Below, in pieces: positions 1 to 64,000 of a stretch of 64,000 bases of DNA. Location of the stretch: assembly GCF_040183065.1 (NCBI RefSeq), contig NW_027185501.1, positions 1,937,501-2,001,500 of the forward strand, read 5' to 3'. The position numbers and the translations under genes were made by a program. Numbering within the stretch: the stretch's first letter is position 1; each line of letters opens with the position of its first letter. The notes beneath the pieces were generated by a model. It worked only from the letters and a program-made list of their open reading frames with translations. It was not told the DNA's origin and ran no database searches. The DNA is from Periplaneta americana. Taxonomy: Eukaryota > Arthropoda > Insecta > Blattodea > Blattidae.

Positions 1-1504
1 CGACCTTGCAGATACGCTGAACTCAAAGACTCCCTCGTCTGCCCTGTGCAAAGGATCCTAGCATTACACGATTTTAGAAAATATATTACACGTAATTGAC
101 AATGCAAAGAACACGTTTGCCTAAGAAAGAACCCTTGAATTATTTACAGTGACAACTCGGAGCACTAGTGAAATATATTAATTCTTGTGTGATAGCAGAT
201 TTAAATGTATTCTGACAGAAAAAAATTAACTAGGATCCTCTAGAGCGACATTTTGAAATTAGAAAATGATTATCTTGTGATAATTACCATAGACTTTCTA
301 CATCTGAACATTTTTCAATCTATGTGCCAGTTAAAAAATGTGCTGTATGAAAGTGCTAATTGTGAACTCCTAATTGAATCCAAGCACCTAGCTTCTACTT
401 CATTAAATATGCATGTTTAATTATTAATTATTTTATTTTTAATAATAGCACTTTAGTCGTAATTAACGTACAGTATAACTCTGCTTTGCATCTAGGCTAG
501 AACTTAATCTGGTTTACAATTTTATTACATTTGTTTATTACGTTTCCACATCATAAGAGATTTCTAATCGAGCATATGAGAAAGTAAAAGATCTCATGGA
601 AAAGTCAATTTAATTTTCTCCAATAAGTAGCATACAAGTACTTAATACAGTGCTACCATATTGTTTTAATTTTACAAAACACAAAATAACTTAGGTATTT
701 CAAAAGATCAAAATTTACATTAGCACAGATATAATATCGAAGCTTAATTTATGAGTCTACTTGCACGTAATATTTTTTGTTCCCCTGAATTACGTATAAA
801 CCAGATATAACTGCAACTAATAACTAAATGGTAGATAAAAAGTGTTGGTGAAAATAAAATGTCTCGTTTATTATATTACATTCTTTCTTGTGTATAAAAA
901 CTATAATTGCATGTCAATGCGTACTTTATAATGCCATAAAAATGTTAAGTTTTGCGATGCTGTACTTTTTCTTAGTGTATTTCTGCTGAAGCCGGCACAA
1001 TGTTCCATTTTTCGGTTAATTATTATATTTACTATTCAGGATTGTGTTATATAACTCACAATTTGTTAATGTAGTAATATTACATTTTTAAAGAAGTAAA
1101 ATATTGTAACTAAGTACTCTACAATACATTCTTATCTAATGGGTTATTTTTAAAAACCTTTTTCATTCACTTGAATAGCGATCCTGAAACTGGGCACGGA
1201 AAACAGGGCTAGCGCCACTCGGCGACGAACCACTGAACTAGAGGAAGTAACGTCACTTTCTCTTCTACCCACTCTGCTCTAACACTCACGAATAATGTAT
1301 GGCACTTGAAATTTAACAGTCATTGACAACCAGAGATGAAATGTAAGATCTGTAGAACATCGGGTCAACGCTAGGGGTGTTTTTGTTTTGCTGAACTTCA
1401 AGACAATGCTAAGTCATTTAAAGTTCGTGTGACTGTAGCCTGTATATATTTTCGTTGGTTTTACTTTGTTTATAGTTCGATTTTTCTATTATTTTATTTT
1501 ATTT
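1..1504. other. AT-rich sequence, no gene recognised
   Basis: AT-rich non-coding DNA with frequent stops in all frames. A slightly GC-richer patch near 1180-1390 has no open frame I recognise. No RNA gene or clear repeat boundary is seen. It may be intron or intergenic. Confidence 0.6.
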
Positions 1505-1592
1505 CTGGTGATGTAGAAGAGATGGTCTAGCGGCCTTAACTACACCAGATTAAATAAATAAACAAAAATAAATAAATGTATATATATATAAT
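1505..1592 (+). repeat. LINE 3' end fragment with A-rich tail
   Basis: The segment has a short inverted repeat (CTGGTG...CACCAG) around GGCCTTAAC and then (AATA)n. The same arrangement, a near-hairpin containing GGCCTTAACT and then a simple tail, recurs at 20690-20745. This is typical of the very 3' end of a CR1/Jockey-type LINE. Only the tail remains; no coding part lies upstream. Confidence 0.55.
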
Positions 1593-1984
1593 TAAATTAA
1601 AAAAAAAACAGTTAAACGCAAGGCTCATGATGCAATGTTTTCTTCTCGGTGCCCGCTCTACAGCTGTTTAAATTGAGTTAACCTGGTAGGCATTAATTAT
1701 TTCATGTAAGTGACGCTGTGTAAAGATTCTTCTTCATGAACGAGGTTGTCTATAGTTCAGTTTCCGAGATTTCCGAAAAGCCTAACAACCAGTTTAATTA
1801 AAAATAGAAGTAAAAATGAAAACCCAGACAATGCAGGGTGTTCCCAGCTTGTTTTATAATAAAATTCAAGGTTATATACATTTTATTGTCGTTGTACAAC
1901 GTGTTTTGAACATATCAAATTGAATTTAACTATTTGTATAATTATTTCAATTTTATTTTTTAATTTTTAATTTTTCAATTTGAG
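1593..1984. other. AT-rich sequence, nothing recognised
   Basis: Non-coding AT-rich DNA. The open frame of the next element may begin near 1960, but its similarity only becomes convincing from about 1985. Confidence 0.5.
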
Positions 1985-2788
1985 TTTCAAAAACAGTGGG
2001 ACGTTATCTTTTCGCAAAAAGTTTTAGATACACTCCTTTCTTCCTTCACATCCGAACAAGACATTGCACGTCTCCTAGCTCTCCAAGAGAGTGAGTCTGG
2101 AGCTTGGTTACACGCATTACCTTCTCCTCACATCGGCACCCTAATAGATAGTACATCCTTTAAAATCGCAATAGCTTTACGCCTTGGTTGTAAACTCTGC
2201 CAGCCACACCAATGTACTTGCGGGGGAATTGCTGATATTTACGGTCATCATGCACTCAGCTGTGCGAGGAGCAAGGGTCGCATTCCCAGACATACATCAC
2301 TCAATGATATCATTAAAAGATCTCTGACTTCTTGTGGCATCCCGTCTCTTTTGGAACCACCAGGTATTTGTCGCGCAGATGGTAAACGACCCGATGGTCT
2401 TACCTTAATTCCATGGTCTAGAGGAAAATCTTTAATTTGGGACTCCACTTGCGTTGACACTCTAGCTCCATCTCACTTGCCGAATACCTCCAGACGCGCA
2501 GCATCTGCTGCTGAATTAGCCGTGAAGAAGAAAGTCAATAAATATGCTCATCTTTTAGACAATTATATCTTTGTCCCCTTTGCTGTGGAGACCTTCGGTC
2601 TTTGGAGTCATGACGGTAAAGTTTTGGTATCTCAAATCGGCCAAATTTTGATCTCCATTACTGGTGATCACCGTTGCACTACTTATTTGCGTCAACGCTT
2701 AAGTATAGCTATTGAACGCGGAAATGCAATGAGCGTTTTGGGTACTCTTCCAGAGTCCAGCCCTTTGGACGAACTTTTTCTCCTGTAA
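1985..2788 (+). pseudogene. C-terminal end of an R2-type non-LTR retrotransposon protein (zinc motif and restriction-like endonuclease), 5' truncated
   Basis: One continuous reading frame of about 265 codons runs to TAA at 2786-2788; no credible ATG opens it. Near codons 75-95 is a C-x1-C-x8-H-x4-C pattern (CTC, then HHALSC). It is followed by a basic RH...LN stretch and then RPDG, with an Asp 15 residues after the PD. That order (CCHC, then PD...D) is the signature of the restriction-like endonuclease at the C-terminus of R2/R4/NeSL-type LINEs, which nicks target DNA. The end (LRQRLSIAIERGNAMSVLGT) matches a segment I recognise from many invertebrate elements. The reverse transcriptase domain is missing, as expected for 5' truncation on insertion. 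The clade is inferred; the motif order is seen. An alternative is a stand-alone domesticated fragment, which I consider unlikely. Confidence 0.7.
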
Positions 2789-3165
2789 AATTTATTATCT
2801 CTATGTAAATGTTTATATTTAGTTTTTATATATGTGTAATTGTAACGGTGAAAATATTGTTAATCAAATAATTTTTTATTTATTTATTTTTTTCATAAGT
2901 GTATATTATTTTTGGGAGTGTTTTTTGTAAGCAATTTTATGAGGTTGTTATTGATATGCTGATAAATTATTGTCTTTAGTCTAAATATGAAATTTTCGTC
3001 TAATAATGTCTCGAAAGTTAAATTTCACGTTCTGTATTTTATCATTATTTATAATATTTCCTCATTGTTGATGGAAATTGCGCGTGAAGCGAGAGAAATG
3101 GAAATGCGAGTTCAAAGAAAGCGGATCGAGTGAGAAGGAATGAATGAAGGAATGAATGAATGCAT
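2789..3165 (+). repeat. Probable 3' UTR and (GAAT)n tail of the preceding LINE
   Basis: AT-rich sequence after the TAA codon, closing with a GAATGAATGAA-type array at about 3135-3162. Simple tetranucleotide tails are usual at non-LTR retrotransposon 3' ends. The right boundary is an estimate. Confidence 0.45.
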
Positions 3166-3821
3166 TGTTGCTTAGGCTCTGGTTTCAATTGTTATTGTAC
3201 ACTATTAAGAATTAAAATAAATAAGAATATGAAAATAGAAAAATAAATAACATGTAAATAAAATGCAACAGGATCTGAATGAAACATCAAACTTTAAATA
3301 GTGCTCGTAGTCCGCGGCGGCAGCCTCTTTCAAGCTGCACATTATTCTGTCTGTACGTTATTATCAGCTACAGCTCGACCAATGCTGTGTACAGTCGTGT
3401 TGTGGGTGTGTAGCTATGGATCGGAAACCTTATAAAATAAATTCACTAACAAATTAGTCGTGTTACTTATAATGTTACTAAGTTTGCAGATATAGATTAG
3501 GCAAAGAAAATCCCCGTCGAGAACGCAATGGAATGAGTTCTGGCGTTGATTGGTTACGGTAGATCAACTATTTGCAGAATGCGAAACAAGGGGCATCACT
3601 AGAGCCCGGATGTTTAGACTTTTATAACAGTTAAAATAGGCAGGCAAAAAACCAATAAAACGTAAAAAAAACACAATCAACTTTGAAAAAGGCATTATAA
3701 ATGAAGAGTCCACTGCAAGAATGATGGATGTCACTTTCTTGTCGAAAATGAACCAAGACTGTCAATGCATAGCTTAAGGCATATAGAATGTACATAGCAG
3801 TGGCGTGCGGTGCTATTTCTC
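3166..3821. other. No gene recognised
   Basis: Non-coding DNA, including a moderately GC-rich patch at 3310-3420. No similarity or repeat boundary was recognised. Confidence 0.5.
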
Positions 3822-4379
3822 GATGGAAATGCCTGTTATTATTCGGTTGAGAAGCTTTTATCATCCAGTCTGCTGTCAAAAAATCTGAAAGTTAGAATTT
3901 ATAAAACAGTTATATTACCGGTTGTTCTGTATGGTTGTGAAACTTGGACTCTCACTTTGAGAGAGGAACATAGGTTAAGGGTGTCTGAGAAAAAGGTGCT
4001 TCGGAAAATATTTGGGGCTAAGAGGGATGAAGTTACAGGGGAATGCAGAAAGTTACACAGCACAGAACTACACGCATTGTATTCTTCACCTGACATAATT
4101 AGGAACATAAAATCCAGACGTTTGAGATGGGCGGGGCATGTAGCACGTATGGGCGAATCCAGAAATGCATATAGAGTGTTAGTTGGGAGGCCGGAGGGAA
4201 AATGACCTTTCGGGAGGCCGAGTCGTAGATGGGAAGATAATATTAAAATGGATTTGAGGGAGGTGGGATGTAATGATAGAGGCTGGATTAATCTTGCTCA
4301 GGATAGGGACCAATGGCGGGCTTATGTGAGGACGGCAGTGAACCTCCGGGTTCCTTAAAAGCCAGTAAATAAGTAAGAT
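3822..4379 (+). pseudogene. RTE/BovB-like LINE ORF2 C-terminus, 5' truncated (copy 1)
   Basis: The frame encodes the part of the protein after the reverse transcriptase palm: [16 protein letters not shown], then [24 protein letters not shown] and, after an in-frame TGA at 4203-4205, the closing DRDQWRAYVRTAVNLRVP. The stop at 4356-4358 is the natural terminus. The same block occurs at 32672-33261 (+) and 56402-56950 (-), so the TGA (Arg in the other copies) is a mutation of this copy. Only about 10-20 nt with TAAG repeats follow the stop, which is the usual short tail of this family. The layout (RYG.ETWTL, GHVARM, GRP..RW, WRAYV) resembles the C-terminus of RTE/BovB LINEs; clade assignment is inference. 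Confidence 0.85.
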
Positions 4380-6789
4380 TTGAAAATATGAAGGCAAACA
4401 ATTGAAAATGCTACGTAATAGCTGCTATGAGAACGAGCTTAATATTTACAATTACGAAACTGATTTTTGGCATCGTGAAGACATGACATTATATTCTGTA
4501 ACTGTGGATTGTCGATCAATATTCATATTACACCAATAGCATTAAAGCACGATTATTAGCAGATTAAGCACCGAAATAAATTATTTTCATATACTATTGT
4601 TAGCAAATTGAGTCACTTTTCATATATTTAAATTTCATTCACGTTACAATTAATTAGAAAATTACAAATAAACAAGAAATACTGCTTTAAAATCACAGAA
4701 CAGCCATTTACTTATTATTGAATTAGCAAGGCATACCTTAAAAAGGCAAAATAAAAATTGGCCCTATTACTTTTATTTACCACAAATATTTATATCCATG
4801 AAAATAATGACTTACTTCTACTCAGTAAAAAACGCATTTTGCCAAACATCCGGGCTCTAATCATCATGAAGAAAGCAAGATTACATCTATAGGAATGTAG
4901 GCCCGTTTACTGCCAAGAAAACTGAGAGACAGGCCTACCTGGACGGAAGTATCGTAAGAAGGGAATTCCAGGGATATTACGAAATTCGTTAAGAAACTCC
5001 ATTTTGCGTTACAACGCTATGTAGTGGATGCGCTGTGCGCTCTTGTACCGTGTTTGGGAGCTGCTATCGCCTCATCCCTGCCTTACGGTCATAGTAAATA
5101 CAAACAGTACTGAGTTAGTGAGTATAGTATGTTCCAGAAATATGTTCGCGTTTTCCAGTGACGAAAGAGCTTTCAATATCGAATCATATTCTCGTACAGG
5201 TACTGCCGTCCGTTTGCCTATGTCGCATCCCGGTTTCCCCCACTTGTTTCTGCTCTTCCTCTGTAAAGGCTAGTTGCTGAGCTGTCTCCTTTCCTGAAAA
5301 CATTAATTTCTGTTAGGAATTCGACGACTATGTAATATTATACAACTGTTTAAAATAACTTAAATAAGAGAGTCTCGTTAATTGTCACGTGATCTCCCTC
5401 CTTTCCACGATCCTGCGACAAAACCACTTGGACGCACAGTAGATAGCATGTCTGAGTAATTTTATCTTTTCGGATCGGGCAGAAGTGAAGATTGAATTTA
5501 CAGTACGTAAGGTACTCTTTTATAGAGTAAGTACAGAATTATTTCGACATGAGTTACTAGTACGAAGGACGAAACTGGTAATTGGAATTAGGTACAGTAG
5601 TCTATAGTGCGATAATATGCGCATTAGAACTGAAGCCTGTATCGAAATGAACGGCCACCATTTTAAAAAATGTGTTTAAATATCCATATTATGATTATTT
5701 TTCAATTTAACTTCATTCTCTCTATTGTACGCTAATGTGTTGTAGACAGTAGCCTATAATGTACACTGCATAATGAATACGTCCGCATGGACAGCTCAGT
5801 TCGTGAGTAAAAACACTCATTGTTAATACTGTACTATATTTTGATTAAAGAAAAACGTAATGAAAATGATCAAACTTAAAATCGCGTTATTCCTAGTTTG
5901 CGTAAATGGATGAACTACTTTTCATCCCTCCTATACCTAGTAAAGTGATTTGTTTGCATTTTACGCCACTATCATCGAACTCCAGTCGTGGAAAGGGGTA
6001 GCAAACGGTATTTCCGGTTCTCAAACGTTGATCCAAAGGTATAGCGAGGTTAATATTAGAAATGTTAGTAAAAACATATATATGTTTATGTTATATGTTT
6101 GCATTGTGGACCTAGTATCTGATTAGTGTGATTACTAGTCTTCGAAGTTGAGACACATTTACTCTGAAGTGAGGTATGCATAGAATAACACGAAAGCAGC
6201 TGTCAAAAATTTCTCTCCCCTCATATAGCGTACCTGCATATTATCATGTCAGTTAAATGGAGTTGTTGCAAAAAAAATTTTAAACGTTCCCCTGAAATAA
6301 GTAAATATAATGTTGGTCAGAATACATTGTATAGGCCCATCAACTTCTTATTACCGATTGGAAATGAGGTCGCTGCTATCGCTACAAACAGGAAATATGC
6401 AACGAGCTCAGTAGTTCGGACACTTGCCGTCGGTAACACTGAATAACAAAAAAACACTTTCGGTGGATATCTTGGTATCCAACAAGCGTTCTAAGACAAC
6501 TGGAACATGCTGATTCCGAATATGCAAACCATTTGTCTCTATTACCCACCGTTCTTGAGATATATGACATCAACCATTATGTTTAAGAACTCACAGACAG
6601 GAATTTAAGTAGAGCATTTATTGCTACACGGAGTAATAATGAACATGGCTTTAGCTAAGGAAATGATGGAAATGTGCCACATGGCACATAATTATAATAA
6701 TAACATAGTTGAAGGTATAATACACATGTAAAATTCATATGTACATATATAGAATATACTTTCTTAATTTAAGGTGTGTTTTTTGTTTG
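4380..6789. other. No gene recognised
   Basis: About 2.4 kb of AT-rich DNA with only short, unconvincing open frames (for example 5028-5273 and 6246-6446). No RNA gene or transposon signature was recognised. Confidence 0.5.
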
Positions 6790-8245
6790 AATTTCTTGGC
6801 TGTAGAATTTCATTTGTGCTGAGCATTTGTCATGTCGCGCTCAAGCGTCCATCAGTAGTCAGCCAACATCGCTGCACTCCCATCGACCCTGATAGCGTGA
6901 CTCCATCACCGAGATGTCTTAATGAAAACGTTCATCATGTTCGTCGCTGACTGAACCTAGGTTCTCGGGGAAGAAATCAAGATGTGAGTCGAGGAGATGC
7001 ATTTTGAGGGACGTGTTGCAACCTAGCTGTCTGTACGCACTGATGCACTTCTGAACAACATTCACATAGTCAGTCGATTTATTATTTGCAAGGAAATTGA
7101 CTACGACTGACTTCAATGCCACCCGTGCATCTCTTTGAGTGCCGCCCAATAAGTCTTGGAAGTGCTGTCAGCAATGATGTTCCTTATTTGTGACTGGCCA
7201 ATTTTTCTTTATATAGCGGTTCTTTCTGTCTTTGCTGTCCCACTCGCAGATGAAGTAGCTGTACTTGGTGTACCCTGTCTGCATTCCCATGAGAATTGTG
7301 ATAACTTTTAAATCACCACAGATACGCTAATTGTACTTGTGAAGTATTTTTTTAAGAAGTAGAGATATGGTATCGTACGTCCCTTTCAGGTGCGTAGAAT
7401 ATGCAACCGGTACTGAAGCATTTCTGTTTCCGTTGTGTAATAATACTGCCTTTAAACTTGTCCTATATGAGTCTATGAATAGTCGCCATGCTTCAATGCT
7501 GTGTTCCACTCCGAGACTTGACACAAAACCTTGAACGTCCATGGAGTAGCAAATAGTGTCACTCATTGCAAAGAACTTCACAAGTTCTTTGTGTCGGTGC
7601 CGAAACTGTGAATTCGTTGTGCAAGGAAATTAAATTCTTTAAGACCTATTGAGCAGTTCAGCTTGAACTTTCGTTAGTGCCAGGTCCCGTATGAGATCGC
7701 ATGATTCCGTATGAGTGTAACATTATTCATCAAATAAATATCTTCTCCAGGTTGGCAGTAATCAGAGTCTGAGTCGTCGGTAGGAGATGAAAGAGGACAT
7801 TCTTCTTGCATTTCTTCAGTAACTGTGTATTCTCCAGATGCTGTTGGTATTGGACAAGTGACGGGATCATATGGAATTGGTTTAGAAACTGAAGAAACGT
7901 CAGGTTACTTTACAGATGCACGAGTTTTGGAGGAGAAGTGACGTTTGCCAAACAGAAATAACAGTCTGTGATGTGGCTGCTTCATTCACGCCATATCATA
8001 GGAACTCCAAATACCAGATGGTTGATCTTCTTTTCCTTACTTAACCAACCGCGCAAGTTGCATGCACAGGTCGAACAGATGAACTGTGGTGCCTACGACT
8101 TACTACTATCCACCTTCTAATCAAAGTATAGTTCATGTGCTTTCTTCACAAACGCCGTAAAAGTCTTCCGATGCGATTTGTCTATTACATAGCCGCAAAA
8201 CACTTCTGGTGAATTTCTACAACCTCTGGATGCCGTAATATCCAC
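6790..8245 (-). pseudogene. Pseudogene of a multicopy arthropod zinc-binding protein of unknown function
   Basis: Read on the minus strand, three frames join into one decayed protein. N-terminal part (8240-7910): VFCGYVIDKSHRKTFTAF, ICSTCACNL and DCYFCL, cysteine pairs suggesting a zinc fold. Then a Ser/Asp-rich acidic linker (PTDDSDSDY) and ESCDLIRDLALTK. Middle part (7581-7200): WRLFIDSYRTSLKAVLLHNG and DLKVITILMGMQTGYTKYSY, FICEWDSKDRKNRY. C-terminal part (7149-6800): GCNTSLKMHLLDSHLDFFPE, DEHDERFH*DISVMESRYQG, and MLADY*WTL. I recognise this as a widely repeated, unnamed insect/crustacean family, probably transposon-borne. There are at least six stops, several frameshifts, and an internal deletion of roughly 70 codons near 7150. 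The function is unknown; loss of function is clear. Confidence 0.8.
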
Positions 8246-8649
8246 CGTCCACTGTCATTGTCAATGAAAATAAGTAGAAAAGAAACAAATGAAAGTATAT
8301 TAATGCAACAGAACACAAACAACGAAATTTTTCAGCATTACATTAAAAATGACGGAAAATGACAAAAAATTTCGACAGTGTTCTATGTAAAAAGAAATTT
8401 TCGTCGATAATTTAAAAACCTGACGTGATAGAGCAAAACGGTTTTCAGATTTGAAATCAGCATGAAAAACTGCATTACAAACAGTACACACCACGTCAGA
8501 TATCTGCCACTTGTTTATCAGTGTAATCGGAACTTGGCTGGCCTATACCTATTATCGTCTCTCTGGTGTAGCAACATAATATTTTTCTTAGCGGCCTACA
8601 AACAGTCATACGGGTAATTCTGTTTACAAGGATACTTCGTAACAAGTTT
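8246..8649. other. No gene recognised
   Basis: AT-rich DNA. A 64-codon open frame on the minus strand at 8300-8494 has no recognisable motif. Confidence 0.5.
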
Positions 8650-8650
8650 C

Positions 8651-8713
<63 letters not shown>
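8650..8713. repeat. (TAA)n microsatellite
   Basis: About 21 uninterrupted TAA units followed by a degenerate stretch to about 8740. It could be a retroelement tail, but no element body was recognised beside it. Confidence 0.9.
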
Positions 8714-8714
<1 letters not shown>

Positions 8715-8963
8715 AATAATAATAAAATAATAATACTTTATTAATAGAATATCTTAACACACCTTTTGTAATAAAATTGTACTCTCTTAGACAAAAAAAA
8801 AAAAAATGACCGGTCTCCAGATTCTATGTCCGATTCGGAAAACTTCTGGTGCATTCGTCAGAGCATGATACACACGCGGACGAATTTCTTCTGTCAAATG
8901 TTTCCAACACTCACTGCCACCACTATATGATGATTATATAACATGCTTCTTAAAGAGTCATCG

Positions 8964-9035
8964 TCTCTCTCGCATAGCGCAGTCGGTAGCATTGTGGTCT
9001 TGTATTCGAAAGGTTTCGAGTTCGAATCTCAGTAT
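8964..9035 (+). repeat. Degenerate tRNA-like (pol III box A/B) segment
   Basis: A box A-like stretch TAGCGCAGTCGG at about 8974 lies some 45 nt before a box B-like GAGTTCGAATCTC. The acceptor stem does not pair, so this is not a tRNA gene. A decayed tRNA or SINE head is likely. No terminator-quality T run follows closely. Confidence 0.4.
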
Positions 9036-9149
9036 ATACATTGTTTTTTCATTCTCATTTTTTACTTCTTGTATACTGATAATAACCAGTATTGTGAAAT
9101 ATTTAACAGAAAGTTAATATATACAAAGGGGAAGTTAGATACATAATAG

Positions 9150-9345
9150 CAATCCTTTCCCTTGTGTCTTGTATTTAAAGAGACTAAACGAAATCTTCTC
9201 GGATAGAAATAAACAAAAATAAACCTTAAGTAAAAAAATCCTTCTCGGATAGGAATAAACAAAGATAATCCTTTTCTTTGTATTAAACAAAATAAAGAAA
9301 TACATCTCGGAGACCAATAAAGAAAAATCAAAATAGACAAAAAAT
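9150..9345. repeat. Three imperfect A-rich repeat units
   Basis: Three diverged units of about 55-65 bp share TCTCGGATAGRAATAAACAA (9197, 9241, 9305). Two overlapping minus-strand open frames here are by-products of this array. Confidence 0.45.
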
Positions 9346-9549
9346 TCAATACCGGGTATGTAATCCCTCCACATCTATAACCGCCTGCATCCTACGGGGT
9401 ACACGACCTTGAATCGCCTACACAAGAAGCTAGACTGTTACCATGGAGCTATTACAAAGCAGATATGTATTTACGAGTGCAGCCAATATCTGGAACGCAT
9501 TGGTTTGTCTTTAACATTATTCATCTCGTTTTTGCAATACTATTAACAT

Positions 9550-9568
9550 TATGATGATGATGATGATG

Positions 9569-9602
<34 letters not shown>
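9550..9602. repeat. (ATG)n(ATT)n microsatellite
   Basis: Six or seven ATG units pass directly into about eleven ATT units. Confidence 0.85.
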
Positions 9603-9603
<1 letters not shown>

Positions 9604-9804
9604 TGATCAATACCAACTCCTTATGGAGAAGGGAGAAGATCCAAGAACTGAACATCTATTTTAATTCAAGAGTAATTAGAAAGAAGTCTCCGATATTACT
9701 GAACGTTTTTGTTTAATTTTTGAACTAATCCAAACTCCTGTGCACGTTAATAAATGTATCATTTGTTTCTAGCTAGAGAAAAAATAAAACGAATCAAATA
9801 TATA

Positions 9805-9885
9805 TACTTATACGAAGGCGGATACGAACCCGGGTTTTCTGCGTGTGAAGTCAGAGTTTTACCACGGCGCTATGACACATACACA
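9805..9885 (-). repeat. tRNA-like (SINE head) segment
   Basis: On the minus strand TAGCGCCGTGGTAAAAC (box A-like) precedes CCGGGTTCGTATCC (box B-like) at tRNA spacing. Arms are imperfect. A SINE head or tRNA pseudogene is the likely source. Confidence 0.4.
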
Positions 9886-10614
9886 GTTCACACCGCTGTT
9901 TGCCGATATAAGAGTATGTTCTTGGATCTCGCTGGTTTCGTCCTTACTACTCTGATTTTAGTCTTGTGTATCAGGTGCACAGCTGAACGGAACTTAGACA
10001 AATTTACGCTTCAAGAGTCCGTAATTTTTTTTTTTTGTCTAAGAGTGTACATAAATTAAAATACATGGAAAAGAAGCGACATAAATGATGTACAAAATTA
10101 CAGATATGGAAAATAGCGAGATGAATACTGTAATTACAAAATATTATGTCACAGAAATAGAATTGTTTGAAAATGTTATTATAAACGAAACAACATTTAG
10201 ATAAAAAAATATGGGAAACAATATGTTCTTTTTAATATCAATTTTATTCCTGTATGAGTAAAACTCATGTTCATGGTGTACAACTAAGCATAGACTAGCT
10301 TAGACCTACGTAATAAATTATATTACCAAGAAACAAATATAATATTATAGGCCTACTTAAAATGAAAATAACTCAAGTATTGTATTTAGTAAAAATTTAG
10401 CATTAGTAAAAAATCAGAATGAAAGTTTTGTAGGTTAACTTGATAACAAAATGAGTAAACTGAGAATCAAATGAATGGAATTGAAGTACCTACCGGTAGC
10501 CTATTACAAATTCTTATTTAAAATATACAGCATGTTAAATATAATATATTAATACTAATTTAAATTACGCATTACAATTATCTCGCATTACTAATTTGGA
10601 TTTATACGTTATAA
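9886..10614. other. No gene recognised
   Basis: AT-rich non-coding sequence. Nothing recognised beyond scattered A runs. Confidence 0.5.
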
Positions 10615-10804
10615 TTTTTTTAATATAGATATAAACGTGTAGTCCATAATTAAGGCTGTATTTTTTAAATATAGATATAAACGTGTAGTCCATAATTAAG
10701 GCTGTATTTTTTAAATATAGATATAAACGTGTAGTCCATAATTAAGGCTGTATTTTTTAAATATAGATATAAACGTGTAGTCCATAATTAAGGCTGTATT
10801 TTTT
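10615..10804. repeat. 46-bp minisatellite, four near-identical copies
   Basis: The unit starts at 10623, 10669, 10715 and 10761, exactly 46 bp apart, each containing ATAAACGTGTAGTCCATAAT then TAAGGCTGTATTTTTT. The copies are essentially identical, so the array is young or homogenised. No coding role is seen. Confidence 0.95.
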
Positions 10805-11057
10805 GTCAGCAGTTGTGACGCATTTTGCCTTTTCAAATAAAATAATACCAGTGGCTTGTAGCAGTAACTCCTGCTTGATAGACATTGAAAACCACAATAA
10901 AATGCTACTAGTTATGATGATTATCATAATAATGGTAATAAATAAGTAACACATGTAGGCTCTCTTGTATGCGAAGTTATAACAATCTCTAGTTTCTCCG
11001 AGTTATTCTTAGGATGCAGATAGGATGGCGTTGTAGCAAAACTGCTACTGATGCTAA

Positions 11058-12780
11058 TGGTAGAGTCTTAATACTTCAGCATAAACCATATTTTTAGTAT
11101 AACAGTCATCATTTTCGGCAAACTGCCCCTGTTGTGATGTTATAACTATTTTTAATTTCACATCCTTTGCTGCTTTCACTCTGCTGAAGGCAACATATAG
11201 CTAACTGTCCACGACTGAAGACGCATCTAGACAAATAAATTTCCAATTCATGAAATGTTTGCCCTTGTGCTTTACTTATACTCATTGCAAAGGCAAGATG
11301 TACAGGAAATTGTTGCCGTTTAAATGAGAAGGGAAAGTCAGTGTCAGTTGTCATTAAAATAATCAGTTCTGGGTAGAAAATTTATCTGACCTCTAGCTGT
11401 CCCTGTTAGTATTTCTAGTTTAAACAGATTGTCAAGCATTCCATTCTAACACCATTAACCAGTCCAAAACCCATATTCACATTTCGGATACGCATGACAG
11501 TTGCATCATTTTTTAAGCGCAGTAAATGAGGTATGCCAGTCGGTGTAATAGAATTTAAATACTCTATTAGCATATATTTTATCGAAGTATTGTCGTCAAT
11601 TTGTAAAGTATCAATGCTATAGTATTCCTTGGAATCGCCAGTTGGTCTGTCAGCTGCAGAACTTCTTCGTTAATTTTTATATAATCATCGTACACAATTG
11701 CTTAAGTGGAAAATTGTTGTTTTCTATGGCAGTAACAAAAACATCTTCCATAAGAGAATCATTGCTTATAAAAGTGTCAGGAATTCTTAGCAAGTTATTT
11801 CCTAATTCGCTTGAAATTTCATTATTACCCAACTTCAAGAGCCATGCAAATCTGGCTTGCAGGTAGTAGCCCCTGTAAAGCAGGTTTGAATAATTTCAAG
11901 GAAAAATTGTTCCGGGGCCGGGTATCGATCCCAGGACCCTTCGCTTAGCGCGCGAACGCTCTACCGACTGAGCTACCCCAGGAACCATACACGACACCGT
12001 CACAATTTTTCCTTTTATATCCACACAACTCAAATGAGCTGACAAGACGTCAGAACTCAACTGTGAGTACACACAAATACTGTGTGACTTAAATTGTGGC
12101 TTTCTGTTAACGTATCACAGTAACGAATGTATTATGCAAATCTAGCTTTCAGCTAATAGCTCCCTGTAAAGCGAAGGGTCCCGGGATCGATACCGGCCCC
12201 GGAACAATTTTTCCTTGAAATTATTCAAGAACCATGATGCAAATTATTCATTCTCTGATAGCTGTTCTGTTCACACGTTAATTTGTTAAATGTATTATAT
12301 TTGTTTTTGGCCACATCTTCTATTGCGGTATTGAAGACTAAATTGTTCTAACTTTACCAACTCTTGGTACCACAGGTAAAACTTGTCTGAAGACAGCTCC
12401 ATCGACAGCAAGAGCAGGAATCATAGATGCTTCATCTATAATAATAACAGTAGCTTTACGTGAAATATCAACCTCGGAACTGTTAGCTTTTATAGAGGAC
12501 ATTGATATAAGGAAACAGGAAACTTTTGTGAACGGTTTTACCATCAGGTAATAACAATGCCAGTCCATGAAGCAGCTAAAGCCACTTCTTATCAGACTCA
12601 GAATATACGAATACACAAAAGTGTTACCACATCCTCCTGGGGAGCCTAAGAAATAAATGTTGTTATTGTGCGACCCAGAAATTACACTTAGTAGCTCATT
12701 GACTACGGGTACTTTATGTTTTCGGAGTTTAACATTGTGTACATCTGACTCGTCTGTTCTTGAAAGTCTGAATAGAACTG
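11058..12780 (-). pseudogene. Helitron-type Pif1-like helicase pseudogene
   Basis: Minus-strand segments in helicase order are seen. YFLGSPGGCGNTF at about 12640 is a damaged Walker A (normally GGTGKT). VIIIDEASM at about 12430 is a Walker B. FRQVLPVVPR follows at about 12385. After a 0.4-kb insertion come WLLKLGNN (about 11840), LNSITPTGIPHLLRLKND (about 11540), ILTGTARGQINFLPRTD, then RQQFPVHLAFAMSISKAQGQ (about 11310) and the closing MVYAEVLRLYH with a stop near 11060. These are conserved blocks of the Helitron helicase C-terminal half. The Rep/HUH half is absent. Stops and frameshifts lie between blocks, and the Walker A Lys reads Asn. The element cannot move by itself. Confidence 0.85.
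11834..12244. mobile_element. tRNA-derived composite SINE inserted in the helicase pseudogene
   Basis: The minus-strand tRNA-like core (11985-11910) folds well. Box A is TAGCTCAGTCGG, the anticodon stem is TTCGC/GCGAA around a GCGCTAA loop, and the T arm holds ATCGATA. The body and the leading TGCAAATCTRGCTT segment occur as a direct repeat (about 11845 and 12135). The core arm (11883-11945) is repeated in inverted form at 12170-12230. The insert is bounded by TTCAAGAGCCATGCAAAT (11834) and TTCAAGAACCATGATGCAAA (12224), an imperfect duplication of helicase coding sequence. Both copies still read as the helicase motif around F-A-W-x-L, so this is a target-site duplication. Confidence 0.7.
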
Positions 12781-13906
12781 ATCATAGAATTACAAAGAAG
12801 AACTAAATTCACAACGTCACAACACTATTACTTTTTAGTAACGCCAGATAAAATAACATACGTACCTATATTGAAACACGAAAAATATACGTGACAGTTG
12901 AAAGACGATTAAACCATTATTATCGAGGTCTCAAAAAGCATGATATTGTGACGTCAAAATCTCCCATGTACAGAAGGCTTCGGTAACTACATTTCTGATC
13001 GTTTTAAGGAAACTCGATATTTTATTCTTTGAAATTTCATTATTTGAACCCTACACAAAGCCTCGTATTACTGACACCATTCATGATCTTCAAAAAATTT
13101 AACACAGCTGTACTAATAACTGAAATGAAGATGAAGTATATTCAAAGCCAGTGCGTGAACCACGGTGCTCTGCAACAATGCTGTGCAGATGTCCGGCATG
13201 CGCTTTGCTGCGACGGTCGCACATATATTTGTGCGAGATCGTGCGTATTTGCTTGTTTTCCGCACAGAACCAATACGCGGTAAGTGTGAAATACCACATT
13301 CAGTATTCCCAACGTAACACACATAACAATTTCCCTCTTCTTACCGCTTAAGCGCGATATTCATTTTACTGCTTTCGGCTTTTAACATATTATTTTTAGA
13401 GACGTTTAACATAGTAATAATTATAAATTGGAAACTTACCACTGCAATTTCACCTAAATTGCACTGTTAATTATTGTTTTTAAATATTTGCAAAAATTAA
13501 GTAAACTCTACAACACCACAAAAGTTACTGCATTTGTAATGCAAGTAACATTAAGGAAGCCGTGAAAAAATCCACAAGATTCCAGATGCCGATGTTATTA
13601 CTACAATATGTTATATAAATAATATTGTTAAAATATTAAAATGAAAAATAAATCATTACATAACCTTACCGTTTGTTTTAAGTTCGCATTTATAGACTGG
13701 GGGAAAAAAAGACAGGCGTATATCACGGCCTGCTGGAATATAGTAAACACAGTAAACATTTTATAGCAACAATTTGAAGATAGATATTTTTGTTTTTAAA
13801 AGTTGCCGTCATTGAACAGAAACCAAGATGGAGATTTCATTGCAACTTATTAGAAATTCCTCTTTCAGGTATGTAATAATCAATCTTCGCACAAAATAAT
13901 GTACGA
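12781..13906. other. No gene recognised; short GC-richer patch
   Basis: AT-rich DNA with a GC-richer segment at 13140-13350 that is open in several frames on both strands. It contains GCGGTAAG...CTTACCGC, a weak inverted repeat, so it is more like a small inverted-repeat element than an exon. Confidence 0.45.
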
Positions 13907-14016
13907 TACACGAGCGGTACGTTTGTTTTCATGTTCTCGGAAATTAAAAAAGCTCAACTACGTTTCGCTTTTTCAATCTTTCCTCGAACATGAAAACATT
14001 AACATACTGCTCTTGT
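13907..14016. repeat. Inverted repeat, arms of about 45 bp
   Basis: The left arm (13907-13952, with TTTTCATGTTCTCGG) is matched in reverse complement by the right arm (13968-14016, with CCTCGAACATGAAAAC). The arms are separated by about 15 bp around AAAAAGC...GCTTTTT. The sequence is a foldback, MITE-like element or hairpin. No target duplication is clear. Confidence 0.6.
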
Positions 14017-14499
14017 AACGCATATTACTATTACAATTTGTTTTTAATTTAGAGCTTTTTATGAACTTCGCTAAAAGCATTAAGGTTTTCCCGCAATATT
14101 AATATTATTAGTTTTTGATTGAGACATCACGTAGGTATTCAAAAAATTCTCCGCCACAGTTCCAATTAAATATACACTTATTTCTGTTTGTAAGGTTTTC
14201 TTGCGGAAGCAGTTTAATAATGTATATTTAAAAGTTTGTTCCAATTAAATTTCGTTTTTGACTTGGCTTTGTCCCAGTTTCAGTACTAGCCTAGATCATA
14301 TATACCCAGGTTGCTCGGCGTTATAGGTTTTGACGGTAACAACTTTTGTCAGGTTTACTATGCTGCCATCTAGTTGTTACATAAGGAGTCACGTCATAAC
14401 TCCCATTTGAATTGCATTAGCGACTGTGCTGTCATCTCGTGTTCGTTTACGGCGGACAGGTGGCAGTCAAGGCGTTTGTTCTCTTCAAAGAGCTACCGA

Positions 14500-14568
14500 T
14501 TTTTAAATGTTATGTTTTATTTAACGACGCTCGCAACTAGAGAAGTTATATCAGCGTCGCCCGATTTT
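14500..14568 (+). repeat. Fragment of a dispersed blattodean-type repeat
   Basis: The segment ATGTTATGTTTTATTTAACG followed by ACGCTCGCAACT and ATCAGCGTCGCC is one I recognise as a common dispersed tRNA-derived repeat in cockroach-like genomes. Only this end is present; it abuts the 14606 element. Confidence 0.45.
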
Positions 14569-14605
14569 AACATAGGAATGAGCAATCTATATGTGATCTG
14601 GGGTA

Positions 14606-14839
14606 CTATAGTCCCGTCGCTCTTATTTCCGGCAGCCAATCACGTTGCAAGTCGGCTACATTTAAATATGTGCGTCTTGTCATTCGCTGTTGATTTCGTC
14701 ATGGACTTCCTAAGGCTCTATAGAAACTGGATATAATCATCCGCCATTTTCGTTCTTTCCTTGCCGTTTGAAGTAAGCAGACGAGAATTTACAACAGTAC
14801 AAATTTTAATTCCGCGCTCTTTTAGGTGTATTTGTTTAA

Positions 14840-14897
<58 letters not shown>

Positions 14898-15676
14898 GAT
14901 TAAAGGGTAACAGTCGACTTAGAGCCATGCAGCTGGATACTCCGGTAATTAAACCTTCAACAAACAGTGCAACATTTGATCCACATACATTAACGTTATA
15001 GTCAACAATTGATTTCGTTAGGTACACAAAAGCTATCTCAACATTCACTTAGCTATTTATTTTTAAGTTTCTCACATTAAACATTATAGGAAGAACGTAA
15101 TCGACAGATTGAATTTTTTTCCGGCAGCGAGTCCCACAAAGCTCGGGGCTGGGGTGACGGCCGAAGGACCGGCCGGCCTTTCTATGAGAATCCACAGTTC
15201 TAACAGACCTAAGTTGTCACTCTGCGCATATGTTACTCCCAGTAACTGGGAAACTAGTACGGTACAGATTTAGAATAGGAATAACTTTTAAAAGTAATTC
15301 TTTCTAAACATTTCTCTCGCTTTGACTCCCATCTAAAGTTAAAAATAGAAAACTTTTGAAGGTGTCACTGTCTATTTTGAACATGACACTTCGAAGTTAG
15401 TAATTTTTTCTCCCTTCCCAAAAACCATTTTGATTTCGAATTTTTTCTATGCTTTCCTTCTATGAAACCTAAAATTTACAATGCGATTATCATAGGTGCT
15501 ACGACGTGATAATGTTTAACGGTGCGGAAAATAGCGTCGTCTGCTAACCGCAACTGGCAATGAAAGAACTAAAATGGCGAACGATTATATGTACCTACTC
15601 TTTATAGAACCTACTCTTACTAGGACGTAAGCAAAGAGGCGGAGCCACGCCGGAAATAACAGCGACGTGACTATAG
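14606..15676. mobile_element. CTATAGTC-ended inverted-repeat DNA element, long copy
   Basis: The left end CTATAGTCCCGTCGCTCTTA and the right end TAACAGCGACGTGACTATAG (15657-15676) are reverse complements with few mismatches. Both are bordered by TA (GGTA at left, GTAC at right). Internal blocks near the right end (ATCATAGGTGCTACGACGTG and GCAAAGAGGCGGAG) match the shorter copy at 33913-34330. No transposase is present. The element is non-autonomous and about 1.07 kb; the extra length is interior sequence including a (TAA)n tract. Confidence 0.7.
14838..14896. repeat. (TAA)n microsatellite
   Basis: About 19 TAA units inside the inverted-repeat element. It creates the poly-Leu end of a minus-strand open frame at 14836-15048. 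Confidence 0.9.
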
Positions 15677-16210
15677 TACGTACGAAACCTCCAACCAGAC
15701 CTAGACAGATAGCGCCAGTGTTGCCAACTTGGGTTTTCCAGGGGTAGGTTTGTGGAGATAAATATTTTAGGGGGATTTTCAGGGGAAAGATAAATTTTAC
15801 AGCGGTTTTCTAAACTACATCATTAGGCTTTAATTTTGAAATTAATTAATGTGTATACTTTATATTACTTGCTCTATGTTTCCATTGAATTATGGTAATA
15901 ACTTAATTTTGACCGTTGTTTTCTACGTCTTCAGTAAATGGCGCTTGGCCCACTATGGTTGTGAACCCTTCAAATAACTTAAATAGTAATACAACATATA
16001 TAGTGATATGTAATTATATTTCTTTCTTTCGAAAATGTAAGAATTCACGATCTTCTATGTACCATTGCCATGGAATGAATAAATGTGTTTTTTTCTTCCT
16101 ACTCAAAAGTTTTATATTTGCACATAGGAGTTATTGCAGGAACAACAACGCTATAATCTGAGGCGGCGGTGAAAAATGTATTGTATTGTTTTAAAAATCT
16201 TGTATATCCT
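15677..16210. other. No gene recognised
   Basis: AT-rich sequence. An 81-codon open frame at 15916-16161 has no motif and unremarkable composition. Confidence 0.5.
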
Positions 16211-16622
16211 TAAATATCAGCCCTATCAAAATTTTGCATAGAATAAAACTAATCGGAAATCAGTTTTAAAGAAACTTTTGTTATATAACATTTTTCACAA
16301 AAAGCAATAATAAGCTAGATATTTCGATTTATTTAATTCAGGCTCCTTTAAATAAAGTATTTTGAATGCCACATAGTCTAAAATTTAAGTTACAACGAAC
16401 TTAATTTATATTTCAGTTTCCATCGAGATCCGCTCAGCCATTATCGTGTGAAAAGGCAACAAACATCCAGACAGACAGGCAGACATACAAACAAAAATTA
16501 CAAAAAAAAAAAAAAAGCGATTTTCGGGTTCAGGATGGTTAATTATACATGTTAACACCAATTATTTTGGAAAATCGAAAATTACCAGAAAATTTTGGCT
16601 ACAGATTTATTATTAGTATAGA
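16211..16622 (-). repeat. Dispersed repeat with a Helitron-like 5' terminus (copy 1)
   Basis: The segment is closely similar to 47732-48158. It includes GCCATTATCGTGTGAAAAGG, CAGACAGACAGGCAGACATA and GATGGTTAATTATACATG. Read on the minus strand it starts TCTATACTAATAATAAATCT, the TC-initial start seen on many insect Helitrons. This suggests that both copies are Helitron 5' ends on the minus strand. No 3' hairpin was found for this copy. Confidence 0.55.
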
Positions 16623-17063
16623 TTATGACATTCTCTACCGATCGTCGTCGCTCTGCATTCGTGTTCTCCTAGCCTTGCTTAAGTCATGGCCTACACAACA
16701 AAGGTGTCTGCAGTAAAATGCAGTTAAACAATTTCCCAAATATAAATTTGAATCTCATATAGTAGCGTGTCAGTTCCACTGCTTAACCGAAACCCGAAAT
16801 GTCTCGTGTTCGATCCCAGGTAAACTTTTTTTTATTGAGGTGTAATTAATTTGTTCAGAGTTCCTCCACTGTCTAATTCGTCAAAAAATGTGGAATAATT
16901 TATGCCCAATTTCTGGGTCTTACAAGTGGGCTGAACCTCGTAAAAAAGAAATAAATCTTACTTGGAAGTTAAAAATATTCTTCCTAAAACAAAAATCATA
17001 AGAAACAAAAAGAGACCTGATAAATTAAAATCTTGTTCACATGCCATCAGCTTCTATTACAGC
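16623..17063. other. No gene recognised; weak tRNA-like motif
   Basis: Sequence GTGTTCGATCCC near 16805 resembles a box B, with a poor box A upstream, then a T run. I do not call an RNA gene. The stretch may carry the 3' end of the adjoining transposon, but no terminal inverted repeat was found. Confidence 0.4.
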
Positions 17064-18035
17064 TCAAAGTCGATCCGGCATGGATGCCACGAGATTGTGG
17101 AATAAGTTCTGATCCCCGGCGAGATCTTCCCAGGTGTCAACAACTTGATCCCACAATTCGTCTCGATTTCGAGGGCGTCGGTGGGCATAGGTGGCTATCC
17201 TCCTCTTTTTCAATTCCGCCCATAAATGTTCGATGACATTCAAATCAGGTGACTTCGGAGGCCAATTAGTGATTTCGATCTCGGGTCTCCTTTGAAACCA
17301 TCTTTGAATGCTTGCGGCATAGTGCTCGGGACGGTCATCCTGCTGGAACAGCAATGTTTCTTCGGGAAAACGTTCTCGGGCGGAAGGAAGGAATATATTT
17401 TCCAGAATGTGTCCGTAAGTTCCCGCATTAAACCAGCCATCGATGCGTTCTATAACGCCAGGTCCATCGTAAGACATCCACCCCCAACACGACATGCTAA
17501 AGCGCCCCGATCTTTGATTTCGGTGCACATAGCGCTGATCATGTAGAAGACCATCCTCACGATAGACACGGACAGGACCTTCGTAATCACTCGAGATGGT
17601 TGTTTCGTCGGAGAAAATTACATTTCTCCAATCGAAATCCACTCGATTGGTAGCGAAGGCAAGATGGTCGACAGCTTGTGCTTTCCCCAATATATCCATT
17701 TGCGCAGCCCTCCGGCTCCTAATACCGCAGTTCCTCAACCTGCTGATCACAGTCTGTGAAGAGCCGGGAAAGTTAGATGCTGCTCTTATTTCGTTAGCAG
17801 TCAGAAAGGGGTCCTGTCGAACTGTCTCGAATAATAGAGCATCCTCTTCCAATGAAGAAATCCGCGGACGCCCAGGAATAGGCCGATTTTCGACCTCCCC
17901 TAAATTTTTGTAACGGTGAACCCACCTCGCGGCTGTACTTCCAGGAACACAGACCAAACGGCCAGCAGATCTAGCCCCATATCCAGCCTCAACTAGAGCT
18001 ATAACTCGATGTCTCATATCACGTCGGTTCGCCAT
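17064..18035 (-). CDS. Tc1/mariner-superfamily transposase, uninterrupted
   Basis: 323 codons from the ATG at 18033-18035 (protein starts MANRRDMRHRV). The frame is open 15 codons further up, but only from a TTG. It catalyses cut-and-paste transposition. Domains are an N-terminal helix-turn-helix (residues about 1-50), a GRPR motif (about 57) between two DNA-binding modules, then the DDE core. The core has first Asp in VIFSDETT, second in LFQQDDRPEH, and Glu in SPDLNVIEHLW. I count 35 residues between the second Asp and the Glu, so DD35E. A typical C-terminal helix (NRDELWDQVVDTWEDLAGDQ) follows. No stop or frameshift is seen, unlike every other transposase in the window. I could not find terminal inverted repeats, so the element may be immobile. 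A related broken copy lies at 43630-44273. Confidence 0.85.
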   Translation of the reverse strand: MANRRDMRHRVIALVEAGYGARSAGRLVCVPGSTAARWVHRYKNLGEVENRPIPGRPRISSLEEDALLFETVRQDPFLTANEIRAASNFPGSSQTVISRLRNCGIRSRRAAQMDILGKAQAVDHLAFATNRVDFDWRNVIFSDETTISSDYEGPVRVYREDGLLHDQRYVHRNQRSGRFSMSCWGWMSYDGPGVIERIDGWFNAGTYGHILENIFLPSARERFPEETLLFQQDDRPEHYAASIQRWFQRRPEIEITNWPPKSPDLNVIEHLWAELKKRRIATYAHRRPRNRDELWDQVVDTWEDLAGDQNLFHNLVASMPDRL

Positions 18036-19890
18036 TACGATGAGAAATGAGGGATGACGATAATACTTTAGTGTAGACAATGACTATTTAACGCCATATA
18101 GAATTATTGAAATAAAGCGTATCTTGCACAGTAAGAGTTAATAAATCAACCCTAAATTAAATATTTAAATAACAGGATATAACGGGAAGTTCAGTGGTTG
18201 CGAAACTAATCAAATTAAATCTAATTACATTAAGTAAACATACCCCAAGTTATGACACCACATTTCTACAGCTAAATTGTATGTTATTAACGTAAGCATT
18301 GAATAGGACCGTGCTTATGAGTTGGACGACAAAACCGAACATCGAAAGTTCGAGTCTTGCCGAGGAATGTAACTTCTTGCTTTTTATAATGTAAATCAGA
18401 CTTCTGACTACAATCATTCATATTTCTTAAGTTATTTATTAATATTTATAGCCAATATTGCATTTGTAAAGAAAGGACTTTAGAAATCTCATATGGAATT
18501 TGTGATCTGTAGTGACATAAACATAGATTATCTGTCGGAACTTTTCCGTAAAAGTAAATTAAATTCACTCCTTGAAACTGGAAACCTTAGCCGTAGAGTA
18601 ATTTTCCCACTACCATACAAACTGAAGTAGCACAGCCATTGATAAAAGTTTTGTACACAGAATTAGACTGAATTGCTATTCGACAGAAACTATAATCAAT
18701 GGCTTGTCTGAACATGATAAACAAATCCTGTTTCCAATGTCAGTGAACAATTTCAAAATATTAATTTAAAAACTAAAAAAGGGTCGTAAATGCTGTATCT
18801 AGTGACTATTTAAATTTATGTCTACAAAATGAATCTTGGAAAAACGTATATGTTACTGGTACTACTGATATTAAGAGTAAATGTATTGTATTTTTCACTT
18901 AATTTCAGAATCACTTCAGTGGATGTTCTCCACTCAATGTTGTGAAAAAATTCAAAAGTAAAAACCTGTAGATAACACTGGGACTTCAAAATCTCACGTA
19001 TTAAAAAGAAGAATCTATATGTAATGAGTTGCAATGTAATGATCCTCATGTTCTTAAATACTACAAGAAGTACAGTGTGATTTATCAAAATTTATGAAAG
19101 AGGGAAATAGAATACATTTGAATAGAAAAGTACAAAATTCAGATAATGCAATTAAAGCTATTCGGAATATTATTAAAGTTAAACTTGTAGATATCCTAAG
19201 AAAGAAAATATTTTTTCATTAAAACCAGTGATTTTAAAGTACTTTAACTTAATCTATTGCAAATTCTTTTAACGTCTTATGGTATATAGTACAGAATATT
19301 ATTGACAACTTAAACATTCAAGATTTTGCAAAAGATACTGCAATTAGTTACTTAACAGATGCATTTAATAATTAATATTAATATATGTAATTAGTCAATA
19401 ACTGCAACAGTGCTTTTCATTCAATCATAACATGAATAAAATTGAATGCACATTAAATTAAACACTATTGCAAACACGTAGATAAAATAGTTAAAATCAA
19501 CTGAAGGGGTGAGAATGAAATAATCCAAAGCCACACTTTTAACAAAAACTGTTTTGTGCGAGTGCATTTGTTACACATGTATGCGAAAGCTACTAATAAA
19601 ATATTGTAATAATTACTCAACAAATGGCATAGCCTAAGGACTCTAAACCTTTGTAAACGTTTGTCTGTGTGGCTTAGGAATATTGTTTAATTCCATTTTA
19701 ATTATTAGTTTTTAATATATATGTATTTACATTGTATGTGTGTGTATAAATGCATTCATTAGATCAACGTTTATAATGTTATAACTTGTAATTTTGTATT
19801 GTCTGTGATCATTAAGACTTAATCTGAGGACTTTGTGAAACTCTATTTCAACGTTACATAGCTATTTCAACGTTATTTACATAAAAAAAT
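18036..19890. other. No gene recognised
   Basis: About 1.85 kb of AT-rich sequence. A GTTCGAGTCTTG motif near 18347 is box B-like but has no convincing tRNA fold. The 88-codon minus-strand frame at 18822-19088 has no motif. Confidence 0.5.
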
Positions 19891-19899
19891 CGTTGATGT

Positions 19900-19988
19900 A
19901 GACTAAGATTCGAACTCGCACTCTTCTACACAACATGCAGAAGTCTTAGAAGTCTTAGCGTCTGAGCTATTGAAACGACACGAAAGCT
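19900..19988 (-). repeat. tRNA-like (SINE or tRNA pseudogene) segment
   Basis: On the minus strand AATAGCTCAGACGCTAAG (box A-like) precedes GAGTTCGAATCTT (box B-like). The spacing is longer than a standard tRNA because of a duplicated AGACTTCT. Decayed; no gene is called. Confidence 0.45.
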
Positions 19989-20274
19989 TTCCTTTCTGTG
20001 CGCAGTGTCGATCTAGTCATGAAGGTCCATTGTCGATTTAACTACATGATTTATGTATATATTTATCTTTTATTTACGTAATATTATCATATTCTTTTTT
20101 GCAATTTTTGAAGTGAATTTCGGAACGATGCTAGTAACAAACCAAATAGCCTGAATCTAAGTAACTTAATATTCGTTATCTTGTGTATCAGTGCTCTGGT
20201 CTCCGATCATGCGCAGTGTTTTACAACTGAGACTTAGGAATATTCAATCGTCTCATTCTTTTCCAGGGACACTG

Positions 20275-20640
20275 TACATACAGACTAGTTATTATAATAT
20301 CTAGATTGTCTTTATCAGAATTTTTCTGTTTGGAACATGTTGGAGATTTGAAATTATTAATATCCTTTCTGCCAGCATTTTACCAGAACACGTCAATCGA
20401 GTGAGGGGCTGATACTGAGGAATGGAGTTATACTGAAAAGTTCACTACACCTTAATATATGCTATGAAGAATAGTAAAAAGCAGTGGAATATTTAGTACA
20501 GTCATATCTTTAAAGCGTAAATTATGACATTTTTATTTTCTTTTTATAGGAATCGTCCTCCACTAGGTTGCACAGCAGCCGAACGAGTAACCTGAGTAAA
20601 TGGGAGCGGGTGAGTAATTCTTCAATGCACATGGGCTAGG
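20275..20640 (+). repeat. Duplicated intron-exon-intron segment, copy A
   Basis: About 360 bp homologous to 48252-48620, sharing TAGTTATTATAATATCTAGA, GATTTGAAATTATTAATATC, ATATGCTATGAAGAATAGTA and TTTTCTTTTTATAG before the exon, then GTGAGTAAYTCTTCA after it. Conservation of both intron flanks around a different exon indicates tandem exon duplication rather than a dispersed transposon. Confidence 0.75.
20550..20609 (+). CDS. Host exon A of a duplicated exon pair (partial gene)
   Basis: A 60-nt exon preceded by a pyrimidine-rich acceptor (TTTTCTTTTTATAG) and followed by donor GTGAGTAA. Only one of three frames is open (phase 0) and reads ESSSTRLHSSRTSNLSKWER. It is a multiple of three and clearly GC-richer than its flanks. 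The partner exon 28 kb downstream (48530-48583) is also a multiple of three and open in the same phase, so either can be used or skipped without a frame change. Serine- and basic-rich, it looks like a flexible or regulatory insert. The gene is not recognised. It is short, so an exon-like coincidence is possible, but the shared flanks argue against that. Confidence 0.65.
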
Positions 20641-20669
20641 TTTAGGTTTGGTTAAATTTTAACTACTTG

Positions 20670-20738
20670 TATACTTTGTGTTCTGGTAGAGTGTAAGAGA
20701 AGGCCCTATGGCCTTAACTCTGACAGTATAACTAAAGA

Positions 20739-20807
<69 letters not shown>

Positions 20808-20808
20808 G
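20670..20808 (+). repeat. LINE 3' tail with (TTA)n
   Basis: CTGGTAGAGTGTAAGAGAAG, then GGCCTTAACTCTGACAG, form the near-hairpin seen at 1505-1560. About 22 TTA units follow (20739-20808). A severely 5'-truncated LINE insertion just downstream of exon A is the simplest reading. Confidence 0.6.
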
Positions 20809-21239
20809 CAAGTTGCTTACAGGGATGGGGACTGGGAATTCACCTGCATCGTTTTTCCTCGGAGACAGGGATGTCGATCAGCGCTCTCGAGCTGTGAACT
20901 GAGGCTTCATTCCTCCCTTACCGTGCAAAGGTTGAACACAGATAGCAGGCAGACCAGGCGAACACAGTGGGCCAGAATTCAAATCTAGCGGGGAAAAAAT
21001 TAAATAAGTATGGAATATAATTTTAAATGATTCTGTTTTACTAAATAATGATTTCTAAGAGCTTATGGAATAATAATAAGCCAGTATGGGATGTTATCCG
21101 TAGTAATGAGCTATCAGTGCGAGTTTGAATAACTATTTTCATGGAGCCTACTAGGTACTTAATTATATCACTTGTTCTTTTCGTGAACTTGTAGTTTCCA
21201 ATATTCTCTAATAGGAGGAGTCATCGTCTGCATCATCGT

Positions 21240-21305
21240 CCTCCTTATCTTCCTTCCTCTTTCTCTTCCTCCTCCTCCTCCTCCTCCTCCTCTTCCTCCT
21301 CTTTC
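21240..21305. repeat. TCC-rich polypyrimidine tract
   Basis: CTTCCTCCTCCTCC-type run of about 50 nt. It gives a spurious Gly/Glu/Arg-rich minus-strand frame. Confidence 0.8.
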
Positions 21306-21489
21306 AGCTGCAGCTGCTTCATCGTCCTTCCCTCTTGTCACACGCACGTCTTCACGTGTACTGTAAGTATGGAGTTCATTGAACATTTGTCGCACTTCAG
21401 CGGGAAAGAAATTATTCTTGTTTTCTTAAAACGGATAAATACTTGATATGATAGGATCATGAGTTGCAAGAAGATGATTTAAGATATCC

Positions 21490-22561
21490 TACATTGTTTG
21501 AATTCGAGAAAATTTTCTTGAATAATCTTCACAGTACTTTCTAATATTCTAATGTCTAGCTTCTTGGGTATACCTATAGGTAACACTGCACATTGTATTT
21601 TCGTTTGGTGACGTTATCTATTAAAATCTGTAATGCTTTCTCTGGTGTATATGGTCTTGGTAAAGTTGGACATTTATTATAGGCTATCATATACTTTGAT
21701 GCTCTTCTTGGAGTAATTTGTGGTGAATTGTTGTAGAACGTATGTTGCATCTCTTTTCCCTGAACCCCGCAAAGATAATTGAGTAGCTAGAACTAATTCA
21801 CTTTAAGAACGCTGATCTTTCAGAGACCGTACCCTACATGTTTAATTCTTGTTTTCATGCCACTTTCTTCAAACAATTTTTCAGGTCTATTTACTCCTGA
21901 AACGGATGGAATTAAATCCTTGGACATTTGACGAGTTTTTATTTATTGTAGAACTCTTTGGGGAAAATTGATATCCCTTTTTTTTTTAATTGGGGACACA
22001 TCAATTAAAGTGAAATTTTAATGGCAAGCAGGTAATTATCTCATGCCTCCATGTTAAATTTTGTACCAGTGCACTTTATTTGAACCATGTACCCAGCTTT
22101 GAAGCCTTTAGCACTGTGAATTGATAGTGTATTTAATTCCCCTGTTAAAAGTTTCAGGTTTTACTAAAATATTGACAATAATTTATTAATGGAGAGAAGA
22201 AAGAGTCTGGAGTAATCGGCCAGGCATGTGGGAAAAGTAGAGGGAAGGGAGGAGGATGTCCGTGGTCCATTGATTTCACTAACCATTCCGAATCTTTACG
22301 CAAAAACCTGTCCTCTTTCCTGGAGCAGTGTTTCAAGCGTTTTTCTAAATTACTTCTAAATGTGCGCACAACTTTTTCGACACACCGTATAATATCCTTG
22401 GAACAATGTTGTATTTCTAATTTTGTCACTACGAAATCAGTGAGAGTTTGAGCAGACCCTTTTTTAGTAGTCAACACGTCGTATAAGTCCAGCCGAGTCA
22501 CAGTGGACTGGATATGGGGATCTACCTCTGAGATAAAAATGAAAATATAAGAAAACGGCAA
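21490..22561 (-). pseudogene. Pseudogene of an unnamed multicopy arthropod protein, inside the hAT element
   Basis: The minus-strand N-terminal part is an open frame (22540-22154) reading VTRLDLYDVLTTKKGSAQTL and LEIQHCSKDIIRCVEKVVRT, then FRSNLEKRLKHCSRKEDRFL and DSEWLVKSMD. Downstream (about 21940-21540) are RPEKLFEESGMKTRIKHVG, ATQLSLRGSGKRDATYVLQQ, then KYMIAYNKCPTLPRPYTPEK and ALQILIDNVTKRKYN. I recognise this order (L-Y-x-V-L-x-x-K-K-G, CxRK, RPxKxF, PYTPEEAL) from a repeated, uncharacterised insect protein family. Frameshifts separate the parts, and stops interrupt the C-terminal one. Its place inside a hAT element suggests a passenger or nested copy. Function unknown. Confidence 0.6.
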
Positions 22562-23218
22562 GCAAACGCAAGTAAATCTTAACTTTTGTAAAAAAAAACT
22601 GTAAGGATTGCTTTATAATCTGATGTAGATTTTAAGGTGACACCTGGTGCAACATTTTTTATATCCCTAATTTAAAATGAAGTAAAGACATAATTCCGCA
22701 ATATTTTAAAGCTATGTTTAACGCATCCCTGGTGATATTTCACGTATACAATTAAAGTATGAATAATGGAAATAGGAAGTATGAACCTTCTGTTAACACT
22801 TCCATCACAGAAAGACACTTTTCTGCACATCAACAACACACAGATCACCCTCACATCACCCCCGCCATAAACCGTCTGGCGCTCGGCGCTCGGGTTCTGA
22901 CATTTAGCGACTTTTAGCAGCCAGCCCTGTTGGCATTTCGCTCGGTATAAATTGATGGCATGCAGATTTATGAAGATCAGTTTTAGTACTTCAAGACTAT
23001 ATAGCGAGAAAACGGTATTTGAAACATTAAAAAAATCAATATTTTCCAGCTAGATTTGAATTCTGGCCCACTGTGGAATGGTCGTAAACAAAAGCGAAAC
23101 CACTAGTGCGGCGGCTGGTAACTTTTATGCATCTTGCTAATTGATTAGGAGCTCATTTTAGATTTGCACTTGATGAAGTCTGATGAAGAAAGAATGTAGG
23201 CCTACAGAAGGATGCATA

Positions 23219-23220
23219 AC

Positions 23221-23275
<55 letters not shown>

Positions 23276-23276
23276 T
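23219..23276. repeat. (AAT)n microsatellite
   Basis: About 18 AAT units immediately downstream of the hAT transposase remnant. Confidence 0.9.
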
Positions 23277-23281
23277 TTTAT

Positions 23282-24260
23282 CTAATGGGTCATTTCATGA
23301 ATGTTGTTCGTTAGTGACAGAAAAAACCCTTTTTGTAAACATGCAAAATGATGCAATTCCTCCTTATAAATTTGGTTAATCCACATTTTAAGCTTGTCCA
23401 TGAAAACCTTGAGATCATGTATCACGTTAATTATGAGTCTGTCCTTACCTTGTAAGTTTATATTCAGGAAATTGAGATACGAAGTCAAATCCGTTAAAAC
23501 TGCGAAATCACAAATGCATTCCTCACTTGACAGTTCTGGAATTGGTTAATTGTGAGTTTCTAAGAATGTCTTCATTTCACTGCGAAGATGGAAGAACTTT
23601 TACAGCAATTACCAGACTAAGCCGTCTGACTTGGCAGTGGTAATAGTAATAGTTTGGTAATAGTTTCTGTTACAGATTAAAAAATATTGTCTCCTCAAAT
23701 TCGATCCTTTAGTGAAACGACATCGACAAGATCTTCTTTAACATTGAAATCTGAATAGATACCCCTTATGAATATAACAAGCTTCGTCGTGCCTTTGCGA
23801 TCGGTTCATCAAGACCTAGTGAGCAACAAGTAACAGTTTTTATTTTTGCTATCAATTGTCCCTCCAAGTTATCTCCCATCTACCATCCACACCCCATTTC
23901 TCGCATGCGCTCTGTAACAATATTGTGGGACAAACTTACAGATTTAAAAGCTTTAACGGTTTCCGGACACATTTCTTTTGCAACAGTTCTCGACAGTCTT
24001 TCACAAGTTCTCCTTCAGTAAATGGCTTTGAAGCCGTTGCAATTTTTCGCAAATTTTGTGGTTAGCACGAACAATGTTTGTTCTACTAACACCCGATGAT
24101 GATGGACAGTTTTCTGAATTTAACCTCGATTTAATTCCTCTACAGCCTTTTCACGAACGGAGCCGGTTAATTTCTCTGGTCCATAAGCTTCGGCATGTGT
24201 TGAATTAATATTATGATGGCTTATACCATCCAGATTCCTTTCTACATATAGAGCAATGTG
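23282..24260 (-). pseudogene. hAT transposase pseudogene (ZBED/GTF2IRD2-like group)
   Basis: Minus-strand blocks appear in the right order. STHAEAYGPEKLTGSVREKA and VEELNRG lie near 24210-24130. A SLSHNIVTERMRE block follows near 23930, then LEGQLIAKIKTVTCCSLGLD at about 23860. Next come IFIRGIYSDFNVKEDLVDVV at about 23780 and SEEECICDFAVLTDLTSYLN with LNINLQGKDRLIINVIHDLK at about 23520-23420. These match the hAT transposases related to vertebrate ZBED5/GTF2IRD2-type proteins. The catalytic C-terminal dimerisation region is missing. At least five stops or frameshifts are present. It explains the 20866-24404 termini. Confidence 0.8.
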
Positions 24261-24404
24261 CCTTCCGTCCTTTCAGATAAATAAATACTTATCTATCCAC
24301 ACACTATTGAAACGTCGTTGATATCCGTACCAGCCGCTGCTACAGCGAGGGCAGGCTGACTTCGTGGCAAACAGTACTAATGAGAGCGCTGTTCGACATC
24401 CCTG

Positions 24405-25439
24405 CTCCAAGAGATTTCCGCAGTTCATAAGCAACTGTGTGTTCGTTACAGGGCTCTCTTGCTTAGTCCTGTTGTCGAACTGGACGGCGTACTTAACCAA
24501 AGCGAACCCAACTTATTCCTTTATTAACATTTTACTAAAGATTTCAAGGGAGAAATATTATTTGGAGATATATGTTAATTGTGATAAATTTAAAGGCATA
24601 ATAATTTTACCATAAACATAATTTAGTTTTTGAAAGGAACTGCATGAATATGTTTTGAGTTGTATGTGGTTATTTTCATCCATTTCATAAATTTTAATGA
24701 ACTAGTACTTCACATATGGAACCAAGAAAAAGATCATGGATCTGGGAATACTTTGAAGAAACTAGCCCAGCCAAGACCAAATGTAAACTTCTAATCTAAG
24801 ACACGTCAGTTATAAGTGACCAAGATAACTAATTTAAGATCACATATTAAAAATCCGGCACTGACGTTAGTTGAAACCTGTGGTAATGGATGAGGAAGAT
24901 CCACCTAAAATAATCCATGTTTGCACGCAAGGAAGCTGACGAGGTTCATCTGACTGCAGTAGGATTGTGCTGCTTTCTTATACGAAGAAATCATTACAAT
25001 GAAATTTGAAAATACGCTTTGAGCAACTTTAATGATCTAAATACCTTATGAAATTAACGAATGAATTATCCAAATACATCAAATGAACGACGGCACCCTA
25101 TATAACGTTTGAATGTTAATAAAATCGTGCTTCTTATTATTTCGGTGTAGACTATTAACCGAAAATATAACGGCTTCAGGAGTAAAATACAATTTCTCGT
25201 GGTTAATACAGGAAGTCCCTCCACACTGCAGACCGCGGAATGTACTCAATTGCTGTTATGTGAGAAAACGTAAACTGTACACTCACCACAATCATAACAG
25301 ATGCTGGAGGTGTCTTCCTCGTTCTTGAAGGCACAGTTCGACTCTCATACACTAATTTGCAAACACTTTTACTAATTTTCCTTGCGTAATCGACTGCACA
25401 TAATTCATTATATTCGGCTTATGTTCATTGATTGTTAAA
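24405..25439. other. No gene recognised
   Basis: The first 40-50 bases continue the repeat interrupted by the hAT element (compare 50263-50300). The rest is unremarkable AT-rich DNA. Open frames at 24364-24615 and 25113-25328 lack motifs. Confidence 0.5.
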
Positions 25440-25880
25440 GATTATTATTACCATATACCGCAGATTTTCCCGCACCCCAGTGGGTAATCTTTTCCTAATC
25501 ACTTTCTTTTAATTCATGAACCACTATAATTTTATAGGGGTACAATTTTATTGAAGTTCGCTTCTTGCAGCTTTTTTGTGCTGTCCACTTAGAGATTCCG
25601 GCCTCTTGTGCTAATTTGCGCGTTGTTTTTGTAGGACTCCGCAACATTATAGCTATCCGAGATTTCATCAAGTTTTTCTATTGTTAGGCCTGGCACTTCT
25701 TGGTACATCCAAGTCTGACCCGGTTCCATGGAACTTATTGATCAAATCCGTACATAATCGTGATTTTGAATTAGGAAAACGCATACAAAAATTCTGTTTC
25801 ACATTTTCCGTAAACTTCTCACCTTTGGCGAAGAACGTATTGACCAAAAAGGCTCTTTCTTCATTAGAAAGCATTGTCAC
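25440..25880 (-). pseudogene. Mariner-type transposase N-terminal fragment (DUF4817-like helix-turn-helix)
   Basis: The 71-codon open part reads MLSNEERAFLVNTFFAKGEK, then KFHGTGSDLDVPRSARPN, a first helix-turn-helix module ending in the RSGRP-type linker. After a shift it continues KTTRKLAQEAGISKWTAQKS, a second helix-turn-helix, then YPYKIIVVHELKESD near 25500. The arrangement matches insect mariner-like transposases with a DUF4817-type start. The catalytic domain is absent, so it is a dead 5' fragment. Confidence 0.7.
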
Positions 25881-26301
25881 CAGCAGTCTTTAGCCACCGC
25901 TCACTCACAATCAGACTGCAGTGCACCCCGTCTGATGCCGTTAACCCTTTCTTACCTATAGATACCATATGGCAATAATTAACTTTATAGCATTTATATA
26001 CTTGTGTGTTACATATGAAGATAAATTTTGCTGGATAACTTCTATTTCAATACATTTTCATCAATATAGTTTTGTTTCAAATGTTGCCACTCCGTAACTT
26101 GGTCACTGAATTGGTCGTAATACAGTTATTTGTTTCAACATGGATTGCTTGTAAATTTAATTTGGGTTAGAAAGGGTTAACTAGCCAGCCCTCACACCCC
26201 GCTCAAGGGTGTGGCAACGACCCGGCCCGACTGATGCTACCAAGTTCCCGCAGTGCCAGAAGATATGAGCGATCTCTTGCCGCCATCTTGAGGTCATAAC
26301 A
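25881..26301. other. No gene recognised
   Basis: Mixed AT-rich DNA. A GC-richer stretch at 26185-26290 is open on the minus strand, but nothing is recognised. Confidence 0.45.
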
Positions 26302-26352
26302 AAAAGCAATGCTGATAGAATGCAATCGTAAAGACACCAGGATTTATTACTG
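26302..26352 (+). repeat. 51-bp direct repeat, copy 1
   Basis: AAAAGCAATGCTGATAGAAT... ending GGATTTATTACTG matches 26621-26672 with a few changes. The distance between starts is 319 bp. Confidence 0.7.
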
Positions 26353-26620
26353 CGTGTCATAGGAACAACCAAACATAAGCTGAAGAATGACGAGCAAAAC
26401 AAATAGACCTATAAATAGATAACTACACGTAATCACCAGCATTCCTGCAGATAATTAAAGATGTTAGCCTATGCTGTCAGTAGTCCTCGTGGATGAAGCC
26501 TATGCATGCTGTACGTGCATAATTCATCATCCGCACAATGGGCTTCCTGAAATATTTCAGTAACCGAGTGAGAACTTTAACTTGGTCTTGCACATCTTGC
26601 GGTCGTGGCAATAGCGGACG

Positions 26621-26672
26621 AAAAGCAATGCTGACAGAACGCAATGGCAAAACGCACTAGGATTCATTACTG
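26621..26672 (+). repeat. 51-bp direct repeat, copy 2
   Basis: AAAAGCAATGCTGACAGAAC... ending GGATTCATTACTG; partner of 26302-26352. Confidence 0.7.
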
Positions 26673-26701
26673 TAAACAGAGTGCGAATTAACGGGGCTTG
26701 G

Positions 26702-26776
26702 TTGCTTCATGAGTGATGCCTCATTGGTGTCACCTATGAGGTTCAAACCTGTCTTCGAACAGTTGATTAAACAATT
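26702..26776 (+). repeat. Dispersed repeat end (copy 1)
   Basis: TGAGGTTCAAACCTGTCTTC, then GAACAGTTGATTAAACAA, is shared with 49874-49947. It is a common short repeat of unknown class; a SINE or LTR-like end is possible. Confidence 0.5.
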
Positions 26777-26822
26777 TATAACAAAATTTATTGCCACGCG
26801 AAAGTTTGCCACAGAAAATAAC

Positions 26823-26950
26823 ACTTATCATTATTATTATTATTATTGTTATTATTATTATTGTTATTATTATTATTGTTATTATTATTATTGTTATTAT
26901 TATTATTATTGTTATTATTATTGTTATTATTATTATTATTGTTATTATTA

Positions 26951-27009
<59 letters not shown>
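26823..27009. repeat. Long interrupted (ATT)n tract
   Basis: About 187 bp of ATT units with regularly placed GTT variants, becoming pure toward the right end. It produces poly-Leu, poly-Ile and poly-Tyr frames that are not genes. Confidence 0.95.
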
Positions 27010-27010
<1 letters not shown>

Positions 27011-28209
27011 CTGGCCGGGACCCCCTCGAAGTTAGAGCCCTAGACAGCTGTCTACTTTGCTTAGGCAGAAGTTCGCCGCTGTTCCTATATAATGTTTATA
27101 TATTTCATATTTAACTACGTAGGCCTATTAATCTTTTGGTGCGGTACCGTATGATGTAATATTTTGTGTGTGTTGTTATTTTGATAAACTGATGTAATGA
27201 ATTTTTCTTCTAGTGTTTGTTTATCGTTATTTAGTATTTATTATGCTTATACTTGGCTTTTTTTACTTTAGTGTAATTCTGTTAACAAGAGTATAAATTT
27301 TAAAGGAAACTCAGCTCTTATAAAACATACAATTAAGTATATCGGTAACAGGTTTTTATATTCTGAGGTCGAAGTATAGATACCGGTACCTAAAACATCG
27401 GTAAATTTAGTTACATTATTTTATATTGGGTATAAGTTAATTAAACTTGTGGCAAACCAAAAAATTATATAATTTTAATGGCGAATAAATCTTTCTAGTT
27501 CAAAATATATGTTTCGGTTTACTGCCAGTACTACAGTACAGTATATGTTTAAAACTCTATAAATATAATTGTGCACTTTTCTTATATCGTATTTAACTTT
27601 TATTTTAATTTAATGTTTACTATTCCTAACCCATATTTATCCTGGTCGAGAGTAGTGCATGTAAATATGTGGCCTAGATAAAGCAAGAGATTTCTTTTAC
27701 AGTATATACTGCATTTGTCTTCGGTTTTCGTATTTTTATATTGGTACGGTATGTATTTTTTTTAAGTTAAACGTAATGTAGAGCACATTATATACTTAAT
27801 TTCATTTATGATGTTTATGTACAAGTCTATGGAATTCATAGCTCGTATTAAATTGAAAGAAATAGTTCAAGTTAACCCACAATATAAATAATTTCAATAT
27901 GCATACACGCACTTGGGAGGTAACATCATTGCAGCAACTGTGTTAGAAAGAGAGAGAGATTCCCTCACTAACATGGCGACGCGCGAACCTAGTGGCACGG
28001 CAATTTAACATTCGGTGTTTCCTCCATTTGATATAGAGCTCAATGGTCTGGGTTAAACTGTAAAACGTCTTTGGATGCTGCCAACATAATTGCAGTTACT
28101 TCGCTGCGCACTGCATTTGCCCCGTAGTTCAGTACACAGATCTTAATAGTAAAACTAGTTACGTTGTGAAATACTACTATGAAACTTTGAAAAATCGCTT
28201 AATCTGAAT
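27010..28209. other. No gene recognised
   Basis: About 1.2 kb of AT-rich sequence. A more balanced patch at 27930-28130 has no convincing open frame. Confidence 0.5.
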
Positions 28210-28401
28210 AGGGTAAACTGGGGTCTGTTGGACAGTCGGGCATGTTGGACACTCTGTACTTTAACGTGTTACCTCTCCACATTCTGCTAGAAGCCCCACT
28301 CGTGCCTACTTCCGTCATTGACTTCTAGCAGAATGTGGTGCCCACAAGTGGCGAGGTAACACGTTAACGTACAGAGTGTCCAACAGACCCTAGTTTACCC
28401 T
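28210..28401. mobile_element. Foldback (MITE-like) element, 192 bp
   Basis: The left end AGGGTAAACTGGGGTCTGTT is mirrored by the right end CAGACCCTAGTTTACCCT. Inner blocks ACACTCTGTAC and TAACGTGTTACCTC are mirrored as GAGGTAACACGTTA and GTACAGAGTGT. Arms are about 80 bp with a small left-arm insertion, and the loop is about 25 bp around TCATTGAC. No coding capacity. No clear target duplication. Confidence 0.75.
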
Positions 28402-29908
28402 ACATCAGAAATGTGAAGAAGATTACTTAGAAACGTTATCCTTTGTAAAGTAAGATACAAGAAGGAAACCTCAGAATATTAAATGTTCCTTATGAGTATT
28501 ATATTTAAGAGCGAATGTAATTTACCATGCCTGCTGAATTAGATAACTGTACACTTTAAGTTTGCAATGCGATAGCGTGCGGCAGGCTCAGCCATGCAGT
28601 CCTTCGCCTTACTAGTCTGCTCCTCGTTTCTTTCTCTTAACTCCGGGAAATCGTCCACTCCTCCCCAATCCCACCGAAACTGACTGAACATCGCCTTTCC
28701 CACTCCTGCTGTCCCCATCCAGGCTCTGTATAATATTTATATCTCTGGCGTTCATATGCAAAGAATTTATTGAAGGATAGATTTAAAAATAGATTTAACT
28801 TTTACAACTAACATGCTGATATAATTTTTAATTATATCCATGCCTTTAAGGAATTTGACACAATGCGTAATATGCTTTGTTGTCTCCTCCATAATCATCC
28901 AATGGCGCAGAAAGTCTTCAGTTGCAATCTCTCATTCGAACATGTTTTAAATGAATTTGGTTTGATGAAGAGGCAAGTGGGAATAGAATATTGATAACGT
29001 ATGACCTTGCCTATAAGTATAAAAATAAAGGCTAAAAGAAAGACACACATTTTATGCGTAATATTGCAAACAAACAATATCTTCGCAGGAATTAATTTTA
29101 TATGTGTTGGCACAATATGTGCTTGAACAGTGCACTGTAAATTCGTTAAGTAGGCCTATGTCCATTTTTCAACTTTATAAGATATTTCATCAATAATCAT
29201 TACTATTATCTTCGTCATTATCATCAGCATCGTTCACAACTTCAATGAAGGTGACCCGTTTCCCTGTCAAATGTTATCCATTTTAAAAATTCTTCAATAT
29301 ACTGTTTTGTTAACATATATTTCTTCGTGGAGGTTTCTCAGAGCACTAATTGTTCCGCAAGATAAATTGTTTGACTAGCTTTTTCCAAAATAGAAGCCGT
29401 AAGTTTCATAACATTAAATCTGACAACTTATGTGCATGCTTTGTGTAAATTATACAGATGTAAGTTCTATTCTGTTATTTCCCCTTCACGGACTGGAACT
29501 GTCCTCGCACGGAGGCCGGTCGGGTGGGCCCATTTTACTATGCGGAGGGCATGGCGCGTTCCACGTGTCTCACTTCCTGAGCCGAGAACTCCCTAGCGCC
29601 TACAGCCACCCCTCTCAGGTGGCGCAGGGCACGTTACCCTCTGCCACTCACTGTTTATAATACTGAAGTGATCACCACTATCGCTAGTATCTCTGATGGC
29701 AATTACGAAACTGTATGTACTGTACATACTAGGTAGGTCACTCTTCGTTCAGTCTAAACAACTCTGAATTACCATAGAAGAGCGTTTCTCAAAGTAGGCC
29801 TATATTGCCAGGATTCCGTGGTTTTAATTTTATTTTATACTTAGTGGATACTAGAAAAATATATAAAAATTTACGAAAATATGAATCAATAATAACATGA
29901 AACATCAG
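28402..29908. other. No gene recognised; GC-rich patch at 29480-29650
   Basis: Mostly AT-rich. The patch at about 29480-29650 is strikingly GC-rich and open for 76 codons, but has no splice-site framing, signal or motif that I recognise. It may be a fragment of a repeat. Confidence 0.45.
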
Positions 29909-29928
29909 CGATGATGATGATGATGATG

Positions 29929-29962
<34 letters not shown>
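29909..29962. repeat. (GAT)n(AAT)n microsatellite
   Basis: About six GAT units followed by about eleven AAT units. Confidence 0.85.
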
Positions 29963-29964
<2 letters not shown>

Positions 29965-30649
29965 GTTATGCCAATAATATGCGAATAATGGTCATCTGAA
30001 ACGGAAAATAATACTTATCGCTTTCATCACTGGATTCTCTGCGTATATGTCCATTAAAACAAAATACCGAAACAGACAAAATGCAGAAGTATAAATGAGA
30101 CTACAACTTTCCGCAATAAAAGCAGATTGCAGGCTTAAGAAACGAACACATTCGTCGTACTGAATAGAATAAAATTATTGAGATGCTAATTTTTAAATAC
30201 TAATAAATTACGTCTTACAATGATTCCGCGTTACACTTAAGGTTAAAAGGCGTTTCACGGTGAGAAAAGTTCGAGAAATACTGCCATAGAGAAAATAGTT
30301 TACGGATGTGTACACATGACAACCTAGATCGCGATTAGGTCGATAATCTCTACTGGTATTAGTGTTTAGAATTGATGAGAAGAACATAATTTATTTTGTG
30401 ATGGAATAGTCTATACATTCGCTTGTCGATGGTTGATCTTGCTAACGAAAGGAATACTGAAAAGCCGATGTGTTGAACGCAGGGCAGTACCCACCCTCCC
30501 TCTCTGCGTCTCGCCACGCAAAGAAAGACACGGGCAGTACCTTTCTGCATAAGCCTCTCCACGAGTTACCATGAGCCAAGTGGAGAGCATAGCGCTACCA
30601 CCAGCAACGAGTGACCACATATCCACGGCCCGCAGCAGACTCTCCATAG
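29963..30649. other. No gene recognised
   Basis: AT-rich to 30350, then a GC-richer stretch that may be the decayed 3' part of the SINE-like repeat following on the minus strand. Confidence 0.45.
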
Positions 30650-30865
30650 GAGCAAGTCCGAAACCTGGGAAAGGATGAAACAGGGAAGTGTAATTATGAC
30701 GGCAGGTGCAACGCCGGAAGTTACATAGCAATTCTGCTTGGATTGGTTGAGAAAGAAACCTAAACCAAGTAATTTGCCCCGGCCAGAATTTGAACCCGCG
30801 GTCGAATTAGATAGCAGATTACATAAAATCTGTCGCACTACCAGCATAACGAACGACAGATTGCA
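30650..30865 (-). mobile_element. tRNA-derived SINE, diverged
   Basis: On the minus strand a tRNA-like head (TTATGCTGGTAGTGCGACAG, then GCGGGTTCAAATTCTGGCC as box B) passes into GCCGGGGCAAATTACTTGGT and CTATGTAACTTCCGGCGTTG. The head-body junction GCCGGGGCAA...ACCTGGTT is one I recognise from a very common insect SINE. Boundaries are approximate. A 136-codon minus frame across it is coincidental. Confidence 0.6.
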
Positions 30866-30897
30866 ACGTGTACAGAGATTGTAACCACCGACTAATA

Positions 30898-32543
30898 CAC
30901 TGACGAGCAAAAAAAAAAAAAAAAAAAAAAAAATCTCAACACTTGAATAAATTAGAAAGATCACACCATAATACAAATTGTAACATCACTGTGTGCTGCT
31001 GTGGACCTCTTTGTGTTAATTCATGTTTTGGGAGAAATGTGTACCCATTGGGCGGTTTGTGACCCATCTCTGCCACTTCCTGTCCCATAGTCTGTATTTA
31101 TTGCTGTGACATTAAAATTTACAATCCCAAACACAAGCAGCTAAAACAAATGTACAACATTTTTGTTTTCTTTTTTTGCTTATAATGGAATTCTGTGATA
31201 TTGAACTCGGTTTTAAACAACGTTTAAGAGAGGTAAGATGTCTTTAAAACCCACGAAAGCTGCTAGAGCAGTGGCGTTGTTAGAGGATGGCAGCATCTTT
31301 CGTTATGTGGCTCAGGTGTTGCATACAACTCCGTCGACGGTTTCACGAACAGTGCAGAGGTAAAGGGAACTTTGTTCATATTCTCGAAGACCGGGATATG
31401 GTAAGAAAAGATTAACTTCTTGCGCCTTCAAGTGCTGCGTAACCGCCATAGCACTGCGGTCGAAGCCAGAAATCGACTGGAAAAAGTGCGAGGTGTGAAT
31501 ATCAGTGAGTGAACTGTGAGGAGGAGGTTACATGATGCTGGCCTGATCTCCAGAAGACCTGCTCCTGGCTCAGAACTTACAAGACAACATCGTCAAACTC
31601 GCTTACAGTTTGCAAAGAAAGATCAGGAATGAGTTGAGAAATAGTGGAGAACAGTTTTGTTCTCAGATGAGTCCCGATTCTGCCTCAGATCCCCAGATGG
31701 GAGAGAAAGAGAGTGGAGAACTGGAGAAAGGTACTCTCCATGCAAATTTTCATCAAGGACAGCGTTTCATAGCCGTTAAGTTATGGTGTGGGCAGGCATC
31801 AGTTTTACTCTACGACTGGACCTTGTCTTTGTGGAGGATGAGTTTCTTACTGCCCATCGCTACATGAAAGAAATCCTTGGGCAACATATTCTTCGTTTTG
31901 CATCATTTATTGGTGACAATTTGGTGCTCTTGGAAGACAATACACGTCCTCGTGTGGCGCGAAATGTCCTCCAGTACCTCAATGAAGTGGGGTTTCAACT
32001 CATGCAATGGCCATCACTCAGTCCGGATCTTAACCCAATTGATAATTTGTGGGATCATTTGGGAAGGAAGGTCACCAAGGTCCAGATACCCTTCAAGAGC
32101 TATGGGGTCATGTATGCAACACCTGAGCCACATAATGTAAGCTGTGGTCATCCTCTACCAACACGACTACTCTCGTGGTGTTTTCGGGGCTTAACGGCAT
32201 CTTAACTCTCGTAAATATTGTTTAAAACTGAGTTCATTATCACAGAATTCCATTATAAGCATAAAAAGAAAACAATAGTGTTGTAGCTTTGTTTTGGCTG
32301 CTTGTGTTTAGGGTTGTAAATTTTAATGACACAGCAATAAATACAGAGTAAGGGACTGGAAGTGGCAAAGAGGGTGTCACAAACCACCCAATGAGTATAC
32401 TTTCCTTCCAAAACATGAATTAATACTTGCCTAAGACAAACAGGTCCGTAGAAGCACACAGTAATGTTATAATTTCTAATATAGTTTGATATTTCCCATT
32501 TATTCAAGTGTTGCGTTTTTTTTTTTTTTTTTGCTCGGCAGTG
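30898..32543 (+). mobile_element. Tc1-like DNA transposon with about 345-bp inverted repeats
   Basis: The element starts CACTGACGAGCAAAAAA and ends TTTTTTTTGCTCGGCAGTG. TA dinucleotides at 30896-30897 and 32544-32545 are the expected target duplication. The inverted repeats run about 30898-31244 and 32197-32543. They share ACACTTGAATAAAT, TTAATTCATGTTTTGG, TTTATTGCTGTG, AAACACAAGCAG and TATAATGGAATTCTGTGATA. They are far longer than the 20-30 bp of typical Tc1 elements, and reach the transposase start codon. The transposase inside is broken. Confidence 0.9.
31238..32205 (+). pseudogene. Tc1-like transposase pseudogene
   Basis: The reading starts MSLKPTKAARAVALLEDGS at about 31238, with a helix-turn-helix (VLHTTPSTVSRTVQR) ended by TAA. 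Frameshifted pieces follow: RRRLHDAGLISRRPAPGSEL and LFSDESRFCLRSPDGRE (first Asp). Then comes MVWAGISFTLRLDLVFVEDE, an open stretch of 140 codons to 32205. It holds LLEDNTRPRVARNV (second Asp) and SPDLNPIDNLWDHLGRKV. The catalytic third residue is Asp in place of Glu; spacing is 34. Several stops and frameshifts make it inactive. The start codon lies inside the left inverted repeat. Confidence 0.85.
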
Positions 32544-32671
32544 TATTTGCTGTGCAATTAATTGCATATCCCTTATGCCAGGTGTTGTTATTGTTTTTGT
32601 ATAATTAATTATTTGTCATGAACTCAAAAGAAAAGTTATTGGAAGAATTTATAGGATTATATACAAAAATA

Positions 32672-33275
32672 GTTGCTACTGTCTTGGAGCAACATTAACA
32701 AATATAAATGACACTAAGGAGGAAATTAAACGCAGAATAAATATGGGAAATGCCTGTTATTATTCGGTTGAGAAGATTTTGTCAACTAGTCTGCTGTCAA
32801 AAAATCTGAAAGATGGAATTATATTACATGTTGTTCTGTATGGTTCTGAAACTTGAACTCTCACTTTGAGAGAGGAACAAAGATCAAGGATGTTTGAGAA
32901 TAAGGTTCTTAGGGAAATATTTGGGGCTAAGAGGGATGATGTTACAGGTGAATGGAGAAAGTTACACAAAGCAGAACTGCACGCATTGTATTCTTCACCT
33001 GACATAATTAGGAACATTAAATCCAGACGTTTGAGTTGGGCAAGGCATGTAGCACGTATGGGCTAATCCAGAAATGCATATGCAGTGTTAGTTGGGAGAC
33101 CGGAAGGAAAAAGACCTTTGGGGAGGCGTATATGGGTGGATAACATTAAAATAGATTTGAGAGAGGTGGGATATGATGATAGAGAGTGAATTAATCTTGC
33201 ACAGGATAGGGACCGATGGCGGGCTTATATGAGGGCGATAATGAACCTGCGGGTTCCTTAAAATCCATATGCAAG
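32672..33275 (+). pseudogene. RTE/BovB-like LINE ORF2 C-terminus (copy 2)
   Basis: Starts at YCLGATLTNINDTKEEIKRR and runs through [20 protein letters not shown]. An in-frame TGA and a small deletion near 32820-32855 follow (SET*TLTL). Then come FENKVLREIFGAKRDDVTGE, SSPDIIRNIKSRRLSWARHV and MG* (TAA at 33063). It closes INLAQDRDRWRAYMRAIMNL with RVP and the stop at 33259-33261. It is longer at its 5' end than the copy at 3822 and shares that copy's terminus. Multiple stops. Confidence 0.85.
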
Positions 33276-33912
33276 TAAGGAAGTGGGATGTGAAGTCAGA
33301 TTATCTTCATAGGCCTATGAGTCATGTTGCCAAATATCTTAGGGTACAGTTATTAAGTCCCTCACTATCATATTATGTTTCGTAATTTTGACTTTTATAA
33401 GTTCAGTAAAACGTTGAATGTTTCACCATCGATTCTTGAATAATTTTTCTAATTAACATTTCCATCGTTACGTAACTCTCATAGTAAATTCATATGATTC
33501 TCTTCAACAACTTGTCCTTGCATCACCTTGTCTTCCCTAACAAAGCACTGCCTGAAGAATCGTAGCTTCCTTCTTCTTTGATGGCGTGGCAGTCCCTGTC
33601 TGCACCACCGACATGAAAACATTCACATTTTAGCCATCAGTAGAGATGATAGAGTTTCGCAGTACCTAACGATAAATGCGAAATGCGTCCCAATGCTGTC
33701 AAAATAAATAATTTTATGCTTAAGAGCATGTTATGTATATTAGTAGACTATTTTCTAATCGGCCATAAAATGTAAGATTGAGTACAAAATGCGAAATGTA
33801 TGTGGTTCTGCGAAATAAGAGCGAAATTACATTGACCAACAATATTACTATTAGCGCCTTTAAAGTTTTAAACGGACAATAGATGAAACGATATGATGTA
33901 GGATATTTCGTA
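33276..33912. other. No gene recognised
   Basis: Mostly AT-rich DNA with no motif or repeat boundary recognised. Confidence 0.5.
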
Positions 33913-34330
33913 CTATAGTCGCGACGCTGTTATTCCCGGCGTCACTCCGCCTCTTTGCTTACGTCTTAGGAAGTGAAGGCTCTATGAAGTCTAGGTAGGT
34001 AGTATCGTTCGCCATTTTTGTTCTTTCGATCCCGAGCTACCATACGAGGAATCTATTTGCCACACCGTTAAACATTATCATGTCGTAGCTCCTATGATAA
34101 TAAATCAAACGCACTGTAATTCAGAAAATAATTGAGCGGCAAATAACGTCTTCGTGTGCTTTCTGCGAACGCCAACGAAAGAGCCAAAATGGCGGGCGAT
34201 TATATTAAGTATTTATCGAGACTTAAGAAATGAATAACGTCTTCATAAGCGAATCACAAGACGCACACGTTTAAATGTAGCCGATCTGCAACGTGATTGG
34301 CTGCCGGAAATTAGAGCGACGGGACTATAG
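33913..34330. mobile_element. CTATAGTC-ended inverted-repeat DNA element, short copy
   Basis: Begins CTATAGTCGCGACGCTGTTA and ends TTAGAGCGACGGGACTATAG; TA precedes the left end. It shares with the 14606-15676 copy the blocks CGCCTCTTTGCTTACGTC, TCGTAGCTCCTATGATAAT and GCAACGTGATTGGCTGCCGG (in the opposite orientation there). At 418 bp with no ORF it is a MITE-like derivative. Confidence 0.75.
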
Positions 34331-34984
34331 AAGTTGAACATAAATTTGTTTAGACACGTTATTCCCACAGATGTAAATAACTGCAGTTCGACAAGTAGTG
34401 CGATTTTACTTATCGCTAGAGATGCTATATTTACCAAACTATTTGACAAAAATTTATGATGGGGCCTTTCGTGTTTACTGTAAAAGAAAATAGAATTTAT
34501 CTAAAGGCCCCTTTTTTACTCAAACTTGCCTAAGATATCGTATGCTAAATGTTTTACCTTTCATCGTGAATCACCCTGTATAACCTCCTTCAATAAAAGT
34601 GTCAACTGAAAATTTGCTCTTTAACACTAACGAGGAAATTACACAACTTAAAAAAGCCCTGAAAATTTACTTACGCTTTGAGCCTAACTTCATTACGGAA
34701 TAATTTATAGTATTAAACCCAAAACGTGACAATTAAAAATGTACATTTGTGACGTCGTTTGATTAAAGAAGAATGTTATAACTAAGCCTCGTATTCCAGC
34801 TACCTAATGACTGAAGTTAAAGACACATCAGGTATAGAGTGCGCCGAACACAGGTAATGCAACGGATAAGGATGTAAACAAACAGGTCGTCGCTGCGTGT
34901 TCGTGAGTACAGTCAACTCCAGACATTCTGAAGCTATGCTAGTAAACACAGCGGGTATCAGCTGAATGGTACATCGGTGCCACA
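34331..34984. other. No gene recognised
   Basis: AT-rich sequence. The GC-richer end (34830-34980) lies directly upstream of a truncated LINE and is probably its insertion site. Confidence 0.45.
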
Positions 34985-35583
34985 ATGAACACTTGTAAAT
35001 ACCTAGATATATATTTAAGTAACAAACTGGGTTGGGAGGAACAAGTCACTAATACCACAAGGAAAGCCTGGAAAGCACTACATTTCTCTACGCGTATTCT
35101 GAAGAAATCTAACCGAAAGTCAAAAGAATTAGCGTGCAAAACCCTTGTTCGCCCAATTATGGAATAGGGAGCAGTAGGTTGGGATCCGTACAGACAAAAC
35201 CAAATCGATTCAATAGAAAAGGTCCAACGCAAGGCAGCAAAATATATCAAAATGGGAAGGGACATGGTGAGGAGATAGTAAAAGACTTAGGGTGGGAACT
35301 TCTCAAGTCAAGGCGACGAAAAACCAGACTCGCCGCATTGTTCAAGGCACAAATAGGACACAAAGCATGGACCGATATCAATGCTAGATTAGCAACACCA
35401 TCATACTTAGGAAGGGCTGATCATATTAGGAAGTTTATATGTAGAAAACAAAGAACGGACGTGGCAAAATTTTCCTTTGTTAACCGCATAATAGTAGACT
35501 GGAACAGCTTACCTGCGGAAATCTTTCAGGGTGGTGCTCTTAAAATCAATACATTTAAGGAAAGGTTGAGAAGATTAGACTGA
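34985..35583 (+). pseudogene. CR1/Jockey-like LINE ORF2 C-terminus, 5' truncated
   Basis: NTCKYLDIYLSNKLGWEEQV, then ELACKTLVRPIME*GAVGWD, and NQIDSIEKVQRKAAKYI form the region after the reverse transcriptase core (LGV.LS..L.W...V, then YGA..WDPY, then I..VQR.AA.FI). A TAG replaces the Tyr of EYGA at 35165, and a frameshift lies near 35260-35280. The second frame runs LGWELLKSRRRKTRLAALFK to SLPAEIFQGGALKINTFKER and stops at 35583. The general layout is that of CR1/Jockey-group LINEs. Confidence 0.75.
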
Positions 35584-36109
35584 AAATGTAATTGGAGGTG
35601 CAGTGTAATTATTTAAGCTGTGTCATGTACTTAATTGAATTGATATATAATTAACTGAGTTGATATGTAATTATTAAGTTGATATGTAAAATAATTAAGT
35701 TGATATATAATTAATTAAGATGATATATGTAAATAAATTAAGGTGATATGTAATTAATTAAGATGATATGTAATTAAGTTCGTATGTAATTAATTATGGT
35801 GATATGTAATTATTTACATTGGTAATAGTTGGGTGAAATAGAAGCACTTATAAGTTAGATTTACTTTTGCTTATCGTAGGCATTATTATAGAATAGTTAT
35901 TAATTATAGTCCTAGGTTTATTGCATCTACTATTTACAGATTTACGTTTATTTTATTTTATTTCATGTAATTGTAATTATTGTATATTATATATCACTGC
36001 CACTGGGTGTATACCCAATTGTAGTGTTAATGCATGCATACATACATACATACATACATACATACATACATACATACATACATACATACATACATACATA
36101 CATACATAC
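35584..36109 (+). repeat. 3' UTR of the LINE: degenerate minisatellite and (CATA)n tail
   Basis: 35630-35815 is a degenerate array of about 20-bp units (TTAATTAAGWTGATATGTAA). The UTR then runs to CACTGCCACTGGGTGTATAC and CCAATTGTAGTGTTAATGCA, and ends in about 19 CATA units (36031-36109). I recognise that terminal segment with its CATA tail as a recurrent LINE 3' end in cockroach-like genomes. Confidence 0.7.
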
Positions 36110-37593
36110 ACGCGTCAGCAGTGATGTTCATTTTCGTCATGATCTTTGCAGTGAATAATAATGTGCATTCGTAAATTACGGAACTTGAAATGATTTTATA
36201 TTGTAAGAAATTCTTTCAATGGCACATGACGTTATTGGTGCATGATATAGTACAAGATATTTATATTTTCTGATATTTTTTCGTGTTTTACAAGGATACT
36301 GCATGTCGCTCGTCACTGAAAACCCACTAATTTTCTATGTATTTCTCTAGAAATTCTCTAAAATGTAGATTATTTAATTTATTAATTGGATTTTGGCATT
36401 GAACATCATGGGAGCCTACACTGAACGTCGAGTTATTATCTTCATAACTTTGAGATGTGATGGTATTGGTCCTTTTGATTACGTTCAACGCACTTTCTGT
36501 GTTCTGTATAGCATTGTCTTTCAGTGCACTATTTTTGTCACTTTGACGTTCATTTTACACAATTTATATATAATGTTATCTACGTATTGACAGTGAAAAT
36601 ATTAGTTCAAATATCCTCAACTATGCCCTGCAATATTCCACGCTTGAACATCTCACTTAAGGCATTTTACCTCTACAATGAACCTTGAATCAGCCACAAA
36701 GATGTAGTTATTTAAAGAAGTGTTCGATAAGATTGCTCACTATGATTGCGTCCCGATTTTGACTTTCTAGAGGAAGAGGGCAGAGGATGCGTAACCATTT
36801 TGTATACGAACGTGCCTGTACCTACGCTGTGACGTCATATATACTTCGAATTAGGCAACGTCTTTCCAGTTTATAGGTAGCTGAAATACGAAGCCTAGTT
36901 ATAACAAAAATAATACTAAGAACAGAAGGAGATTAGCTATATTTAATCTTAGCAATCAAAAGGTCGCTTTTTACTTATGATTACTACGAACGCAAAAGGC
37001 TGCTCATTTCCACAGAAAATAACGTCACAATCTAAAAAGTGTCATTTATTCGGCACAGGATCAGTCTCTGCGAACTCAGACGGCACTTTCCCATAGTCGC
37101 GGCGTGCAAATCATGTCAAACAGAAAAGTGACGCAATAGTGTTCTCTATCGGTAAGTTGGAAATATAAATGTGTCGTTTTCTCCATTGTGCTTCATAATC
37201 TTCTGCATCCTTCAACAATATTAGCTCAATATTATCGTGTTTTTAGTTGTGTCACTTTTCTATGTCATGTGCGGTACCGTCGGCTTCGAACTCGAGGTAA
37301 CTTCGATACATTCAGAGGCTCTGGTGTAGTTTCGAAGTGTGTTGAGGTTAGGATCACTGATTCTACTAGTTTTAAATGATGTACTTTGTTGCAGTGTATT
37401 GATGTATTACAAATCCATTGTTATTGTGAAATGTGCACTATTGTTTAAAACAACAGGATAGAAACTTTTTGAACTCGAGCTTCTTATATTAATAATAATA
37501 CTTTAAAAGCTAATTACTTTTTAACACTTCTTTCTGACCATTTTCACTTCATGTTTTGAAAGAAATTGGACCATTTATTGATTTTTATTTCAT
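36110..37593. other. No gene recognised
   Basis: About 1.5 kb of AT-rich DNA with a few open frames of 60-65 codons lacking motifs. Confidence 0.5.
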
Positions 37594-37751
37594 GTGGGGT
37601 GACTTTGATTCCATTGCTGGGGTGGCTTTGATACAACTGCAGGTAATTAATTTTCATGTTGTGTTTGTTTCTTGGGTGACAGAATTGGATGTCTCATGTT
37701 TGGTTCTGCTCGTTACGATGCAATTAGTCTGTTAAGTTAGCAAAGTGAATT

Positions 37752-38440
37752 ATGTCATATACATCTGCACCGAAGCCAGGTTCTCGTAGTTACAGTAGTG
37801 ATGATCTGGAGGATGCTATTAAAAATAAGCGAACATAAATAATCTATCAAACAAGCATCTAAAAGATACAAAATAGTACATGGCACACTCCGTAACAAAC
37901 TTCATGGCAGGCATATTCGTAAGCCAGGAGGCCACTCAGTACTGTCTGAGACAGAAGAAAAGTGTGTCTAGTCAGGACAATGAAATTGTCAAGTGTGGCG
38001 ATTGGGTTTCTCTTTGCCGGTGGTTGATGTGCAGACGTTCACAAAATCTTATCTAGATAAAAAGCGAGTAAATATATCAAAATTCAGTAGCAATGCACCA
38101 GGCACTGACCGAACCCGAGGCTTCATCAAACGCCACAAGCCCTGATTGCTCAAAGAGTTTCACAGATTATTTCGCATGCTAGGGCAAATGTTTCCGAAGA
38201 TTCTATCAGGGAATATTTCGCCAAACTGACGCAAACACTTGAAAATGTGCCTTCAACACATATTTTTAACTACGGTGAGAGTAACTTAAATGATGATTCT
38301 GGAAAGAAGTTAACTCTACAGGATAGGAATAAAGTACCTGGAAAAAGTGACGAACCACAGCAAATCTTCAACCACCATGTGGTATGTGGTTCATTTTGCA
38401 GAACCAAAAGCCGAACAAAGTGGTGATAGATTTAAAGGCA
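37752..38440 (+). pseudogene. pogo/Tigger-like transposase pseudogene
   Basis: ATG at 37752, then MSYTSAPKPGSRSYSSDDLE with DAIKNK at the start of a Psq-type helix-turn-helix. Frameshifted pieces follow in order: IKQASKRYKIVHGTLRNKLH, KPGGHSVLSETEEK, VVDVQTFTKSYLDKKRVNIS and NAPGTDRTRGFIKRHKP, the CENP-B-type second DNA-binding domain. Then ARANVSEDSIREYFAKLTQT, and STHIFNYGESNLNDDSGKK, where a D-E pair (normally NYDETN) reads GE. The protein breaks off before the rest of the DDE core. Multiple stops, inactive. Confidence 0.8.
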
Positions 38441-38774
38441 ATTTGAAAATAAAATTGATGTGAGAGAAAACTAAACTTCAATCTGAGACTTGGCAGCATA
38501 GAAGTATTAAAATTTATGTTATTGTTAAGGTTCAGAGTGCTAATTCTCCATAAAACAAATTCTGTTTATATAAACTTGTTTATATTCACATACGAAGTCA
38601 CCCCACAGATCTAACATGCTACAGTGTGAGAATGGCCTGTACTGTGGGGCGGGACTGACACATTGGCTATTAAGTGGCTATCAAAGTGGGGTGAATTTGA
38701 TTTACCATAAATTATTTTTTCTAAGATTTTCTTACATTTTATTGAAATTTCAACAGGTTATAGAGAATCTAGAC

Positions 38775-40006
38775 CAGACGTCTCCAAAAGCGTACTCGCG
38801 AGTAAGCCCCTGAACGGAACCGAAACCAGTACGTAATGAGCGCTCTCCGCCTCACCCATCCCCACCTGTACTGTACTCAATGTTTATGCGTAAACGAAGA
38901 GCAGTGGCGGACTGCCATTATCATTGTGTTGGTCGGCGTGTTCCACCTTTTCACAATGACTTCTAATCATGGACGTAGTACATTGAAGGATGAATAGGAA
39001 GAGAATTTTTTTTTTTTTTTTGAGTTAGTGGGGAGAATGTGAAATGCTTAATTTGTTCGAAAATTCTTAAGGGTGTGTTAAAATTCAACATGCGCCGGCA
39101 ATACTCGACTCTTCACAAAGAATACCATACAATTACAGGCATGTTGGACATGTGAAAATAATTTATTTTGGGGCTATCTGTACGACTGTTGGTTATACAT
39201 AATAATCAATATATTACAATACGTTTATACTCAGCTCCGCATGACAAACATATGTTTTTCGTTTCATTTTGGGTGAAATGCGTAGGCCCACAAATATGTT
39301 GATACATATAAAACAAGAAAATACAAACACAAATCACACACGTGTCCTCAGTCTTAAACAGAAAAAGCTTCTTGCTAGCTGTGTTCTAGCTTGGAATATT
39401 GGAAATCAATAAAGCCCTTTACAGAAGCAGGATTTGTAAAATAGTGCATACAGGACGTTACTAAAATAAAAAAGTCAAAGTTGAAGAAAATTAAAATGTT
39501 TCCAATTACGGCTACAGATCAGAGAAGGAATTTCAAGATTGCAGATGTAATTGAATCTGAAGTCGAAACCACAATTAACAGTTTGTAGCTTACTCACTTG
39601 CATTGGACGAAAGCACAGATAGAAATGACAAAGCTCACCTAGCCAATTTCATCCGAGGAGTTAATGAACATTTTACTGTCTGAATGTCTTCTACATGTAA
39701 TTACAAAACACAACTGGAGAAGATCTTTTCAGACACTGAAAGGCACCATAGAACAGAAGAGGTTGAATTTGCAATGGCTTGTGTCAATAGCAACAGAAGG
39801 GGCTCCAGCTTCCTAGTATACCAAAATAATACACAAACGTATGATATTTCTTATTCTTTTGATATTATTTGTAAACTTAAACAGACCGTTGGCGTGATCC
39901 CCCACTGATAGCTCCCTTCTGTTGAGGTACGAGTCTCTCCCCCTTCCCTAGCCTTACAGCACACTGTGTTCGGCAGGTAGCATCGAGAGCTTTTTGGAGA
40001 CCTGTG
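38775..40006 (+). mobile_element. hAT element nested in the pogo-like element, perfect 8-bp target duplication
   Basis: The octamer ATCTAGAC is present on both sides (38767-38774 and 40007-40014). The termini are CAGACGTCTCCAAAAGC at left and GCTTTTTGGAGACCTGTG at right, inverted repeats with few mismatches. Length 1232 bp. Inside are a BED zinc-finger remnant and hAT transposase pieces on the + strand. The intact octamers make this the best-defined insertion in the window and younger than the pogo-like host element. Confidence 0.9.
39030..39835 (+). pseudogene. hAT transposase pseudogene with BED finger
   Basis: NVKCLICSKILKGVLKFNMR then RQYSTLHKEY near 39035-39125 is a BED-type zinc finger (C-x2-C ... 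H-x(n)-H, with one His reading Tyr). After a gap, blocks KMFPITATDQRR, SYSLALDESTD, LANFIRGVNEHFTV, NTTGEDLFRH/QTLKG and LNLQWLVSIATEGAPAF (39500-39835) follow in hAT order with several frameshifts and stops. The dimerisation domain is missing. Related to, but distinct from, the copy at 23282-24260. Confidence 0.75.
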
Positions 40007-40124
40007 ATCTAGACAATCACTTCGCTGTGTTGGAATTTTTTTTTTATCATTTTATAACACAATTTTCTTTTAAACTGCATCACATTAAAGAAAAAAAAAA
40101 GCCTATCAAAGTCACCCCAGTTTA

Positions 40125-40952
40125 TGGTAATTGCTATATGCCTAAGATTTAATTTTTCATAGTGTTCTGCTCAAGGGCAGATCTTTGACTGCAAACCCAG
40201 CATTCTTGAGTGTTTCCTATTTTCAGCTTTCTCTTAGTGAGCACAAAATGTATTATGATCCATGTATCTTAATGTTATCATGTTTAAGATATACGCGCTT
40301 TGTAAATTCGTAAACCATGTTCACTTTTCCACCTTCAAAACAATTTCATAATTATCATCATGTTCAACAACGTCACGTACTTCAAATCATCATTGTCATC
40401 ATCATCATCATCATCATCATCCATCATTCTGGAGAAAGTGGTGCGTGTTATACAGTATGTTAAAACTTTTGCATGACATAGTTTACGCCTTTTCCGAGGT
40501 GAATGGTCAATTATGTATGCGATTAATTTTTATTGTTTCAAAAAAGATTGTTACTCGTAAAACTCGTCCCACTCCCATTCTTCGAGGATTTTTCCGGTGG
40601 ACTTTCATAATATAAACGTATACAATGTCTGACAACTTGTGTATTGGTGCATTATCTTTTCGTTAATTTGATAGGAATAAGTTGCAATAAAAATCTGCAG
40701 CTCCATGTATGCAAGAATATATGTTAATGTATTTAAGAAAGTTGTATTTAATTAATTTAGTAATATAAATATGTCACATAGACTAATTATAGGCGGTATG
40801 CTACAAATTTTGGATTGTAACTGTTGGAAACGAAAATAATACGTTTATATGATTTATATTGGAATGCTGAAAAGGAAAATGTAGAATAATGTTACTAATT
40901 GGATCCAATTAAAAGTTTCTCTTCCACATATAATTATCATTTTATTTCAATA
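40125..40952. other. No gene recognised; short (ATC)n tract
   Basis: AT-rich sequence with about nine ATC units at 40391-40421. Nothing else recognised. Confidence 0.5.
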
Positions 40953-40985
40953 TTAGCCATACCCGTGCGCTTCGCTGCACGTCGT
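40953..40985 (-). repeat. Helitron-like 3' terminus candidate
   Basis: On the minus strand GTGCAGCGAAGCGCAC, a short hairpin, is followed by GGGTATGGCTAA and then T. A hairpin a few bases before CTRR, with T as the next host base, is the Helitron 3' end signature. Its 5' partner could be the TC-initial end at 48158, 7.2 kb away, but the span contains many other elements. Confidence 0.4.
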
Positions 40986-41061
40986 TATAAATAAATATCA
41001 TTGACTTAACTCTGCTACATTTCCAAATACAGCTCTGTTATTATTAATGAATAGGCCTGAT

Positions 41062-41065
41062 TAGC

Positions 41066-41118
<53 letters not shown>
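41062..41118. repeat. (TTA)n microsatellite
   Basis: About 18 uninterrupted units. Confidence 0.9.
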
Positions 41119-41368
41119 AGTTATACGTCGTTTGCTCCTGAAGTAATTTCAAAGTTGTGTTTAGAAGTATGATTGAAACTGTTATTGCCATGCAACACAC
41201 TCTGGAGTTGTTCAATTAATTCTATTTTTAAGCTTGGTATTACGACCTATCAGCGTCTGAAACAATATATTTGTAAGAGCAGAGGATTGTTCTCTCAACT
41301 GGAAAAGGGCTTTGTTACCAAGGTGTTGCAATGCCTTATATTATTTAAAACGTGTGTTGATAACGGAT

Positions 41369-43408
41369 GGGCTATTCCATCTCAAATCGACCGAAATATA
41401 GAGAAAATTGACCTTGCAATATTTAAATACAATGAAACTTTTTCTGTCCGTTGACAACTGTGATACAACGCTTTGTGCAAAGTTTGAGGCATCAGAACTT
41501 CATAGTGTTTAAATTAAAAATATTTAAATTTATCGTATTTTCATAAAACTAGCAAATTTAAACTGTTGCGGCTCCGAAACCCTTTCACTCAATGATCAAA
41601 ATCATGGTTTATTTTGATGCTGAGAAGTTAAAGTTTATATCGACATGTAAACAGTTTTTTCTTACTTTTTTTTATGGAAATGGAGAAATTTAGGTTTTTC
41701 TTCATTAAGACGCCTTTGCCGACGAAAAAATATTTTTAAAATATATGGTTAGATTCCGCATTGAAAGTACAAATAAACACATATTTTTTACTGGTGCAAC
41801 GTTGATAAGAAGGTATTGAAAATATCAAATAAAGAAAATAAATAGTACGCGCGTGAGCTAACCAGCCGACTGTGAGGCGGGAGCTAGCCGAGGGAAGCAA
41901 GGTCAGGAGACAAACACGTGAAGTGTCTAGCAGCGCATAGCTGGGCTAGTTTTATCACAGGTTTTCATAAACACAGGAGTAAAATGACGAAAGAAAGAAG
42001 ACTGCATCCAAACATTTACTCACCAAATGTTGCTATTTCTTGCAAAGGACTTCCACGCCCCCGTCTGCAGAAGAATATGTTTTTGTCACAAGTTTTGACT
42101 TGGAGACAGAAATGCAGGCATGTGTCGACAGAGTCCCTTGTACTGTGCGTGCGCGTTCGAATCTGGGCACCAGCTCCTTAGCCTTTTCTTCTTTTTCACC
42201 GGACTCACGCCATTCACAGTGAGTGTTTCGTTTAAAGTAGTGAGGGTTGTTTGTCAACACATTCCGTTTCGCTCTTACCCGATTCTTCATTACTACTGTT
42301 GCTGTTATTACCACTACTCTCTACTTGAACACTTTGAACACTACAAGCTGGCTGAACATTTTCTTCTAGGACTTCTCTTGATTGAACTGAGTTATCTAAA
42401 GAATGTGATTTATTTACTTTCGATCTGCAATATGTACATAATCGAATTAGCCTATGTTTTGGTACTTTTCAGGTAAGCCAAAATTTTCTGCAATCAAACA
42501 GGGTACTTTCCGAAGCCCTTTAACATTAACCCTTTTGTGACGCGTAAGTTGAAGGGGACTGAATTAGCGGTCACCTGAGTAAGATTTGTCCTCCATTTTA
42601 AGCAACCTGTGAAATAAATTTTGTTACAATGTAGAAAATGTTTATATTACGGAAGCGCTCACGAAAGACGCGCATTTAACTGAATAATTTGATTGATATT
42701 GTTTTGAAATACTTTATCTTACCGTAATGGTTTCACAAATTGCCTTAACGAACACTGATATTAATAAATACAAACTTGAAAATACTGGGTCACAACACTT
42801 GCACTTGTAAAATGCACACGCAACTTGGCTACTTTTGCTCGCGTACTGGAGACTAAACATGTCACACCGTTGTCTCAGAGAGTGGCATGACTCATCCTCC
42901 CAACGCTCACTTATCTTCATTACTCGGCCAGTGCGTGCGGTACTGCGCCGTTCAAGTCCAGGCTTGTGAAAATAATTTATTTAATACCCTCGAAGCTTAT
43001 TGTCGTACCACTAAGCAAAGAATGCCGAATCCCTCTTAATAATGTAAGGTTTCTTCTGAATATTTTTTTTTTTACATTTTTGCAAATGGGCAAAAAGCCT
43101 AAAAGTAAATAAAATCAGATTATCTGTCTCTCTGTATATAATAAAAATAAGAATTACTTCTTATCATAACCTACCAAATGTCAGCTTCAAAATGAGCTCT
43201 AGTTCAATGTTCTGCAGTAAATGGTTCCAGAGTTCTGAGCGCTGAAAGAGGCTTGTTTTTCTAAAATACGCTAAATTTGTCGCTGAACAGTAAGAAAACC
43301 GTTTGACTTTCGATAGTACTATATTTAGCACTTTCTATAAATAGGGAAAAAAATTAGAGTATAAAAAATGCGAGATTTTTTACTGATCGATTTCATATGG
43401 AATAGCTC
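41369..43408. mobile_element. Candidate DNA transposon with 22-bp inverted termini
   Basis: GGGCTATTCCATCTCAAATC (left, 41369) and its near reverse complement GATTTCATATGGAATAGCTC (right, ending 43408) face each other about 2 kb apart. They match a terminal motif I associate with a dispersed insect DNA repeat. The interior has a GC-richer core (41830-42250). A weak minus-strand coding trace near 42460-42250 reads LIRLCTYCRSKV, then a Ser/Asn/Glu-rich tail, with an in-frame stop. Superfamily unknown. Confidence 0.4.
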
Positions 43409-43629
43409 GGATGTACTAGTGTAATTTTTGTAATGGTTGTGTGGGATTTTGGGTTCAGAAATAACGTTTCCAGCAGCACAACATAATCCGTTTCATCCTT
43501 TACCCCATTTTGCATTTCATTTTACCTGTTTTACCTATTTGAATATCATTAAAATGAGCATAATCGATATTTAGATCGTAATGGTATGCTAACATACGTA
43601 TTGACATGCGTATTAACTCTCGACTACGC

Positions 43630-44273
43630 TGTCTAGTTCAGAGGAGCAAGCCGTAGACCGCCTGGCATATGCTAGCAGTCTGGATGGGGTCGACTGGGGA
43701 AGATCTCGACTAGTTATGCAGGACCTGTTCGTGTCTATCGCGACACTGGCCGACGGCACAGTCGTGCTTATGTGGCTCCAAACCCAAAGCAGGGGCGCAT
43801 TAGCGTCAAGTTCTGGGGTGGATGTCTGTAGACAGAGCAGGAATGCTACAGCGGATAGATGGGACTCTGCGCACGGACCAGTTTATTCATATTTCGCAGC
43901 ACGTGTTTTACCCTTCCGCCCGTGAACGTTATCCAGATGGACCATTATTGCTCCTGCAGGATAATTACGCAGTACACAAATCGATGGGCGTTCAGAGATA
44001 GTTGTCGGAGAGGCCAGAGATCGAAGAGATTGCTCTGCCTCCCCTTTCACCTGATATGAACGTTATCGAAAATGCGTGGGCCGACTAAAAGGAAGGACGC
44101 GCAAACTGATTGCAGACAGACCACCTGGGAATCGTGACGAGCTCTGGGAACATGTTCTTGACGCCTGGGAGGACATCGCCCAGGATCTGGACTATTTTCG
44201 GAGGCTCGTCGATTCCATGCATAGGCGAGCAGAAGTTGTCAGAGAAGCAGAAGGCTATTGGACAAAATATTAG
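43630..44273 (+). pseudogene. Tc1/mariner transposase pseudogene, related to the 17064 gene
   Basis: Pieces in three frames: REQAVDRLAYASSLDGVDWG, YAGPVRVYRDTGRRHSRAYV and APNPKQGRISVKFWGG, LQRIDGTLRTDQFIH, then LLLQDNYAVHKSMGVQR* and LPPLSPDMNVIENAWAD*. It closes PPGNRDELWEHVLDAWEDIA to a TAG at 44271-44273. The Asp-Glu spacing is again 35, and the C-terminal RNRDELW..V.DTWEDLA block parallels the intact gene at 17064-18035, so they share a subfamily. The N-terminal helix-turn-helix part is missing and at least three stops or shifts occur. Confidence 0.8.
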
Positions 44274-44320
44274 TAGTTCAGTAGCCAATTTTATTTCATT
44301 ATTTTTTGTATTTTTTTTAA

Positions 44321-44323
<3 letters not shown>

Positions 44324-44381
<58 letters not shown>
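44324..44381. repeat. (TA)n microsatellite
   Basis: About 26 TA units immediately downstream of the transposase remnant. Confidence 0.9.
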
Positions 44382-44384
<3 letters not shown>

Positions 44385-44502
44385 TCTTCCAAATAAATCT
44401 TCATTTTTAGGCCAAATATTAAGCCACATTCTGTTTTACTAAAGTGAAATTAAGTCCTGAGCTGTGACAATAAATATTACTGTCGTATACTTAAAAAAAA
44501 TT

Positions 44503-44585
44503 GCCTACCACGGGAATCGAACCTGCAACCGTCTACACGATAGCGGCGCGCCCTAAACACTTGTGCTATTCAAGGAAGGCGAAAA
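44503..44585 (-). repeat. tRNA-like (SINE head) segment
   Basis: On the minus strand TAGCACAAGTGTTTAGGGC (box A-like) and GCAGGTTCGATTCCCGT (T arm with box B) lie at about tRNA spacing. The anticodon arm is irregular. The element body, if any, is not recognised. Confidence 0.45.
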
Positions 44586-44747
44586 CAGTAACCAGCTGCG
44601 TGGCTGTTGTTCAACTGCACGGGTCCAAGGAATATGCACCGACGCTCTGGAGTGAACAAGGCTCTGAGATCAGCTACAAGGGTCGGTCCGGTTTTTTTGC
44701 CACCACTGCACATATGATATTTTCATGCAGGTATTCTGCGCTACTAC

Positions 44748-45312
44748 ATGAAGAAGGAAAAATATTATCTCCGGCACCGGGACTCGAACCCCTGTTTGCA
44801 ACTCTACGTGGTGACGCTTTATCCACTAAGCTACATCGGATTCCAATTCCGATACCGGATTGAATCCCTCTCAGTTTAAGTTCTACCTCTCAGTTTTCCC
44901 GGTGCCGGAGAGAATTGTTCTCTGTTCTATCCATCCTTCATCACAGGGTATCGCAGAATTCCTGCACGGAAATATCACATGTACTTCGGTACATCATAAT
45001 AATAATATGACATACCTAAGTAATTACTGATTCAAGACGGCGCTCATTCCTTCGGATCACAGCCACTTAGTCACTCGTATTGAGTGCACCTCTGTACATA
45101 GTGTGTTGGACATTGTGCCACTGTCACATATTCTGTGACACAGTACACGAGGGTAGGCCACCTAAGGGAAACTGAGAGGTGGAAATTAAACTGAGAGGAT
45201 TCAATTCGGTATCAGAATTGGGATCTGGTGTAGCTTAGTGAATAAAGCGTCAGCACGTAGAGCTGAAAACCCGAGTTCGAGTCCCGGTGCCGGAGAGAAT
45301 TTTTCTTTCATC
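44748..45312. mobile_element. Inverted pair of tRNA-derived SINEs forming a long palindrome
   Basis: The right copy (+, 45222-45303) reads GGTGTAGCTTAGTGAATAAA, anticodon stem TCAGC/GCTGA around ACGTAGA, then GAGTTCGAGTCCCGGTGCCG. The left copy (44850-44768) is the same head on the minus strand. Flanking arms AATTCCGATACCGGATTGAA (44847) and TTCAATTCGGTATCAGAATT (45199), plus CTCTCAGTTT... and its complement, extend the palindrome. Between them is a SINE-type tail (ACTTCGGTACATCATAATAA, about 44978). Two divergent pol III-like promoters point outward-to-inward across one foldback of about 565 bp. Confidence 0.7.
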
Positions 45313-45689
45313 AACACATCCTTAATCATATTTTCAAACAGCACAGGCCTGCCTGCCTAATGCTAACGTGCAAAATACTTTGTCACAACACACTATCCAA
45401 AATTATTAATATCCAACTCCTATTTATCCATCATATGAACGAAACATCACGTCCACTAGCAGGGAGCGTGATGCTCGGTAGAGCAGGGCACAATAATCTA
45501 TATAGCGTACAGCTCGACCGGGAGGCTCAACAGTCCATTTCAGTAAGTCTGTTAGAGTGGCTGTGTTGACATTAGATTGCGTGTTGTTCTTCTGATTGTG
45601 TTAGTGAAGTGTTTAGATTAGCTCGTTCACATAGCACCACAGAAATTTAAAATTTACATTAAAGCAAATGATTTCTATGTTAGAAACTT
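45313..45689. other. No gene recognised
   Basis: Contains a 69-codon open frame (45360-45569) with no motif. Confidence 0.45.
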
Positions 45690-46040
45690 ATCGGAAAGGT
45701 AATAAGACGATTTGCAAGAAGATTTTGTAATGTTACTGCTCCACGTGTCATCACTATACGCAACCTCGTTAAACATTTAAAGATACTGGGTCAATATTGA
45801 ATAAGAGCGGCAAAACATCACTGGTGTACTTACTGAGGAAAAACTGGATGAAATATGAGAAAGATTGGATCACACCTCTTAAAAATATTTCCGTCATCTC
45901 GCGCAATAAATTGGAGTCTCTAAAATCACAGCATATGAAGCCATTAAAATCCTTAAATCCTTAAAAGATATCAGAGATGTGTTGCAGCAGAAGGTCATCA
46001 TTTCCAACACCTCTTATATTCCAGGTAAGTTCAGTAATAA
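45690..46040 (+). pseudogene. Mariner-type transposase fragment with large internal deletion
   Basis: Pieces include FCNVTAPRVITIRNLVKHL, then TGSILNKSGKTS, TEEKLDEI and AYEAIKILKS-like blocks, an N-terminal double helix-turn-helix region. At about 45975-46015 the sequence jumps to RCVAAEGHHFQHLL, the usual mariner/Tc1 C-terminal tail (x-C-x-x-x-x-G-x-H-F-x-H-L-L). The catalytic core is deleted. Several stops. Confidence 0.6.
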
Positions 46041-47731
46041 TAAAACTGCCGAGCGTATGCGAGACGGTTTGCCGCGTATTGCATGGCCTTCGTGCCGGTC
46101 GCGCGTCATCTACATTTTGTAGGCGAATGCTCTCTAGTATACGAGTATGCCGTTCCTAGCCTATTTGCCTCTACTGAACGAGACGCAAGATTTATTGATG
46201 TCCAACCTGCATAACAAAATGAGATGAAACTTCGATATGCTCTCACACCACAACGCAATTAAATCAATGAAAATAACCTCAGAATTATAACAGACTGCAG
46301 AGACGATGCGACCACTGAGAAGGGTAATAGGCAAGCGTTCTGCACAGCGCACTATACTTCATGTTGAGTAATGTTAGCACAAGAACATCTCCAGCACGAT
46401 TTCTGGTGTGCAGGCACCCGGAACCTTCAACTCCATCCCTTTGCGCGCGAGATCTTATGTACTCTCCTTGTTATGGCCTAATTTTATGAGAAAGAACAAT
46501 TAACAATAAATATCTCACTTTTAACGTCATACAATACCTGATGGAACTATGAAGTAATTACATAATTAAAATACGACTATTTGGCCCAGGGAGCATCTTT
46601 TTTGGTGCAAGAATAATTCGTTTAACATGTTTCTAAAAGTTTTGAATACATTCCTTAACAATCCATTCCAAGCCGGTAAGAATATGGAGTGGATTGTGTA
46701 CGAAGGTAAATTTTGTTGGCCTCATTGCGCATGTTTGTTTACGTAAATAAAAACACATTGAAGTGAACATGGTACATAAGTACCACTTTAAGAACCACAG
46801 GAAACAAATGTGAGTAGGCCTACATAATGAGAAAAGAACGCCATTTCACAGCAGTTTGTAAAACGACTCGGATAATTTGGAAAATTAACAGCTCCAGTGA
46901 GCTCTAAGATGCAAACACTAATTTTTACTCAAATTCTTTTTATTTTTGGTGCAGATGAATTTGGTCTACTTGCCTTTTACCACAACATTCGTAAAAATAC
47001 GATTATATTCCATAGACAAAAAAAATGAAATCTAGTAAAAAGTAATATTTTACATGGACCAAATAAAGTTTAAATACAGTATACATTACCGTACGCTACT
47101 CAAATAAATAATTAAGCAATAAAAATATGTACCGTTATCTTACTGAATAATTAATAGCCTGTTTAATATGTATGTGTCGCGTGTACAATTCCATCCCTGA
47201 CTATCATTGGTTCATAAATACACGCACCGCAAAGCAGACGTAACATTTTATTACCTTCTAATATCATTTAATTTAACTACATATCGCTCATTCACCGTTA
47301 GTTTCAACAGGCTGTCAAGTTTTCTGCGCGTAAGAGTCTGTTTTAATCGTACCTTATCCTGCATTTGTGCCCAATCCTCGATTCATTCTGGAGCTTCTGT
47401 AGTGACGTAAAGTCTACGTATGTCCATCTGAAGGAACTATACTTTCCAATGATGAAAGAATTATTCAAATCCATTACATAATTTCATAAGATTGTCTCAT
47501 ACAAGCATACAAACACACTCTCTTTATAATAATATTTAGTAGAGCCTATATTATAATCACATATAGCCTAAATATTATTTGAATAAAAAGAGTTATTAAA
47601 TGAATATTAATCCGATTGTTGTCCATGGCCGCTTTAATTAAATGCAGCCATTAGCTTTATCTTTTTTACTCGTATAATCTGAAACGGCAATGACATACAA
47701 AGCAGTGTTATATTAAAACTAATGTATGTCG
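46041..47731. other. No gene recognised
   Basis: AT-rich DNA with scattered open frames of 60-67 codons that carry no motif. Confidence 0.5.
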
Positions 47732-48158
47732 TTAAATACCAGTCCTATCAAACTATTACACAGAATAAAACTTATCGGAAATCATTTTTAAAGAAACCTT
47801 TATCATGCAAAATTTTGCATGAAAATCAATAATAAGGGAGATATTTCGATTTATTTAATTCAGGTCCCCTTATAACGCCCTTTTAAATAAAGTATTTTGA
47901 ATGTCATATAGCCTAAAATCTAACTTACATCGAACTTAAGTTATATTCCACTTACCATATAAATCGGTTCAGCCATTATCGCGTGGAAAGGTAACAAACA
48001 TCCAGGCAGACAGACAGATATACAAACATAAATTTCAAACAAGCCATTTTCGGTTTCAGGATGGTTAATTGCAGATGTTATCACCAATTATCTTTGGAAA
48101 AGAAAAAATTACCAGAAAAAATTTCTTTTACAGATTTATTAGGCCTATTAGTATAGAT
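47732..48158 (-). repeat. Dispersed repeat with a Helitron-like 5' terminus (copy 2)
   Basis: Partner of 16211-16622, sharing TTTAATTCAGG, CAGCCATTATCGCGTGGAAA, GGTAACAAACATCCAGGCAG and TTTCAGGATGGTTAATT. On the minus strand it begins TCTATACTAATAGGCC. It ends about 95 bp before the duplicated exon segment. Confidence 0.55.
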
Positions 48159-48251
48159 GTCGTTATGGTAACAATAACTGCTCGGTACCTGGTAACTCCA
48201 CTGGCAGCCAGAGGGCATATGGCTCCCTTCCCCCTCTGTCCTATATACAAG

Positions 48252-48620
48252 TGTACAGGCTAGTTATTATAATATCTAGATTGTCTGTGTCAGAAATTTT
48301 TTGTCTTGGACATGTTGGGGATTTGAAATTATTAATATCCTTCCAGCCAGCTATTTACCAGAATACATCACTCGAGTAAGGGACTATATTGAGTGTAACG
48401 CAACTCAGTTATACTAAAAAGAACACTAAAGCTTAATATATGCTATGAAGAATAGTAAAAGTCATTGGAATATTAGTATAGCCATATCTTTCAAGCGTAA
48501 ACTATTAATAGTTTATTTTCTTTTTATAGGAGCTGTTGTCTGAGAGCGAGGCCAGCCTCTCCAGCAGCTGGTCCAGCATCAAGGTGAGTAACTCTTCAGT
48601 GTACACAGATTAGAGTGCAC
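48252..48620 (+). repeat. Duplicated intron-exon-intron segment, copy B
   Basis: Homologous to 20275-20640 across both introns. Copy B keeps the same acceptor tract and donor, with scattered substitutions and short indels, indicating an old duplication under selection at the splice sites. Confidence 0.75.
48530..48583 (+). CDS. Host exon B of a duplicated exon pair (partial gene)
   Basis: A 54-nt exon between TTTTCTTTTTATAG and GTGAGTAAC. Phase 0 is open: ELLSESEASLSSSWSSIK. GC content is far above the flanking introns, as for a real coding exon. Against exon A it begins with the same Glu, is Ser-rich, and has a Trp near the end, but otherwise differs, as mutually exclusive exons often do. 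Length difference is two codons (18 against 20). Neighbouring constitutive exons are not in the window and the gene is not recognised. Several Ser residues in acidic context could be phosphorylation sites (inference). Confidence 0.7.
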
Positions 48621-48683
48621 GAGCCTGTCTGCACCACTCGGACCATACTGCACAAATAAGAGTGGCCGCCGCTGTGGTCCAAC

Positions 48684-48684
<1 letters not shown>

Positions 48685-48752
<68 letters not shown>
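48685..48752. repeat. (TA)n microsatellite
   Basis: About 33 TA units, lightly interrupted near the left end. Confidence 0.9.
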
Positions 48753-48754
<2 letters not shown>

Positions 48755-49199
48755 CCTATTAGACGATTCCGTCATATCCTTATGTCAATATCGTTATATT
48801 TTTCGTATCTATTAAGTTCAATTATTAAGCTGTGTCTTAAATAAACGTTCAGCGTTAATTCATGAGCAATGTCGGGTTCAATTTCAAAGGCAGACAGCAA
48901 GGTAAGTGCGGTACGAGTAGGAACACATTGCCAAGAAGTTATGAACTTGGCAGTGCAAACTGAAAATAGCTTTCAGCAAGTTCAGAATCATACCCTGAAC
49001 TCCATATAAGTTTCTCAGTAAATGCAAACATTCACTAATAGTTTCTGCGCATACAAACAGATAACACATCCAAAATCAATAACTGAATTAAACAGGATCA
49101 GCAAATATTAGGTCTACTAATAATACAATTACTGCTGCTGCTGCTATTATTTTTTACATTACTATATTATTACTACTGTACCACCGATATTACTACCGG
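48755..49199. other. No gene recognised
   Basis: AT-rich intron-like DNA downstream of exon B. Confidence 0.5.
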
Positions 49200-49201
49200 T
49201 A

Positions 49202-49249
<48 letters not shown>
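49200..49249. repeat. (TAA)n microsatellite
   Basis: About 16 units. Confidence 0.9.
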
Positions 49250-49252
<3 letters not shown>

Positions 49253-49873
49253 CAGCTTATGTTTTATGTTTTTAATAGGTGGATGTACACAACCTATGGT
49301 CTCTGACCTAATTCCCGCTGAATTTAAGTTATTTATGTGTTGCAATTTTTAGACTTATGTGTTATTCTTCATAATCCCCTTTAACTTTTTTCGATAATTG
49401 GCTTGAAATATTTCCCAAGTTCAACTTCTTTGTATAACTATTCATTTCTTCTTCACTGTCATCTTTCATATTCAAGAAAACAACAGAGCCGCCTCAAACA
49501 ACAGTCATAAAAGAAACCACACTTCTTTCCTGACCACGGTATTGAAGCTGATCAAAAGTGCTCATGATGTCCCTCTTACGCCATTCCCTGCAAAATTCTT
49601 CTCTCTCCATCTGTCTCCCTTTCCGTTGATCTGTATTCTTTCTGGGTGCTAGAATGACTGACAGTACGGCATGAAGGTTCGTTAGGAAATATGGTTGTTT
49701 AGTCATCATTAGTTAGATTCCAAATTTCCCGAGGAATACGAAATGCATCACGATTTACGATAAGAAAAATATATTCCCTAATAACTAATCAGGATTCAAA
49801 ATATTTTATGTGTAACACTGTGATTTTAGGAGGATAGAAACTGGTCACCTTACCCTATTATCTCCTGGCTTAG
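49250..49873. other. No gene recognised
   Basis: A 71-codon minus-strand frame (49494-49709) has a charged composition but no motif I recognise. The rest is AT-rich. Confidence 0.45.
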
Positions 49874-49947
49874 TTTCCTCATAAGTGCTGCCCAGTTTGT
49901 ATCATTTGTGAGGTTCAGACCTGTCTTCGGATAGTTGACTGAACAAT
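49874..49947 (+). repeat. Dispersed repeat end (copy 2)
   Basis: GTGAGGTTCAGACCTGTCTT then GATAGTTGACTGAACAA; partner of 26702-26776. Confidence 0.5.
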
Positions 49948-50219
49948 AACAAACTGTAATTTCCTTAACTTGGAAACTGTCGCGATTATGCACCTAAACC
50001 TTTGTCGCATGAGGTTGCACTTTTCGGGAACTTAAACGTTGAAATATGAGACAGATGCACTATTAGAATTACAATCCGGTACACAACACGAACGACCCAT
50101 TTCACGACGCAATTAACACCAGAAAACATCATAAGAAAACCGCGTGGTAAACATGCTTCGACCGCCACCGTACCGGCGCCATTTTAGCCCCTATCGATAC
50201 CTGCATTAAGGTCTAGTAT

Positions 50220-50310
50220 TGAAGATTGTCTTGGATGGGCACTAGGAATTCATCTGCATCGTTTTTCCTGTAAGAGATTACCACAGTGTTCCTAAAACTA
50301 CTTCGTACAC
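50220..50310 (+). repeat. Uninterrupted copy of the repeat that hosts the 20866 hAT element
   Basis: GATGGGCACTAGGAATTCAT, then CTGCATCGTTTTTCCT and GTAAGAGATTACCACAG. The same sequence at 20824-20860 breaks at the hAT left end and resumes at 24405 as CTCCAAGAGATTTCCGCAGT. So this is a paralogous empty site. Confidence 0.6.
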
Positions 50311-50919
50311 CTCCCATTTAGCTGTCTGTAAGGCTGTAGATACGCACACGGTGTGTTACGAAGGAGTTCTGCCTCTGGGCAAAACCCTATGGCCAGTTTC
50401 TCCAATAATGTTTAATTTGGCTTAGCAAATGAAGAGCACAGGAAAAGAACGTGATTTGTCCACTTTACTAAATTTTTCAGGAGAACAATTTCAAAGTTTG
50501 AAACCAAATTCCATGGATAGTAACGAGAAATTAATGAACATTTAAGGCAGTATGGAAGAACAGGTTATGTAAATGAAGTTGCATTTAAGTTTGCATCCTT
50601 ATTATTGAAAATTGTAGTTTTATTGACATTTATGTAAAGTAATGTCATAAGTTACAGGGAAAAAACGTGCTTCTTATTTACGGAGGAATTACTTTTAGAT
50701 AAAATATTACAAGTAAAGCTGTTTTCTTAGTGAAACGTGTTTGTATGTGTGTTTGTGCATATTATCTGTGTATGAAAATTTTGAATTAACATTCAGAATT
50801 TCAAAATCATAGGATTGACAGACATTAAAATGATAACATAACGTTAAACATTTTCTCTTTCCTATTTTAACTTTTTCTATAATGAAGTGGAGTACGGCCT
50901 AATAATAATAATTAAAAAA
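50311..50919. other. No gene recognised
   Basis: AT-rich sequence leading into the compound satellite. Confidence 0.5.
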
Positions 50920-50982
<63 letters not shown>

Positions 50983-51046
50983 TGCACAGGTCATAATAAT
51001 AATAAAGATCACTTTTGTCCAATGTTCTCCCTAAATGCACAGGGGC

Positions 51047-51098
<52 letters not shown>

Positions 51099-51132
51099 GA
51101 TTACTTTTGACGCAAAAATACATGCACAGGGG

Positions 51133-51191
<59 letters not shown>

Positions 51192-51221
51192 GATCATTTT
51201 TGACACAAAATGCACAGGGGC

Positions 51222-51273
<52 letters not shown>

Positions 51274-51363
51274 GATAACTTTTGTCCCAAAATGCACAGG
51301 GCATAATAATAAAAAAGATCACTTTTGGCCAATTCTTTTCCAAAATGTATAGGGACTAATAAC

Positions 51364-51423
<60 letters not shown>

Positions 51424-51474
51424 GATTACTTTTGACGCAAAATACATGCACAGGGGATAATAATAATAATAATA
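50920..51474. repeat. Compound satellite: (TAA)n blocks alternating with a 32-47 bp core
   Basis: Six cores starting near 51003, 51096, 51189, 51271, 51311 and 51421 share AAAGATYACTTTTG, a variable middle, and ATGCACAGGGG. They are separated by 5-19 TAA units. Cores 1 and 5 share a longer middle (CCAATNTTCT), and cores 2 and 6 share GACGCAAAA then TACATGCACAGGGGAT. This gives a higher-order period of four cores, about 310-325 bp. Open frames here are simple repeats. Confidence 0.9.
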
Positions 51475-51800
51475 ATTTATTTATTTATTTATTTATTTAG
51501 AATATTAACGTGCAAAACAACAGCACAAGGCCAATTACAGTTTAGCACGATACAAAACAGAACAAAACAACAAATGATGATGAGCATGAATGATAGAAAA
51601 TAGCAATGAGATGAAATAGAAACAATATAATGGTCTACATAAATCATTGATCAAATAATAATTATAAAATTATAAATTAGTACAATGAGAAAATTGAAAT
51701 AATGGAATAGTCTACATTAATCAATTGACCAAATGCAAGAAATAAAATGGACAAATAATTATAAAATTAGATCAGTGAGTTAAAAACTCAAAAAGATATA

Positions 51801-52871
51801 CTACACATTAAATGGATCCAAGTTGAATCCATGCAAATTAGCATATTTAATGCATCTGCAGACCGGAGAGAGAGATTTAGGATTCCTATTATAAAACAAT
51901 TTATGAAATCTTAAACCCTTAGCAGGAATACGAAGACTGATATTGCTTATGAAAGATTCACAATCAATATCACCCTTAATGACTTTGCAAAAAAATAAAT
52001 AATCAAGATCCTGACGTCTGGTGAACAAACTACTGCAATTGAAATAATTGCATTTAATCTCATAGTTATAATCGGAATTCGGTAAAAATCTATAAGAACA
52101 CAAGGAAATAAATTTTCTTTGAATATTCTCCAATTTAGCCGAGTCAGTGGAAGTAATGGAGTTCCATACAACAGATGCATATTCAAGCTTGGATCTAACC
52201 AACGTATAGTATAAAATTAATAAACACATAGGAGTGGAAAAAGAATAAGTTATAGACCTAATTAGACCAAGCATTCTTAACGAATGGGTATAAATATATT
52301 GCACATGATCATGGAAATATAATTTTGAATCAAGTAGGACACCAAGATCTCTAATACAATCTTTCTTAGTAATTACGACATTACTGAGAGAATAGTTAAA
52401 TTTTTGGGAGATAGTTTTCCGTGAAAAGGAAATAACAACAGTTTTGGATTGATTAATTTTCATTCCATTTTCAACAGACCATTGTGATATTGAATTAATG
52501 TCATTTTGAAGAATTTGACAATCGACCAAACTATTAATTTTGCGAAAGATTTTGAGATCATCCGCAAATAAAAGGCAGCTAGAACTTATTCTTTTACTTA
52601 TATCATTTATATATAACAAAAATAAGAGAGGTCCCAATGTAGACCCTTGAGGAACACCGCATAAACTATTAAATGGAACCGAGAGAGAATTACCTAGTCG
52701 AACACAAGACTGCCTATCTGTTAAATAATTTTCAAACCAATTAACGTAGTTAGTGGAGAGTCCAAAATTACTTAATTTATTTAATAAAATTTTGTGAGGA
52801 ACAACATCAAATGCTTTGCTAAAATTAAAATAAATTGAGTCAATTTGACCTTGATTTTCAACTATAGGCAT
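51801..52871 (-). pseudogene. LINE reverse transcriptase, C-terminal two thirds open
   Basis: 356 open codons. Motifs in order are YFNFSKAFDVVPHKILLNKL, LCGVPQGSTLGPLLFLLYIN, LLFADDLKIF (intact FADD catalytic pair), GMKINQSKT, then DLGVLLDSKLYFHDHV, LVRSKLEYASVVWNSI and LENIQRKFISLC. This is the Jockey/CR1-group palm and thumb. It makes cDNA from the element's own RNA. The true start lies upstream: a frameshift in a T run at 52981-52990 separates it from KEASIIPVFKNGNKN and NYRPISILNNFSKIF. The visible first Met is not the real start. Confidence 0.85.
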
Positions 52872-53461
52872 TATGAGATTAAGATAGGAAACTAAATTAG
52901 TAGTAGTAGATTTCCCTCTTGTAAATCCATGTTGGGCCGAATTGATCTTATTTTTGACATAAAATGAAATGTGTTTGTGAATTTTTTTTTTTCAAAAATT
53001 TTAGAAAAATTGTTTAGGATAGAAATGGGTCTATAATTAGTAACACTGTTTTTATTACCATTTTTGAAAACTGGAATAATGGATGCTTCCTTCCAAAGTG
53101 ACGGGTAAATATTAGTTCTGTGGGATTACTATTAGTTTTTCGAAAAGTTTCTACATATTTCCAAAATTTATTTGGTTCGTGCTTTAGGTTATCATCAATT
53201 GATTGTAACCATTTGAATTTATCAGATTTAATCATGGCTTTGACTTGTTTTCTATAATTAGAAAAAAATTGATAATGATGATCAGTTTTATATTTTTTGT
53301 AATTTGTATTAGCTTTATTTTTTTTTCTTTATAAGCTGACGTAAATCGTTTGAAAACCATTTAGGATAGTGCGATTTGTAACAAAGGTGACAGGGACACA
53401 AAGGGATATAACATTGTTTATAATTTGAGACAAGGAATTTGCAGCAGTGTTTACATCAGTA
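52872..53461 (-). pseudogene. Upstream ORF2 remnants of the same LINE
   Basis: KFWKYVETFRKTNSNPTELI passes by an internal deletion directly into a PSLWKEASIIPVFKNG frame. Earlier pieces NYKKYKTDHHYQFFSNYRKQ and VKAMIKSDKFKWLQSIDDNL lie near 53300-53180, then a frameshift and CVPVTFV near 53400. The region corresponds to the linker between endonuclease and reverse transcriptase in this LINE group. The endonuclease itself is missing. Confidence 0.7.
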
Positions 53462-53466
53462 GTCTG

Positions 53467-53525
<59 letters not shown>

Positions 53526-53592
53526 GATCACTTTGTTCCAAAATGCATAAGGCCTAATAAAAATAAAGATCACTTTGTCCCAAAATGCACAT
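53462..53592. repeat. Continuation of the compound satellite (cores 7 and 8)
   Basis: A (TAA)n block (53466-53523), then AAAGATCACTTTGTTCCAAA with ATGCATAAGGCC, a short AATAAAAAT, and AAAGATCACTTTGTCCCAAA with ATGCACA. Same core as 50920-51474, on the far side of the LINE. Confidence 0.85.
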
Positions 53593-54139
53593 CTCATCCT
53601 AGAGTGGAAGGTTTGTGTAAAACACTCTAGCTTCGTGTCCGCGAAACTCCTTCAAAATCTGAAGGTCCTAATATTTTTCCTTCGATATTACCAGAGACGT
53701 TTTGTTGTTATAAATAATGTTACCAATATTGAAATTATTAACAGATACAAAATAAATTATTCAAAATAATTTGTATTTTACCTCTGTAAGCAGGACATGG
53801 GTACTCTTCAGATTGCTGCTCTCGAAGTCACAAGCTCCATTACACGTATCTCGATGTTGAATGAGGCGGGGTGTTCTTTTGTGATGATTGCCTCTGTGAT
53901 GGGCCTTGTAAGAAATGATCATTTCCTCAAATATTTCTGCTGCAGAAATGACTCCCAACTTCCAATCATAGCTTGATTGACCACCACAACATCAAAAGGC
54001 TTAGGTTTACGTCGAGGATCCGCACCCAATCCATTGGGAGTTCTGCTACTGCTTTTGTATTAATCAGTCCTATATTTTATCACGACTGTTCCCTAATGGG
54101 AAAAGTTACTTTCGCTGTGTTCAGAAGTTTGCTGTCACT
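53593..54139. other. No gene recognised
   Basis: Two motif-free open frames of about 65 codons. Otherwise AT-rich. Confidence 0.45.
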
Positions 54140-55010
54140 CACGAGATATTAAGATGCCTCAGAACATTATAATTCTTGTTCTGGCCTGAACATGGATCAC
54201 AAGTAATTTTCAAGATATCCGACTGTCTTGTCCATTATTTCTGTCACAAAGTGATTTAAAAAGGTTATGACTTCTTTTCTACCATTATCTTCAGTACAAG
54301 AATAAAACACTCCAGTCGCATCTGAAAGTTGATGAATATTGAAAGAGTAAACAGATAATTGCCTTCTGTAATAGTAATAGACGTCACTACTACTAATGTT
54401 CGGTAAGCATACATTTGTAGGTAGTCCATGTAAATTGCTTGTTTCTTCAGACTTCGGACTTCTTTCTGGTATAAAATGTTTCAACTTTGAGTTTGTGGAC
54501 CTTGTTGTTTTTGGTGATCTTATTAATTTCTTCCGAAACTTGTTTTTTCCATGTCGCCATCTAAATTATTTTCAGACAGTCTTGCATTCAGGATTTTCAT
54601 CTCAGCTGTGTACTTATCACAGGTTAAGCATATATCACTCCTTGGATACCCAAACGCTATATTGAATTTAGTGTTGAACACTATTCTATATGTTTCATAT
54701 GAAATTATTAAATTTTTTATACTTTTTTCTTCAACATTTTCACTGATAGTTCTTCTGAGAGATACAATTTCATCGTTGTCATGACTGATCGCCTTGGATA
54801 AACTGGAATTATTGTCATAAGGCCAGTCAGATGTAATGATTGTTGATTCCAGTCCTCTAAATCATTAAATTGCCTTATAATACTTGATATTTTTTCAGCA
54901 CTTTTTTTCTCAAAACGCTTTAACTTACAGTTCCAGTCTTCTCCTACTTCATGTGATTGAACCCTTAATTTCTTCATGAGTGCAGTCATTCTCCCTCGTA
55001 CTTGTTTTTC
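54140..55010 (-). pseudogene. Pseudogene of a second multicopy arthropod protein of unknown function
   Basis: Minus-strand order: MTALMKKLRVQSHEV and NDLEDWNQQSLHLTGLMTII (54990-54830), YETYRIVFNTKFNIAFGYPR then SDICLTCDKYTAEMKILNAR (about 54700-54600; a C-x2-C pair), and LPNISSSDVY then RQLSVYSFNIHQLSDATGVF (about 54400-54310). Then CTEDNGRKEVITFLNHFVTE, and LKITCDPCSGQNKNYNVLRH near 54210-54160, where DxCxGQNxN is the family hallmark. I recognise this order from a repeated, uncharacterised insect gene family, probably transposon-borne. Frameshifts and stops separate the parts. Confidence 0.7.
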
Positions 55011-55750
55011 TTGAAACTATTAGAAGTTGAAGTCTCTGAGTTTCATCCTCAGATGAGGTACTCATAATTCAATATATATTATTTAATAATAATATTATTA
55101 TAACTTAAGTGATGAAATTACAACACTATACCGTTAAACTGAAATTCTCAAATTAAAAAGGTTTATGCTTATACTTGAAGTTTACGCAGTAAGAACGAAT
55201 TTCTCATTATAGCAATAATGCAAAACAATGGAATATTATTTTTACACCAATTCCTTTATTCTTGCTATAACATGCATGCCAATCCGTGAGGAAACTAAAA
55301 CTGAAATCACAGAAACATCAGTGAGAGGAGTCCATCCAGCTGCAAGCAGGGATACGAACAAGGTGCGCAAGACATGGAAGGGGTTCAGGCGGCGTGCAAC
55401 ATGTGGCGTCCGTGGGAAGACCGTCAAGTGAAATAGTTGTAAATAATAGTGCCAATCAAATGCGGCCCCCATAGGTGGGGAAAGCCTGTTCAGAAACAAG
55501 CTGCGCATGTTATTCAAAATGTTTTCACATAATTTAAAAATGCTGGAAACCAATCACCACCAGCAGAGACAGTTAATGCGACAGGAGTACCGTTATCGAC
55601 AGTGAAAAGAATAATTTCATTAAACTTGTCAAGCTTCGAAACCCCGACAAAGAAATACTGGCTGTGTAAAAAACTGTCCAAAATAGGCGATTTCGATCGT
55701 GATTAGATTCGGTCAGCCGTGTGCCAACTTCTTGAACAGACTGCGCTGCC
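55011..55750. other. No gene recognised
   Basis: AT-rich, with overlapping open frames on both strands at 55228-55553 that have no motif. Confidence 0.45.
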
Positions 55751-56083
55751 ATGGGTAACATTCTTTCTGCGGGGAGAACGAAGACAAACGACACGGGATA
55801 TGCATTTCCTTATGACAGGACAACGCTACATAAAATTCTACGATCTATGGGTATTAAATTCAAGGCACAGAACAGACGAATACCTGCAATGGAACCCCGA
55901 AAAATACAAACATGGCGTTCTGAGTACCTAACTAAAATGGGGTATTATGGACAGAAAGGGTATCAAGACCTTGCTGAGATGAAATATGATACGACACGCA
56001 TACTACTATGTTTAGTCGATGGACTGATGGTACTAATTTGTGTGACGCAATATTTTCTACCGGATAGGGGGAAAGACTTTTGA
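55751..56083 (+). pseudogene. Transposase-like N-terminal fragment
   Basis: The 110-codon frame reads YDRTTLHKILRSMGIKFKAQ then NRRIPAMEPRKIQTWRSEYL. This is the pattern of the second helix-turn-helix and linker in IS630/Tc1-group transposases (T-L-x-R-I-L-x-x-x-G-x-x-x-K-x-x-x-R, then E-x-P-x-I-x-x-W-R-x-x-Y-L). The first catalytic Asp region (normally LDETW) is disrupted: a DTHTTMFSRWTDGTN stretch in another frame may be its remnant. Only the N-terminal third is present. Low-moderate certainty on family. Confidence 0.45.
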
Positions 56084-56220
56084 TTTTGCACATTGAAAGA
56101 AGGAAAGGATTCGAATGTATTATTTGTAATGGAACTGGTAATTCATTGTCCTGTAGGCATATCTGTACCCATACATCATAAATTGTAACCTTACTGCCAT
56201 AAACATGTTTGAATTAAGTG

Positions 56221-56267
<47 letters not shown>
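56221..56267. repeat. (AT)n microsatellite
   Basis: About 23 AT units. Confidence 0.9.
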
Positions 56268-56268
<1 letters not shown>

Positions 56269-56384
56269 GTTAATATCTAATGACGAAGGACACTCACAAT
56301 AACGATTTGAATTGACTTGATACATTTCACAACAACAATAATCCTACACTAGTATTTAACGATATTGATTCTTGTGACAAGTAC

Positions 56385-57870
56385 TTACTTACAAATGGCT
56401 TTTAAGGAACCCGAAGGTTCATTGCCGCCCTCACATAAGCCCGCCAGCGGTCCCTATCCTGTGCAAGATTAATCCAATCTCTATCATCATACCCCACCTC
56501 CCTCAAATCCATTTTAATATTGTCCTCCCATCTACGTCTCGGCCTCCCTAAAGGTCTTTTTCCCTCCGGTCTCCCAACTAACACTCTATATGCATTTCTG
56601 GATTCGCCCATACGTGCTACATGCCCTGCCCATCTCAAACGTCTGGATTTTAAGTTCCTAATTATGTCAGGTGAAGAATAAAATGCGTGCAGTTCTGTGT
56701 TGTGTAAATTCATTCTCCTGTAACTTCATCCCGCTTAGTCCATAATATTTTCCTAAGCAACTTATTCTCAAACACCCTTAACCTATGTTCCTCTCTCAGA
56801 GTGAGAGTCCAAGTTTCACAACCATATAGAAGAACCGGTAATATAACTGTTTTTTTTAATTCTAACTTTTAGATTTTTGGACAGCAGACTAGATGATAAG
56901 AGCTTCTCAACCGAATAATAACAGGCATTTCCCAAATTTATTCTGCGTTTAATTTCCTCCCAAGTGTCATTTATATTTGTTACTGTTGCTCCAAGATATT
57001 TGAATTTTTCCACCTCTTCGAAGGATAAATCTCCAGTTTTTATATTTCCATTTCGTACAATATTCTGGTCACGAGACATAATCATATACTTTGTCTTTTC
57101 GGGATTTACTTCCAAACCGATCCCTTTACTTGCTTCAAGTAAAATTTCTGTGTTTTCCCTAATCGTTTGTCGATTTTCTCCTAACATATGCACGTCATCC
57201 ACATAGACAAGCAGCTGATGTAACCCATTCAATTCCAAACCCTGCCTGTTATCCTGAACTTTCCTAATGGCATATTCTAGAGCGAAGTTAAAAAGTAAAG
57301 GTGATAGTGGATCTCCCTGCTTTAGCCCGCAGTGAATTGGAAAAGCATCAGATAGAAACTGACCTTTACGGACTCTGCTGTATGTTTCACTGAGACACAT
57401 TTTAATTAATCGAACTAGTTTCTTGGGAATACCAAATTCAATAAGAATATCATATAATACTTCCCTCTTAACCGAGTCATATGCCTTTTTGAAATCTATG
57501 AATAACTGATGTACTGTACCCTTATACTCCCATTTTTTCTGCAATATCTGTCGAATACAAAAAAAATCTGATCAACAGTCGATCTATTACGCCGGAAACC
57601 GCACTGATCTACGTACGGAGTTAATCTTCTCAAAAGAATAGTGGACAAAATTTTGTACGACGTCAACAAGAGTGATATTCCTCGAAAGTTACCACAGTTG
57701 GTTTTGTCCCCCTTTTTAAAAATAGGTACGATTATGGACTCCTTCCATTGTTCTGGTACAATTGCCTTTTCCCAGATGGCAAGTACAAGTTTATAAATTT
57801 CGCTATATAAATCACTTCCACCCTCTCGTGACAAGTACGCCGACAGTAATGCACTGTGCCAGTTAAACAT
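56385..57870 (-). pseudogene. RTE/BovB-like LINE ORF2 (copy 3, longest)
   Basis: The minus strand starts near 57870. Pieces are YKLVLAIWEKAIVPEQWKES, IIVPIFKKGDKTNCGNFRGI then SLLLTSYKILSTILLRRLTP, a small deletion, and [15 protein letters not shown] frameshift in an A run (57561-57568) follows. The next open frame (57544-56860) has [45 protein letters not shown] (catalytic DD present), and [21 protein letters not shown] second frameshift lies in a T run at 56849-56856 and another near 56725. The end is RRLRWAGHVARMGE to NLRVP with a stop at 56402. A tail of TAAG units follows. Three or more frame breaks make it inactive. Confidence 0.9.
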
Positions 57871-58149
57871 ATTTCAGTTAAATATGCGTAGCATTAATAT
57901 GAATTTATCTGAATTATGTGTATTACTGCCTGCATCTGTTTGTTATTGTGTTGAATTGTTGGTAACAATCTGTGGATATAAAACAATCCATTTCGGGAAA
58001 ACACTACACGAGATCTGGCAACGCTGCAAACTCTCTTGGTTACAGGCTGGCACCATAGACTTACTAAATAACCCCTAGACCGCTCACTGGCGCTAGTGTT
58101 ATGCTCCCAAATTGAACAGCCGACGGGCGGCCATTTGCTTGGTTGAGAT

Positions 58150-58242
58150 GAATAAGTACAGGTTTAGTTCGTGTGCTATTTTTAATTGCAACAATGCACA
58201 CATATGTAAAGATAAAGAAGGAAGGAATGTTACATTTCACTG
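58150..58242 (+). pseudogene. Short THAP-like zinc-finger start
   Basis: ATG at about 58150 opens 31 codons: MNKYRFSSCAIFNCNNAHI, then CKDKEGRNVTFH and TGA. The C-x(4)-C spacing followed by a short insert and FH matches the start of THAP domains (C...C...SFHRFP), found in THAP genes and P-element-type transposases. The Pro and second Cys/His half is absent. It could be a dead fragment or chance. Confidence 0.3.
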
Positions 58243-58584
58243 ATTAGTTAATCTTTAATTTCTACAATATTTTTGGCCCGTATTATGTTACAGAAGACAA
58301 ACTATTGTACTTATACGGCTGTTTGTGCTTCAGGTTTCCTCTGAGTAAAGATTCCCTTAACCGAAAATGGATAGGTGCAATCAGCAGAGAGAATTTCTAC
58401 CCTACAATGAATCATTCAGTGTTTCAACTCATTTCGAAGATAGTTGTTACCTCTCAAACTACGTTATTACCGTATACATTGTTATTGTCCTTCATCCACT
58501 CCATATCCTTCCCTTTCTTCAAACAGCTGTTGCTTCAGTGCATACATGAGTAATAAAATTATTCGCCGAATTCGAAGATACAGA

Positions 58585-58586
<2 letters not shown>
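58243..58586. other. No gene recognised
   Basis: AT-rich. Open frames here are shadows of the neighbouring repeat. Confidence 0.45.
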
Positions 58587-58644
<58 letters not shown>

Positions 58645-58645
58645 C

Positions 58646-60407
58646 TCTTCTTCTTCCTATCAAGGATGGGTAAATCCCGTTCCGAGACTAACGGAATTGC
58701 GAAGTCCATCTTGTTTGTGGCCGACCAATATCTCGTCTGCCTTGGGGTTGATAAAACATGCTTGCATTGGGAAACGATCAGGGGGCATCCGTTGTACATG
58801 CATGTACCATTGTTGTTGATAGGTATGAATTTCTTCGACCATATTTGTTGTTTCAGTTGTTTCCGTATGTCTCCGCTTCTCATTCCATCCCTTAATGTGA
58901 CTCCCAGGGTGTGTCTTAGGGACCTCATTTCTGATGCTTCTATTCTTTTTCGATCTTGTTGTCTTAGCACCCATGTTTCACTTCCATAGCGAAGGGCCGG
59001 TTTTGATATAATGTTATGCACCCTGATTTTTAGATCTTGTTTCATATTCTTTCCGAAATACCTGTTTATACATCCATTTAATTTATTGTATTTCTGGACA
59101 TTTTCTTCTAGATCAGCATTAAATGTAAATGCTGAAATAGTACAGCCAAGATACTTAAATGCATGAACCTGTTCTATTATTTCTAAGTCTATCATTATTT
59201 TAACTCTTCGTTGATTCTTTCCTTGCATGGCCATTGATTTTGTCTTTCTAGTAGAAATTTTCATATTATACATCTCTAATATTCTGTTTAAAGTAGTAAC
59301 ATTTGTCTGTAGGCTGTCTTCAGAGTTTGCTATTAGAACCTGGTCACCTGCAAACAAGACTGTAGCTATGTAATTATTATTGCCCAAATATATGCCATTC
59401 GGACTCGTCATTTGCCAGTCTTGTAGTATTTTATTGATGTATAAATCAAACAGCAAGGGTGATAACCCACATCCCTGTCTTAGGCCTTGATTTACCACGA
59501 GGGGCTTTCCATTTTTATTAAACATAATGCTGGTTGAATCATATAGTGATTTAATAGCATTTATCAAGTTGGGGGGTAAGTTATATTCATCCAAAATGCT
59601 CCATAATTTTTGTCGTAGGACTCTGTTATACGCCTTCTCGTAATCTAAGAACAATAAATAAGTTGGCAAGTTAAATTCTTTACGCTTTTCTACAATCTGT
59701 TTTATTGTAAAGACTGCATCAATGCAAGACCTTCCTTTTCTAAATCCACACTGGGGTTCTTGCAATATTGGTTCGACTAAAGGTTGCAATTTATTTTTAA
59801 GTATTATTGCATAGATTTTGTAAGCAGAGCTCATTAAGGCTATACCTCTATAATTTTCGCATTTATTTCTCTCATTTTTCTTGTGGATATTAATAATTTT
59901 TGACACTTTCCAATCTTCTGGGATACGTCCCATGCTCCATATATCATTTAAGAGTTGTATAAGTCTGTTTTTGAGTTTTGTGCTTCCATATTTAAACAAT
60001 TCTACATTCAATCCATCTATTCCTGGAGCCTTTCTGTTCCTTAGCGTTGTCAATGCATTTTCTAATTCCATCTTAGTAATTGCATTCCACTGGTTTGTAT
60101 CTGCGTTATAGGGGTCTCTCTGATTATCTAGCAATGTTTTATAGTATTCCTCGGTTGGGATGGTTTCAATCTTTGCCTTATCCCTCTCTTCTGATCTTAA
60201 GTTCTTAAAGATTTCAAATCCAAATCTTTGCGGTCCGGTAATGTCATGTTCCAACCTCTTAATGAATTCTTCCCAGATCTTCCTATTTGATTCCCTTGAG
60301 AGTTTACGCATAATAGCTCGCTTTCTTTTGTATTCAATATAGTCCTCATTTCTCTTGTTGCTAATATGTTTTCTTTTTATCCTCAATAGCCTCTTTGAGT
60401 TCTTCAT
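58646..60407 (-). pseudogene. RTE-like LINE reverse transcriptase with mutated catalytic site
   Basis: An open frame of about 590 codons: ELENALTTLRNRKAPGIDGL, GRIPEDWKVSKIINIHKKNE then CENYRGIALMSSAYKI, QCGFRKGRSCIDAVFTI, YLLFLDYEKAYNRVLRQKLW, then NQGLRQGCGLSPLLFDLYIN. At the palm, VLFAGDQVLIANSED replaces the expected FADD: codon GGT gives Gly for the first catalytic Asp (plus-strand position about 59346). After AFKYLGCTIS and LRYGSETWVLRQQDRKRIEA the frame shifts near 58900; TTNMVEEIHTYQQQWYMHVQ is in the next frame. The native stop is uncertain, and the open frame then runs into the TTA tail. Confidence 0.85.
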
Positions 60408-61486
60408 TCCAAATCTTCAGTCTACAGCTCTTTCTTTTCCTTTGAGACCCTAAAACTTCTGTTGCAGTCTTATTGATAGCTATTTTAATACGCAGCCAGT
60501 CTATATTAATATCTCCAGTCCTACCTTTTAAATGGGTGTCTAATCTCTTTTTATATAGATCTTTGATGCTTGGTTGTTCTAACAATTGTATTTCAAATCT
60601 TTCTTCGTCAGTTTCTATTGCCTTTCTTTTCTTTATGAATTTCTTCGGTAATCTTATTTTGCGACATACTAAATAATGGTCTGTGACAGCTTCTGCTCCC
60701 CTATATGCTCTAGTGTCAAGGACATGTGGCCAGATCTTATCATTTGCGATGATGTAGTCGATTATGGACTTTTTACCTCTTTCTGCCCAAGTGTATTTGT
60801 GTATTTCTTTACGTCGAAAAAAGGTATTAGTGATTCTTAGATTGTTGTAGGAGCAAAAATCTCTTAGACATTTTCCATTAACGTTCATAGTGGTTTCTCC
60901 ATGTGGACCCACTAGCATTGATATGGTCTTATTGCCTATCCTTGCATTTAAATCTCCTCCTATAATTACGTAGTCATTTTTATTTGCTTTATTTACACAT
61001 TCTTGCAGATTTGCGTAAAATATTTCTGTTTCTTGGAATTGCCCTTCATTTGGGAGCATATGCTCCAATTACATAATAATGAGATCGACCAGATTTAAAC
61101 TTCAGAGTAATAATATGTTCATTATACCATGAATACCCTATAATTCTTTTCTTTAGTTCTTTTCTTATTAATATTCCAACTCCAGTCGAAGCTCTTCTGT
61201 TTTGTTCTACTCCAGAGTATATGAACAAGTAATCATCAATAATGTCAGATCCTTTAGTTTTCTTTTTTGTTTCAGTTACTATTAAAACATCTATTTTCCT
61301 CTTTTTTATTTCTAATATTATTTCTGACATCTTCGGAGTTATTCCCCTTATGTTCCAAGCGGCAATTGTCAAATGTTCCATTAGAGTTGTCCGTTGTCGA
61401 TTAGCATTATCAAAATCCATATTATCCGTCCGGCTATATCCATTAGTCTGTTGAGTAATAAAGTATACCCTTTTAAGCAGTACCAA
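60361..61486 (-). pseudogene. RTE-like LINE apurinic-type endonuclease
   Basis: Two overlapping frames. The first (61486-61046) has LTIAAWNIRGITPKMSEIIL then DVLIVTETKKK, the N-terminal N and E motifs of AP endonucleases, and GVGILIRKELKKRIIG. A one-base insertion in GAYAP-NEG (about 61066) moves it to the second (61068-60361), with YVIIGGDLNARIGNKT, GKCLRDFCSYNNLRITNTFF, IIDYIIANDK and AVTDHYLVCRKIRLPKKF, the D-x-N, D and SDH/TDH motifs. It nicks target DNA to prime reverse transcription. The frame closes with TAG at 60361, while the reverse transcriptase continues one frame over: a second break. Confidence 0.85.
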
Positions 61487-61906
61487 TGCTTAGCAGGGTT
61501 GGCCTATGGTGGGGCTGCCACCTCAGATCTGGCAGGCCCAACTCCCTGGTGTATTACCCCACCAGGAAGGGTGCCCCAAAGAGGTCTTTGCCCTTGTTAC
61601 CCCGGGCATGGATCTTCGTATGTCCCTGAAGATTGGGTGCCTCTTCCGCTTGCCCAGCCATCTGGTAAGCTTGTTCCTTCATGCCTAAACAATCGTTGAG
61701 ATCTTCACCCTCAACCCTGGGCAGGGGTTCTCGTTATACCCCGAGAAGCTGGGTCCTTAACAGCACAGTCACTAAATAAATTAGTGTTCACCCCCGCGAC
61801 GAGAACGCGTCTGTTAAGAATTACCCAACTGTATACAGTTACAGACGGAGCACCCTGTGTACGTTGGGCTGGGTTAATAGCCTTGTCTGAAGCCAAGGCT
61901 AAAGGC

Positions 61907-61907
<1 letters not shown>
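61487..61907 (-). repeat. 5' region of the RTE-like LINE
   Basis: GC-richer than surroundings. On the minus strand an open stretch reads MPLALASDKAINPAQRTQGA then ILNRRVLVAGVNTNLFSDCA and KDPASRGITRTPAQG, ending at 61711. It could be an upstream reading frame or a 5' UTR with promoter activity. I could not decide. Confidence 0.5.
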
Positions 61908-61977
<70 letters not shown>

Positions 61978-62312
61978 CCGTGGCGCTACAGTCATTGAAG
62001 GCCCCAGACCGACCAGCCGGCTGCTGGCCTCACGCCCACATGCCGAAGCAGAGGTGGACGATCATCCAACCAGAATAGAGGTATCGTGTGGTTAGCACGA
62101 TGATCCCCCCAGCCTTTACAGCTGGCTTTTGCAACCGGATTTTGCTACCTATCGTAGCTCCCCAAGTGCATCACGATTCTGGATGGGCACCGGTCCCATA
62201 CACTGGCCGAAATTTCATGACAAAATTTCTTCCCCATGAGGACTCGAACCAGCGCGCATTCCGTAATGCGAGTCCTAGGCAGTATGCCTTAGACCACCAC
62301 GCCACGGCGCGG
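61908..62312 (-). mobile_element. tRNA-derived SINE with (ATT)n tail
   Basis: On the minus strand the head starts at 62312: CGCCGTGGCGTGGTGGTCTA (box A region), then GCGCTGGTTCGAGTCCTCAT (box B at 62238-62252). The body contains GAAATTTCGGCCAGTGTATG, GATGCACTTGGGGAGCTACG, GGATGATCGTCCACCTCTGC and GCGTGAGGCCAGCAGCCGGC, ending CTGTAGCGCCACGG at 61978. About 22 ATT units follow. I recognise this SINE as a common full-length family in insects. The copy is complete and lightly diverged. The tail lies directly against the LINE 5' end. Confidence 0.85.
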
Positions 62313-62643
62313 GACGGTAGAAATAGATCCTGTTTAAAAAATATATATAAACAAATTTCAGAGCCTAAAAGTTGAAACATGTTCATTAATACTGCATGTA
62401 CTAACCACTCATTAAGTAATGGCATAACACATTTCAAATTCATCTCCCAGAACAAGTATTAGGCCACATAGCCTGTTAGAGGAAGGAATTTTCACACCAT
62501 CGTTCCTTTGGACAACTCAACAGAAACTGTATGAACTACAAAAAGTTAATTTTTTAATATCCCTGATTGAAAGTAACTCTTGTCTTAGTTACGGATTAAT
62601 GAAACAGTTTTTTATACTACTGCTACTGCTCCCGTTATACTTG

Positions 62644-62646
<3 letters not shown>
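62313..62646. other. No gene recognised
   Basis: AT-rich flank of the SINE. Confidence 0.5.
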
Positions 62647-62735
<89 letters not shown>

Positions 62736-62741
62736 TAATAA
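62647..62741. repeat. (CTA)n(ATA)n microsatellite
   Basis: About 15 ACT/CTA units pass into about 13 ATA/AAT units. Confidence 0.9.
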
Positions 62742-64000
62742 TGCTTTTTGATTTTATAGAACAGTTTAACCTACAGATTAAATTAAAAAGTAGACATTAT
62801 TAACCTTGGTTATGAATATTCACATTCGGAGTTCCTATGAAAATGATGCAAGTCTGACAGCCTGGTTGAATCCTTATAAAGCGGATCGAGATTGATAAAA
62901 ATCCCGATTTGAGGGATAATAGCCTAGAACGCAATTAAAAGAAGGTAGTCTGCATTTCCTATATCCGATATTTTTATTTATATATTGACTCAGATGGTTA
63001 CATTGTAAACATAGAGGTAACCTGCGAAAATTTAGTAAGTCTGTGAGGTAATCCAGCTGATTGCCGTAAGGTAACTCTACTCGCAAGATAATAGTTCCCC
63101 TAGTTCTACCACATTGTTGATTAATCCGTTTCGGTGCCTAGTTGCTGTTCTGGCAAGTAATCAACATTGTGTATTTTAGGTGCGTTGAGAGCCCAAAAAA
63201 AAAAAGAGCGTTTTGATATTGTATTTTACACTAATAACAGATACATACAATTTTGTAGTGCAGTGAACTATGTTTAAACATGGACTCATCGTCGATGTAC
63301 TGTTGCAGTACCGGTTCCGTAAAAGAAAAGTTGCAAATTTAATTTAGTAGCGAATGGTTAAAACATATTCATGGTTAATAAAAGAAAAAAACGATTAGCC
63401 CGTAGTATTCACTGTAGCCTACTGTGTGTCTTTCGTATTTTAGTGTTTCTCAGGGAGGCGAATATTACATTAAAAGCACGCAAATACTACTTTGCAGAAA
63501 ACAATTATAAATGTCTTTGATAAAGTGATGATAAATATAATGTCTTAAGTTAGCTTCTGATATTCCGATTTCCCTCGCAGGAAACCTAGCAACTCTGGTG
63601 ACAGGAGACACACGTAATTAAAGATATATCGCAAAGGAAGTATTGTTCCTTTAAACAAAAACATTTAGCTTTCGGATACGCAATACAACACGTATTCAAA
63701 TAGCGGTTTCGAAATCCCGCGCGTTTTCTAACAAACAAATGGCGGCTTTCTGCCGCTTCAATTTGGGAACATGTTTCTCAGTTGTCCGCTACAGCGTGGT
63801 AGGGGCTCGGCCGTGCGCCCGCCTCCTGGAGTATACGAAGCAGGAGGAAGGAGAGTGCAGACTCTTATCCGGCTGAAAGGCAGTGAATGGACTAGGCCTG
63901 CAGCACGTTCTTCCCTGTACATCAAATCTAAAATCTCCTGCAGCACTTGGAGCACTCACATTGTCACATTGGTCCATTAATAGCTTTAAACTACAATCAA
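62742..64000. other. No gene recognised; GC-rich patch at the end
   Basis: AT-rich until about 63690. The segment 63700-63960 is GC-richer and open in several frames of both strands (60-70 codons), so no frame is favoured. No splice signal pair or motif was found. Confidence 0.45.

Follow-up and report, generated by a model that had tools for sequence, protein, structure and literature searches.

Tandem-duplicated phase-0 mini-exons in a multicopy gene of Periplaneta americana and their probable movement as cassettes by gene conversion

Conserved introns beside unconserved exons are often ascribed to positive selection. Three described systems come closest to the locus reported here. In the three-finger toxin genes of snakes, exon segments are switched (ASSET), the mechanism being given as unknown in the parts of the report drawn on here (PMC2474615). 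The cockroach genes are likewise multicopy; according to the same parts of that report, ASSET introns are more than 85% identical while exon segments have turned into unrelated sequence (PMC2474615). ASSET segments, as described there, lie within exons, whereas in the cockroach the differences take in whole exons together with their splice sites, and the arms of one exchange can be read (PMC2474615); the likeness does not imply descent. As in the Dscam arrays, exons of one gene are duplicated in tandem and in phase in the cockroach, and their products diverge (PMC3236188, in the sections considered). The Daphnia arrays of that study are compact, with introns of ~100-200 b, whereas neighbouring cockroach exons lie 16-32 kb apart, and the same sections report no gene conversion between exons, whereas in the cockroach conversion is suggested by junctions (PMC3236188). 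Finally, in the text consulted, the bicycle genes of aphids are also multicopy genes of insects, and they retain their exon structure for longer than their coding sequence (PMC9168663); in the cockroach family, by contrast, two exon positions are known and introns stay alike, and no relation in sequence to the aphid genes is claimed. No earlier report of the cockroach family was named in the titles and abstract openings searched, which does not prove that none exists.

The stretch of DNA analysed (the window) comprises 64,000 nucleotides and corresponds to positions 1937501-2001500 of scaffold C20 in a genome of 3.23 Gb and 91 scaffolds. A reading of the sequence alone (the sequence-only reading) had pointed to two homologous segments of about 360 bp around mini-exons. 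Both segments were recovered by BLAST within the window, on the plus strand, with 82.5% identity over 280 columns (E = 2e-77); their homology extends beyond the proposed ~360 bp, since around exon B homology to a paralog sets in at 48177. At exon A the left limit lies at ~20272, beyond which the window's A copy is unlike the C copy of scaffold C26, the one C copy compared. Neither BLAST nor a scan detected a third copy in the 64-kb window. Coordinates of the features are collected in the table.

Table. Features around mini-exons A and B, in positions of the window
Feature	Position	Strand	Remarks
3′ part of intron before exon A	20272..20549	+	shared block including acceptor; putative left homology arm common to C and B cassettes
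Exon A	20550..20609	+	60 nt, ESSSTRLHSSRTSNLSKWER, phase 0
Donor GTGAGTAA and A-type intron start as far as transposon	20610..20962	+	
TIR DNA transposon after exon A, ~2.1 kb	20963..23075	.	target duplication GAA (3 bp); in the A copies of C26 and C21 the site is empty
3′ part of intron before exon B	48177..48529	+	D paralog homology over full length; A homology over 48254-48529
Exon B	48530..48583	+	54 nt, ELLSESEASLSSSWSSIK, phase 0
Exon B donor GTGAGTAA and short conserved intron start	48584..48618	+	24/35 nt same as A

The lengths of the two mini-exons stood as first read, as did their raised GC content: 0.55 for exon A (GC3 0.70) and 0.61 for exon B (GC3 0.94), against 0.36 for the window. 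The contrast between diverged exons and conserved introns was borne out as well. Of 267 aligned columns of the introns upstream of A and B, 235 are identical (88%), and the introns that follow share 17 of their first 20 nt, whereas the alignment score of the two exons is at the level of shuffled sequence (p = 0.44 and 0.54 under two scorings); high identity gives way to none at the splice sites. Phase 0 had been read as the only clearly usable phase, which is correct for exon A; exon B has one further open phase. Scanning both strands of the window for splice sites, GC content, and open frames returned exons A and B only. Besides A, B, and two further exons (C and B′), a looser scan of 264 kb picked up a single site on the minus strand and T-rich sites close to 21308 and 74095. 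The candidate exon at 21308-21362 was dropped as lying inside the TIR transposon. Another pair of window segments, 16152-16623 and 47673-48158, is 78% identical and probably represents a dispersed element that has no connection with the exons.

Comparison of exon A with its counterpart on scaffold C4 revealed 15 nucleotide changes, nine of them at third positions, and four amino acid changes where 9.4 were expected (p = 0.00035); between the A copies of C20 and C15a, all four changes were synonymous (p = 0.004), these tests being non-independent because they use overlapping sequences. Given this purifying selection, exon A very likely codes for protein. Three comparisons with 2-3 differences, two of them between B exons, gave no selection signal (p = 0.15-0.44), and constraint on the B copies was not significant (2-3 differences, p = 0.15-0.42). 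The mini-exon peptides had no match in Pfam or PDB. Within 264 kb, scans found no other exon of the gene, a cysteine-pattern search gave no convincing match, and no host gene was recognised by eye among frames of at least 110 aa, low-complexity frames excluded. The peptides of the D and E paralogs carry tyrosine motifs, for which we guess at a likeness to receptor tails; an EMI-domain search following this guess gave no match but carries no weight, its control being detected in 0 of 14 genomes. A match in Saprospiraceae (L001) was rejected: it covers 23-24 bases only, with unmatched surroundings. Viral contigs held no exact match for one 23-b pattern.

The genome was searched with a 366-b segment, and 40 of 157 candidates were scored. 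Further copies of the segment, which the sequence-only reading had treated as the mark of a dispersed repeat, are present among these 40 but group as copies of a multi-exon locus and its paralogs: five A, seven C (one of them at an A position), 12 B or B′, one A-like exon on C4, four D or E, and 11 Y, where Y denotes the C-terminal exon and X the mini-exons upstream of it. Grouping relied on the exons read where these were available and otherwise on identity and position. The order A-B-C-B′ on a single strand recurs at five loci, i.e. on C20 (the locus of the window), C13, C21, C26, and at 177.7 Mb on C15 (C15a); at a sixth locus, C15b (181.3 Mb), the order is C-B-C-B′. The distance from one X exon to the next is 16-32 kb (28 kb from A to B in the window). 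All 24 A, B, and C exons read, a count that leaves out one B copy on C21 (L016), have an open phase 0 and are bordered by AG and GT. Exon C (EASSNRCNSSFSSWED, 48 nt) is identical in six of seven copies, the seventh differing by a single base.

Three of the arrays lie on small scaffolds (C20, 3.2 Mb; C21, 4.1 Mb; C26, 1.3 Mb), so some of these loci may be alternative haplotypes. For the P. americana assembly PAMFEO1_priV1, the portion of the description used here gives 3.23 Gb, 91 scaffolds, an N50 of 188.1 Mb, and 74 remaining unplaced contigs (PMC12774602); the three scaffolds are small enough that they may be among the latter.

Downstream of the X exons, in the same direction, lies the Y exon. 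Four paralogs with one X exon found each have it at 14 kb (C4), 21 kb (C2), 38 kb (C14), and 61 kb (C7), and at the arrays the distance from X to Y is 130-142 kb (C26, C21, both C15 loci, and C13) or 407 kb (C20). Read in phase 0, Y runs to a stop common to paralogs, the peptide ending in GRLLKIIHC at C7 and in GRLQKIVHC at C14, with a stop codon at C14 that differs from that of C7. On C2, where there is an in-frame 3-nt insertion, the end is GRLLRTITHC before the stop; the Y exons of C15, C26, and C13 end in AISEDRVMKVIRVC and that of C4 in AISEDRAMKIIRFC, each followed by a stop. Two of the nine Y copies read are broken (F_C15, without the stop at that place, and F_C3, frameshifted), as are two other paralogous exons (D_C6, frameshifted, 98 nt; I_C5, without a donor). 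Among the 40 of 3548 candidates scored for Y, the ratio of X to Y is four to one at five of the six array loci, C26 has two Y, and C9 has two Y with no X found. With four X for a single Y at five loci, the X exons are most simply tandem exons within one gene and not one per gene. The earlier view that the mini-exons are tandem-duplicated coding exons of a large gene, and no dispersed transposon, is supported by six loci with four X followed by Y in one direction and by the purifying selection on exon A.

One trace of exchange was caught at C15b, whose A position carries exon C. Compared with the A copy of C20, this position has 11 mismatches in 1780 b upstream (99.3% identity) and 26 in 1432 b downstream (98.0%), whereas in the exon 18 of 48 positions differ and a 12-nt gap is present (Fisher, 3e-21). 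The TIR transposon explains the recombination arms of this swap. In the C copy on C20, a member of the same transposon family is inserted 74 b past the exon start (duplication TAG or ATAG), and the remaining C copies read have the same left junction. In C15b, the A position has a left junction of the C type, but its transposon body is 98% identical to the window's copy and differs by 4-6% from the six C copies in the comparison. The right junction is of the A type: identity to the A copy is 98.4% over 701 b, whereas the C copy reaches 92% over 286 b. This A-type right junction had been predicted before the sequence was inspected, and the prediction held. The best reading of the difference at C15b in these alignments is a cassette swap through non-allelic gene conversion. 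The loci C20 and C15b may represent recent duplicates, or haplotypes of a single locus; in the latter case, the swap would be an allelic difference. Since it can be read base by base at both junctions, its mechanism is testable.

Divergence was unevenly distributed between exons and flanks. Exon A and its C4 counterpart differ at 15 of 60 positions (25%), their flanks at 37 of 444 (8%; p = 0.0004), despite the constraint on the exon. Exons A and C differ at 18-20 of 48 aligned positions, or 22 under another scoring, plus a 12-nt gap, and the A-like exon of C4 differs from C at 17 of 48, again with a 12-nt gap. Of the five loci having both exons, four show 96-97% identity over the ~280 b upstream of A and C; at C13 the value is 82.9%, mostly owing to gaps. 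In a tree of the upstream block, A and C were not separated with strong support (0 starred branches). On these alignments, the flanks now found around the exons look younger than the exons themselves.

The tandem arrangement, phase 0, and strong splice sites would also suit mutually exclusive alternative exons chosen through competing RNA pairing of the intron blocks, a shared reading phase allowing one exon to stand in for another, and the conservation of these blocks had been proposed as a sign of splicing control. That proposal was not supported. Between the D locus on C7 and C20, identity is 67-76% both in the shared block and in separate intron stretches, and the folds of the blocks are no different from those of shuffled sequences (z = 0.15 and 0.20); the blocks are ordinary paralogous intron and not specially constrained. 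Within the window, the blocks have weak complementary matches, with E values of 0.019 or worse except for a self-palindrome-like AT stretch, and 28 kb separates the exons. We regard exclusive choice by such pairing as unlikely. A course without conversion, in which plain tandem duplicates came under very strong positive selection in their exons, would account for exon divergence far above that of the flanks, and venom genes show a similar pattern in the parts of the report drawn on here (PMC2474615). It is an improbable explanation, because third-position changes in exon A also lie far above the intron level in the C4 comparison, exon C is nearly invariant among its copies, and the junctions of the C15b swap are mixed.

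Many copies on many scaffolds could also point to a dispersed transposable element with a spliceable variable insert. This is very improbable: order is fixed and spacing similar among the copies, with the C-terminal exon at a distance of at least 130 kb, homology runs on into other intron stretches, the block borders vary among copy pairs, and exon A is under purifying selection. That selection, together with the intact state of every A, B, and C exon read, likewise leaves little room for decayed, non-expressed segmental duplicates, to which the broken paralogous exons and the location of three of the six arrays on small scaffolds would otherwise lend some weight; we hold this, too, to be hardly probable.

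The reading we prefer, with a probability of roughly 0.74, places phase-0 coding exons, duplicated in tandem, close to the 3′ (C-terminal) end of a gene that occurs in near-identical copies and whose exon cassettes can be moved by conversion. The gene would have long introns and exist as several such copies. The exons would predate their flanks, which would be young duplicates or homogenised between copies. Non-allelic gene conversion would move exon cassettes between sites, with the shared intron block serving as left arm; at C15b, the right arm would be the transposon, which both sites carry. There the tract would have entered through the shared block, replaced exon A and ~350 b with exon C and 25 b, and ended within the transposon. 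We infer that conversion was the origin of the difference and had this direction, that introns are homogenised in general, and that it is the C-terminal region of the protein which the cassettes diversify, perhaps through alternative inclusion. Judging from the sequence, alternative splicing of the X exons is plausible; as the 24 A, B, and C exons read are symmetric in phase 0, their joint inclusion is equally possible.

More tentatively, and with considerable doubt on our part, the locus may belong to an ampliconic family in which whole mini-exons are exchangeable C-terminal cassettes, moved by non-allelic gene conversion between tandem positions and between loci with the alike introns as arms. 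Conserved intron blocks next to divergent exons, we caution, need not signal splicing control. If the cassette reading is true, near-identical copies of the gene, possibly even alleles (C20 versus C15b), would present different peptides, and a concrete mechanism for the switching of exon segments would be at hand.

Protein-coding frames or fragments of several transposon types lie in the window, all on the minus strand. The three reverse transcriptase frames probably derive from non-LTR elements, and the PIF1-like fragment is perhaps part of a Helitron. A TIR DNA transposon, flanked by a 3-bp target duplication, lies downstream of exon A (20550-20609, plus strand), and a second copy lies on the same scaffold, C20, downstream of exon C, the 48-nt cassette exon beyond the window. 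The tRNA match, situated next to a pair of inverted repeats, may be SINE-like. Outside the window, C20 carries two large minisatellites, and an upstream exon could be hidden within the run of 5000 N that immediately precedes the window start.

Features of the window and of surrounding C20 (window positions unless prefixed)
Feature	Position	Strand	Details
PIF1-like helicase fragment	12341-12781	-	score slightly below Pfam cut-off
Tc1/mariner-type transposase frame	17067-18083	-	339 aa, unbroken; Pfam DDE_3, E=1.4e-12
TIR DNA transposon	20963-23075		inverted ends identical over 27 b, similar up to 39 b
Inverted repeat pair	44749-44899/45166-45313
tRNA match	45224-45295	+	46 bits
Reverse transcriptase frames	51804-52991, 56819-57571, 58485-60416	-	RVT_1
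N run	C20:1932501-1937500
Minisatellite	C20:2060898-2064332		33-b unit, ~104 copies; contains long open frames
Minisatellite	C20:2094227-2101500		49-b unit, ~147 copies up to end of examined stretch

A third related block, H (loci L067-L069 and L071), shares 76-77% identity with the D cassette, a paralogous exon with its flanking intron, the likeness being confined to the upstream half of the intron; inspection by eye found no exon in these four loci.

The F-type terminal exon region, one form of the putative C-terminal exon downstream of the tandem exons, was found whole or in part, at 94-97% identity, in at least 17 additional places among the 40 scored of 3548 candidates. These places are distributed over scaffolds C12, C13, C15, C18-C22, C26, and C3, and many of the places are on small scaffolds. 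With them, the family extends beyond the six four-exon arrays.
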